Positions 1-64,000 of a DNA stretch of 64,000 nucleotides are shown one piece after another. Positions within the stretch are counted from its first letter, which is position 1. Each line of letters opens with the position of its first letter. Both the position numbers and the translations under genes were made by a program. The notes below the pieces were generated by a model. It was not told the origin of the DNA. It worked only from the letters and a program-made list of their open reading frames with translations, and did not search any database. The stretch spans positions 57,434,234-57,498,233 of the forward strand of contig OY743174.1 in assembly GCA_963555705.1 (NCBI GenBank). Direction: 5' to 3'. Source of the DNA: Ligustrum vulgare. Its lineage: Eukaryota > Streptophyta > Magnoliopsida > Lamiales > Oleaceae.

Positions 1-650
1 CATCTACACTCACGGTCGTAACTTTGCTATCGCACGGCCGTAACAACCAATTCACGGCCGTAACGGAGTTAGGCAGTTTTTATTCAGAAGGTGTCTTACG
101 GCCGTAAGAACCAATGTCACGGCCGTAAGAGTTAAAATCAGTTTTGGACCCGAGGGTTAATTACGCCCGTAAGGTATATTTTCACGGCCGTAAAAATGCG
201 CCGCGTCTTATTTTTGGTATATTGCGGCTAGGGTTATTCTGGACACGTTTTTGGACTATATTAGCTTTTCTTTATCATTGTAAAAAAATAACTTGGATAT
301 TATTGAATGAATGTGAGAATTTTCTCTCTCGAAAAGGAGGATTCCTTTTTCTTGTTCTTGAAGAACAATTCCTAGAACTTATCAAATATTTTCTTGAATG
401 TTTGTGGCGTTCCAATTAGAAACTTATCAAGGAGTTTGACATCCCTTGTGGCATTTCGAAAACCTCGGTTCTTCAATCCGCATCGTCAATTCATTGCGTC
501 GTGATTGTTGGGTCCAAGTCCTATCGTCAATTTTGTTTATTCCAGTATTTTTAATTATTGTGTTCTTGGCTGAATCTGGATCTTTCCTATCTTTATTTTG
601 TTTAATTCCGCGTGTTCGTTGTGACCCCCCCCCCTCCCGGGATCACATCA
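1..650 (+). repeat. 5' LTR (truncated by window edge)
   Basis: Matches 3403-4049 almost base for base, with small differences such as the length of a C-run before the end. It carries the clustered ACGGCCGT palindromes described for the 3' LTR; the first one here is mutated to ACGGTCGT. Short ORFs inside it are not genes. Confidence 0.92.
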
Positions 651-652
651 TC

Positions 653-670
653 TGGTATCAGGGCCAGGTT
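653..670 (+). other. Primer binding site, initiator tRNA-Met type
   Basis: TGGTATCAGGGCC starts 2 bp after the LTR. The usual plant form is TGGTATCAGAGC, so there is one difference. It is complementary to the tRNA 3' end and would prime minus-strand DNA synthesis. Confidence 0.8.
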
Positions 671-1057
671 CTAGATTCAGTTCTTGATTTTCGTGTTCTT
701 CGTGCCAGTAAATTTTTCCTTTGTTTGATTCATATAAAATTCCACAAAAAAATTCAATCTTGTTTCTTTTAGTCAATTCTTATCCCAATTCAATTCCGTT
801 TGTTACGTTGCACTTGTAGTTGAGTTTCGGATTCAAAAAAAAAAAAGGGGGTCCGAAAAATTTATATTTATTCCCGAATATTCCGGATTTGTCTCAATTT
901 TCAAGTTTTCTTGTTCTTACTCGTGTCTATCGTGTCCTACCCTTGATTGAGTTTTGGAATTGTTTTTGAAGCGCTTGGAAGGGGGATTCTTTTTGAGTGA
1001 TACACGAGCGAAATATTTTTGTGAGAAATTTTCTACTTATTTCTGTGAAGACTAATA

Positions 1058-2838
1058 ATGTCTAGCAGACGGGATTCATCATCTTCATCAGTTGGGGACA
1101 ACCAGGGAATTTATAGAAGGGAGCCAGCAGCCACAACAAACGACCTGAAGGTATGAATAGGGTGAATAATAATGTTGTAGGTGTGATGGAGACTTTACAT
1201 GAGCAATTTGAGAGGTTGATGACTAGGATGGATAGACAGGAGGAAACTATTAATAAGTTGCGTAGGGAACAAACTCATGTGGGTCCTAAAGTTAGGAGGG
1301 AAGACCGGAGAGATCATAGGGGGAGACATAATCAAAGGGTTGGATATGGGCTCAATGATGAAGAGATTGCGAGTGAAGGAAGTAGTGTCCAATCATCTGT
1401 GGCTAGTGTAAGGAGGAGAAGGGGTAGAGGAGATAGGGATGAAAGGGCGAATAATAGAAGAGATCGTGGTGATCGGGATGAGATAGATGATAATCTAGGT
1501 AAAATAAAAATGTCTATTCCACCTTTTCATGGGAGGAGTGATCCGGAGGCTTACCTAGATTGGGAGAAGAAGGTAGAATTGATGTTTGATTGCCACAATT
1601 ATTCTGAAGGAAAAAAGGTGAAACTAGCGGTTGTTGAGTTCACTGACTATGCGGTTAATTGGTGGGATCAGTTGGTGAAGGATCAGAGGAGGAATGGTGA
1701 AGGGCCGGTGGATACATGGCGTGAGATGAAAACCATCATGAGGAAGAGGTTTGTCCCAAGCCACTATCATAGGGATATTTATCAAAGGTTGCAGGGGCTC
1801 ACGCAGAGTTCTAGGAGTGTAGAGGAATATCATAGAGACATGGAGGTAGCCATGATTAGGCCCAACGTGGTGGAGGATCGAGAAGCTACAATGGCTAGAT
1901 TTTTGAGTGGGCTGAACAGAGATATTGCAAACATCGTTGAGTTACAACATTATGTGGAACTGGAAGACATGGTGCACATGGAAATGAAGGTAGAAAGGCA
2001 ATTGAGGCGAAAGGGGACATCTAAACAATCACCGGGGACTTATCCTACATCACAACCGAGGAAGGATCAAAATGATGAGCACGTCCCGAAGGGAAAGGAG
2101 GAACTTACAACTAAAGGTAAAAATATTTCTGATTCTCAACCTACTAGGGATAGAAATATTAAGTGCTTTAAGTATTTGGGGATGGGCCATATAGAGTCAC
2201 AGTGTCCAAATAAGAAAGTAATGCTTTTGCGTGATAATGGTGAAATTAGTTCTGAGGACGAATTTAAGGGAATGCCTAAGTTAGTAGATATTGGGGCTAG
2301 TAGTAGCGATGAAGAGGGGTTAACTTATGCGGTGAAAGGGTCCCTTGTGAATAGACGTGTCCTAAATTCTCGAACTAAGATGGTTGAGATTGATGAACAG
2401 CGGGATAATCTTTTCCACACGAGGTGTTTGGTGGGGAAAAAGGTTTGTGGGATGGTAATTGACGGGGGAAGTTGTACTAATGTGGTTAGCACATTATTGG
2501 TGGAGAAGTTGGGCTTGCCTAAGGTGAAACACCCCAACCCCTATAAATTACAGTGGTTAACCGAGTCGAGAGAACTTAAGGTGAACAAGCAGGTTAATAT
2601 TAAATTCACCATTGGGGGTTATAGAGATGAGGTGGTTTGCGATGTGGTCCCTATGAATGTTGGGCATATTTTATTGGGAAGGCCATGGCAGCATGATAGG
2701 AGAGTGGTGCATGATGGGTTCAAAAATAGATATTCTTTCGTGAAGGGTGGAAAAATGATCACTCTTGCTCCGCTAACACCTAAAGAGGTTCGAGAGGACC
2801 AATTGAAAATAAAGAGCGAGTTTGAGAAAAAAAAATAA
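1058..2838 (+). pseudogene. Ty3/gypsy Gag-protease, frameshifted near the N-terminus
   Basis: The long ORF runs from an ATG at 1153 to 2838 (561 aa). An upstream ATG at 1058 opens a serine-rich stretch in another frame that ends at a stop near 1152, so the original N-terminus was probably lost through a one-base indel. In the 561-aa part I see an Arg-rich region (residues about 45-115), a Retrotrans_gag domain (about 120-275, with AVNWWDQL and RFLSGLNRDI), and a zinc-knuckle relic at 338-351 whose second Cys is Tyr (CFKYLGMGHIESQC), so zinc binding is doubtful. A protease-like segment is centred on Asp437 (VIDGGSCTN; the residue after Asp is Gly, not Ser/Thr). The ORF ends in an A-run at 2826-2835. 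Inactive as a polyprotein; no RT follows. Confidence 0.85.
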
Positions 2839-3210
2839 GAGCGTTGAGGCCACGACCTCAGAAAAAGGAGAGGGTGTGAAAATTGAAAACAAGAGAGTTG
2901 AGGCCATGACCTCAGAAAAAGGTGAGCTTGAGAGTACAAAGAAAAAGAAAAGAGAGTCCACCACAAAAATGAGCTTATTTGCATTTGCTAACACATCCCT
3001 CCCTAGTTTGGCTAATTTTGTTTTGCAGGTACTACAATCAAATTACAAAACTAAGGCCAAAGGGAAAATTAATTGCCGGACAGAACAACCCCGAAGTATG
3101 ATGCATAGAACAAAACAGGAACAGGTCTCTCGAGCCAACAAAAGCAAGAGACACATAAAGGAGAGGCCATATACGGATTCGAGGTCGAATCCTTTCCAAG
3201 AAAGGGGGGA
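2839..3210 (+). other. Remnant of the 3' end of pol, then polypurine tract
   Basis: After the A-run the reading continues in a different frame as a Lys/Glu-rich linker. It ends with SRSNPFQERGDD, which resembles the C-terminus of plant Ty3/gypsy polyproteins just before the polypurine tract. This suggests RT, RNase H and integrase were deleted between roughly 2840 and 3100. AGAAAGGGGGGA at 3199-3210 abuts the 3' LTR and is the polypurine tract. Confidence 0.6.
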
Positions 3211-4049
3211 TGATGTGATTCGAAGTAGGAGACCAAAGGAGAAGTCGACCTATCGGTAATGCGACAGTGATCTACGCGAGAAACGGCACAAGTTTCATGT
3301 TGGAAGCGAGCCGAGGAGACAAAGGGATCGAGCAGAAAAATGGTTAAGGTTTGGTGACCAAGAGCACATTCACGGCCGTAAAACCAGTGTTCACGGCCGT
3401 AACATCTACATTCACGGCCGTAACTTTGCTATCGCACGGCCGTAACAACCAATTCACGGCCGTAACGGAGTTAGGCAGTTTTTATTCAGAAGGTGTCTTA
3501 CGGCCGTAAGAACCAATGTCACGGCCGTAAGAGTTAAAATCAGTTTTGGACCCGAGGGTTAATTACGCCCGTAAGGTATATTTTCACGGCCGTAAAAATG
3601 TGCCGCGTCTTATTTTTGGTATATTGCGGCTAGGGTTATTTTGGACACGTGTTTGGACTATATTAGCTTTTCTTTATCATTGTAAAAAAACAACTTGGAT
3701 ATTATTGAATGAATGTGAGAATTTTCTCTCTCGAAAAGGAGGATTCCTTTTTCTTGTTCTTGAAGAACAATTCCTAAAACTTATCAAATATTTTCTTGAA
3801 TGTTTTTGGCGTTCCAATCAGAAACTTATCAAGGAGTTTGGCATCCCTTGTGGCGTTTCGAAAACCTCGGTTCTTCAATCCGCATCGTCAATTCATTGCG
3901 TCGTGATTGTTGGGTCCAGGTCCTATCGTCAATTTTGTTTATTCCAGTATTTTTAATTATTGTGTTCTTGGCTGAATCTGGATCTTTCCTATCTTTATTT
4001 TGTTTAATTCCGCATGTTCGTTGTGACCCCCCCTCCCGGGATCACATCA
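3211..4049 (+). repeat. 3' LTR, 839 bp, with clustered ACGGCCGT palindromes
   Basis: Begins TGATGTGATT and ends GATCACATCA. Positions 3371-3596 contain eight exact copies of the 8-bp palindrome ACGGCCGT (mostly as TCACGGCCGTAA) plus one variant ACGCCCGT, irregularly spaced at about 20-65 bp. This lies in the U3-side half and could be a binding-site array; that role is inference. Confidence 0.9.
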
Positions 4050-5190
4050 GGCACCTCATGCCCCATTACCTCCACAACATCCTCATCAGAAGGATCATCA
4101 ACCAAGGCTCTTTTGGACTTTTTCTCTTCCTTTTGCTTCGATTTTCGCTCTCTCTCCAGAGCCTCATGTTTGGCTCCGAATTCCTCCTTCACTTCCAATC
4201 ATTGCTGACCCTTAGACAACAAGACCGGTAGAGAGAGCAGCACCGAAAGAAGCTTTATGAGCTTTGCAGCTAAGGCACCAGCTGTGTTCTTTGCAACTTC
4301 CACTTGGAAACTGCTGAGCAAGACTTCTGCTTAAGCTCCTCGTCACTCCCGGGCCTCAACATAAGTGGAATCTTCTTCCCCATCAGGCCTTTGAGGGAAA
4401 CCTTGAGAATTTCTTTAGAACCTATTCATCAAAATGAAATTGTCAGTCAAAGGCATTTCGGACAACGACACAATTAACACAAGGAATATAGAACTTACCC
4501 ATATCTAGCATAAGCCCGTTCTTAATAAAAAAATTTTCTTCAATATCACCTCTGGGAAAGTGGCACGGTATGCAAAGAGCTTCTTCACCATGGCCAAGTC
4601 CTCCTTAGGGAGAATGTGTGCGTATTGTTGACCTGCAAAGATAACACAGAAGGTTATCGTTGAAACTCAAAACAGCCTACATCATACTTACATTCACACT
4701 AAGAATACAAAAGACTCACGAGGGAAAGAGAGAGTCCGAGGAACAGTAATTTCAGGAATCGGATCCGGAGGGGAGCACTGCCATTCGCCGGCTACCCAGA
4801 ACCATTGTGTCCTCCAATGTTTCATGGAGGTCGGATGTCCCGTAATAAAGGGAGGATGCTGTCCCCTGGTAGTAATGTAGTACCAGTCCAGAATATCAAC
4901 CTTATCCCTCCGAGCTACCTTTTTCAGGATATAAAGGGTGTGGATGATGTAAGGTGAGATGGGGAAGTCCAGGATGACTTCCTGCCATACCAGCTAGGTT
5001 CCCACAACCTGGATCCAGAAGTTCGGAGCCACCTGATATGGACAAAGGTTGTCAAGGAGCACCGCAGCTTGACCTTTAAGGGACGACAAGGTCTGCATGA
5101 CGGGCTCGAATGTGTAATCCTAATCTACCTCGGCATCCAGTAAGTTGAAGAAACTTATGCCATGACATTGGCTTGGATTTCAGTCGCTAC
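4050..5190 (-). pseudogene. Decayed spliced gene, gypsy-type transposon or gag-like protein
   Basis: Reading the minus strand from about 5150 down gives a coherent but broken protein. One exon (about 5150 to 4722) has in-frame stops and includes FPISPYIIHTLYILKK and GHPTSMKHWRTQWFWVAGEW, ending at a GTGAGT donor. A second exon (about 4634 to 4500) reads ILPKEDLAMVKKLFAYRATF and ends at GTAAGT. A third starts after a TAG acceptor near 4422 (SKEILKVSLKGLMGKK), then passes through a frameshift into a charged coiled-coil tail (HEALERERKSKQKEEKKSKR) ending at the gypsy LTR at 4050. The KHWRTQWFWV block and coiled-coil tail recall the plant 'putative gypsy type transposon' family. The family call is tentative; the stops and the LTR insertion make it a pseudogene. 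Confidence 0.45.
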
Positions 5191-6225
5191 CTCATTCAAC
5201 GCCCAGGATTCTGGATTAGGTTGTGGATCCACATGATATCCAGAGGGTCCTCTTCCAAAGGACTCCTTCTCTTGGCCTTTCATCAGGGACTTTTGCAATT
5301 GACTCCACCCAAGAGGGGACTTCTTCAACTAACACCTTTTACAAAGGACTCTGTCATTGGTCGATTCCCCTCTAGACAAAACATCCAAAAGCTATAAATT
5401 CGAACCTCAGCCGTGAATGCCCGGGACTTCCAAATTTAAGGGACTAGAGCATATACACGCAAGTCGACACAAGACACAACGTATATATACGTTGTTTCAT
5501 ATTAACCAAAGATGCACATCTCAAAACGAGGCAGACTTGTAAGCCCTCTAGCTGCTTGAATTGAGCATATTCTCTATGTTATCCAAACAAGCTATTAGCC
5601 CTCGTACATCTAGGCGTAAGATCTTCAACATTATCAAATGAAACCTTGTAATTCCCCTCCTATTTGAGGCATGCTCGGGATATTGCTATGAGCCTATATG
5701 TCTTCGTAAGTTAGAAGCATTCTCGAGTATTTTTTTTCGTTGGGAGAAGAGATACACTTTCAAAAATTTGAATAAAGCAGCCCAATACTCTTTTAATATA
5801 ACTAAGAAAAAGTCTATGTGAAAGGGTTGTCAAGTTTTCAAATAAGGACCCAAGTGTTCAAACTATATTAAAGCATGGGCCCAAGTGCCTATATTATTCC
5901 TCTTCGGCGACACTTTACCATGCAAAATATATTCTATTTTTTCCATTCTGGTGGTGTCTTGTAAGAATGATTTTTCATATATTTCCTATTTTGGTTAATT
6001 CTTAGAGTATATACACATTCCATCATCTTCGATCCCTTATATTTTCAAGTCTGGTTCGCACATAAATGAACCAACCAGACTTGAGCGACTAGTGTTACGA
6101 CCATGACTAATTTTATATAACACGTCATCTATATGGCCCTACCAGGGGATCCACAAAACATTCATTCACCTAATCATGACCCACAGGCCAAACTGTGGAT
6201 ACCAAAATTGCTGGACTCTTACATG
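5191..6225. other. Non-coding flank, no gene recognised
   Basis: No credible coding sequence on either strand. It contains imperfect repeats of 'aaaggact' near 5255-5350 and a perfect 20-bp palindrome at 5476-5495. The last ~110 bp together with 27798-28250 may be two halves of one older LTR split by the array insertion. Confidence 0.5.
5476..5495. repeat. Perfect 20-bp palindrome ACAACGTATATATACGTTGT
   Basis: The sequence equals its own reverse complement over all 20 bases. No function can be assigned. Confidence 0.8.
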
Positions 6226-6230
6226 CCTAG
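6226..6230. repeat. Target-site duplication CCTAG, left copy
   Basis: CCTAG lies immediately before the first LTR (TATAGCGATCC) and again at 27793-27797 immediately after the fourth LTR (...GGGGCGCTACA). Confidence 0.8.
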
Positions 6231-9135
6231 TATAGCGATCCAGAATTTTTATGCAATAAATAATTATTTTAATATTTAGAAAATTGTGTCGCTACTATTT
6301 CATTTATTATTTTGAAGTTAACGCCGCGACGGATTCGTCTAGCCAAGTCAAGAGATATCGAATTTGTTCGATTTTAAATTAAAATCCGAATTTCTAAAAG
6401 TATATTATTTTATTCATAGTATTATTTTCAAAATCATTTTAGATTCCAATTTTCCGTATTGAATTATTTTAGTCCAAAATCTCAACATTTATTTATTCTC
6501 AAACTTATTATTTTCAGTCCAAAATATATCTGTTTTCAATACGTTTCTTGATCGAAATTAGTCAAATTTGTAGTGATTTATCTTAAATTAATCCTATAAT
6601 TTTCTAAACAATCCAACACTCCCACGTTTTTATCAACCTTCCATCTACTTTACAACCCATCTGCACTCATCATCCTATAGCCGAAAGTGATAGCTATACC
6701 CACTCCTTCAATTATTTTTCCTTTCTTTCTCTTTCAGTATATCATCCACGAGCAGCCTATTTCATCAACTCTACCACCAACCATATTCATCATCATCAAT
6801 CAGGCCAGTTTCCTCCATTTCAACTCCATCCAATTCAATTTCCATTTTGAGCAAGTCTCATTTGCAAGATCAACAATCTCAGCCATTATCATCAATTCTG
6901 ATTTCCTGCAAGCATCTTCAACATGGACACCACTAAACACCATCATTATTTATCCAACCTCTATTTCATTTCTGAATCGAATCTAAACATCACAACTGCT
7001 ATATTGAATTCCCTCTACAAGCATCACACATCTATTATGCAAATTCCAAATACATCCATATCAGCTCCATTACTATCCAACCAACCCAATTGATCAACAC
7101 ACTGAAACCAATCTACCATCATCACCACAGCCTTCCTTCCACTGAATCAATACAGAACCAAGCAGCCACCATTGTCAACCACTCAACACCACAGTCCCAA
7201 CACCAATCCAATCACCAGTCCTCAGCCATCAATCCAAGATCAATCACCACCTAGACCACCGCCGGTCGCTTCCCTGTCTTCTCCTCTGTTGGTCGTGAGA
7301 GAGAGTGTTGAGAGAGAATGAGTTGAGTGGTGAGAGAGAGTTAGATCTGAGGATATATTTTAATATATTTCGAAAATTACAGTTTAGCCCCAAGTTTGAA
7401 AAGTGATCATTTCAGTCCCTGAAGTTTTAAAATGTTTTAAATCAGTCCTTTTAGTTTTAAACTTATCGATTTCAACCCTTAAGTTTTAAATGAGTTTTAA
7501 TCAGCCTTTCATTTTCAAAATATATTATTTCAGCACTATAATAATATTTATTTGAGCTTCGACCCAACTTTTGGAAAAATTGCATTTTAGTCCCTCAACT
7601 TCCAAAAATGTTCAAATTGGTCCCTCATCTTTCAAAGCATCTATTTTAGTCCCTCAAATTTCAAAACATCAATTTTAGTCCTCAAATTATAATTTATCAT
7701 TTTGAACTATATATTCGATATACTAAAGTGACTTATTGGCTAAGACGAAGCGTACGGAGAATTTAAAGAAATTGAAGTCATTCCCGCTCAACTTTGCACT
7801 CGTCGGATTTGAGGTAGACTCGCACTTATTAATTGATTTAAATTATGATTTCATATAAATGTCATGTGACTTGTGAAAGTCAATTTTCAAGAAAATTAAG
7901 TATGTTTTATGAAAGGTAAATATACCTTATGTTTTTATGAAAAGTAAGTATACCCTATGTTTTTACGATAATGTTTTATATGTTTTGGATCATTGCTACA
8001 CATAAGAATTCTTGCCACCTAAGTTCGGTAACATTCTTGTGTCTCCTATGTTTATGAGGATTTGCCACGAAGTTCGGTAAAATTCCTATCTTTCCATATG
8101 TTTATGAGGATTTACCACCTAAGTTCGGTAAAATTCCTGTCGCATATGTTTATGAGGATTTCGATCCTATCTTATGTTATGATGCAATTGATCCCTATGA
8201 ATTTCAGAAAATTATGCTTGGTATACTTACTACATAAGAATTCTTACCACCTAAGTTCGGTAAAATTCTTATGTTTATGAGGATTTCGATTTTATCCTAT
8301 GTTATGATGAAAACTTACTGTGATTTTACTGTTATTATGATAAGAATTCTTGCCACCTAAGTTCGGTAAAGTTCTTGTATGTTTATGAGGATTTAAATCA
8401 TATCTTATGTTATGCTTTCAAAAAGAAATTATGCTTGACATAATTAAAATGTTTTTATAAGTATATGGTTTTCAAAGAGATGTTTTCAAAGAGCTGTTTT
8501 CAAAGAGATATTTTCAAAGAGCTGTTTTCAAAGAGATATTTTCAAAGAGCTGTTTTCAAAGAGCTATTTTCAAAGAGATGTTTTCAAAGAGCCTATTATT
8601 TTCACAATATGTCTCGTGCTGTAATGCACAATATGAGTTTTATCAAGAGCAGTTTTATAAAGAAGCTCTATCAATGCCCGTTTTATAAAGAGCCGGGATT
8701 TATGTGTTTAATCATCTTATAAATTAAATTAATTTGCGATGAGTCTACTGAGTATTTCCCCCATGAAATACTCACCCTACTTTTTAACAGTTTTGCAGAT
8801 TGCGGAGACGGTGGCGAGCGATGAATGATGGTGGCAATAATCGTTAAACAGTTGAAAGTTTGACGTTAATGGTTTCCGTATTTTCCAAACAATCGAATAA
8901 TTTAGAGAAGTTCATTTATTTGAGAAATTATGACATTGGCAATTTCTTTACAAAATTAATGGTTCGATTTACTATTTCAAATGGTTTCATAAATGTTTCA
9001 ATTTTATCGGCCATTACAGTTTATTTAATGTTGCAAAAAATGAATTTCAATTATTTCTTCCGCAAAAATATTATTCGAAAAATTTAGACAGAAAATGACG
9101 TAGTGAATCGGGTATACGGAACTCGGGGCGCTACA
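6231..9135 (+). repeat. LTR 1 of the array, 2905 bp
   Basis: Starts TATAGCGATCC and ends GGGGCGCTACA. Contains a CA-rich pyrimidine segment (about 6690-7270), 'tttagtccctcaa'-type repeats (about 7380-7690), repeats of 'aagttcggtaaaattc' with 'tatgtttatgaggattt' (8010-8400), and a 14-bp minisatellite (8467-8592). ORFs inside it (for example 6687-6986) are compositional and not genes. Confidence 0.9.
8467..8592 (+). repeat. 14-bp minisatellite inside the LTR, 9 copies
   Basis: Nine copies of GTTTTCAAAGAGCT with variation at position 1 and the last two bases. The same array occurs in LTRs 2-4 (about 14686, 20905, 27124). The related solo LTR at 50450-50495 has only about three copies, so copy number varies within the family. 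Confidence 0.9.
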
Positions 9136-10089
9136 AGTTGGTATCAGAGATAGTCTGCGTTTCTGTAGACTGGAAAAATTTTCAAAAAAGAATTTTCAAG
9201 AAATATTTTCCATTATAAAATTTTATTGATGAAGATTGCCACTGCCATCATTCATTCCACCAACTCCGAGGTAAAGAAGTTTATGATGTTTAAAGTTATT
9301 TCAGTATTTCGAATACTCATTTTATTGATTTATGAGAAAGAATGAAGAGTATTTCGGATACTTATGATTTATGAGAAATAAGAATGTATTTCTTCGAAAA
9401 TAATGATGTTGTTATGCTTTGTCATAACTTATATGCTTTAATGTATGATTATGAGAAATTTTTTAAAGAAAACGAGTGTTGAGCATAATGGGAATAATAT
9501 GATTTTATTGAGAATTAAGTAATGGATATTATGTTGAGTTAATTTATTATGCCTCTATGTTGAAGAGAAATTTATTATGAAGTTTGGCTTTGTGAATAAA
9601 TTTTGGGAATATGATTTATGGCATATATTTATAAGTATGAGTAACTTTTGAGCCAATTAAGGTATGGAAGGAAGTAATATTGTGATATTGAAAAATATGA
9701 TTTGAAATTTCTATGTTGAGGAATTATGAATTGAATTATGGGATATTTTGATGATATTGAAGTGTTGGAATCGTTTTCAATATTTTTAGATCGTTGTGAT
9801 CAAATGTGGAGTTATTTATTATTGTGAGTTATGAAGTATGCTTATGGCTTCGATAAGTCCAAATTACAAGGGAGACTCTATCCAGAATTTTATCATTTGG
9901 AATTAAGAGCATAATATGATAAGCATCCACTAAAGGAATTAAGGTTAGACATGCAAGATCATTTACATCACAAACGAGATTTAGTAGATGATAGCAGAGA
10001 TTTTATTATTTTCTCATAAGGAGAACACACAAGAGTCACACTGGAAAGGAAATACATGAAAAACACGAAATCATAAGAGAAAAACATGG

Positions 10090-10330
10090 AAAGATCCTCA
10101 GAATGAGAGATGTGTTTCCGGAGTAGCCGTATCCTACCACCTCTGATCTTTTGAGGAAATAAAGAAACCTTCAAAGAGGTGTGTTTCGAGAGTAAGAATA
10201 CTCCGTAATCTACCACCTGGAATCTTTGAAGTACACACAAGATTTAAACATTAAGGAAATCCTAGTAAATGGAGGGGTGTCTCGAGAGTGAGAATACTCC
10301 GTACTCTACCCCCACCTATTCTAAGATTCA
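10090..10330 (-). repeat. Three imperfect structured repeats downstream of LOG, unit 1
   Basis: Three related blocks share 'gtgttTcgagagt-agaatactccgta-tcta-ccacc'. Each is closed by an inverted repeat: AAAGATC/GATCTTT (10090/10145), CTTCAAAG/CTTTGAAG (10169/10224) and GGAGGGGTG against CCCCCACC (10271/10310). They lie in the presumed 3' untranslated part of the antisense LOG transcript, overlapping its stop. The same blocks occur near 16309-16549 and 22528-22768. Function unknown; an RNA-structure role is inference. Confidence 0.6.
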
Positions 10331-10981
10331 AAGAGTTAAATTTACATTAACCGGACTCCATTTTCGCTTGATTCCCCTTCCTTGCGACCAATCTATCTTA
10401 ACCCCTGCTGGATCTTGTATTGAGATATATGACTGCAGCTTATCCAGTAGTTCATCAATAGTAGGAGCAGAAATAAGAAGCCTTCTGGAAAATGGAGAGA
10501 TGAATCCCTGTTCCACAGCATAATCAAGAAAGGTTAACAAACCATCAAAGAAATTGTTAACATTCAGAAGCCCAATAGGCTTAGTATGGAGATCTAGTTG
10601 AGCCCACGAGGTAATGTTAAAGATTTCTTCTAAAGTACCAAAACCTCCGGGCAGGGCTATAAAGGCATCAGAACCATATAGCATACAAGTTATGCGTTCA
10701 TGGATGGATAAGGTTTGAACTTCATGCCCTCGTGTTTTGCCTGCAACATCTACCAAAGGGACAGGTATGACACCGATTACTTTTGATTTCTCTGCAAGAG
10801 CAGATTGGGAAACACAACCCATTAGACCACTGCTACCACCCCCATACACAAGAGTGATACCTTTTTCCCCCAGTTTCTTTCCAAGATCTACGGCCGCTTC
10901 TAGATAACCGAAGCCTTTCCCTACTTTTGATCCACAAAATACACAAATAGTTTTGATCTGTCGAAGTTTTGGTGCTTCCAT
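10328..10981 (-). CDS. LOG: LOG-like cytokinin riboside 5'-monophosphate phosphoribohydrolase, intronless, copy 1
   Basis: LOG enzymes release active free-base cytokinin from its riboside monophosphate in the cytosol. This 217-aa ORF has the full family length and order: the N-terminal Rossmann start TICVFCGSKVG (11-21), LVYGGGSSGLMG (44-55), a conserved Arg at 96 (HER), the family signature PGGFGTLEE at 111-119, SWAQLDLHTKPIGLLNV (125-141) and ISPFSRRLLISAPT. One usually conserved Lys after Arg96 is Ile, and the sequence is divergent from the classical LOG1-8 type. Typical plant LOG genes have several introns; this copy has none. It lies antisense inside an LTR retrotransposon, 341 bp downstream of the 188-aa ORF on the same strand. 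A TATA-like CTTTAAATAG sits 75-84 bp before the ATG. Catalytic competence is plausible but unproven. Confidence 0.85.
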   Translation of the reverse strand: MEAPKLRQIKTICVFCGSKVGKGFGYLEAAVDLGKKLGEKGITLVYGGGSSGLMGCVSQSALAEKSKVIGVIPVPLVDVAGKTRGHEVQTLSIHERITCMLYGSDAFIALPGGFGTLEEIFNITSWAQLDLHTKPIGLLNVNNFFDGLLTFLDYAVEQGFISPFSRRLLISAPTIDELLDKLQSYISIQDPAGVKIDWSQGRGIKRKWSPVNVNLTL

Positions 10982-11055
10982 CTTTGATAGTAAAGAAGGG
11001 AAAACTTACGAATAAGATGTGATTTTGGGATGCCTGAACTATGAAATATGTTTGG

Positions 11056-11065
11056 CTATTTAAAG
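11056..11065 (-). promoter_or_regulatory. TATA-like box upstream of LOG copy 1
   Basis: Minus-strand CTTTAAATAG, 75-84 bp before the ATG at 10981, is a suitable distance for a short 5' leader. Equivalent boxes occur 6219 and 12438 bp further right. Confidence 0.5.
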
Positions 11066-11157
11066 CCGGAAAAATTTACTGTTTTTGATTGATTCTGAAA
11101 AAGTAAAGATTCACTTTTTGACAAAATCGGCCAACTTTTGACTATTTTATCAAAGAT

Positions 11158-11260
11158 ATCACCTTTCGGTGATTTATTTCCAGCTTTATCAAAACTCGAG
11201 AAAAGGAAAATATATTTATTTCCAGCTTTATCAAAACTCGAGAAAGGAAAATATTTTTTT
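11158..11260 (-). promoter_or_regulatory. Spacer with tetraloop hairpin and a ~46-bp tandem duplication
   Basis: On the minus strand ATCACC-GAAA-GGTGAT (11158-11173) forms a perfect 6-bp stem with a GNRA-type loop. Beside it, a ~46-bp segment containing CAGCTTTATCAAAACTCGAG (plus strand) is repeated in tandem (about 11172-11217 and 11218-11260). It sits between the 188-aa ORF and LOG, in the LOG upstream region. Also present in units 2 and 3. Confidence 0.6.
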
Positions 11261-11322
11261 ATTTCCAAAACGCGTTAAAGAAAACAGAAAAATATTTTTA
11301 AAAGCATATCAAAAGATTTACC

Positions 11323-11889
11323 TTATATCATTGCTGAACTGCCAGAAGACTCATTTTGTAAAACAGACTGGCAAACAGGATCTTTTGCTATTATATTTTG
11401 GAGACTATAACGATTTTTGTCCTCGTTAAACTGAGCGTATAAGGAGAGAAGTTCACGTTGTACATAACCACTTGGGTGCGTCTCAAGAGTCAGTCGAATA
11501 TCATCCAAAGACTCCTTACTCAGTCCACCCTTTATGAATTCGATTTTATCATCCCGATTAGTAGAAGAATATCCTACTGATTTGCAACGAGTATTACAGT
11601 TCCAACGAGCACATTTGTAGCAACCACCCAGTCTTTTTGCTCTTCGTTTCTTTGCAAACGTGCTTTTGCCTAAACCAGGCATGTGCTTTGGAAATGTTGA
11701 TGGTAATTCACCAGATAGTCGAACCTTTGCTTCTATCAACCAGCGAACATCTTCTGGAATATCATGAGCCATTAGCAACCTCAATCTTTCGAGCCTTATT
11801 TTATAGATCTTTCTCAGATCATTCATAGGAAGACTGGAATAATACTTGCGAATGTTAGAAAGAATGATATCCATTGTTTGATGATTCAA
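11323..11889 (-). CDS. 188-aa basic Cys-rich protein of unknown function, copy 1
   Basis: I do not recognise this protein with certainty. It has an amphipathic N-terminal half (residues 10-60), a basic patch KKRRAKR (80-86), immediately followed by a C4 cluster C-x2-C-x4-C-x3-C (Cys 90, 93, 98, 102), then an acidic/hydrophobic C-terminal half. The order 'helical region, basic RR-A-K patch, compact Cys cluster' resembles the small Cys-rich nucleic-acid-binding proteins of carla- and vitivirus-like plant RNA viruses; that resemblance is by eye and tentative. The ORF is intact in all three units. It lies upstream of LOG on the same strand. A TATA-like CTTTTAAATAG at 11907-11917 is only 18-28 bp before the first ATG, so a transcript from it might begin near that ATG and use Met6. 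Confidence 0.55.
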   Translation of the reverse strand: MNHQTMDIILSNIRKYYSSLPMNDLRKIYKIRLERLRLLMAHDIPEDVRWLIEAKVRLSGELPSTFPKHMPGLGKSTFAKKRRAKRLGGCYKCARWNCNTRCKSVGYSSTNRDDKIEFIKGGLSKESLDDIRLTLETHPSGYVQRELLSLYAQFNEDKNRYSLQNIIAKDPVCQSVLQNESSGSSAMI

Positions 11890-12449
11890 CCTCTTCTCAG
11901 CATGAACTATTTAAAAGCGCAAAGGATCTGAGTGAATCCGCGTGATGTTGTGACCAGCAAGAAAGCGCAGGATTATTTTAATGATAAGAGGAGACAAGAA
12001 GTAATGCGCTGTTAAATTTTATCGATAAAGGAGATTTGATTGGAGATTTGGAATATTTTTCTTGGATTATGGGTACTGATATTTTGTTTTAATAATGATA
12101 ATCTTGGTATAGTGTGATGATACGTGGAAAGTAAAATGAGTACCGTATTGAATCAGAATTCATACGTATATACAAGTGAAAGAAATACTTTGCAGGAAAT
12201 GTGGTGACATTTAAGTATAGAATCTTAGTTTTGGGAGATATTTGTTTACTGAATTTTGGGTTACAAATATTGGAAAGATAAGTTGATGATATTATGTTGA
12301 TATGTTACGTAGAGAGAATTTTCAGGTAATTCTTTGATGATTTTGGGAATTTTCGATGATAAGAAGAAGAGATTCTGATTAAGTATTCAGAAATTATAAG
12401 ATTAAGTAAGTTTAATTTCGAGGACGAAATTATTTTAAGGAGGTAAGAT

Positions 12450-15354
12450 TATAGCGATCCAGAATTTTTATGCAATAAATAATTATTTTAATATTTAGAA
12501 AATTGTGTCGCTACTATTTCATTTATTATTTTGAAGTTAACGCCGCGACGGATTCGTCTAGCCAAGTCAAGAGATATCGAATTTGTTCGATTTTAAATTA
12601 AAATCCGAATTTCTAAAAGTATATTATTTTATTCATAGTATTATTTTCAAAATCATTTTAGATTCCAATTTTCCGTATTGAATTATTTTAGTCCAAAATC
12701 TCAACATTTATTTATTCTCAAACTTATTATTTTCAGTCCAAAATATATCTGTTTTCAATACGTTTCTTGATCGAAATTAGTCAAATTTGTAGTGATTTAT
12801 CTTAAATTAATCCTATAATTTTCTAAACAATCCAACACTCCCACGTTTTTATCAACCTTCCATCTACTTTACAACCCATCTGCACTCATCATCCTATAGC
12901 CGAAAGTGATAGCTATACCCACTCCTTCAATTATTTTTCCTTTCTTTCTCTTTCAGTATATCATCCACGAGCAGCCTATTTCATCAACTCTACCACCAAC
13001 CATATTCATCATCATCAATCAGGCCAGTTTCCTCCATTTCAACTCCATCCAATTCAATTTCCATTTTGAGCAAGTCTCATTTGCAAGATCAACAATCTCA
13101 GCCATTATCATCAATTCTGATTTCCTGCAAGCATCTTCAACATGGACACCACTAAACACCATCATTATTTATCCAACCTCTATTTCATTTCTGAATCGAA
13201 TCTAAACATCACAACTGCTATATTGAATTCCCTCTACAAGCATCACACATCTATTATGCAAATTCCAAATACATCCATATCAGCTCCATTACTATCCAAC
13301 CAACCCAATTGATCAACACACTGAAACCAATCTACCATCATCACCACAGCCTTCCTTCCACTGAATCAATACAGAACCAAGCAGCCACCATTGTCAACCA
13401 CTCAACACCACAGTCCCAACACCAATCCAATCACCAGTCCTCAGCCATCAATCCAAGATCAATCACCACCTAGACCACCGCCGGTCGCTTCCCTGTCTTC
13501 TCCTCTGTTGGTCGTGAGAGAGAGTGTTGAGAGAGAATGAGTTGAGTGGTGAGAGAGAGTTAGATCTGAGGATATATTTTAATATATTTCGAAAATTACA
13601 GTTTAGCCCCAAGTTTGAAAAGTGATCATTTCAGTCCCTGAAGTTTTAAAATGTTTTAAATCAGTCCTTTTAGTTTTAAACTTATCGATTTCAACCCTTA
13701 AGTTTTAAATGAGTTTTAATCAGCCTTTCATTTTCAAAATATATTATTTCAGCACTATAATAATATTTATTTGAGCTTCGACCCAACTTTTGGAAAAATT
13801 GCATTTTAGTCCCTCAACTTCCAAAAATGTTCAAATTGGTCCCTCATCTTTCAAAGCATCTATTTTAGTCCCTCAAATTTCAAAACATCAATTTTAGTCC
13901 TCAAATTATAATTTATCATTTTGAACTATATATTCGATATACTAAAGTGACTTATTGGCTAAGACGAAGCGTACGGAGAATTTAAAGAAATTGAAGTCAT
14001 TCCCGCTCAACTTTGCACTCGTCGGATTTGAGGTAGACTCGCACTTATTAATTGATTTAAATTATGATTTCATATAAATGTCATGTGACTTGTGAAAGTC
14101 AATTTTCAAGAAAATTAAGTATGTTTTATGAAAGGTAAATATACCTTATGTTTTTATGAAAAGTAAGTATACCCTATGTTTTTACGATAATGTTTTATAT
14201 GTTTTGGATCATTGCTACACATAAGAATTCTTGCCACCTAAGTTCGGTAACATTCTTGTGTCTCCTATGTTTATGAGGATTTGCCACGAAGTTCGGTAAA
14301 ATTCCTATCTTTCCATATGTTTATGAGGATTTACCACCTAAGTTCGGTAAAATTCCTGTCGCATATGTTTATGAGGATTTCGATCCTATCTTATGTTATG
14401 ATGCAATTGATCCCTATGAATTTCAGAAAATTATGCTTGGTATACTTACTACATAAGAATTCTTACCACCTAAGTTCGGTAAAATTCTTATGTTTATGAG
14501 GATTTCGATTTTATCCTATGTTATGATGAAAACTTACTGTGATTTTACTGTTATTATGATAAGAATTCTTGCCACCTAAGTTCGGTAAAGTTCTTGTATG
14601 TTTATGAGGATTTAAATCATATCTTATGTTATGCTTTCAAAAAGAAATTATGCTTGACATAATTAAAATGTTTTTATAAGTATATGGTTTTCAAAGAGAT
14701 GTTTTCAAAGAGCTGTTTTCAAAGAGATATTTTCAAAGAGCTGTTTTCAAAGAGATATTTTCAAAGAGCTGTTTTCAAAGAGCTATTTTCAAAGAGATGT
14801 TTTCAAAGAGCCTATTATTTTCACAATATGTCTCGTGCTGTAATGCACAATATGAGTTTTATCAAGAGCAGTTTTATAAAGAAGCTCTATCAATGCCCGT
14901 TTTATAAAGAGCCGGGATTTATGTGTTTAATCATCTTATAAATTAAATTAATTTGCGATGAGTCTACTGAGTATTTCCCCCATGAAATACTCACCCTACT
15001 TTTTAACAGTTTTGCAGATTGCGGAGACGGTGGCGAGCGATGAATGATGGTGGCAATAATCGTTAAACAGTTGAAAGTTTGACGTTAATGGTTTCCGTAT
15101 TTTCCAAACAATCGAATAATTTAGAGAAGTTCATTTATTTGAGAAATTATGACATTGGCAATTTCTTTACAAAATTAATGGTTCGATTTACTATTTCAAA
15201 TGGTTTCATAAATGTTTCAATTTTATCGGCCATTACAGTTTATTTAATGTTGCAAAAAATGAATTTCAATTATTTCTTCCGCAAAAATATTATTCGAAAA
15301 ATTTAGACAGAAAATGACGTAGTGAATCGGGTATACGGAACTCGGGGCGCTACA
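12450..15354 (+). repeat. LTR 2 of the array, 2905 bp
   Basis: Appears identical to LTR 1 over everything I compared. It is shared between units 1 and 2, acting as 3' LTR of one and 5' LTR of the next. Confidence 0.9.
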
Positions 15355-16546
15355 AGTTGGTATCAGAGATAGTCTGCGTTTCTGTAGACTGGAAAAATTT
15401 TCAAAAAAGAATTTTCAAGAAATATTTTCCATTATAAAATTTTATTGATGAAGATTGCCACTGCCATCATTCATTCCACCAACTCCGAGGTAAAGAAGTT
15501 TATGATGTTTAAAGTTATTTCAGTATTTCGAATACTCATTTTATTGATTTATGAGAAAGAATGAAGAGTATTTCGGATACTTATGATTTATGAGAAATAA
15601 GAATGTATTTCTTCGAAAATAATGATGTTGTTATGCTTTGTCATAACTTATATGCTTTAATGTATGATTATGAGAAATTTTTTAAAGAAAACGAGTGTTG
15701 AGCATAATGGGAATAATATGATTTTATTGAGAATTAAGTAATGGATATTATGTTGAGTTAATTTATTATGCCTCTATGTTGAAGAGAAATTTATTATGAA
15801 GTTTGGCTTTGTGAATAAATTTTGGGAATATGATTTATGGCATATATTTATAAGTATGAGTAACTTTTGAGCCAATTAAGGTATGGAAGGAAGTAATATT
15901 GTGATATTGAAAAATATGATTTGAAATTTCTATGTTGAGGAATTATGAATTGAATTATGGGATATTTTGATGATATTGAAGTGTTGGAATCGTTTTCAAT
16001 ATTTTTAGATCGTTGTGATCAAATGTGGAGTTATTTATTATTGTGAGTTATGAAGTATGCTTATGGCTTCGATAAGTCCAAATTACAAGGGAGACTCTAT
16101 CCAGAATTTTATCATTTGGAATTAAGAGCATAATATGATAAGCATCCACTAAAGGAATTAAGGTTAGACATGCAAGATCATTTACATCACAAACGAGATT
16201 TAGTAGATGATAGCAGAGATTTTATTATTTTCTCATAAGGAGAACACACAAGAGTCACACTGGAAAGGAAATACATGAAAAACACGAAATCATAAGAGAA
16301 AAACATGGAAAGATCCTCAGAATGAGAGATGTGTTTCCGGAGTAGCCGTATCCTACCACCTCTGATCTTTTGAGGAAATAAAGAAACCTTCAAAGAGGTG
16401 TGTTTCGAGAGTAAGAATACTCCGTAATCTACCACCTGGAATCTTTGAAGTACACACAAGATTTAAACATTAAGGAAATCCTAGTAAATGGAGGGGTGTC
16501 TCGAGAGTGAGAATACTCCGTACTCTACCCCCACCTATTCTAAGAT

Positions 16547-17200
16547 TCAAAGAGTTAAATTTACATTAACCGGACTCCATTTTCGCTTGATTCCCCTTCC
16601 TTGCGACCAATCTATCTTAACCCCTGCTGGATCTTGTATTGAGATATATGACTGCAGCTTATCCAGTAGTTCATCAATAGTAGGAGCAGAAATAAGAAGC
16701 CTTCTGGAAAATGGAGAGATGAATCCCTGTTCCACAGCATAATCAAGAAAGGTTAACAAACCATCAAAGAAATTGTTAACATTCAGAAGCCCAATAGGCT
16801 TAGTATGGAGATCTAGTTGAGCCCACGAGGTAATGTTAAAGATTTCTTCTAAAGTACCAAAACCTCCGGGCAGGGCTATAAAGGCATCAGAACCATATAG
16901 CATACAAGTTATGCGTTCATGGATGGATAAGGTTTGAACTTCATGCCCTCGTGTTTTGCCTGCAACATCTACCAAAGGGACAGGTATGACACCGATTACT
17001 TTTGATTTCTCTGCAAGAGCAGATTGGGAAACACAACCCATTAGACCACTGCTACCACCCCCATACACAAGAGTGATACCTTTTTCCCCCAGTTTCTTTC
17101 CAAGATCTACGGCCGCTTCTAGATAACCGAAGCCTTTCCCTACTTTTGATCCACAAAATACACAAATAGTTTTGATCTGTCGAAGTTTTGGTGCTTCCAT
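16547..17200 (-). CDS. LOG: LOG-like enzyme, intronless, copy 2
   Basis: Protein identical to copy 1 (217 aa, PGGFGTLEE intact). Its TATA-like box is at 17275-17284. Same neighbours and antisense orientation. Confidence 0.85.
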   Translation of the reverse strand: MEAPKLRQIKTICVFCGSKVGKGFGYLEAAVDLGKKLGEKGITLVYGGGSSGLMGCVSQSALAEKSKVIGVIPVPLVDVAGKTRGHEVQTLSIHERITCMLYGSDAFIALPGGFGTLEEIFNITSWAQLDLHTKPIGLLNVNNFFDGLLTFLDYAVEQGFISPFSRRLLISAPTIDELLDKLQSYISIQDPAGVKIDWSQGRGIKRKWSPVNVNLTL

Positions 17201-17541
17201 CTTTGATAGTAAAGAAGGGAAAACTTACGAATAAGATGTGATTTTGGGATGCCTGAACTATGAAATATGTTTGGCTATTTAAAGCCGGAAAAATTTACTG
17301 TTTTTGATTGATTCTGAAAAAGTAAAGATTCACTTTTTGACAAAATCGGCCAACTTTTGACTATTTTATCAAAGATATCACCTTTCGGTGATTTATTTCC
17401 AGCTTTATCAAAACTCGAGAAAAGGAAAATATATTTATTTCCAGCTTTATCAAAACTCGAGAAAGGAAAATATTTTTTTATTTCCAAAACGCGTTAAAGA
17501 AAACAGAAAAATATTTTTAAAAGCATATCAAAAGATTTACC

Positions 17542-18108
17542 TTATATCATTGCTGAACTGCCAGAAGACTCATTTTGTAAAACAGACTGGCAAACAGGAT
17601 CTTTTGCTATTATATTTTGGAGACTATAACGATTTTTGTCCTCGTTAAACTGAGCGTATAAGGAGAGAAGTTCACGTTGTACATAACCACTTGGGTGCGT
17701 CTCAAGAGTCAGTCGAATATCATCCAAAGACTCCTTACTCAGTCCACCCTTTATGAATTCGATTTTATCATCCCGATTAGTAGAAGAATATCCTACTGAT
17801 TTGCAACGAGTATTACAGTTCCAACGAGCACATTTGTAGCAACCACCCAGTCTTTTTGCTCTTCGTTTCTTTGCAAACGTGCTTTTGCCTAAACCAGGCA
17901 TGTGCTTTGGAAATGTTGATGGTAATTCACCAGATAGTCGAACCTTTGCTTCTATCAACCAGCGAACATCTTCTGGAATATCATGAGCCATTAGCAACCT
18001 CAATCTTTCGAGCCTTATTTTATAGATCTTTCTCAGATCATTCATAGGAAGACTGGAATAATACTTGCGAATGTTAGAAAGAATGATATCCATTGTTTGA
18101 TGATTCAA
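17542..18108 (-). CDS. 188-aa Cys-rich protein, copy 2
   Basis: Protein identical to copy 1, with the basic patch and C-x2-C-x4-C-x3-C cluster intact. A TATA-like box is at 18126-18136. Confidence 0.55.
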   Translation of the reverse strand: MNHQTMDIILSNIRKYYSSLPMNDLRKIYKIRLERLRLLMAHDIPEDVRWLIEAKVRLSGELPSTFPKHMPGLGKSTFAKKRRAKRLGGCYKCARWNCNTRCKSVGYSSTNRDDKIEFIKGGLSKESLDDIRLTLETHPSGYVQRELLSLYAQFNEDKNRYSLQNIIAKDPVCQSVLQNESSGSSAMI

Positions 18109-18668
18109 CCTCTTCTCAGCATGAACTATTTAAAAGCGCAAAGGATCTGAGTGAATCCGCGTGATGTTGTGACCAGCAAGAAAGCGCAGGATTATTTTAA
18201 TGATAAGAGGAGACAAGAAGTAATGCGCTGTTAAATTTTATCGATAAAGGAGATTTGATTGGAGATTTGGAATATTTTTCTTGGATTATGGGTACTGATA
18301 TTTTGTTTTAATAATGATAATCTTGGTATAGTGTGATGATACGTGGAAAGTAAAATGAGTACCGTATTGAATCAGAATTCATACGTATATACAAGTGAAA
18401 GAAATACTTTGCAGGAAATGTGGTGACATTTAAGTATAGAATCTTAGTTTTGGGAGATATTTGTTTACTGAATTTTGGGTTACAAATATTGGAAAGATAA
18501 GTTGATGATATTATGTTGATATGTTACGTAGAGAGAATTTTCAGGTAATTCTTTGATGATTTTGGGAATTTTCGATGATAAGAAGAAGAGATTCTGATTA
18601 AGTATTCAGAAATTATAAGATTAAGTAAGTTTAATTTCGAGGACGAAATTATTTTAAGGAGGTAAGAT

Positions 18669-21573
18669 TATAGCGATCCAGAATTTTTATGCAATAAATA
18701 ATTATTTTAATATTTAGAAAATTGTGTCGCTACTATTTCATTTATTATTTTGAAGTTAACGCCGCGACGGATTCGTCTAGCCAAGTCAAGAGATATCGAA
18801 TTTGTTCGATTTTAAATTAAAATCCGAATTTCTAAAAGTATATTATTTTATTCATAGTATTATTTTCAAAATCATTTTAGATTCCAATTTTCCGTATTGA
18901 ATTATTTTAGTCCAAAATCTCAACATTTATTTATTCTCAAACTTATTATTTTCAGTCCAAAATATATCTGTTTTCAATACGTTTCTTGATCGAAATTAGT
19001 CAAATTTGTAGTGATTTATCTTAAATTAATCCTATAATTTTCTAAACAATCCAACACTCCCACGTTTTTATCAACCTTCCATCTACTTTACAACCCATCT
19101 GCACTCATCATCCTATAGCCGAAAGTGATAGCTATACCCACTCCTTCAATTATTTTTCCTTTCTTTCTCTTTCAGTATATCATCCACGAGCAGCCTATTT
19201 CATCAACTCTACCACCAACCATATTCATCATCATCAATCAGGCCAGTTTCCTCCATTTCAACTCCATCCAATTCAATTTCCATTTTGAGCAAGTCTCATT
19301 TGCAAGATCAACAATCTCAGCCATTATCATCAATTCTGATTTCCTGCAAGCATCTTCAACATGGACACCACTAAACACCATCATTATTTATCCAACCTCT
19401 ATTTCATTTCTGAATCGAATCTAAACATCACAACTGCTATATTGAATTCCCTCTACAAGCATCACACATCTATTATGCAAATTCCAAATACATCCATATC
19501 AGCTCCATTACTATCCAACCAACCCAATTGATCAACACACTGAAACCAATCTACCATCATCACCACAGCCTTCCTTCCACTGAATCAATACAGAACCAAG
19601 CAGCCACCATTGTCAACCACTCAACACCACAGTCCCAACACCAATCCAATCACCAGTCCTCAGCCATCAATCCAAGATCAATCACCACCTAGACCACCGC
19701 CGGTCGCTTCCCTGTCTTCTCCTCTGTTGGTCGTGAGAGAGAGTGTTGAGAGAGAATGAGTTGAGTGGTGAGAGAGAGTTAGATCTGAGGATATATTTTA
19801 ATATATTTCGAAAATTACAGTTTAGCCCCAAGTTTGAAAAGTGATCATTTCAGTCCCTGAAGTTTTAAAATGTTTTAAATCAGTCCTTTTAGTTTTAAAC
19901 TTATCGATTTCAACCCTTAAGTTTTAAATGAGTTTTAATCAGCCTTTCATTTTCAAAATATATTATTTCAGCACTATAATAATATTTATTTGAGCTTCGA
20001 CCCAACTTTTGGAAAAATTGCATTTTAGTCCCTCAACTTCCAAAAATGTTCAAATTGGTCCCTCATCTTTCAAAGCATCTATTTTAGTCCCTCAAATTTC
20101 AAAACATCAATTTTAGTCCTCAAATTATAATTTATCATTTTGAACTATATATTCGATATACTAAAGTGACTTATTGGCTAAGACGAAGCGTACGGAGAAT
20201 TTAAAGAAATTGAAGTCATTCCCGCTCAACTTTGCACTCGTCGGATTTGAGGTAGACTCGCACTTATTAATTGATTTAAATTATGATTTCATATAAATGT
20301 CATGTGACTTGTGAAAGTCAATTTTCAAGAAAATTAAGTATGTTTTATGAAAGGTAAATATACCTTATGTTTTTATGAAAAGTAAGTATACCCTATGTTT
20401 TTACGATAATGTTTTATATGTTTTGGATCATTGCTACACATAAGAATTCTTGCCACCTAAGTTCGGTAACATTCTTGTGTCTCCTATGTTTATGAGGATT
20501 TGCCACGAAGTTCGGTAAAATTCCTATCTTTCCATATGTTTATGAGGATTTACCACCTAAGTTCGGTAAAATTCCTGTCGCATATGTTTATGAGGATTTC
20601 GATCCTATCTTATGTTATGATGCAATTGATCCCTATGAATTTCAGAAAATTATGCTTGGTATACTTACTACATAAGAATTCTTACCACCTAAGTTCGGTA
20701 AAATTCTTATGTTTATGAGGATTTCGATTTTATCCTATGTTATGATGAAAACTTACTGTGATTTTACTGTTATTATGATAAGAATTCTTGCCACCTAAGT
20801 TCGGTAAAGTTCTTGTATGTTTATGAGGATTTAAATCATATCTTATGTTATGCTTTCAAAAAGAAATTATGCTTGACATAATTAAAATGTTTTTATAAGT
20901 ATATGGTTTTCAAAGAGATGTTTTCAAAGAGCTGTTTTCAAAGAGATATTTTCAAAGAGCTGTTTTCAAAGAGATATTTTCAAAGAGCTGTTTTCAAAGA
21001 GCTATTTTCAAAGAGATGTTTTCAAAGAGCCTATTATTTTCACAATATGTCTCGTGCTGTAATGCACAATATGAGTTTTATCAAGAGCAGTTTTATAAAG
21101 AAGCTCTATCAATGCCCGTTTTATAAAGAGCCGGGATTTATGTGTTTAATCATCTTATAAATTAAATTAATTTGCGATGAGTCTACTGAGTATTTCCCCC
21201 ATGAAATACTCACCCTACTTTTTAACAGTTTTGCAGATTGCGGAGACGGTGGCGAGCGATGAATGATGGTGGCAATAATCGTTAAACAGTTGAAAGTTTG
21301 ACGTTAATGGTTTCCGTATTTTCCAAACAATCGAATAATTTAGAGAAGTTCATTTATTTGAGAAATTATGACATTGGCAATTTCTTTACAAAATTAATGG
21401 TTCGATTTACTATTTCAAATGGTTTCATAAATGTTTCAATTTTATCGGCCATTACAGTTTATTTAATGTTGCAAAAAATGAATTTCAATTATTTCTTCCG
21501 CAAAAATATTATTCGAAAAATTTAGACAGAAAATGACGTAGTGAATCGGGTATACGGAACTCGGGGCGCTACA
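18669..21573 (+). repeat. LTR 3 of the array, 2905 bp
   Basis: Appears identical to LTRs 1 and 2 over what I compared. Confidence 0.9.
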
Positions 21574-22765
21574 AGTTGGTATCAGAGATAGTCTGCGTTT
21601 CTGTAGACTGGAAAAATTTTCAAAAAAGAATTTTCAAGAAATATTTTCCATTATAAAATTTTATTGATGAAGATTGCCACTGCCATCATTCATTCCACCA
21701 ACTCCGAGGTAAAGAAGTTTATGATGTTTAAAGTTATTTCAGTATTTCGAATACTCATTTTATTGATTTATGAGAAAGAATGAAGAGTATTTCGGATACT
21801 TATGATTTATGAGAAATAAGAATGTATTTCTTCGAAAATAATGATGTTGTTATGCTTTGTCATAACTTATATGCTTTAATGTATGATTATGAGAAATTTT
21901 TTAAAGAAAACGAGTGTTGAGCATAATGGGAATAATATGATTTTATTGAGAATTAAGTAATGGATATTATGTTGAGTTAATTTATTATGCCTCTATGTTG
22001 AAGAGAAATTTATTATGAAGTTTGGCTTTGTGAATAAATTTTGGGAATATGATTTATGGCATATATTTATAAGTATGAGTAACTTTTGAGCCAATTAAGG
22101 TATGGAAGGAAGTAATATTGTGATATTGAAAAATATGATTTGAAATTTCTATGTTGAGGAATTATGAATTGAATTATGGGATATTTTGATGATATTGAAG
22201 TGTTGGAATCGTTTTCAATATTTTTAGATCGTTGTGATCAAATGTGGAGTTATTTATTATTGTGAGTTATGAAGTATGCTTATGGTTTCGATAAGTCCAA
22301 ATTACAAGGGAGACTCTATCCAGAATTTTATCATTTGGAATTAAGAGCATAATATGATAAGCATCCACTAAAGGAATTAAGGTTAGACATGCAAGATCAT
22401 TTACATCACAAACGAGATTTAGTAGATGATAGCAGAGATTTTATTATTTTCTCATAAGGAGAACACACAAGAGTCACACTGGAAAGGAAATACATGAAAA
22501 ACACGAAATCATAAGAGAAAAACATGGAAAGATCCTCAGAATGAGAGATGTGTTTCCGGAGTAGCCGTATCCTACCACCTCTGATCTTTTGAGGAAATAA
22601 AGAAACCTTCAAAGAGGTGTGTTTCGAGAGTAAGAATACTCCGTAATCTACCACCTGGAATCTTTGAAGTACACACAAGATTTAAACATTAAGGAAATCC
22701 TAGTAAATGGAGGGGTGTCTCGAGAGTGAGAATACTCCGTACTCTACCCCCACCTATTCTAAGAT

Positions 22766-23419
22766 TCAAAGAGTTAAATTTACATTAACCGGACTCCATT
22801 TTCGCTTGATTCCCCTTCCTTGCGACCAATCTATCTTAACCCCTGCTGGATCTTGTATTGAGATATATGACTGCAGCTTATCCAGTAGTTCATCAATAGT
22901 AGGAGCAGAAATAAGAAGCCTTCTGGAAAATGGAGAGATGAATCCCTGTTCCACAGCATAATCAAGAAAGGTTAACAAACCATCAAAGAAATTGTTAACA
23001 TTCAGAAGCCCAATAGGCTTAGTATGGAGATCTAGTTGAGCCCACGAGGTAATGTTAAAGATTTCTTCTAAAGTACCAAAACCTCCGGGCAGGGCTATAA
23101 AGGCATCAGAACCATATAGCATACAAGTTATGCGTTCATGGATGGATAAGGTTTGAACTTCATGCCCTCGTGTTTTGCCTGCAACATCTACCAAAGGGAC
23201 AGGTATGACACCGATTACTTTTGATTTCTCTGCAAGAGCAGATTGGGAAACACAACCCATTAGACCACTGCTACCACCCCCATACACAAGAGTGATACCT
23301 TTTTCCCCCAGTTTCTTTCCAAGATCTACGGCCGCTTCTAGATAACCGAAGCCTTTCCCTACTTTTGATCCACAAAATACACAAATAGTTTTGATCTGTC
23401 GAAGTTTTGGTGCTTCCAT
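22766..23419 (-). CDS. LOG: LOG-like enzyme, intronless, copy 3
   Basis: Protein identical to copies 1 and 2; all LOG motifs are intact. Confidence 0.85.
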   Translation of the reverse strand: MEAPKLRQIKTICVFCGSKVGKGFGYLEAAVDLGKKLGEKGITLVYGGGSSGLMGCVSQSALAEKSKVIGVIPVPLVDVAGKTRGHEVQTLSIHERITCMLYGSDAFIALPGGFGTLEEIFNITSWAQLDLHTKPIGLLNVNNFFDGLLTFLDYAVEQGFISPFSRRLLISAPTIDELLDKLQSYISIQDPAGVKIDWSQGRGIKRKWSPVNVNLTL

Positions 23420-23760
23420 CTTTGATAGTAAAGAAGGGAAAACTTACGAATAAGATGTGATTTTGGGATGCCTGAACTATGAAATATGTTTGGCTATTTA
23501 AAGCCGGAAAAATTTACTGTTTTTGATTGATTCTGAAAAAGTAAAGATTCACTTTTTGACAAAATCGGCCAACTTTTGACTATTTTATCAAAGATATCAC
23601 CTTTCGGTGATTTATTTCCAGCTTTATCAAAACTCGAGAAAAGGAAAATATATTTATTTCCAGCTTTATCAAAACTCGAGAAAGGAAAATATTTTTTTAT
23701 TTCCAAAACGCGTTAAAGAAAACAGAAAAATATTTTTAAAAGCATATCAAAAGATTTACC

Positions 23761-24327
23761 TTATATCATTGCTGAACTGCCAGAAGCCTCATTTTGTAAA
23801 ACAGACTGGCAAACAGGATCTTTTGCTATTATATTTTGGAGACTATAACGATTTTTGTCCTCGTTAAACTGAGCGTATAAGGAGAGAAGTTCACGTTGTA
23901 CATAACCACTTGGGTGCGTCTCAAGAGTCAGTCGAATATCATCCAAAGACTCCTTACTCAGTCCACCCTTTATGAATTCGATTTTATCATCCCGATTAGT
24001 AGAAGAATATCCTACTGATTTGCAACGAGTATTACAGTTCCAACGAGCACATTTGTAGCAACCACCCAGTCTTTTTGCTCTTCGTTTCTTTGCAAACGTG
24101 CTTTTGCCTAAACCAGGCATGTGCTTTGGAAATGTTGATGGTAATTCACCAGATAGTCGAACCTTTGCTTCTATCAACCAGCGAACATCTTCTGGAATAT
24201 CATGAGCCATTAGCAACCTCAATCTTTCGAGCCTTATTTTATAGATCTTTCTCAGATCATTCATAGGAAGACTGGAATAATACTTGCGAATGTTAGAAAG
24301 AATGATATCCATTGTTTGATGATTCAA
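23761..24327 (-). CDS. 188-aa Cys-rich protein, copy 3 (one substitution)
   Basis: Identical to copies 1 and 2 except Ser181 to Ala in the C-terminal tail; the Cys cluster and basic patch are unchanged. Confidence 0.55.
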   Translation of the reverse strand: MNHQTMDIILSNIRKYYSSLPMNDLRKIYKIRLERLRLLMAHDIPEDVRWLIEAKVRLSGELPSTFPKHMPGLGKSTFAKKRRAKRLGGCYKCARWNCNTRCKSVGYSSTNRDDKIEFIKGGLSKESLDDIRLTLETHPSGYVQRELLSLYAQFNEDKNRYSLQNIIAKDPVCQSVLQNEASGSSAMI

Positions 24328-24887
24328 CCTCTTCTCAGCATGAACTATTTAAAAGCGCAAAGGATCTGAGTGAATCCGCGTGATGTTGTGACCAGCAAGA
24401 AAGCGCAGGATTATTTTAATGATAAGAGGAGACAAGAAGTAATGCGCTGTTAAATTTTATCGATAAAGGAGATTTGATTGGAGATTTGGAATATTTTTCT
24501 TGGATTATGGGTACTGATATTTTGTTTTAATAATGATAATCTTGGTATAGTGTGATGATACGTGGAAAGTAAAATGAGTACCGTATTGAATCAGAATTCA
24601 TACGTATATACAAGTGAAAGAAATACTTTGCAGGAAATGTGGTGACATTTAAGTATAGAATCTTAGTTTTGGGAGATATTTGTTTACTGAATTTTGGGTT
24701 ACAAATATTGGAAAGATAAGTTGATGATATTATGTTGATATGTTACGTAGAGAGAATTTTCAGGTAATTCTTTGATGATTTTGGGAATTTTCGATGATAA
24801 GAAGAAGAGATTCTGATTAAGTATTCAGAAATTATAAGATTAAGTAAGTTTAATTTCGAGGACGAAATTATTTTAAGGAGGTAAGAT

Positions 24888-27792
24888 TATAGCGATCCAG
24901 AATTTTTATGCAATAAATAATTATTTTAATATTTAGAAAATTGTGTCGCTACTATTTCATTTATTATTTTGAAGTTAACGCCGCGACGGATTCGTCTAGC
25001 CAAGTCAAGAGATATCGAATTTGTTCGATTTTAAATTAAAATCCGAATTTCTAAAAGTATATTATTTTATTCATAGTATTATTTTCAAAATCATTTTAGA
25101 TTCCAATTTTCCGTATTGAATTATTTTAGTCCAAAATCTCAACATTTATTTATTCTCAAACTTATTATTTTCAGTCCAAAATATATCTGTTTTCAATACG
25201 TTTCTTGATCGAAATTAGTCAAATTTGTAGTGATTTATCTTAAATTAATCCTATAATTTTCTAAACAATCCAACACTCCCACGTTTTTATCAACCTTCCA
25301 TCTACTTTACAACCCATCTGCACTCATCATCCTATAGCCGAAAGTGATAGCTATACCCACTCCTTCAATTATTTTTCCTTTCTTTCTCTTTCAGTATATC
25401 ATCCACGAGCAGCCTATTTCATCAACTCTACCACCAACCATATTCATCATCATCAATCAGGCCAGTTTCCTCCATTTCAACTCCATCCAATTCAATTTCC
25501 ATTTTGAGCAAGTCTCATTTGCAAGATCAACAATCTCAGCCATTATCATCAATTCTGATTTCCTGCAAGCATCTTCAACATGGACACCACTAAACACCAT
25601 CATTATTTATCCAACCTCTATTTCATTTCTGAATCGAATCTAAACATCACAACTGCTATATTGAATTCCCTCTACAAGCATCACACATCTATTATGCAAA
25701 TTCCAAATACATCCATATCAGCTCCATTACTATCCAACCAACCCAATTGATCAACACACTGAAACCAATCTACCATCATCACCACAGCCTTCCTTCCACT
25801 GAATCAATACAGAACCAAGCAGCCACCATTGTCAACCACTCAACACCACAGTCCCAACACCAATCCAATCACCAGTCCTCAGCCATCAATCCAAGATCAA
25901 TCACCACCTAGACCACCGCCGGTCGCTTCCCTGTCTTCTCCTCTGTTGGTCGTGAGAGAGAGTGTTGAGAGAGAATGAGTTGAGTGGTGAGAGAGAGTTA
26001 GATCTGAGGATATATTTTAATATATTTCGAAAATTACAGTTTAGCCCCAAGTTTGAAAAGTGATCATTTCAGTCCCTGAAGTTTTAAAATGTTTTAAATC
26101 AGTCCTTTTAGTTTTAAACTTATCGATTTCAACCCTTAAGTTTTAAATGAGTTTTAATCAGCCTTTCATTTTCAAAATATATTATTTCAGCACTATAATA
26201 ATATTTATTTGAGCTTCGACCCAACTTTTGGAAAAATTGCATTTTAGTCCCTCAACTTCCAAAAATGTTCAAATTGGTCCCTCATCTTTCAAAGCATCTA
26301 TTTTAGTCCCTCAAATTTCAAAACATCAATTTTAGTCCTCAAATTATAATTTATCATTTTAAACTATATATTCGATATACTAAAGTGACTTATTGGCTAA
26401 GACGCTTCGTACGGAGAATTTAAAGAAATTGAAGTCATTCCCGCTCAACTTTGCACTCGTCGGATTTGAGGTAGACTCGCACTTATTAATTGATTTAAAT
26501 TATGATTTCATATAAATGTCATGTGACTTGTGAAAGTCAATTTTCAAGAAAATTAAGTATGTTTTATGAAAGGTAAATATACCTTATGTTTTTATGAAAA
26601 GTAAGTATACCCTATGTTTTTACGATAATGTTTTATATGTTTTGGATCATTGCTACACATAAGAATTCTTGCCACCTAAGTTCGGTAACATTCTTGTGTC
26701 TCCTATGTTTATGAGGATTTGCCACGAAGTTCGGTAAAATTCCTATCTTTCCATATGTTTATGAGGATTTACCACCTAAGTTCGGTAAAATTCCTGTCGC
26801 ATATGTTTATGAGGATTTCGATCCTATCTTATGTTATGATGCAATTGATCCCTATGAATTTCAGAAAATTATGCTTGGTATACTTACTACATAAGAATTC
26901 TTACCACCTAAGTTCGGTAAAATTCTTATGTTTATGAGGATTTCGATTTTATCCTATGTTATGATGAAAACTTACTGTGATTTTACTGTTATTATGATAA
27001 GAATTCTTGCCACCTAAGTTCGGTAAAGTTCTTGTATGTTTATGAGGATTTAAATCATATCTTATGTTATGCTTTCAAAAAGAAATTATGCTTGACATAA
27101 TTAAAATGTTTTTATAAGTATATGGTTTTCAAAGAGATGTTTTCAAAGAGCTGTTTTCAAAGAGATATTTTCAAAGAGCTGTTTTCAAAGAGATATTTTC
27201 AAAGAGCTGTTTTCAAAGAGCTATTTTCAAAGAGATGTTTTCAAAGAGCCTATTATTTTCACAATATGTCTCGTGCTGTAATGCACAATATGAGTTTTAT
27301 CAAGAGCAGTTTTATAAAGAAGCTCTATCAATGCCCGTTTTATAAAGAGCCGGGATTTATGTGTTTAATCATCTTATAAATTAAATTAATTTGCGATGAG
27401 TCTACTGAGTATTTCCCCCATGAAATACTCACCCTACTTTTTAACAGTTTTGCAGATTGCGGAGACGGTGGCGAGCGATGAATGATGGTGGCAATAATCG
27501 TTAAACAGTTGAAAGTTTGACGTTAATGGTTTCCGTATTTTCCAAACAATCGAATAATTTAGAGAAGTTCATTTATTTGAGAAATTATGACATTGGCAAT
27601 TTCTTTACAAAATTAATGGTTCGATTTACTATTTCAAATGGTTTCATAAATGTTTCAATTTTATCGGCCATTACAGTTTATTTAATGTTGCAAAAAATGA
27701 ATTTCAATTATTTCTTCCGCAAAAATATTATTCGAAAAATTTAGACAGAAAATGACATAGTGAATCGGGTATACGGAACTCGGGGCGCTACA
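24888..27792 (+). repeat. LTR 4 of the array, 2905 bp, slightly diverged
   Basis: Closes the array. Unlike LTRs 1-3 it has G to A at 26361, AAG to CTT at 26405-26407 (equal to an inversion of CGAAGCG), and G to A at 27757. It is followed by the right TSD CCTAG at 27793-27797 rather than a PBS. Confidence 0.9.
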
Positions 27793-27797
27793 CCTAG
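27793..27797. repeat. Target-site duplication CCTAG, right copy
   Basis: Matches 6226-6230; the pair brackets the whole 21.6-kb array. Confidence 0.8.
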
Positions 27798-28250
27798 GTA
27801 CACCTATGCCGAGGTGATGCTATGTCGAGGTACCCTTATGCCGAGGTATTCCTAAGCCGAAGTGAGTACCCTGAAAAAGTGACAAGATAACTTGATGTGA
27901 CAACATCTTTAAAGGGATTTGATGGTTGTTTTATCCCTATGACATGTAGTAATGATTATAGCCAAAGAAATGGTTTACCTCATGAATAGTTAGGATCTTT
28001 CCATGTGTAAAACATAACACGTGTCACAATATAAGAGAATTACTCATTCTATAAATAGAGCACACTTGCCTCCAAGGAAAAGGTTGGTAATTCAATACTC
28101 TAACTCAATATATAAAATTTCATTCCCTTTTCTCTCTTTTACACATTTACATTTCCCGCACCCAATATATATTCACTTGAAATGAGTACTGACTTTGGCA
28201 TCGGAGTGCAAACGGGAGCCACCTCGGCCCCCTTTGCAAACTGATTGTTT
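27798..28250 (+). repeat. 3' part of an older LTR-like sequence
   Basis: Begins with short repeats of 'atgccgaggt' (27805-27860), has a TATA box TATAAATAG at 28050-28058, and ends with 'gactttggcatcggagtgcaaacggg' and 'ccacctcggcc', wording typical of the U5 side of plant gypsy LTRs. Its 5' part is presumably left of 6226, so the LOG array landed inside this older LTR. No paired LTR was found in the window. Confidence 0.45.
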
Positions 28251-28256
28251 GTCATA

Positions 28257-28780
28257 GTGTGCAGGAGATCCACGTGTTCAAGAGGGAGAAGCTGAGACGT
28301 GTTGGTCAAAGGGCCAGCCGGATTTTGTGGTCAACAATAGTCATTCGAATCCTTAGTCAAACATCTTCTACTTCGGGATGGGAAAGAAATTGGAGTGTAT
28401 TTGAGCGCATTCACGCCAAAAAAGAAAAAAAAATGGAACGTCAAAGGCTAAATGATCTTATCTACGTTGCTTATAATTTGCGATTGCAAAATAGGTAAAC
28501 TATCTCTTTATCTCTTAAATAAAATTTAATGTTTCGTTAATTGAAAATGCTCTAGTTAAATTATTAATTTTCGAACCTTACAGAATTCATTATAAGAAGA
28601 GAAGTTATGATCCAATTGATAATGAGTGCATTGACAAGACGGACTATTGAATTTAAGAAGAAACACCGCCTCAAGAACTTGATTATGAAGAGTTAGATGA
28701 TACAATTTATGAGGATAATACAATGCTCAATGTTGATAATTGTGTCAACGACACTTCTACTCAAAGTTTGTATCCATAAT
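28257..28780 (+). pseudogene. hAT transposase C-terminal dimerisation fragment
   Basis: An exon ending at 28494 (GTAAAC donor) encodes RILSQTSSTSGWERNWSVFE and RQRLNDLIYVAYNLRL, the conserved C-terminal dimerisation region of plant hAT transposases. A second exon starts after the CAG at 28581-28583 (SYDPIDNECIDKTDY), meets two in-frame stops, and continues with EETPPQELDYEELDD, the usual acidic tail. The catalytic part is absent. It is a relic and unlikely to be functional; domestication is not suggested by the stops. Confidence 0.75.
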
Positions 28781-29304
28781 TATCTTCTTCATTGATTTTA
28801 CTTATTAATATGCAAGTGATGCATTCAACTAATTTAGTAATTTATTGATTTTTATCGAATTTTTTTTTTGTTAGATGACAATGAAAATATTGCGGAACTT
28901 CAAACTTATGACGTGGATGATTAGATCCCCTGGATGTCATTCGTTGTTCTGGTTGTTCAAGTGATGTTGAGACGCCGTAAATATTCAGACTTATAGATGA
29001 GATTGATTTAGATGATAATTGATCATGATTTGTTTTTTTGTTTTTGTTTTTACTTTGTTTTTGTTTGTTGTATTTTTTTTTTTTTTTGATTGTGCCATTG
29101 TGCTAAGATATTTTTTCGAAATTTGAACATATGGTCGTGTTTATCATGGATTTAATTTTAGTAGTGATGAATATTTTAGTATGTTTTGTTTGTTAACTAT
29201 TTGAATTAGCTTTTGACTAAACAGTTATGAATGACTTAACAATTTCAGTTCGAATCGACCAATCCGATATATTTTCCATGTTCATAGGGCTGTGTCTATG
29301 TTTT

Positions 29305-29308
<4 letters not shown>
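28781..29308. other. AT-rich spacer, nothing recognised
   Basis: Contains T-runs (for example 29074-29088) and no coding signal. Confidence 0.6.

Positions 29309-29376
<68 letters not shown>
29309..29376 (+). repeat. (CT)n microsatellite
   Basis: About 34 uninterrupted CT repeats followed by a short GT stretch and a G-run. Confidence 0.95.
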
Positions 29377-29382
<6 letters not shown>

Positions 29383-29392
29383 GTGTGTGTGT

Positions 29393-29562
29393 GGGGGGGG
29401 GGGGTTTAACTGTTAATACTTCATAAATCATAAATATTTGAAAAGTTAAATTAGTTGGTTGAAATACTAAAAAGGGGGGGGGGGGGGGGGTTTAACTGTT
29501 AATACTTCATAAATCATAAATATTTGAAAAGTTAAATTAGTTGGTTGAAATACTAAAAAGTT
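29393..29562 (+). repeat. 86-bp tandem duplication, each copy starting with a G-run
   Basis: A run of 12 G (29393-29404) and one of 17 G (29474-29490) each precede the same ~70 bp beginning TTTAACTGTTAATACTTCAT. It may be real or an assembly or polymerase artefact at homopolymers. Confidence 0.85.
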
Positions 29563-30591
29563 GAATTATACCTCGTCGAACATCTAATTGTTGTGAATCA
29601 TGAATCAAAGCAACTTCGCCTGTTTGATCAGGAGGGTTAGTATCCTCAGTATGCTTCTTGTTATCGATAAAAATTACTACACGTTTGGCTATTGTTGAGC
29701 GAATTTCAAATCATTGTGGAAAAATGATTATAAATTGGTTTATTTAGAACAACTCCAATTGTGATGTAAATTTGTTGTCAATTTACACCTTCTAAAATCA
29801 CTTTTACATCTCAATATAAATCCCGGTGGATCTAAATCAAAATTTTGCTCCAATGAATAAATGTAAATTATAAGATTTAAATTTAGTTTTTGTACAATTT
29901 TTTAGCTAGTAAATTTTATGTTAATCTATTTTTTTAGGTTGTGCATATATATAAATATTATGAACAAATCAACCTAAAAAATTTGAAATTTTGTTAAGAA
30001 AATAAAAATATTAAAAAATAAAAAAATGTGCAAATTAATATAAAAACTCAAATTGTAATGTAAATTAATATAAAAGATTTAAATTATATATGATAACATT
30101 AAGATTTTATGGATTGATAGCTAAATTTAGGTGAAATCTGTTCCAAGTGAATGTGTAAAAGTATATGCAAATGTAGATCTTTTTTAAATCTTTGTCGGAA
30201 TTCTAATTTACATCCGTTTTACGCTCCGTCGTTGAAGAACATTCTGGTGAACTTTGGGATGTAAATCACTAATTGGAGCTAATTTAAATCACTATTGAAA
30301 TTGCTCTTATATTTTCGAAGTAAAATATGGAATTAAAAAATAGAAAAAAAATTGGGTAATTAAAATGTAGTTTGAAAATTGTGATTTTTATAAATTGATT
30401 GATGAACGAATATATTTGAGGAAAAATAATTCTCCACCTTTGCTGAGCCGTGACTCAACCGGATTTATTGGATCCCTCAACCCACCTTCACGGATTTCTT
30501 ACCCCGCCATTGACGTCTTCCTCACAAAAAAATCACGCACTGATACAAGAAGTGGGTCTGTTTATACATGTAAATACGAACAAATATCTCG
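29563..30591. other. AT-rich intergenic sequence upstream of the first beta-amylase gene
   Basis: No coding sequence or clear transposon ends. It contains repeated 'atgtaaatt' motifs (29760-30280) and presumably the promoter of the gene at 30676. Confidence 0.5.
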
Positions 30592-30601
30592 TATATATAT
30601 A
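30592..30601 (+). promoter_or_regulatory. TATA box of the first beta-amylase gene
   Basis: TATATATATA lies 75-84 bp before the ATG at 30676. The leader contains GATAGT and GAGAGT repeats. Confidence 0.5.
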
Positions 30602-30675
30602 CCGTGAGAGTGAGTGTTAGAAGCAGAGGTAGAGGTAGAGATACTGATAGTGATAGTGATAGTGAGAGAGTTGGG

Positions 30676-35348
<4,673 letters not shown>

Positions 35349-35647
35349 CTGGAATTCTATGACAGAGACTATGAGAAGGAAGGAGAACATTGTCGTCATT
35401 ACATGAGCAGGTGAGCAGGCAATAAAAGAGGCATCGAAGCTGATTCAAATCTCTTTACCATAGGATGAATATTGGTGGATTTACATATCCACGGAAATGC
35501 TGGAAATTTCGTAATCTGAGATAGCGTCCTTTTGAACGTCATTAAAAAATCTTTTTTTTTTTTTTTGGCTACAATTTTCAATTTTAACAATACGTTTTAA
35601 TAATAAAATATTCTACACATAAAGACATAATTTTTCTTTCAATTTTG

Positions 35648-35738
35648 ATCCCCTCCCAGCCACGGGGAGGGGATTAATATGCCCGCCCCCTGTGAGGGGG
35701 CGGGCACTTTGTTACCCTCCCCGCCACGGGGAGGGTAA
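35648..35738. repeat. Cluster of three perfect GC-rich hairpins
   Basis: Hairpin 1: ATCCCCTCCC (35648-35657) pairs with GGGAGGGGAT (35665-35674). Hairpin 2: GCCCGCCCCC (35681-35690) with GGGGGCGGGC (35696-35705). Hairpin 3: TTACCCTCCCC (35712-35722) with GGGGAGGGTAA (35728-35738). Loops are 5-7 nt; those of 1 and 3 share GCCAC. They stand out sharply from the AT-rich surroundings, about 300 bp after the stop of the first beta-amylase gene. Confidence 0.85.
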
Positions 35739-35861
35739 TAAAGTTTATTTTTCTTTAAATCTCAACCACATAATATCAATCATTACTCAAAACAATTTTT
35801 TTTTTTTCCGAATAAGCTGCATCAAACAGAGGCATAGTAATCTAATCTAAGGACTCTTGCT

Positions 35862-36000
35862 GTCGTGGATTTACATAAACCGAGCTAAATGTTTTTTTAT
35901 GTTTGATACAACATTGAAGTCGTGGATTTACATAGACAGAGCTAAATGTTCCATTATAAGGGAATATTTGATACGACATGGAATTGAAATTAGTAAAGGA
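35862..36000 (+). repeat. Two diverged ~68-bp tandem copies
   Basis: 'gtcgtggatttacata' followed by 'gagctaaatgtt' and 'tttgatac-acat' occurs twice in a row with small differences. Confidence 0.7.
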
Positions 36001-37500
36001 AAATGTTTTTCATTTCCACTTAAATTTTTTTAACCATGCCCCTAGAGAAAATCTTTGATGGAAAATGGATTAAAATGTGCTTTGAAAGCTTGTACATGGG
36101 AAATATTTTTTACCGAAAATTTGTGAATCAGACACAAAAGTTGAAAATTGATTTTCTTGACATTGACAATTTTCATGGAAAATTGGAGTTACCTTTTCAT
36201 TTACTTTGCCAGATTTTCTGGCAAGGGAAAGGATCACTATCTCATGATTGATCTATTCGCTACCCGAATGCTTCTAAAGTTAGCCAGCCTTTTTGTAATC
36301 TATTTAGCGAGTACATCAAGTTAAACCTTGCCCATAATCTGTTTACATTGCTCCATTTTGAATGTAGCAAGTGAAACATAGTGACCCAATTTGAAACTTA
36401 ATTGAAGTTTAGTGACTCAGTTGAGACAAATTCTAGTTCAGTTACTCAATTGAGATTTCACTAAAAGTTCAATGACCACAATGTATGCTTGAAATTTACC
36501 TTATTCGTGTACCGTTTTAATGGTAATTTGGATAGAACCATGAAGGCTACAAAGGTTAGATATAAATACTAAAATGATCAATTTTGAGTGTCAAAGACGA
36601 AAACACAACATCAAGAAGTTGGAGAGACTTGCTAGTTGCTACAGCTACTACTTTCCGGTTGTTGGTCAAAAGACTCAAAGCTACGATTATTGTGACTTCA
36701 ATTGTAATATTAGAATCTTCTGTGATATAAAAACACACAAGATGCAATTTCACATTATTATTATTTTTTATTATCTTTTTAAACAAACCAGAGTATGAAA
36801 TTAAAAAAAAAAAAAAAGATTGAATTACGATGTCGTCGTCGTTCACTTTAGTCAAGAACAATGTGATCAGGGATTGTTTGACAAAGCATTTTTGCAACTT
36901 TCGAGAGAAGTTAATGAATAGTGTAGTAAAAAGTTGTAAGTCTTATAAAAAAGTTCTGCTGTGAAATGGTGTTCTCTTAAATGTTCACTCAATTAAAATT
37001 ATACACATTGTCACTTTTTGAATGTATCTGTTTGTGTTGATTTAAAATCTGTTTGTTGACATGTATGCATATACAATTTTAATTGGGAGAACACCTAATG
37101 AGACATTATTTTGGGGTAGCAAATTTGGACTCCTTATTAAACCCTTGTTTGTCTCAATTTTTTTTTTCCTATACCCATCTTCAATCATACATTTATAAAA
37201 TAAAATATTTTGCACGTAAACAAAAATTTTTTCCTACTATTCAACCATACATTCTTCAAAAATTTACAATTGAAACATTAAATTCTCTTTAAAATGGCTA
37301 TCAAACAAGGGTTAGTGTAGTTAATGTTGAAAGTTAAGCAAGTGTTTGGTAAACAAATAAACTGATTTATAAATCAATTTATAAATTATACAATTTCTTA
37401 AGACATTTTTTAATCACACATATTTTCTCTTTCAAATTTTCATCAACTATTTTTACCTAAAAATTATAAACAAATTAATTTATAATCACACAATGTTACC

Positions 37501-37842
37501 CAGGGGTGAAGTCATAGGTGACTAACTGGGCCTTGGCCCACCCAATTTTGGAAAAATTCTTCATAACTCATAGCTTGGAATTCATATCAAGATTAGAAGA
37601 AAAATAAGGGATTAGGAGAAAAATCAAGAATTACAATCTGTCTCAGTTGTATTTGAATTTGGAAGGATTTTTGATTGGATTATATATATCATTAATAATT
37701 TAATGAATTCGTCATTTATCAAAATATAATATTATGTGTGGCAAAAATCAGTAAACATATATATGGGATGGTGGTACACCTAAATTCTTTAAAAGTTTTT
37801 AATGATGACCCAGCTTAATTTCTTGGTTTGGCTCCGCCCTTG
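37501..37842. mobile_element. hAT-like non-autonomous element (MITE), decayed
   Basis: Left end CAGGGGTGAAGTCA and right end (reverse complement) CAAGGGCGGAGCCA match at 10 of 14 positions and resemble hAT-type termini. Flanking octamers ATGTTACC (37493-37500) and GTGTCACC (37843-37850) agree at 6 of 8, fitting an old 8-bp target duplication. Confidence 0.55.
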
Positions 37843-38082
37843 GTGTCACCAAACATAGGCTAAATGTTGTTTTTGACGATCGATTAAAAAATATTAATTG
37901 AGTAACTGAATTGAAGTATTTTTTTTTTTGGGAAAATAATTGAAGTAAATTAAAATAAAGTAACCAACCAAAAAAAAGGATAAAGCTGTTGGGTTCGAAA
38001 AATGGATCGAATTGGTTACCGAACTCATGTGAATTTGGTAAATTTCAAGGTGGATGTGATGGGTAAAAATCCATATTGATGA

Positions 38083-38317
38083 CACGTGTACAAGTGTGCC
38101 AAAATCCTCTAACTAACAAATATCATGAGCAACCCTGAATTATGGGGATCACGAAATTATTGCCTTGCTAACTGGTCCAAAAATGTAAGGAGTCTGAGGA
38201 CAATAATAAACACAATTCAATGGTCCCAGCCAGACCTATTCACGTGAAATGGGTCCTTAACCCGGCACGAGTTATGCGCGTGGATCGCACGCTCGAAGAT
38301 AAGGGGCCGAACGTGTG
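38083..38317 (+). promoter_or_regulatory. G-box and BR-response-like motifs upstream of the BZR1-BAM gene
   Basis: CACGTGT at 38083-38089, CACGTG at 38241-38246 and CGTGTG at 38312-38317. BZR1-type domains bind CGTG(T/C)G and G-box elements, so these could be sites for this gene's own protein family. Occurrence by chance is possible. Confidence 0.35.
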
Positions 38318-38523
38318 TCGGTCACTACCCACACACGCTTCCCTCGTGTAAAACCTCCGTCCGTTTTCTCTCTCCGCCGCTGGATCTCCGCCGGAAAATT
38401 TCTAGTGTTATAATCCTTTTTAATCTTCGTTTTGGGAACCGGAGCTCTCCGCTCTCTATTCCTCCGTGAGATCTGAACGAGAGGAATGTGATATTTCTCA
38501 GCGGGGTTCGTGACCAAAACGTA
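38318..38523 (+). other. Probable 5' UTR exon of the BZR1-BAM gene
   Basis: A CT-rich leader (CTCTCTCCGCCGCTGG region) ends at a strong donor GTAAGT (38524). The next exon would start at 39182 after ATACAG and holds the ATG at 39284. The start of transcription is not defined. Confidence 0.4.
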
Positions 38524-39283
38524 GTAAGTTGTTTTAAGCATTATTGAGCTGTCGTCAAAGATGTGTTTTGTGAAGATTCTAAACTTTCTTAATAGTGGCT
38601 AACAGATTTAATTTAGCGGGTGAGGAAAACTACAAGTACTAATCGTTTTTTGGTTGATGTTTGGTTATTATAGCTATTCCACCAGTTTCATTTAATTGAA
38701 GTGAAATTGATTTAACCTGGAAAAAAGATGCAAAAATCACGTATAACAATTAAGCCAGTGTAATGACTTGAATTGGAAATTCCAGTCCTTTTACTATGTA
38801 ATCAAGTGAGATACTTACATTTATTTACTTATTTTTTTATGCTTTTGCACATGAAGTAAGGTAAATGATAAATGTCTCGAGCTATCTTTGAACAGTGGGG
38901 TCATAAGAATAGCTGAAATACAAGCTAGCTGTCGTCGTAGCAAACAAATCGCATAAATAATGTACGTCCCTATTTCCTTTTCCGTACATTGCACCAGTGA
39001 TCATCTTTATATATGTATAAAGTTTGGTTCTTTATGAATTCACTCAATTATACTTGTTACTGTCTTGGCATTGTTTACTTTGTATAACATTTAGCCTCAG
39101 ATAATTTTGAGCAACCTGGATGGACTACCCAGACATGTAAACACATGCAGTTACTAACTAAAGAATGTTCTGATTATACAGGATATTGGGGGTATGGGCG
39201 ATGCTACTTTCATCAGGAGGCTTAAATTTTAAGATTTATGCTTAGCTTAGAAGAGAAGATAAAGGAGAAAACTAGGAAAAGTC

Positions 39284-42200
39284 ATGGCAGCAGAGATGCA
39301 GAGATTTGAAATGAGTGAAGATGATGAAATTGGGATGGATGTCAAAGATGAAGATGACGACGACGATGATGAGGAGAATAACATGGCAACTCCTGATATG
39401 GTTGGTGGTGATGTGGGTATTGTATCAACAAGCAGCAGTAATAGGTTTATGCAGCACAACCAATTTCAAGAGCAGCCAACTCCACAAGGAGGAGGATCTA
39501 GGAGGTGTAGGCCACAAGAAGAGAAGGAGAGAACAAAGCTACGGGAGCGACAACGTAGAGCAATAACTGCAAAAATTTTGGCTGGACTTCGGAGGCATGG
39601 GAACTATAATCTTAGAGTCAGGGCTGACATCAATGATGTCATTGCTGCTTTGGCAAGGGAAGCCGGTTGGGTTGTTCTTCCTGATGGAAACATCTTCCCT
39701 TCCAGATCACAGGTACTTGTCAATGCAACCATGTGTAGTTTTTTTGTAGATATGAATGTTATTGGGAACACAAACAGTAAACAACTGATTTCCATAGGTG
39801 CAGGGCACGAGACCTTCAGGAGGTACATCTCCTGCAGTAGTGATGCTGTCATCTCCCAATATGCCAGCAGAACACATGTCACCTACTTCCTTAAGAGGCA
39901 TTTCACCTAGTTATCATTGTACAGTCAATTATAACGCCAGCCACATGAAAGGCAGTTTTGTTTCGCCTCCTTATGATGTGTCCTCCAGTGCTCGGTCTCA
40001 CAGTTCAGCTATGATGGGTGACGGAGGAGGCATGCATGGTGATCCTCCTCTTGGAGGTTCCATTGATTCAGTCCAAAATAGGCAGGTGAGATGGTTGCTT
40101 CTCTTTATTAAGATCATTTCTTAGTTGCAGTAAGTTGCACGTTTAATTATGCAATGTTTCAGAAGCAATCCTCAAATGTAGAACAAAAGAAAAAAAGACC
40201 TCTAATTTATGCTTTATCCTTTAAGTTTTCTTATATAAATCTTATGCTGCATTTTATAATCTAACTGTCTATGGAATTTGGATCTTCTTGTGCCTGAACC
40301 CGCATTCCTTGTTTCCTCAATGTATATCTAATATTTTTCTGTGTGTTTAAATGATTTTTGTAGGTTATGGATGTTTCTGGAAAGGTGCAGGAGCGTGATT
40401 TCGCTGGCACACCATATGTTCCCGTTTATGTCATGCTACCTGTGAGCTTTATGAGTACTCATATTTTTCCATGTGGGCTTTTATTTTCTTTATGTTCTTG
40501 TGTGTACTTGTTGGCTTGTGTTTGGAATTAGAGCATTTCTCTCCTCTGTTCTCGTGAAAAAGATTAAGTAGTTTCCTAGTTCTATCATAAATTAAGATTC
40601 TAATGCACTCCCAATCCTTTTGGTGGCAGTTGGGCGTGATCAATATGAAATGTGAGCTTGTTGATCCTGATGGTTTAGTGAAACAACTTAAAGTCTTGAA
40701 ATCATTTAACATTGATGGTGTTACGGTTGATTGCTGGTGGGGGATAGTAGAAGCGCATGCTCCACGGGAGTACAATTGGAATGGATACAAGAGGATGTTT
40801 CAAATTGTGCAGCAACTTAAAATGAAGTTACAGGTAACTTCTGCATAATATTTGCAGCATTGCTTGCTTTAAATATTGTTTCCTCTCTTTGCGAGCCTCG
40901 GGGGGACATTTGACAGGGTTATGACATCTGAGAGTTATCTCAGAGAAACTGATTTTCCTTCTTAAAGGGAAACTAAAGTTTTACGAGGTATTACTTTGTT
41001 GATGCCATGTCTTTAGTTATGTTGCTTTTGTCTATAGCACATCATCTGTACATGTTTTCAAGGTGCAGAGAGGAGCGAGTTTAATAGAATCATGGTTTGA
41101 AAAGGCGGAAACTAATATTGAGATGATTTTCCTTCGTGAGGCAAGATATAAGTCTCAAGGTGCTTTGAGGCGTAAGCCTCATCATGAGCCAAAAAAATTA
41201 ATAAAAAATATAAAAATAAACATGTAATAACATAAACAAAATGTAAAAATCTTCAAAACAACAAATTGCTCAAAACGCCTAGACAAGTAGCAACTCAAAC
41301 CAGACAAAGTATCCATAAATTTTTCTTTTTCTTTTTATTTTATGATTGTTTGAATTGTTTACTTTTATTTATAGTAAATAAAATAATTAACTTAGGTTTT
41401 AGTATCTTAAATATTTGATTAAATTAGCCATGCATATTAGGGGAAATTGATTTTCAAAGTTTGTCAATTAATGTGAATTTTTGGATTTTAAAAATTGGAG
41501 GACTTGCATTTCTGAGGTGCATACCTCGTAATTAATGAGGCGTTTTTCCAATATCTCATCCTATTATTTTCATTTGTGAGTATGATGGCTGATATATTTA
41601 GAAAGTTGACAAGCTTTTCGTAAGGCATAACTAGGTTGATGACTTGAATGCAAAAGAAATTACTGTTGTTGCTTATATGTCTCTCTTTAGAATTTTATTA
41701 GATCTCGTGAAGTTTTAATTGGGATCAGGTTGTAATGTCCTTTCATGAATGTGGCGGTAATTTTGGTGACGATGTTTGTATTCCCTTGCCTCACTGGGTG
41801 GCTGAAATTGGTCGCAGCAATCCTGACATGTTTTTCACGGATAAAGCGGGAAGACATAACCCAGAATGTCTTTCATGGGGAGTTGACAAGGAAAGGATTT
41901 TGAGAGGCCGGACTGCCATAGAGGTAACTGATTCAACATCAAGAAGAATTAAACATGATATCACTGTTAATTTTTAAATTCTCAGAACACATTCAAGTTA
42001 CCACAGTTTTAACTGTATAATATTGTTTTTCTTCTTCACGTCTCCAGTTTTTAAAGGCTGCAATGCTTTTCCCCTACTGGATGGTAGACTCAGTTATTTC
42101 AAAGTCTATTTTCCATTTAGTTTTGGAGGAATTTTTATTTTTCACTATCACAAAATCATACACATCTTGATGAGTCAGTTTTGATTAAAGAAATTTTAGA

Positions 42201-44738
42201 TTTGGATTTGTTGTTTTTATAGAGTGAAAAACTTATGTAGGTTTACTTTGACTACATGAGAAGCTTCCGGGTTGAATTTGATGAGTTATTTGATGATGGC
42301 ATTATCTCTACTGTTGTTGTTGGACTTGGTCCATGTGGAGAGCTAAGATACCCATCCAATCCTGTAAAACATGGTTGGAGATATCCTGGTGTTGGCGAAT
42401 TCCAGGTAATGGCATATTATATTATCTTGGTTGCTAACTTAAGCAGTGTTAAATTTTCCCATAACAGCCTTCTGCTCCCTACCAAACTATTACGGTCGGT
42501 CCCATTAAACAGAATGAACTCTTAAAACCGGCTTGTCTCAATATATGTAGAAATGCACAACAGATGTACAAGAAATGTGGTTAATTTTACAGAGATTCTT
42601 CTGAGTGTATCTTTGAAACGTCCTTAACCCCTTACTTCTGTCCAATACAATCTATCAATATATTTCATCCTTTACAGTGTTATGATCAGTATATGTTGAA
42701 AAGCCTTCGGAAGGCATCTGAAATTAGGGGACACTCCTTTTGGGGGCGAGGACCGGATAACGCAGGTTCCTACAATTCATGGCCTCATGAAACTGGTTTT
42801 TTCTGTGATGGAGGTGATTATGATGGATATCATGGCAGGTTTTTTCTCAGTTGGTACTCACAGTTTTTGGTTGACCATGGTGATCGGGTGCTTTCTCTGG
42901 CAAAGTTAGCTTTCGAAGGCACTTGCATTGCAGCAAAGGTGAACCAGCTGACCAGCTCTACAGAATTTTCATAGTGGAATTTAATGTGTAGTATTGGTGA
43001 TAGCAAATCAAAGAACACCTTAAGCTTCTCTTATACGACTCTTGAATCTACAGTGAACTTATATTTTATTATACTGTATTTTACAGTTAGAAAATTTAAA
43101 CCTTCATTGCATTTTTCATTTTAAATCTCTGTATGTTCATATGATTATAAAATTCAAGTGTATATATATTGATGATAACAAATCAAATAAACATGAAGCT
43201 TATCGTACATGTCTATTTAGTTAGGCAAGCATGACCTTGACAAGTCGCAGAAAGATGGAATGGATAATATCTGAACATTATTGTTTTATGCTCATATATA
43301 TTTCATCCTTTTTCCCTGAGCTATCATACAGACTGAAAAGAAGTGCATATTTGATATGATTATTTTACATATAAATGTGGATGTCAGGGTATTTATTATG
43401 CACAAGAAGTACAATAAATTAACCGTACATCAGTATCAATAAATCATTTTTGAAATTTTATGGACTAACATGACCGCATTTTCATATTTCGCCAATACTT
43501 CAAATTTTACGCAGATTTCTGGTATTCATTGGTGGTACAAGACAGCTAGCCATGCTGCTGAATTAACTGCTGGATTTTATAATCCATGCAATCGAGATGG
43601 TTATGCTGCTATTATGGGAATGTTGAAGAAACACGGGGCAGCACTAAACTACACATGTTCTGAAATGAACATGTTAGATCAGCATGTGGACTTCTCAGAG
43701 GCACTGACTGATCCCGAGGGATTAGCCTGGCAAGTATGTGGCTTCTTGATCTTAAAAAATAACTCTCTTTTCTCCAATTAGAGAATACTTGGATCAGCTC
43801 CATTGATTTGTTTACATAGTTATATCAGTGGTTTGCAGGGTATTGTTTAGAAGCATGCACAACTTTCAATTTTTCTCATTGTAAACGCTTATATTGTAGG
43901 TATTGAATGCTGCATGGAATGTTTGCATACCAGTTTCTAGTGAAAATGCTCTTCCATGCCATGACCGGGATGGTTATAACTATTTACTTGAAAAGGCGAA
44001 GCCTATGAGTGATCCAGATGGCAGGCATTTCTCTGCTTTTACCTATCTAAAGCTCACCCCACATCTCTTGGAAAGACACAATTTTGTTGAATTTGAACGA
44101 TTCATCAAGAGAATGCATGGTAAAATTATCATAATACGATTTCTTTTTCATTTTTACAAGCTTTCTGATAGTCTTCGTTTCCTTTCCAAGGCACCTAGGT
44201 ACTAGTAGTCGACTTCTTAGCTATTTATAGATTTGTTAGGAGTTGAATATCTTACAAAAGTTCTCGGTAGATTGGCCTTTATAAGATGCACGTTCTCGTG
44301 TCTACATGCACAATTTAAAATTTATTGGGAATCATGCTTAGTTTAATCTTGTTCTCATACTTTTCAGTAAACTAGATCGCATTGTTATCCACTCAAATGC
44401 ACTCTGAATCACCTCAAACTTGGTATGATCATGACATCTCTAGGATTTCCGATTGGAGCAATTCCCAAAACTCTGTCAAATCCTCGTCCTCTTGAATGAA
44501 AGTGCTTCCTATATATTTTTTATTCGTTCGCAATGTGTGATAAGAGGAACGCATCTTCTCTAAAGAGCTTTAGGAATTCTAATTTCAGTAATTCATCTAT
44601 GTTTTCATCATCATTCACCACCAAGTTTAAGCGTGGAATATATTAGGGCAAATTTTAAACATGCATGCTTGGAAATGAGACAGGTGTAATGTAACTTCTC
44701 AAAGTGCAGGCGAAGCTGTACTCGAGTGTCAGACGTAG
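39284..44738 (+). CDS. BAM7/8: BZR1-BAM protein: BES1/BZR1 DNA-binding domain fused to beta-amylase, 10 coding exons, 693 aa
   Basis: A nuclear transcription-factor-like protein linked in Arabidopsis to brassinosteroid-responsive growth. Coding exons: 39284-39712, 39804-40085, 40364-40441, 40630-40833, 41729-41923, 42241-42405, 42678-42938, 43515-43733, 43900-44119, 44710-44738. Residues 12-31 are Asp/Glu-rich; residues 73-143 form the BZR1 domain ([20 protein letters not shown], then [20 protein letters not shown]); a Ser/Pro-rich linker follows; GH14 spans about 240-690. Catalytic Glu equivalents are at about 430 (GPCGELRYP) and 626 (SENALP). The position matching soybean Arg420 is Lys (FTYLKL), which may lower activity. 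The length matches Arabidopsis BAM7/BAM8 (about 690 aa). From GH14 exon 40364 on, exon sizes 78, 204, 195, 165, 261, 219 and 220 equal those of the upstream gene. Which of BAM7 or BAM8 it matches is unresolved. Confidence 0.93.
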
Positions 44739-45193
44739 TTGCAGAACTCCCGACTTGCACTCCAGGAAAGGCCGGATAGAGGAACCATTTTAGGTACACC
44801 TGTAAAGCAAATGAAGTATACGGTTTATCCTTTTATCATTCTGTTAAAAAATCAGCTGATAAATTCTACAGTACCTGTTTAGGGATTCAATTCAGCTTGT
44901 AGAATTATATAATTATTATAGATTTTTATTTTAGGTTCTGTTTTATGAATGTAGAGTTGCTTCAAATTTATCTTACTATTGATATTGATACGTAGTCCCT
45001 GTTTGGTTCAGCTAAAATTACTTATTAAAATCTAAATCTGGAATCTGGATGTACCATGGACCGACCTTTGCCAATTAATTTTGACTAATTTCATGCCCTA
45101 GTATTCCATCATGAACCAGTGATTAAAAACACTGAAAAGGTACGTTTCCAATAAAAGAATGAATGTCATCTTCTTAACTAATTGGAAAGTCAT
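44739..45193. other. Convergent 3' intergenic region
   Basis: Only 455 bp separate the stops of the BZR1-BAM gene (plus) and the lipase gene (minus), so their 3' UTRs may overlap. No other feature seen. Confidence 0.6.
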
Positions 45194-48100
45194 TTATCCA
45201 GCTTCATTCCTTGACTCAGCTGTATAAAAAACGACCCCGGCCAGATTCTCCCAGTTCTCTTGCCTATCAGACGATTTAAGAGAAAAATCTTGGGTGCTAG
45301 TCGAGTTTTCTCCTTTCTCCATCTCTTGGAAAGTTCCATACGATGGAGAGTACGCAAGGGGAACATCCAATGCAATCGCCCTCTCTATTGCTGCTCGATA
45401 CTCCTCCTTGTGTTCTTTGGCAAGAGATGCCTGCCGCTCCATCCTCTGTGCTACCGGAATATCCATAGTCCGCTCACTTTCCAGCAGTGACTGTACTAGA
45501 GAAAAATAAGTAATATTCAACACCATGGTAGAAAATTGTAATTGTCAATTATAAACCGCCAAAATATACTTAAAGAATCTTATGAACAATAATAGTAACA
45601 AACTATGCTCCTGTTTGATGGAGATTAATTAGTGGATCAAAAAATTGTGGGGCCAATGAAATATATGATTATGATTAGTTGTTACGTTCAATTTGATAAA
45701 AATCTAGATTAAAATCTAGACCAAACAAGGGCTAAGTAGTTTTTGAGATAAATTGTGTCAGCTACATGAATCGTTCTTCTCCAGTTCATTTCGTTTATTG
45801 TTAGATCTATTGAAAGATGAAAAGAAACTGCAGCATGTCCGTGCCTCATTGATGTCAACCTCACAAGAACCAAGCCAAGATGAGAATGATCATCATATAT
45901 TAAAGAAGCTTATAAAAAAATCATAAAACTTCATTTTTTAGTAATTGATAGGATATTTTGTGTGGTAGAAAATGAGAGAAAAATCTGGGTTTATGCGCAG
46001 AATATTTTATTGTTAAAATACGTGGTTAAAATTGATTACGGTAGAAAAATGAGTTAAAAATAGTGGGGATCAAACAGAGGCTAAGTGTACTGTTTATTTT
46101 CAACAAGCCAAAGCACAAGGAAGATCTTTCCCATCCTGATGAGAATCTACCCACAAGAACAAATTTGAGGATCACCTTTTCTAAAACCATGAAGAGTTTA
46201 GAGCTGTCTGCTAGAAAACGAGAACTTACATCAAACGCTCTTTCGGATTCCTTAAGTATCCAAATGATGGCATGATCTGAAGTCAAGTTGCATGAGAGAA
46301 CTAAGTGCTCAAACCGTCCATCGACAGGGACTGCAGTCTTAACAACAGGTGGAATTTTTTTGAACCTGCACATCAAATAAACTTGTGTAAAAAAAAAATT
46401 CAGCATCAGTTATGCTATTTTAAATATGTGATTCATCCATGGAGAATCACTAAAACTTTGCTTCTAATAATCAGACACCACTTCTTATGTCCTATTATTT
46501 GATTTCTCAATGTACGAGTTCTGTTGTCTTTCGATGCTAGCTTCTCGAATTGTACATTGTTCAATCCATACCTAAAGGGCTTCCTCACGATAATGTGATA
46601 GAGGCGTCCAGGTGCGTAGAGGCGCCTTGGATCCTGGAGCATCTTCTCCTCTACTGTGCATGTATCTTTCAAGCACATTATGCACATCAAGCATGGGAAA
46701 CTATCCAAGAGAAGGAAAATTAGTATTGTGCGAGTACTAATAACTCGACTAGAAAATATCAGTGCATGTGGATTCAAAACTTCATATTCAGGTAATGACG
46801 AGTTTGGCGCCTTGAGAGATTGATAGGAAACAAATTTTATGGGTTTTATCTTTTAGGCTAGATGCAAGACTTTTTTTGTTATAAAATTTATATGTAATGT
46901 ATAACAAAACTTTTTGTTGTGGAAAATAGAAAAATTGTTAGAATGTTCTATTGACATTGTCATTGAGTTTCACTGGAGCAAACATGAAAATGATCCATTT
47001 TAGCAACTTTATTGAAAAGAGAAGAAAAAATAGAACACTGAAAAGTAATTGACCCTAAGAGTGAATGTCTCTTTTATTCACCAAACACCATAAAAAGGAA
47101 ATACAGCAAGACCTGAAACTTTTTACCAGAAAAGTGACTTGAAAACATCTTCCAGTGCTACTGTTGTCCGGGGTAAAAAATCATCCTGGTTAACAGTGAC
47201 CAAAACAGATAAGAATGTACAAAATAAACTTTAGGCAGAAAGGAAATGTATTCATTCAAGGGTAAACGAATCGAAAACATAGAATGTATCGGAATCTATA
47301 GTTAGTTGGCACTTAAAGACCTAAAAAGGCATGTCCTCTCTATCTCTGTATTTGTGTGGTGTGTCTGTATAGGGGGTCATTATCTTCAGCAAGAAGTCTT
47401 GTCCAACCTTAATCCTAAGATCAGCAAAAAACGCCTTGGTCTTAGAAATCATGGCATGACTTAATATTTATCAAGTAAGAACCCTGGATTAAAAATTCAA
47501 AACATATATATCGATCCATATAATGCTGTCTCAAAGAGTGAACTTTAACAGAGTTTCACCTAAATGCTATTTGCGAACGCATTTTCGTTGAGGTAACTAA
47601 AAGATGAACGGGCACGTGTGAAAGATAATAAGAATCTAGGTTACAACAGAAAGATTTACATAAATTTATGAGGATTCTATTGTCTAAGAATGAGAAATTC
47701 CCTCAAGAAAATGTAAGTTTCTTAGAAGAATCCTATGGGCTTGTATAGTGTGAAAAGAACATGTCTGATGAATTTCTTGAATATAATATACTCAAATGCC
47801 CCCAATAAGCTAAAATAGCCTGTAGGTAAACCTAAACTTCATATATCTCCATTGCTATATTATTGTTAACGTAAACATAACCAATCCTCGAAGCGAATCA
47901 AAGCAAACTAGATCACTAATAGAGACATCGATTATTACCTGCAGCACAACCGAATTGATGATATCTGCGTATCGCACCGCCAAGTTTAATGATATACACC
48001 TAGTAGGAGCAATTGCAAAGCATCTAATCCTTTCTCTCTTAATGTTCCCAAGCCTTTCCCTATTATTTACAGCCAACATAGTTAACAATGTTACAACTCC

Positions 48101-48643
48101 TGCACCAAGCGAATGCCCGGCAAATGTCAGCGTATAATCCGGATTCCTTTCAAGAAGCTCCCTGATTATCTCACACTCTTCTTCTAAAACATACTGAGCT
48201 GCCTTAAGCAATCCATTGTGAACATAACCACCATCATATTTTGTCTGCCCGAGTTTGTTGTCAAGCAAGAGTAAAAAATCACTTTCTTTAGCCAAACTAA
48301 GCCCACTAATTGCTAGAATTACATCTCTATTATGATGATCAAGATAGATCATGTAAGGAGATACTCTCCCTTGAGTATCTTCATAATCCTTTTTCAATCT
48401 AACCCAATCCGGTTCGATCCCATAACCTCCCGGGGGAGCCCACAAAGGGTTTCTAAGATCATCTTCATACACGGATAGAATATATCTACAAAGGCGGGGC
48501 ACGGGTTCGAATTCACTAGCAGTTGCAAGGCCCCAATTCTTACTTTCACGGCCAGCAGTGTACAGAAATTTCTTCCACACCCATCGAACACACGCTAAAC
48601 AGGACACACATTCAACAACTGGAATACAGCAGGCAACTGACAT
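45194..48643 (-). CDS. Class 3 lipase, mono-/diacylglycerol-lipase-like, 5 exons, 441 aa
   Basis: An alpha/beta-hydrolase of the plant 'calmodulin-binding heat-shock protein / lipase class 3' type with a Lipase3_N region. Exons on the minus strand: 48643-47939, 47185-47127, 46700-46572, 46365-46230, 45490-45194; all junctions are GT-AG and in frame. Residues 1-26 are Cys-rich and hydrophobic (ACCIPVVECVSCLAC), suggesting membrane association or acylation rather than a classical signal peptide. The conserved block VPRLCRYILSVYEDDLRNPL is at 49-68. The nucleophile Ser178 lies in GHSLG (176-180). Exon 4 holds TAVPVDGRFEHLVLSC and SDHAIIWI, the likely site of the catalytic His. The C-terminal exon is charged (ERQASLAKEHKEEYRAAIER) and contains LDVPLAYSPSYGTF. 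The physiological substrate is unknown. Confidence 0.9.
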
Positions 48644-49255
48644 TCATACTAAACAGAATAACCACAAAAATCTTCCACGGCAAAAATAAAAGAAAAAAAT
48701 CTCGAGTCTTAGATGAGTTTTGATTGTTCAGCAAATCAAATATATGAGAAAGGGAAAAATCCAATGGTATACTTTCAAAGTATTTGGATGAGAAGATAGA
48801 CTGGGTATTCTGGAAGTTTTTTAGAATTTTCAAGAAGGGATATAATCATTCATGTGTATCAGTCAGTGTACGAACAAAAATGAGGGACAAAATGTTGAAA
48901 AATGAGAGAGACAAAAAAAAAAAAAAAAATGTAAGGAAGGGAAAATGTTGGAAAGACGTAAATTAGCTGCAACTAGAAGTCTACAAGTCAAAGGGCTGGT
49001 CCTTTGGGTCCCTTTCTTGAGGATCATCTATTTATTGGCATGACAACGTTTTTCTTTCTTGCTGGTGGAATATCACTGCAATATTAAAAGAGCTGAGTTG
49101 CTTTCCACTGCTCAGGCGACTGTTCTTATTAACAGTTTGCCTAAGTGCCATTTACCCATTTTTTAGTGATGATAATAACAAAGCAAATGCGTTTCAACCC
49201 ATCGCGTCATTTTTTTCAAATTTTTTATTTCTTGAGTCACTAAAATCTTGACAAC
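48644..49255. other. Upstream region of the lipase gene
   Basis: A-runs and AT-rich sequence; no gene. Probably holds the 5' UTR and promoter of the minus-strand lipase gene. Confidence 0.5.
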
Positions 49256-49439
49256 TTGACTTCACTCAACGCTCCGTATAGAGGTCTTCTCCACCACTTC
49301 AAGCAACCATCACTCCTCCATATCTCTTCCTTCTCTGATACAAAATCCTCCATTTCATTCCTTTTCATACAATTTTCAGTTCCTTCTCTACTCTCTGCAT
49401 GCACAAAGTCGTTTTTCTCTCTGACCCGAAATTTTAATT

Positions 49440-49546
49440 TTTTTTTTCATAGTTTTATAAAATTGGCATGTTTGGTGGTTCTCTTACTTTTTGGTTCTCT
49501 CGGTAAAGCTTCCAGCTTCCTACAATCGCGGTCTCACTCATGCTGG
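49440..49546 (+). pseudogene. NQR: NAD(P)H:quinone oxidoreductase (NQR) pseudogene, first exon
   Basis: The plus strand encodes VVLLLFGSLGKAS, then after a one-base frame change SYNRGLTHA up to a GTAATC donor. This corresponds to the N-terminal FMN-binding segment of plant NQR flavodoxin-like enzymes (a GSLRKAS...YNRGL pattern). The next matching exon is at 58526-58737, with a Ty1/copia element in between. The frameshift makes this copy non-functional as it stands. Confidence 0.55.
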
Positions 49547-49620
49547 TAATCCGTTTCTTTGCTGCTATTTGTAGTAAAACCAAGTGTTGTATTTTGTAGG
49601 TCAAAAATTTCTGGAATCTT

Positions 49621-49625
49621 GTATT
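49621..49625. repeat. Target-site duplication GTATT of the copia element, left
   Basis: Matches 58326-58330 on the other side of the element. Confidence 0.85.
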
Positions 49626-52600
49626 TGTTGGGGAAAAAAAATTCGGACCACAAACGGAATTGCCAACACAAGTAGCAAACGTCAAATATTTCCCCTCAAA
49701 CTCCGTGTGATTAAAATAGGAAATCAACAACTCAATCAAGTCAATCCAAACAATAGAATATCGAAATTATAAATACCAAAGCGATAATACCAATAATTAT
49801 TTAACGTCGTAAAACCCTCCAATGAGAAGGGAAAATCTACGGGGCAAACCGACAATTCCACTATTACCAAATAATAGGAATACAATATTTCTTTCCTAGA
49901 TTTTTTGTAGCGCCCCGAGTTCCGTATACCCGGTTCACTACGTCATTTTCTGTCTAAATTTTTCGAATAATATTTTTGCGGAAGAAATAATTGAAATTCA
50001 TTTTTGGCAACATTAAATAAACTGTAATGGCCGATAAAATTGAAAACATTTATGAAACCATTTGAAATAGTAAATCGAACCATTAATTTTGTAAAGAAAT
50101 TGACAATGTCATAATTTCTCAAATAAATGAACTTCTCTAAATTATTCGATTGTTTGGAAAATACGGAAATCATTAACGTCAAACTTTCAACCGTTTAACG
50201 ATTATTGCCACCATCATTCATCGCTCGCCACGGTCTCCGAAATCTGCAAAACTGTTAAAAAGTAGGGTGAGTATTTCATGGGGGAAATACTCAGTAGACT
50301 CATCGCAAATTAATTTAATTTATAAGATGATTAAACACATAAATCCCGGCTCTTTATAAAACGGGCATTGATAGAGCTTCTTTATAAAACGGCTCTTGAT
50401 AAAACTCATATTGTGCATTACAGCACGGGACATATTTTGCAAATCATATGCTCTTTGAAAATAGCTCTTTGAAAACAGCTCTTTGAAAACCATATACTTA
50501 TAAAAACATTTTAATTATGCCAAGCATAATTTTCTTTTGAAAGCATAACATAAGATAAGATTGAAATCCTCATAAACATAGGGAGACACAAGAACTTTAC
50601 CGAACTTAGGTGGCAAGAATTCTTATGCAGTAAAATCATAATAACAGTAAGTATACCAAAACATAATTCTTGAAATTCATAGGGATCATTTCCATCATAA
50701 CATAAGATAGGATCGAAATCCTCATAAACATATGAGACAGGAATTTTACCGAACTTAGGTGGTAAATCCTCATAAACATATGGAAATATAGGAATTTTAC
50801 CGAACTTCGTGGCAAATCCTCATAAACTTATGGAGACACAAGAATTTTACCGAACTTCGTGGCAAGAATTCTTATGTGCATAGCAATGATCCAAAACATA
50901 TAAAACATTATCGTAAAAACATAGGGTATACTTACTTTTCATAAAAACATAAGGTATATTTACCTTTCATAAAACATACTTAATTTTCTTGAAAATTGAC
51001 TTTCACAAGTCACATGACATTTATATGAAATCATAATTTAAATCAATTAATAAGTGCAAGTCTACCTCAAATCCGACGAGTGCAAAGTTGAGCGGGAATG
51101 ACTTCAATTTCTTTAAATTCTCCGTACGCTTCGTCTTAGCCAATAAGTCACTTTAGTCTATCGAATATATAGTTCAAAATGATAAATTATAATTTGAAGA
51201 CTAAAATTGATGTTTTGAAAGTTGAGGGACTAAAATGAATATTTTCAAAGTTCAGGGACTAAAATGAATATTTTGAAAGTTGAGGGACTAAAATGAATAC
51301 TTTTGAAACTTGGGCTTAAAATCAAATAAAGTAAATCAGCAAGGACTGAATTGATCAGATTTTTAAAATGAAAGGGCTGATTAAAATCATTTAAAACTTT
51401 GGGACTGAAATGGATAACTTTAAAAAGTTGGGGACTGATTTGAAAACCTTTTTAAAACTCGAGGGGCTTAAGTGCAAATTTCGAAAATAAAATATATATT
51501 CAGATCTGTTTTCTCTCTCTCAACTCACTCTCTCACTCAGCGCAAAAGAGACAGAGAGATGGGCGAGACACAGGCGAAGAAGAAGAAGATCCGTGGTTAC
51601 TGTCGGTGATTTCTACCGGCGCAGCACCGGCGCTGGGTACGGGGAGTGGCGATGGTGCAATTAGGATAGTTTCTGGGCTGATTTGGGGGCGATTTAAGGT
51701 GAAACCGAAGCTAGGGTTCGCGATGATACTCCGGTCGGAGAAGTTGCGTCTAAGGTGAATAGCTTGGGTAAATTATTCTTGGGTTTTGGTTTTGATTTGA
51801 GGTTGGTTTTGATTTCTTTGGGGTTGATGGTGGATTCTTGGAGTTTTCAAGCGACGGTTGTGGCTCTGGATGCAGGGAACGAAGGTGGTGTTTGATTCTG
51901 ATGATGGTGATTGTGATTTGGTTGAACCGGTGAGGTGGTGGATTGAATTTTGAAATGGCAGAGACAGTGATGGTTGAGGTGATGATGCTGGAGTTTGGTG
52001 GCGTGATGGAGGCAGAGTGGTTGGTGGTGAAGAAGGTAGTTAGATTGGGTTGTTTTGCCAGTGATGAAACAGTGGTGGCTTACTGGTTGTGCTTGATAAT
52101 TTTGGTGGTGTAGTTTGTGGTGGCTGAAATGGTTTGAAGAGTGCTGGTTGCAGGTTTGTGATCTGTGTGATGGTGATGATAGATGATGGAGTTTATGCAG
52201 GTGATGAGTTTCCGGTGATAATCTGATTGGCAGTGAACTGGTATTCGATCGGTAATAGAGGTGGCTGCGAAGCCATGGCAGTGATGGAGCTAGCTATAGT
52301 GTATGGTTGGTGGCTGTGGACAGATTGATATTGGTGATAATGCTGCATATAATGGTGAAGCTGGAGTTGAGGTGTTGGTTTGATGATGGATGATATAATT
52401 TTGTGTTGTGATGATAATGGAGAATATAATCATTATGTTCTTGCAACATAATGAATGCATACGGGTGGTGGAGTTGGTAATGGTGTGGTAGGTAGAGTAT
52501 GTATTGGAATTGAAGTGGAAAGTGAAGAGAAAAATGGTGTAAAGTGGAAAAGAAAAGAAAAGAAATGTGTGGGGAACTTTGGTGATTGATGATAATGATA

Positions 52601-53471
52601 TTGGTGATATAGTGGAAAGAAAATAAATGATGAAGCAAAAACGTGGAAGAATTAATGTAGGATTAAGTTAGGATAATTAACTAAAAATTAGACTAACTTC
52701 GATTTGAAAATATATTTAAAACTGATATATTTTGGACTGAAAAATGATTTTGAAAATAATACTTTGAATAAATAATTAAAATAACATAATTTTAGAAATT
52801 TGGATTTTAATTTAAAATCGAACAAATTCGATATTTCTTGACTTGGCTATACGAATCCGTCGCGGCGTTAATTTCAAAATAATGAGTGAAATAGTAGCGA
52901 CACAATTTTCTAAATATTAAAAATAATTATAAAATTGCGTAAAAATTCTGGGTCGCTACATTTTTGCCCTAAATCTAGAAGTAACCAATACACACCTTCA
53001 AGAATTAATCTTGGCACCCAAAACATACATCATCTAATACAATAGATGGAACCCCAACAACAACAACAATAATGGAGATTAAATGGCACCTAAACCATTC
53101 TAAGATAATACTTAGAGAAATCCAAATCTTGAAGAAGAAGAATACACAATAATCAACACTTTCTTCTCCAAAATATAACAAGAAAAATAGCACATTTTAT
53201 TCCATTGTTGTTGTGTAAATATGTGTAGAAAAATGGCCAAAGAATTTCTTCTTCCTCCTTCCTCTGCGCGTATTCAGCCTCTGTCTGCGTAAGGGATTTT
53301 CTCTACCTCTGTCCGTGTTTTTGAAAAAGAAGGAGACAACTAGCCACTCTCTCTTTTTCCTTTTGTGTATTTAATTAGGTTAGGTAGGTTAACTTTTTAG
53401 AAATTGCACTAAAGTCCTCCACCTTTCAATTCACAATTAAAATGGGCTGGAACTTATATTTAAGCCCAACA
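49626..53471 (-). repeat. Left (3') LTR of the copia element, interrupted at 49906-52960
   Basis: Bases 49626-49905 plus 52966-53471 add to 786 bp, exactly the length of the right LTR. Confidence 0.92.
49906..52960 (-). repeat. Solo LTR related to the LOG-array element, minus strand
   Basis: On the minus strand it runs from TGTAGCGACCC to GGGGCGCTACA, like the array LTRs but 3055 bp long. It is flanked by TTTTT on both sides (49901-49905, 52961-52965). The terminal regions and the 'aagttcggtaaaattc' repeats match the array LTR closely, while the middle (about 51480-52660) differs strongly. It has about three copies of the 14-bp minisatellite instead of nine. No internal region is present, so it arose by LTR-LTR recombination. 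Confidence 0.88.
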
Positions 53472-53516
53472 ATCTCCCCCTCCAGCCCATGAGAGAGGTA
53501 CACCAAAAGACTCCAG

Positions 53517-56500
53517 TCACTTGGAATCCATCCCGGCCTGCTCAGCACAAAACTCAAGCTTCTGCTTGGTAACAATCTTGGTCAACATATCAGCAATATT
53601 CTTATCGGTATGAATCTTTTCCAACTGCATTAACTTCTCGTCAATAGCTCCACGTATCCAATGATACCTCACATCAATGTGTTTAGTACGAGAATGGAAA
53701 GTAGAATTCTTACTTAGCTCAAGAGCACTCTGACTATCACAATAAATGACGTACTCACCTTGCTTCACGTTGAGCTCCTCAAGAAACTTTCTCATCTATA
53801 TCATCTCTTTACCTGCTTCGGTAATTGCAATATACTCAGCCTCAGTTGTAGACAAAGCCACACATTTTTGCAATCTTGACTGCCAAGAAACAGCTCCCCC
53901 TGCAAAAGTAAACAAGTACCCAGATGTAGACTTTCTGTTGTCAAGATCTCCTGCCATATCTGCATCTGTATACGCTGTCAAAACTGGCTGAGCTTCTCCG
54001 AAGCCCAAACACAAAGTAGAAGTTCCCCTGAGATACCGCATAATCCATTTTACTGCTTCCCAATGATCTTTGCCCGGATTAGACAGAAATCTGCTTACCA
54101 CACCAACTGCATGTGCAATATCTGGACGAGTACATACCATAGCATACATCAAACTACCAACTGCTGAAGAATAGGGTACTGATTCCATCTTCTTCTTCTC
54201 TTCACTCGTTGGAGGACAAGATCTTTTGGTAAGTTTGAGATGACCCCCAAGAGGTGAGCTAACTGATTTAGCTCCTTTCATACTGAACCTTTCAAGAACT
54301 CGTTCAATATATTTTTCTTGTGATAACCACAACCTCTTAGATTTTCTGTCTCGAATTATCTCCATGCCCAATATCTGTTTAGCCGGCCCCAGATCTTTCA
54401 TATCAAATGACTTATGTAAGGCTTCTTTCAATTTCTTGATCAACCCCACATCCTGGCCAACTATAAGCATATCATCAACATAAAGCAGTAAAATAATAAA
54501 TTTGTCACCTGGAAAAGATCTGATATAAACACAAGAATCTGCAGTCGTCCTTGTGTATTCCTGACTGGCCATAAAAGCATCAAACTTTTTATACCACTGT
54601 CTTGGTGCTTGCTTGAGCCCATACAAACTTTTCTTCAATTTGCATACAAGGTGTTCTTTCCCCTTTTGTTCAAAACCCTCTGGTTGAAACATATAAATCT
54701 CTTCCTCCAAGTCACCATGTAGGAAGGCAGTCTTCACATCAAGTTGCTCTATTTCTAGGTCTAGACTGGCTGCTAACCCCAAAACAACTCTGATGGATGT
54801 CATTTTCACAACAGGAGAGAAAATCTCATCAAAATCAACACCATATTTCTGCCCAAAGCCTTTAACAACCAAACGAGCTTTGTACTTCATCAAATCACCA
54901 TTGCCTTCCCGTTTGATTTTATATACCCATTTATTTCTCAATGCTTTTCTGCCCTTAGGAAGATTCACCAAGTCATAAGTATCATTCTTCCTTAAGGAAT
55001 TCATCTCTTCTGTCATTGCTTTCATCCACTGAACTTTATCCCTATTAGACTGTGCCTCAGAAAAACTTTCTGGCTCTCCATCAGTAGTAAGCAAAATATA
55101 GTCAGAAGTAGGATACCTAGTAGATGGCCTGTGATCTCTGGTAGATCTTCTGACATGTGATTCTTCATCTTCTTCTGTCTCAGTTATTTGCTCCCCCTCA
55201 TTAGCATTCTCATCGGCTAGTATATCATTATGGGCAATGTCATCAACATTCTCATCAATAGGAGCTAAGTTCTCTTCAACAATAGGCTGTGATGTTGAAG
55301 TGCTAGTAGATGCGAGATCAGGAACAGCTGCAGTCACTCTAGGCTGCTCCAATTTATCCAAATATTCAATGGTTTGGTCTTCATGAAAGACCACATCTCT
55401 GCTTCTCACAATCTTCTTTTTCTCTGGATCCCAAAATTTGTACCCAAACTGTTCATCACCATAGCTGAGAAATATACAAGGAGTAGCTCTATCATCAAGC
55501 TTCGATCTCTGTTCCTTAAGCACGTGCACAAAAGCTTTGCACCCAAACACCTTCAGATGAGAGTAGGAAACATCTTTGCCTGTCCAAACTCTTTCTGGAA
55601 TATCAAAGTCGAAAGGAACAGATGGAGATCTATTGATCAAATAGCAAGCAGTCTGAACTGCTTCACCCCAAAACATTTTTGTAGCTTGGCTGTCTTCAAC
55701 ATGCATCTGACTCTGTCAAGAATGGTACGGTTAATTCTTTCTGCCACACCATTATGTTGAGGAGTACCTGCTTCTGTAAACTCATGTCGAATCCCAAAGT
55801 TTGAGCAATAATCCCTGAACTCATGTGAAGTGTATTCCCCACCATTATCTGTTCTAAGACATTTCAAGGGCTTACCTGTTTCTCGTTCTACCATGGCATG
55901 AAACTGTTGAAAACTCTTAAATACCTGATCTTTAGATTTCAACATATAAACCCAAAGCTTCCTAGAAGCATCATCAAAAAATGTGAGGAAATACTTATTT
56001 CCACCCAAAGAAGCTACATCGCTAGGAGAGCACACATCAGAATGCACAAGTTCTAAAATATCATGTTTTCTTTTAAATGAACCACTAAAAGAAACTCTGT
56101 GCTGTTTACCATATAAACAATGATCACATTTGTTTAGCGACATACCTTTGACTAAGGGAATAGATGTCTTCTTAGCCAGAACCTGCAAACCTTTTTCACT
56201 CATGTGACCAAGCCTCTTGTGCCATAAATCAGGAGAAGTATCTTCAACAACATTCACCTCATTTTTACAAGCTTTTGCATAAGTCTTGTAAAGCGTGCAA
56301 CAAGCTTTTCCTTTGGCAACAATCAAAGTGCCCTTTGACAATTTCCAATTCAAATCACCGAATCTGCTATAATAACCCTGTCTGTCAAGAGTCATAACTG
56401 AAATTAGATTGAGACGCATATCAGCAATATGCCTCACATCATTCAGTATCAAGGAGTAGCCAAGTTCTGTTTGCAAGTAAATATCACCAATCCCAATAAT

Positions 56501-57514
56501 TTTAGATTGGCTAGTATTTCCCATCTTTGAAATACCAAAATCACCAGCTGTGTAATTTGCAAACAAGTCCATGTTCGAACAAACATGGTAAGAAGCACCA
56601 CTATCAACAATCCACTCAGTACTAGGATCACCCACGTGTAGACAATGACCATCTACACAAGAAAGTACTTCATCACTGGTAGAAACAATAGTTGTAGTGT
56701 TCTTTTCATCTTCCTTCTTCTGATTGCTACCTTCCCTTTGCTCTCTCAACCAAATCCGACAATTTCTTTTAATGTGGCCCACATTACCACAATGATAGCA
56801 AGCTGACTTTTTATCTTTTGATTTCGACCGACCTCTTGACTTGCTGCGACCTTTCTGCCATCTATTTCTATTTCTCCCCCTGTCCTCTATAACAAGAGCA
56901 TGTGCATGATTTGACCCTGCATGTACACCTGAGGACTTTCTTCTTGATTCCTCATTCTGCATACTGTCTTTAACAGACTCCATAGTCAAAACACCATCGG
57001 GAGCAGAATTACTGATAGTCACAACAAATGTCTCCCAACTGTCTGGCAAAGAACTCAAAAGTAACAAAGCCTGCAATTCATCTTCTAATTTCATACCCAT
57101 AGTAGTCAACTGATTTACAATATTCTGAAAATTGTTCAAGTGTTCTGTCACACCCATGCCATCTTTGTATTTCATGTTGACCAAGTCTCTAATCAGAAAA
57201 GACTTCCTAGATGCAGTCTTTTTCTCAAACATAGACTCCAATTTCGACCACAATGTATGTGCGTCAGTCTCCTGTGCAACATGATGAAACACACTGTTAT
57301 CCACCCACTGTCTTATAGTTCCGATAGTCTTTCTATTCTGTTTGGTCCAATCACTGTCTGACATATCATTCGGTTTAGCCGTGTCACCCTCAACGGGGTC
57401 ATGCAAATCCTTGCAATAAAGGATATCCTCCATCCTAGGCTTCCAAGTTACCCAATTATGATTAGTGAGTCTAATCATAGCACAACCAACTGGATCATCC
57501 ATTTTAATCCACAC
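53517..57514 (-). pseudogene. Ty1/copia Gag-Pol polyprotein with one frameshift and one stop
   Basis: Starts at an ATG at 57514. In order: Gag with the zinc knuckle CYHCGNVGHIKRNC (about residue 237), aspartic protease WIVDSGASYHVC (about 298), the pre-integrase motif LWHKRLGHMSEKG, and the integrase core with RTDNGGEY and GTPQHNGVAERINR. Near 55670 a one-base change in an A-run shifts the frame, and reading continues in the ORF 55706-53796. That ORF holds the reverse transcriptase (SLYGLKQAPRQWYKK, YVDDMLIVG) and RNase H (AYTDADMAGD, STTEAEYIA). A TAG at 53796-53798 interrupts RNase H; the last 92 codons follow in the same frame to 53517. This copy cannot make an intact polyprotein. Confidence 0.92.
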
Positions 57515-57527
57515 AATCTAACACAAG

Positions 57528-57538
57528 CTCTGATACCA
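57528..57538 (-). other. Primer binding site of the copia element
   Basis: Minus-strand TGGTATCAGAG begins just after the 5' LTR (right LTR) with a 1-2 bp gap; initiator tRNA-Met type. Confidence 0.85.
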
Positions 57539-57539
57539 C

Positions 57540-58325
57540 TGTTGGGGAAAAAAAATTCGGACCACAAACGGAATTGCCAACACAAGTAGCAAACGCCAAA
57601 TATTTCCCCTCAAACTCCGTGTGATTAAAATAGGAAATCAACAACTCAATCAAGTCAATCCAAACAATAGAATATCGAAATTATAAATACCAAAGCGATA
57701 ACACCAATAATTATTTAACGTCGTAAAACCCTCCAATGAGAAGGGAAAATCGACGGGGCAAACCGACAATTCCACTATTACCAAATAATAGGAATACAAT
57801 ATTTCTTTCCTAGATTTTTGCCCTAAATCTAGAAGTAACCAATACACACCTTCAAGAATTAATCTTGGCACCCAAAACATACATCATCTAATACAATAGA
57901 TGGAACCCCAACAACAACAACAATAATGGAAATTAAATGGCACCTAAACCATTCTAAGATAATACTTAGAGAAATCCAAATCTTGAAGAAGAAGAATACA
58001 CAATAATCAACACTTTCTTCTCCAAAATATAACAAGAAAAATAGCACATTTTATTCCATTGTTGTTGTGTAAATATGTGTAGAAAAATGGCCAAAGAATT
58101 TCTTCTTCCTCCTTCCTCTGCGCGTATTCAGCCTCTGTCTGCGTAAGGGATTTTCTCTACCTCTGTCCGTGTTTTTGAAAAAGAAGGAGACAACTAGCCA
58201 CTCTCTCTTTTTCCTTTTGTGTATTTAATTAGGTTAGGTAGGTTAACTTTTTAGAAATTGCACTAAAGTCCTCCACCTTTCAATTCACAATTAAAATGGG
58301 CTGGAACTTATATTTAAGCCCAACA
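57540..58325 (-). repeat. Right (5') LTR of the copia element, 786 bp
   Basis: Intact copy, TGTTGGGG...CCAACA; differs from the left LTR at about four positions. Confidence 0.93.
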
Positions 58326-58525
58326 GTATTGGAGTCGAGATCTTCTTCATTTTAGATGTAATAAGTGCCAAAAGGTTCATATTAGATATAGCAATATATT
58401 TCTTGATTATATAATTTACACAAATGTACATACCATATACTGCATCAAAGTGTTTTAGCTTTATGTTCTTCAATTATGCGAAAAAATAATTTTTTTTCTT
58501 GATGATGATGCTGAATTAAATTTTT

Positions 58526-58737
58526 TCCTGAGTTTGTTTGATATGTGTGTGATGGAGGAATCAAATTCAATAAAGGATATGAAAATAGTGTATGTGGACA
58601 TATTATCCTTACCATTGCTCAACACGTGGAGGTTTATGGATACCCTCCTGCCGTGGAGGATTTCCAACAGAAAATTCTTGCAACTAATAGCCTGTTCTTT
58701 GGTTCACCAAAGTACAATTACTCCTAATCAATGGTAA
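58526..58737 (+). pseudogene. NQR: NQR pseudogene, second exon, frameshifted
   Basis: One frame reads SNSIKDMKIVYVDILSLPLL, and after a one-base shift near 58625 another reads EVYGYPPAVEDFQQKIL followed by LFFGSPKYNYS and a stop. This is the conserved 'LPLLNTDLE...PPAVE-FRQKI...SPEYNYS' region of plant NAD(P)H:quinone oxidoreductase. The Glu of SPEYNYS is Lys here. A GTAAAT donor follows at 58738. The C-terminal part of the enzyme (LKNA-DWASR and GGFGGGR blocks) was not found downstream. Confidence 0.7.
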
Positions 58738-59006
58738 ATATTTAATTTTTCTCCATAAACTTCTCCCCTCTGATAGAGAGTTTGATCTTGTAGAAATTCT
58801 TCTAAAGAAAATTCAACACATTATCTATTCAAAATTTTACTGCCTAAGTTTTCACGTAGCTTTATTTTACTGCCTAATTATTTATTTTTTTCCTCATGTT
58901 TAATTTACTTTGTAACTTAATAAAGATTTATGGGATTTATTCAGGATATTCTTTGCTACGTTGTCTAAAAATTAATTTTCTCATATTTACAGGAAAATAA
59001 GTAAAT
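58738..59006. other. AT-rich spacer, former intron or 3' flank of the NQR relic
   Basis: No coding or repeat signal recognised. Confidence 0.4.
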
Positions 59007-59011
59007 CTTGT

Positions 59012-59514
59012 TGTTGAAATTGTGGTTGGGTCTTCGATACACCTCCGGGCTCAGTAAGCTCTCCAAAATCGACACCTCGACTTCGACCTCGACTCAACAA
59101 CCACTACTCTCGATTGCTCCAATATGGGAAGAACAAGAACAAAAGCAACAATGGAGAACTACCAAGATAGAACTCCAAGAACGGTTGCTCTCTCTTTTTT
59201 CCTCTCCCCCATTTCAAATGCCACAACCTCTCCACTTCTCTCCACTAGACAATGGCAAGTGATGGGATATATATAACATGTTGGGCTAGGTCACAAGTTG
59301 GGCCAATGCTCCAAAACCCGAGCCCAAGTCCAAAGTCCATGCCCATAACCACCACAATTGTGCCTTCCAAGTGGACCACAAGCAACTACCAATTAAGTCA
59401 CTTCAAGTGATCCCGAGTTGTTAACGAGCAGAACTATCCATCGAGGTGTCGATATTATTCTCATAACTGTTTTACATCATCGCTCGGATTTATTGGGTAT
59501 CAAAAAACCCAATA
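59012..59514 (-). repeat. Left (3') LTR of the 3.2-kb element
   Basis: About 503 bp. Encodes no protein; the Thr/Ser-rich ORF inside is mirrored in the other LTR. Confidence 0.88.
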
Positions 59515-61269
59515 AATCTCCACCTTGATACCCAATCAACTTGCAAGAAAAACAACACAATGTTTATACTTGCCCAATCAAGGTAATCCAAACAAAATTG
59601 AAATCACTGACCTTACCTCGTGTCTCGCACTCGAAACACACATCATACCTGCTCCATTTACTAGCTAGGACTAAGGTAAAAAATATCCAAGCAGAAGACA
59701 AATAATCACAGTAATCAATCAAGAACATACAACATGCGATGACAGATATAACCATAAGATAATACAGAAATCTTTTCAAATATGCTCACAAAGAATATAA
59801 GACTAACACAAAGTTAATCAAACACTACGGCCAACACATTTACACCACAATGCATAAATGACCCCATGAAAAGATCTCACACAATTATCCTATCCCATTC
59901 CGTGTATCTCTCTCCTCAAGAACAGATATCACACACACCGCCACCTATGCTCACTAGATTGATCACCACACATGCCTAACTGGTAAACAAGAATAAATCC
60001 TAAATCTATGGGATGCTCCTCTATCAACACTTCACTTCTCTCAACCTAAGGGGATAATGGGTCTCCACCTAATAGAAGTTATCTAAGTGTCTCTAACACT
60101 CCACCCGGCCAGGATTTCAGATAGAAGATTTACATGACATTCAAATGTCACACTCACCCCCCGTACATATCATCAATGCACTATCAGGCATCTACTCCAC
60201 ACATTATCATTAGACATACTCACACTCACTATTAAGACATCACAAACCCACTATGCATGCCAACACATTGCACTTAGTAAAAAATGATTACACACAAATT
60301 CATGCAAACTAACACGTATCAAACAAGTTGAAATGCTACATAAAACAATGCATCGAATTAAGTAATTACACACATGAAAAAAGGATCACACAGATGCCCA
60401 TGCAGCTACATCGAGCACTTATCCTCAATAAGCCTCGCTCGGATCTTTCCTAGATCCAGTGGTACCGTTCGCCTCACCTATCTCCCAACACCATCCACTC
60501 TTATATCACATTTACCTACCGCACTAACTAGGCCCAAAACCTTGCCATATCACGCTCCACCAAACTAGATCACCATGCCATCAAGAAAATCCAAGTGTTG
60601 TCATCTTATCCAAAAATGCACAAACACGACACGCAATAAATGCAATGACCACAAGTAAAGTTTAGACACACATCATAAAGAATCCAGTCAATTATACTTT
60701 CTAAGGTCACAGGCATATCTAAATGAAGACAAAACATCTAAAGCGCATATATTAAATTCATATAGAAAATAATATATCAAAATTCACACAGAATATATGG
60801 CACGAATTAAGCAAATAATTCCTAGGTCTATCAACAAGTAATGGTTACCAAGCAATGGCAACCCCAATCCTAATGATCACCCCACACGATGATTAGCTAG
60901 TGCAATAAATAAAGGTTTCAGCCAATTTACCAGAGCGGACTTTTTTGAGTCCGTAAATTAGGAGACAAGCGAACTTCATCACTTTAGGGACATCACCATA
61001 CACCCTAAAGACTCCACCGAAAGTTGCAGCACACGAATCACTCGTCGACCAAACGACCACAAGGGGAAAATCGTCCAACTTTCAGTACAAAACTCCAAAC
61101 TAAAATCCGTCAGCGCCAACGGCTCCACCTCAATGAGAGTAACAAACTGTCTTCATACGTCATCGTCGAAAAATGACCTCACGCGCCGCCGCCGGAAAAA
61201 CAACCCATCACCGGAATGTGCACCTTGATGTCCTGAACATGCCTGTGGTCTCCGTTTCTCCAAAAGATC

Positions 61270-61640
61270 AACCATTTGGTCGGAATCAGCATTTTTCAGT
61301 TCGCCGACCTCTTCTTCTCCGGCCAATAACTTTCGTTTCCACCGTCGGATCGGCACCAAATTTTAGTCGAATCTTCTCCTCGACAAGCCCGTTGATATGG
61401 AGGTGTTCGATCGTCGATCGAGTATTGGATAGTCCGGGATCAGCGTTTTAATTTTCGGTCAGATTTTGATTTTTGCACAGTTTTAGCCTTTCTTCTCCGG
61501 TCGATGTCTTCTGTTTCAGCCGTCTGATCGTCCCCAGATTTCACGGAGGTCTTCTCCTCGACAAGCCCGTTCTGATGGAAGTGGCCGATCGTCAATCAGA
61601 GCTCTGGATCGACCAGAAACCCCCTTTTTCAGTCCGGCCA
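61270..61640. repeat. Two diverged ~165-bp tandem copies in the internal region
   Basis: 'cttctccggcc' to 'cttctcctcgacaagcccgtt-gatgga' and 'cgatcgtc-atc' occurs at about 61312-61445 and again at about 61492-61625 with many differences. Confidence 0.6.
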
Positions 61641-61748
61641 GAATTTTGAAAAATGGACAGATTCAGTCTTCTTTTCCAGCTTCCTTTTTGGCCCGTTCTT
61701 TTCCAACACCTTATCCAGCCCAAAATCACTCCAATAGCTCTGATACCA

Positions 61749-62235
61749 TGTTGAAATTGTGGTTGGATCTTCGATACACCTCCAGGCTCAGTAAGCTCTC
61801 CGAAATCGACACCTCGACTTCAACCTCGACTCAACAACCACTACTCTTGGTTGCTCCAATATGGGAAGAACAAGAGCAACAATGGAGAACTACCAAGCTA
61901 GAACTCCAAGAACGGTTGCTCTCTCTTTTTTCCTCTCCCCCATTTCAAATGCCACAACCTCTCCACTAGACAATGGCAAGTGATGGGATATATATAACAT
62001 GTTGAGCTAGGTCACAAGTTGGGCCAATGCTCCAAAAACCCAAGCCCAAGTTCAAAGTCCATGCCCATAAGCACACAATTGGGCCTTCCAAGTGGATCAC
62101 GAGCAACTACCAATTAAGTCACTTCAAGTGATCCCGAGTTGTTATCGAGCCGAACTATCCATCGAGGTATCGATATTATTCCCACAACTGTTTTACGTCA
62201 TCGCTCGGATTTATTGGGTATCAAAAAACCCAACA
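61749..62235 (-). repeat. Right (5') LTR of the 3.2-kb element
   Basis: 487 bp, clearly homologous to 59012-59514 with small indels and substitutions, so this element is older than the copia insertion. Confidence 0.88.
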
Positions 62236-62240
62236 CTTGT

Positions 62241-63890
62241 TATTACAAACTATCGTACTGAGAGAAAGCAAGCCAAAAAAATGCATTGGAGATATGAAAA
62301 GCTCACATTGCCATAAAAATCTAATTTTTATTGTTGCTACTCCATTCATTTCTTGATTAATTGATTTTTCTTTGAAATAACATGAGTTGCTTTTGAAGAA
62401 TGGGGGTTATTGCTTTTGAAGAATGGTGAGGAACTTGAAAATTATTTTTTTAATGTTGTTGTATGAATTTCTTGATTTGTTTAATGTTTGAGGTTGTTGG
62501 ATTTCTCTCTTTTTGTTCATTTGGTTCGCATCACGGATATTGTTTGTACATGTGAAACTCTATTGTAATTCTTTTCCAAAGAGCAAAACCCTTGCGGTTT
62601 GTTGCATCGTTGGACCTGGATCTCAATGCATACGTATCTTTATTTATTGGATAATGCATTTACAAGTTGGTAGTTATTACCTACAACCAAATAACATGTC
62701 GGGCTACGAGTCTGAACAGTTTGAGACTCCCAAGAAGACAGAGGATGGATGGAGAAGAATTTCCCGTTAAAATGTGTTGAAAGAAACAATTTTGTGGCAT
62801 TCATTAATATAAATGTGTTTGATGAAGTTACATTAGACTTTTTATGCTCTATAGTATCCACAATTTATTCCTTTGCTTATTGTATATAGAAATTAAAGTT
62901 GATTTTTTACAATAGGTATGTATTTCTGTAGGAGAGACATGAGATTGCTGTAACTATTTTTCCTTACAGTGGCCATTTAGCAATAGTCATAGCCAGAAAG
63001 CTAAAGATGGTGACTTTGGGAGTGATACATGGATTCCTTTCTCTCAACCAACATAGCTCAAAATCTTTAAATTGTCGAGTGGCACTATATATCTCTCATG
63101 GTACTCTTTACTTGTATAAGTTGTATTCCTAGAACTTGTCAACATCTATTTAATTGATCTATGTTGAAATTCTTGTCATGATTCTCCGTGTTGTCTCTCT
63201 ATCTCTTCATGTATATAAATTAGCAGTTCCGTTCAAATGCCCGTGATGGGCCTAGGATATGTTGCCCGTTTGATGATGTGTCAATAAAGGTGAGAAAATT
63301 AGATCCTTTTTATTCAACATGGGTCCCATCATTTCAAACGTTTACTTTGTGAGTGAATACAGGTAAGAAATTGAGCTCTTCACTTTTCATCCAACATGGG
63401 CCCCATCATTTCAATAATCCATCCAAACAATTTACATGCAAATTTTTATATATACACGTGTGATTATGATATTTTGATATTACACTCACATTTTCTACTG
63501 ATATTAATAATGTATTTTATTATTTAAATTTCTTATATCGAAGAAGATAATCACAAAAATCGCAATAATTGTATAGTGTCAACAACTACTAGACAATTAA
63601 CTAATTAATATATAAATGATAATTGTCTAGCGTCAAACAATGACTTAGAAACGATACATCAATAAACGACTTATCATCCTGTGAACCTATCATCCTGTGA
63701 GCAATCGTGCGAAAAATGTGGGTGATATGGTTCTTCAACAAGTTGCGACCTAATAACCAAAAGTTAAGAAAAAATATTTTAGTCACATTATACTAGAAAT
63801 AAATAAAAGAAAAAAAAAATTTGTCACGTTATACTAGAAATGAATAAACATAATAATTACGAAAATAAATAGACACATCACATTTGCTTA
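62241..63890. other. Intergenic sequence, nothing recognised
   Basis: AT-rich. Contains two near copies of 'tcaacatgggtcccatcatttcaa' (63316, 63390) and short low-value ORFs. No gene, RNA or element ends could be supported. Confidence 0.5.
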
Positions 63891-64000
63891 CTGAGATTGC
63901 AATGTCGGGCAGGTTCTTCTATCATGTCCAGTCACACCACACACCTTGCATTATTTAGAGCTTTTTGACATGGCTTTCTCCTTAGATGATTTCAATCGCT
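63891..64000 (-). pseudogene. CCHC zinc-knuckle C-terminus, FAR1/MULE-transposase type, partial
   Basis: Reading inward from the window end on the minus strand gives a basic linker (KSSKEKAMSKSSK), an in-frame TAA, then CKVCGVTGHDRRTCPTLQSQ and a stop. The C-x2-C-x4-H-x4-C knuckle followed by a short tail is typical of the C-termini of FAR1-related proteins and Mutator-like transposases. The stop before the knuckle suggests a relic, unless an intron lies there. The rest is outside the window. Confidence 0.45.

Follow-up and report, generated by a model that had tools for sequence, protein, structure and literature searches.

An antisense pair of genes for a virus-type nucleic-acid-binding protein and a LOG enzyme in LTR retrotransposons of Ligustrum vulgare

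A tandem array of a non-autonomous LTR retrotransposon

The window, a 64,000-nucleotide stretch of the Ligustrum vulgare assembly GCA_963555705.1 (contig OY743174.1), contains three head-to-tail units of one element and, further downstream, a solo LTR:

6226..6230, no strand: target-site duplication CCTAG, left, 5 bp
6231..27792: whole array, three head-to-tail units of one element
6231..9135, plus strand: LTR 1 (TATAGCG..CGCTACA), from self-comparison
9136..12449, plus strand: internal region 1, from self-comparison
9138..9149, plus strand: PBS-like TTGGTATCAGAG, also in units 2 and 3, after LTRs 2 and 3
12414..12446, plus strand: pol-end remnant NFEDEIILRR-stop, the last ten codons, before the 3' LTR
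12437-12449: purine-rich stretch beside the pol-end remnant
12450..15354, plus strand: LTR 2, identical to LTR 1
15355..18668, plus strand: internal region 2, identical to internal region 1
18669..21573, plus strand: LTR 3, identical to LTR 1
21574..24887, plus strand: internal region 3, 2 of 3314 sites different
24888..27792, plus strand: LTR 4, 5 of 2905 sites different from LTRs 1-3
27793..27797, no strand: target-site duplication CCTAG, right, 5 bp
49906..52960, minus strand: solo LTR, 81-97% identical to the array LTR in the aligned pieces, with a TTTTT target duplication

Comparison of the window with itself gave 99.95% identity between 6231-21573 and 12450-27792, an offset that sets the period at 6,219 bp, and divided the array into four LTRs of 2,905 bp and three internal regions of 3,314 bp; the coordinates, period and numbers of parts given in a preliminary description of this DNA were exact. 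Three of the five private differences of LTR 4 are adjacent. Only one 5-bp duplication, CCTAG, encloses the entire array, which is compatible with one insertion. The paired LTRs, target duplication, PBS and purine tract are those of an LTR retrotransposon. We take the PBS-like TTGGTATCAGAG, which follows LTRs 1-3 and had been reported for each unit, to be of the initiator-Met type. The preliminary description saw neither gag nor pol, and the ORF list indeed holds no gag or pol ORF of at least 150 aa in 6231-27792, but a ten-codon, apparently gypsy-type pol end is left at 12414-12446; with this end only and no gag-pol of its own, the element is non-autonomous. The pol-end remnant and the 3' signature are presumably gypsy-type, which would place this backbone, called A below, in Ty3/gypsy. 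This anatomy, as read from the sequence, is in our judgement close to certain. As a whole, we lean slightly towards explaining the array as the young insertion of a non-autonomous gypsy-derived element that grew to three LTR-sharing units. The solo LTR sits in a copia element, within its 3' LTR.

Two antisense genes in each unit

Antisense to the element, each unit carries a cassette of ~2.1 kb with two genes:

9975..12098, minus strand: NABP-LOG cassette, unit 1, with approximate limits where identity to the other backbones falls to background
10328..10981, minus strand: LOG gene, unit 1, 217 aa, PF03641, intron-less
10328..10369, minus strand: LOG tail, unit 1, a basic stretch and then VNVNLTL (a degenerate form of the LxLxL of relatives)
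11056..11064, minus strand: TATA-like TTTAAATAG before LOG, 75-83 bp upstream of its ATG
11323..11874, minus strand: NABP gene, unit 1, 183 aa when read from the ATG, 188 aa if counted from a TTG ahead of it
11907..11915, minus strand: TATA-like TTTAAATAG before NABP, 33-41 bp upstream of its ATG
16547..17200, minus strand: LOG gene, unit 2
17542..18093, minus strand: NABP gene, unit 2
22766..23419, minus strand: LOG gene, unit 3
23761..24312, minus strand: NABP gene, unit 3, one residue different

Both reading frames are open in all three units, in agreement with the earlier report of two intact antisense ORFs per unit, one a complete LOG. Among the eight aligned copies shown, the TATA-like TTTAAATAG is conserved in seven on the NABP side (L010 has one mismatch) and in six on the LOG side (L011 and L013, one mismatch each).

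The second ORF, left unnamed in the preliminary description, is open as stated there, but its 188 aa had been counted from the TTG, and a Pfam profile search identified its product as a Viral_NABP/Carla_C4 protein. PF05515 matched with an E value of 3.3e-7 and PF01623 with one of 4.6e-6; their scores of 30.9 and 26.9 bits passed the curated cut-offs of 23 and 20.9 bits, respectively. Among 94 NABP relatives 92 match Viral_NABP and 87 Carla_C4 at E 0.01 or better. NABP carries a zinc finger and a basic core, as carlavirus-type proteins do, and its likeness to viral proteins is confined to the core domain. Its AlphaFold model (mean pLDDT 73) has a conserved N-terminal helical part; the top two hits of the model in a viral structure library were RNA-silencing suppressors, one from Fig latent virus 1 and one from Chrysanthemum virus B, with non-significant E values (0.32 and 0.95). 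Viruses of the carla-/betaflexi type have cysteine-rich nucleic-acid-binding proteins, to which NABP is homologous; transfer may have gone in either direction. The idea of a captured hormone gene as cargo was right for LOG, but the cargo is two genes, and the partner is this virus-type protein. According to the pertinent passages of PMC12172455, the cysteine-rich proteins of viruses act as RNA-silencing suppressors, and p12 of Chrysanthemum virus B is a transcription factor that induces hyperplasia. NABP may likewise be an anti-silencing factor, with chances that we put a little below even.

LOG matches PF03641 with an E value of 1.3e-33 and has the PGGxGTxxE motif, which is exact in 107 of the 120 listed element-type relatives and not in the other 13. 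The nearest solved chain is At2g37210 (E 1.6e-57), which we take to be LOG3. That the LTR element is non-autonomous, lies in a tandem array and bears an intact LOG gene had been correctly recognized; this gene has no intron. The exact C-terminal end is LxLxL in 92 of the 120 listed element-type LOGs vs 0 of 120 cellular LOGs; by a loose pattern, a basic cluster precedes it in 88 of the 92, and internally the motif occurs in 3 of 21,463 windows of the element-type proteins. EAR motifs have the form LxLxL or DLNxxP and recruit TOPLESS. The recurrent loss of the tail in this genome, where a stop removes it in 5 of 20 loci, together with the VNVNLTL of the window copy, argues against the LxLxL tail being essential. 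A tree was built from the window LOG and 37 of the 120 listed element-type LOGs, some from named eudicots, with 14 of the 120 listed cellular LOGs and At5g11950, other cellular LOG subfamilies being left out. The 38 element-type rows formed one clade (99/97) apart from these 15 cellular LOGs, and the window LOG fell outside the cellular clade. From this tree the capture looks old.

One cassette in three LTR backbones

A first look at the 1.385-Gb assembly gave 7,995 candidate places for LOG and 8,796 for NABP, of which only the best 150 of each were scored; the cassette would, from these matches, look to be present at thousands of places. Beside so many copies, the suggestion that array growth had tripled the dose of the gene means little. 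Tandem arrays, 20 in number and of differing spacings, hold 47 of the best-scored 150 copies.

Backbone probes assigned 20 loci to three unrelated LTR backbones: the gypsy-like A of the window (1 locus), the copia-gag B (10) and the short-LTR, putatively copia-like C (9). The cassette is therefore not the cargo of one retrotransposon family, as had been supposed. Locus L014 has a copia gag ORF (PF14223, E 4.9e-24), and the other nine B loci have the same backbone. Backbone C has a short LTR, a PBS and a purine tract; the probes used found no gag or pol inside its elements. Of the 20 loci, 14 have a LOG that is open to its normal end. A stop directly ahead of the tail shortens LOG in 5, among them L022, which has an earlier break as well, and 1 has a frameshift. 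NABP was a single long ORF in 16, none being found in 4. At L001 NABP lies sense to an integrase and has no LOG alongside, so the pair is not obligate.

A sample based on the LTR gave 40 matches to LTR-end/PBS DNA, from which ten loci were examined; these are young, since they are the nearest relatives of the window LTR. The cassette is present in nine, where NABP is open every time and LOG in eight, and the tenth has other sequence where sampled. The preliminary description had left room for a single accident of capture; this check shows a family trait.

Identity between backbones was 73-94% across the genes and mostly near 50% outside them, and a part of the 3' non-coding region was conserved like the genes between A and B (90-97%). 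The cassette tree gave one clade per backbone (A 100/100, B 100/100, C 98/97), with A sister to B (98/97). With each place used once, dN/dS was 0.117 (A-B), 0.084 (A-C) and 0.106 (B-C) for LOG and 0.139, 0.139 and 0.173 for NABP, values from copies among the best-scoring of thousands, a choice that biases dN downwards. A separate estimate on the best-scoring copies was similar, and dS between backbones was 0.38-0.73. That dN lies far below dS points to constraint on both proteins. We consider it probable that the cassette is under selection and common to several backbones.

Relatives in other plants

By their matches, relatives of both genes occur across eudicots. Three Orobanche gene models (P0017, P0022 and P0023) fuse both genes, and the LOG and NABP match lists apparently have five contigs of at least 1.5 kb in common, as matched on size, vs 0.48 expected. 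P0180 and P0125 carry the annotation LOGL10, and hypothetical proteins of Reevesia account for 38 of the 120 LOG matches listed. For annotators, public plant gene models called LOG or "hypothetical protein" may be copies of cassette cargo.

Proposed role of the cassette

The explanation that we prefer by a narrow measure is that of a young gypsy-derived array with an antisense accessory cassette whose proteins help the elements. A TATA-like box stands ahead of each antisense gene. The proteins of both genes would be made and would aid the elements: NABP may act like its viral relatives, as an RNA-silencing suppressor or a nuclear nucleic-acid-binding factor, and LOG may release active cytokinin or work in the nucleus via its tail. 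The effect of LOG would favour dividing or meristematic cells, where new copies would reach the germ line. Action of LOG through cytokinin is a tentative choice that we put at somewhat under one half. Possession of the cassette would let non-autonomous elements outdo those without it, an advantage that would account for its passage between families.

More doubtful is a reading in which NABP, as a virus-type silencing suppressor, and a LOG that has acquired a nuclear, EAR-like tail form a selfish cassette, traded between gypsy and copia elements and kept by selection across eudicots. With it, non-autonomous retrotransposons would blunt host silencing and push host cells to a cytokinin-rich or transcriptionally repressed state for germ-line spread. 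The tail losses in loci of this genome weaken it.

The main role of LOG might instead be to recruit co-repressors in the nucleus by means of its basic/LxLxL (EAR-like) tail, with NABP as the nucleic-acid anchor, and not to act through cytokinin. The prevalence of the terminal motif in the listed element-type LOGs, its absence from the cellular ones and its rarity elsewhere in the proteins favour this; we nevertheless find it unlikely, as we do any action of LOG mainly through the tail, given the VNVNLTL end of the window copy, the stops just ahead of the tail and the catalytic motif intact in most listed relatives.

The benefit could also come from the antisense transcript, or from its promoters or terminator regulating element RNA, and not from the proteins, an idea discussed for other antisense ORFs in the relevant part of PMC7264820. 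The cassette is antisense in every locus of this genome with readable orientation, the TATA-like boxes have persisted, and between A and B a part of the 3' non-coding region matches the genes in conservation. The excess of dS over dN and the sense orientation of NABP at L001 speak against this reading, which seems to us quite improbable.

Slightly less probable again is a passive passenger, host LOG cDNA and viral cDNA caught by chance and hitch-hiking. Non-autonomous elements spread any cargo, the copies of family A are so young and near-identical that intactness alone proves little, and LOG is incomplete in 6 of the 20 loci and a long NABP ORF was not found in 4. Against it stand dN/dS of 0.08-0.17 between backbones at the dS given above, the presence of the cassette in three backbones and the eudicot-wide relatives in one LOG clade. 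Lastly, that the near-identical units are an assembly artefact of one element is very improbable, given the private differences in LTR 4 and internal region 3, the 20 arrays of differing spacing within the best 150 copies and the frequency of such tandems in plants (reported in part of PMC11899658).

The cassette bears on a wider question, by what means non-autonomous retrotransposons increase in number in the face of RNA-directed silencing. Its conserved pairing of a homologue of viral silencing suppressors with a hormone-activating enzyme makes it testable whether plant retrotransposons borrowed a viral counter-defence, whether they alter host cytokinin status and whether accessory genes move between LTR-element superfamilies.

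Comparison with known systems

The claim that no described family has this cargo was too strong. For two Citrus species and for P. trichocarpa, PMC9289625 (citing Steinbauerova 2011) notes Ty3/gypsy consensus sequences with a YgdH (LOG) domain, so that, as here, a LOG-family domain lies within Ty3/gypsy elements of several species. In the passage concerned it is a domain match in a screen, and nothing is said of a virus-type partner, of copia backbones, of a C-terminal tail, or of orientation and selection. We found no published account of the NABP-LOG pairing, its cross-superfamily spread or the LOG tail.

Grande gene23, RIRE2 and Retand TRP28 have antisense accessory ORFs between pol and the 3' LTR that are conserved across copies, as here, and gene23 is driven by a promoter of its own and encodes a nuclear protein (relevant parts of PMC7264820 and PMC11963269). 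Such proteins are mostly without known kin or viral similarity in the corresponding part of the review (PMC7264820), whereas the present cassette joins one virus-type protein to one hormone enzyme and is common to several backbones. For the accessory ORF proteins of sunflower Tekay, the authors suggest that an LTR element protein may modulate RNA silencing; they base this on a resemblance to double-stranded-RNA-binding proteins, and the text of PMC11728184 contains none of the terms carla, lysine decarboxylase and cytokinin. Carlavirus-type cysteine-rich/nucleic-acid-binding proteins (PF05515, PF01623; treated in part of PMC12172455) have the zinc finger and basic core in common with NABP, but NABP is chromosomal and element-borne, and no replicase or coat gene was seen alongside it. 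The AlkB-type RNA demethylase of orchid Gypsy elements is likewise an enzyme that possibly acts on RNA, of a kind also found in RNA viruses, but it is another enzyme, confined in that screen to Phalaenopsis and to Gypsy (section concerned of PMC9289625). Tandem LTR-retrotransposons have alternating LTRs and internal regions within one target duplication, as does this array, and their account in PMC11899658 discusses no cargo in the part that bears on them. What is new in the element described here is the cargo, not the tandem structure.

A tandem array built from one LTR element

The stretch between 6231 and 27792 consists of four direct LTRs of 2,905 bp with three internal regions of 3,314 bp between them. 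Self-comparison gave a period of 6,219 bp and 99.95% identity, recovering at the same coordinates the array of four LTRs and three internals reported in the preliminary description. LTR1-3 show no differences, while LTR4 is changed at 5 of 2,905 sites and the third internal region at 2 of 3,314. The sole 5-bp duplication, CCTAG, lies at the array borders (6226-6230 and 27793-27797). Given this single flanking duplication and the near-identical units, the array is compatible with a single recent insertion and later unequal exchange between its LTRs, or with the insertion of a tandem cDNA; PMC11899658 decides for neither origin of tandem LTR elements.

Each unit carries an antisense two-gene package, the cassette, made of a virus-type nucleic-acid-binding protein gene (NABP) and a cytokinin-activating enzyme gene (LOG). 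Across the assembly, 47 of the 150 best-scored NABP copies stand in 20 arrays, each with two or three units 6.2-6.9 kb apart, indicating that tandem growth is common in the family of the window element.

Features of the window element (backbone A) and a related solo LTR
9138-9149, plus strand: start of the internal region, TTGGTATCAGAG (sequence reading)
10328-10981, minus strand: LOG gene (PF03641 match)
11323-11874, minus strand: NABP gene, counted from the ATG (PF05515 and PF01623 matches)
12414-12446, plus strand: NFEDEIILRR-stop codons at the internal end (sequence reading)
49906-52960, minus strand: solo LTR akin to the array LTR, with a TTTTT duplication, within a copia 3' LTR

A purine-rich stretch follows the NFEDEIILRR-stop end, ahead of the next LTR. 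We take this end to resemble the Ty3/gypsy pol terminus, and for this reason backbone A is termed gypsy-derived. The ORF scan found no gag or pol ORF of at least 150 aa in the array, in agreement with the earlier remark that both are missing.

The cargo genes

The LOG gene matched PF03641 at E 1.3e-33, so the LOG-like enzyme of the preliminary description stands; the second ORF can now be named a virus-type NABP, with 30.9 bits against Viral_NABP (PF05515, cut-off 23) and 26.9 bits against Carla_C4 (PF01623, cut-off 20.9). These two families were matched by 18/18 and 17/18 NABP relatives at E 1, and by 92/94 and 87/94 at E 0.01. NABP had no match among PDB chains. Its AlphaFold model, built from 94 sequences, reached a mean pLDDT of 73 and a pTM of 0.37 (a first model from 18 sequences, pLDDT 56, was set aside) and had as its two top-ranked matches among viral structures the 'RNA silencing suppressor' of Fig latent virus 1 (E 0.32) and of Chrysanthemum virus B (E 0.95), neither of them significant. 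According to PMC12172455, viral proteins of this kind suppress RNA silencing, and p12 of Chrysanthemum virus B acts in addition as a hyperplasia-inducing transcription factor. Among the viral contigs of IMG/VR there were zero NABP matches and one remote LOG match (29%).

A TATA-like box lies upstream of each gene and is retained in most aligned copies. Directly past the NABP stop (11300-11335, minus strand), AAG/GTAAAT is unchanged in 8/8 aligned copies shown, from backbones A, B and C; it resembles a 5' splice site, and spliced NABP-LOG messages could be possible. Three imperfect repeats with the pattern AGGTGGTAG..ACGGAGTA..CTCTCGAAACACACC follow the LOG stop (10080-10330, minus strand); they form no stable fold, and their conservation between A and B exceeds that of the NABP-LOG intergenic gap. 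For the cassette's 3' part, the idea of conserved hairpins was rejected, the predicted fold being not above shuffles (z -0.65), and an Rfam search of this part, repeats included, returned one sub-threshold match and no family.

Copies across the genome

At first look, the assembly searched (1.385 Gb, 51 contigs) yielded 7,995 candidate LOG places and 8,796 candidate NABP places. Scoring was confined to the best 150 per gene, and these lie on contigs C1-C23. The interior was free of stops in 149/150 LOG matches, over a 131-position domain that is part of the gene, and in 150/150 NABP matches, over the whole protein. A second sample, which avoids picking genes by score, was chosen through LTR-end and PBS DNA (10 of 40 matches fetched); its loci are the closest to the window LTR and hence young. 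The cassette was present in 9 of these 10, with NABP open in 9/9 and LOG in 8/9, one LOG being frameshifted. The preliminary description had proposed looking for LOG in other elements of this LTR family, and its capture as a single accident is rejected on this result together with the thousands of candidate places. At the tenth locus, homology to the internal region ends at position 9680 of the window; the sequence that comes next includes a pararetrovirus-like reverse-transcriptase fragment. In fetched locus L049, a PF00078 reverse-transcriptase fragment (140-391), presumably pararetrovirus-like, adjoins a truncated family-A element near G000:C12:4894833.

Three backbones share one cassette

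We surveyed 9.9 kb around each of 20 loci out of the 150 best LOG places. Probes outside the cassette split them into one locus of backbone A (L018), ten of B and nine of C, three unrelated LTR-element types.

Features of backbones B and C in fetched loci
Backbone B: LTR TGTTGACC..GGTCAACA, ~1.8 kb wherever an intact pair was present
Backbone B: PBS ATTGGTATCAGAGC and purine tract AAAAAGGGGGAAAT
Backbone C: LTR TGTTATAA.., about 210-260 bp
Backbone C: CGTTATCAGCACGAG past the LTR and AAGGGGGAG ahead of the LTR

The backbone-B locus L014 has a sense gag of 305 aa of the copia type (PF14223, E 4.9e-24); inside the backbone-C element, the probes used found no gag or pol. The shared cassette extends in the window from ~12098 to ~9975. 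Between backbones, identity is 73-94% over the cassette genes and mostly near 50% outside (33-74% by block). The cassette is antisense in the A loci read, in 10/10 B loci (9 via the PBS, L012 via a gag-like ORF) and in 8/9 C loci, the orientation of L026 being unreadable.

A two-gene tree in which 27 distinct places supplied 31 cassette rows, with the NABP of L001 (a 3,330-bp contig) added, recovered one clade per backbone (A 100/100, B 100/100, C 98/97). The gypsy-derived A and the copia backbone B group as sisters (98/97), with C outside, a topology that indicates that the cassette switched backbone at least twice. Provided that A is gypsy, at least one switch would then have crossed superfamilies. 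The smallest dS for both genes is that between A and B, so the cassette probably moved as a unit. In L017, a piece of family-A LTR (352-1269, 98%) adjoins a backbone-B element, as a nested or chimeric junction.

Selection and decay

We computed dN/dS with every place used once, on ungapped alignments of at least 195 residues (LOG) or 160 residues (NABP). For A-B, A-C and B-C the values were 0.117, 0.084 and 0.106 in LOG and 0.139, 0.139 and 0.173 in NABP, with dS of 0.38-0.73, all from best-scoring copies and thus with a remaining bias; an earlier run in which three places were double-counted gave similar values. Between the window NABP and that of L001, dN was 0.25 and dS 1.40.

Of the 20 loci, 14 keep LOG open as far as its usual end. 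In five (L011, L012, L015, L019 and L022) it ends just ahead of the C-terminal tail, with an additional earlier break in L022, and in L021 it is frameshifted; a single long NABP ORF was found in 16/20. The five stops nearly coincide and occur in both backbones B and C, reflecting either repeated loss of the tail or a shorter alternative form of LOG.

Relatives in other plants and the LOG tail

Protein searches returned 349 NABP matches at E 0.001 and 7,231 LOG matches. The best 120 listed for each include Orobanche, Striga, Populus, Acer, Xanthoceras, Reevesia, Diplodiscus, Diospyros and others, the nearest named NABP relatives among the matches listed being from Striga and Orobanche. Three Orobanche gene models (P0017, P0022 and P0023) are NABP-LOG fusions. 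Short contigs from the NABP and LOG match lists (105 and 64 sizes) have five sizes of at least 1.5 kb in common against 0.48 expected (p 0.0001), which suggests that the two genes are probably neighbours in other plants too.

In L001, an NABP 67% identical lies on the sense strand, downstream of an integrase ORF (rve, H2C2) and ahead of a purine-rich tract, the accessory-gene position of a seemingly autonomous gypsy element, which we take to be Athila-like; no LOG was found on this contig. This plant-like retrotransposon DNA is filed in a Candidatus Nomurabacteria bacterial MAG and is a probable contamination of the public MAG.

A single clade (99/97) unites 38 element-type LOGs, the window copy plus 37 out of the 120 listed, and is separate from 15 cellular LOGs; the non-window rows were called element-type by kinship, cluster size and names, not by genomic place. 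An exact C-terminal LxLxL ends 92/120 listed element-type LOGs, preceded by a basic cluster in 88 of the 92 (loose pattern), and 0/120 cellular LOG1/3/4-like proteins; internally, element-type proteins have LxLxL in 3 per 21,463 windows. In the genome of the window, KRKWSP or KRKRSP plus VNVNLTL or VNVNLSL was read in 18/20 rows translated in frame, the exceptions being L021 (frameshifted) and L024 (KQKW); a stop precedes the tail in 4 of these 18 (L011, L012, L019, L022), and likewise in L015. We hypothesize that the tail may be a nuclear/EAR-like signal, a reading against which these losses weigh.

Other features of the window

At 1-4049 lies a gypsy element with gag and protease, whose direct repeats (1-650 and 3403-4049, 97.5%) enclose a 561-aa Retrotrans_gag ORF, with no further ORF of at least 150 aa between them. 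A copia-type element (49626-58325) has two overlapping ORFs in different frames (53796-57514, minus strand), and its 3' LTR is interrupted by the solo LTR. Direct repeats of 500 bp (59012-59512 and 61749-62233, 92%) are perhaps the LTRs of another short element. At 29309-29560, a perfect 86-bp duplication that includes a long G run comes after (CT)34, a possible assembly problem or recent slippage. Host-type coding sequence at 39284-39910 (BES1/BZR1 N-terminal domain) and 47855-48643 (class 3 lipase) places the array in a gene-bearing region.

Proposed mechanism and comparison with known systems

Since a TATA-like box is retained before each gene, we propose that NABP and LOG would be transcribed independently, in antisense. 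NABP may weaken RNA silencing or bind element RNA or DNA, and LOG may increase the level of active cytokinin or have a nuclear role; both would plausibly help the element to transpose in dividing cells.

Tandem LTR elements, antisense ORFs, LOG within gypsy elements and accessory proteins suggested to modulate silencing are already known one by one, so the earlier statement that no described family has this cargo does not hold for LOG. In the literature searched, with most subscription papers outside it, we found neither the pairing of LOG with a virus-type gene, nor a cassette in copia and gypsy backbones alike, nor constraint on NABP and LOG, nor the LOG tail. Carla_C4 and Viral_NABP were absent from the top-ranked literature matches, a lower-ranked retrotransposon paper being possible. 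An endogenous betaflexivirus replicase is described in cucumber (PMC3136472), in a text whose available part contains neither 'nucleic acid binding' nor 'cysteine-rich'.

A parallel for the proposed expression is Grande gene23, which, in the part of the review PMC7264820 consulted, is antisense and transcribed on its own, as we propose for the cassette genes. The same part of the review describes the antisense ORFs of LTR elements as lacking virus similarity; the NABP-LOG cassette, with its virus-type gene, is an exception to that statement.
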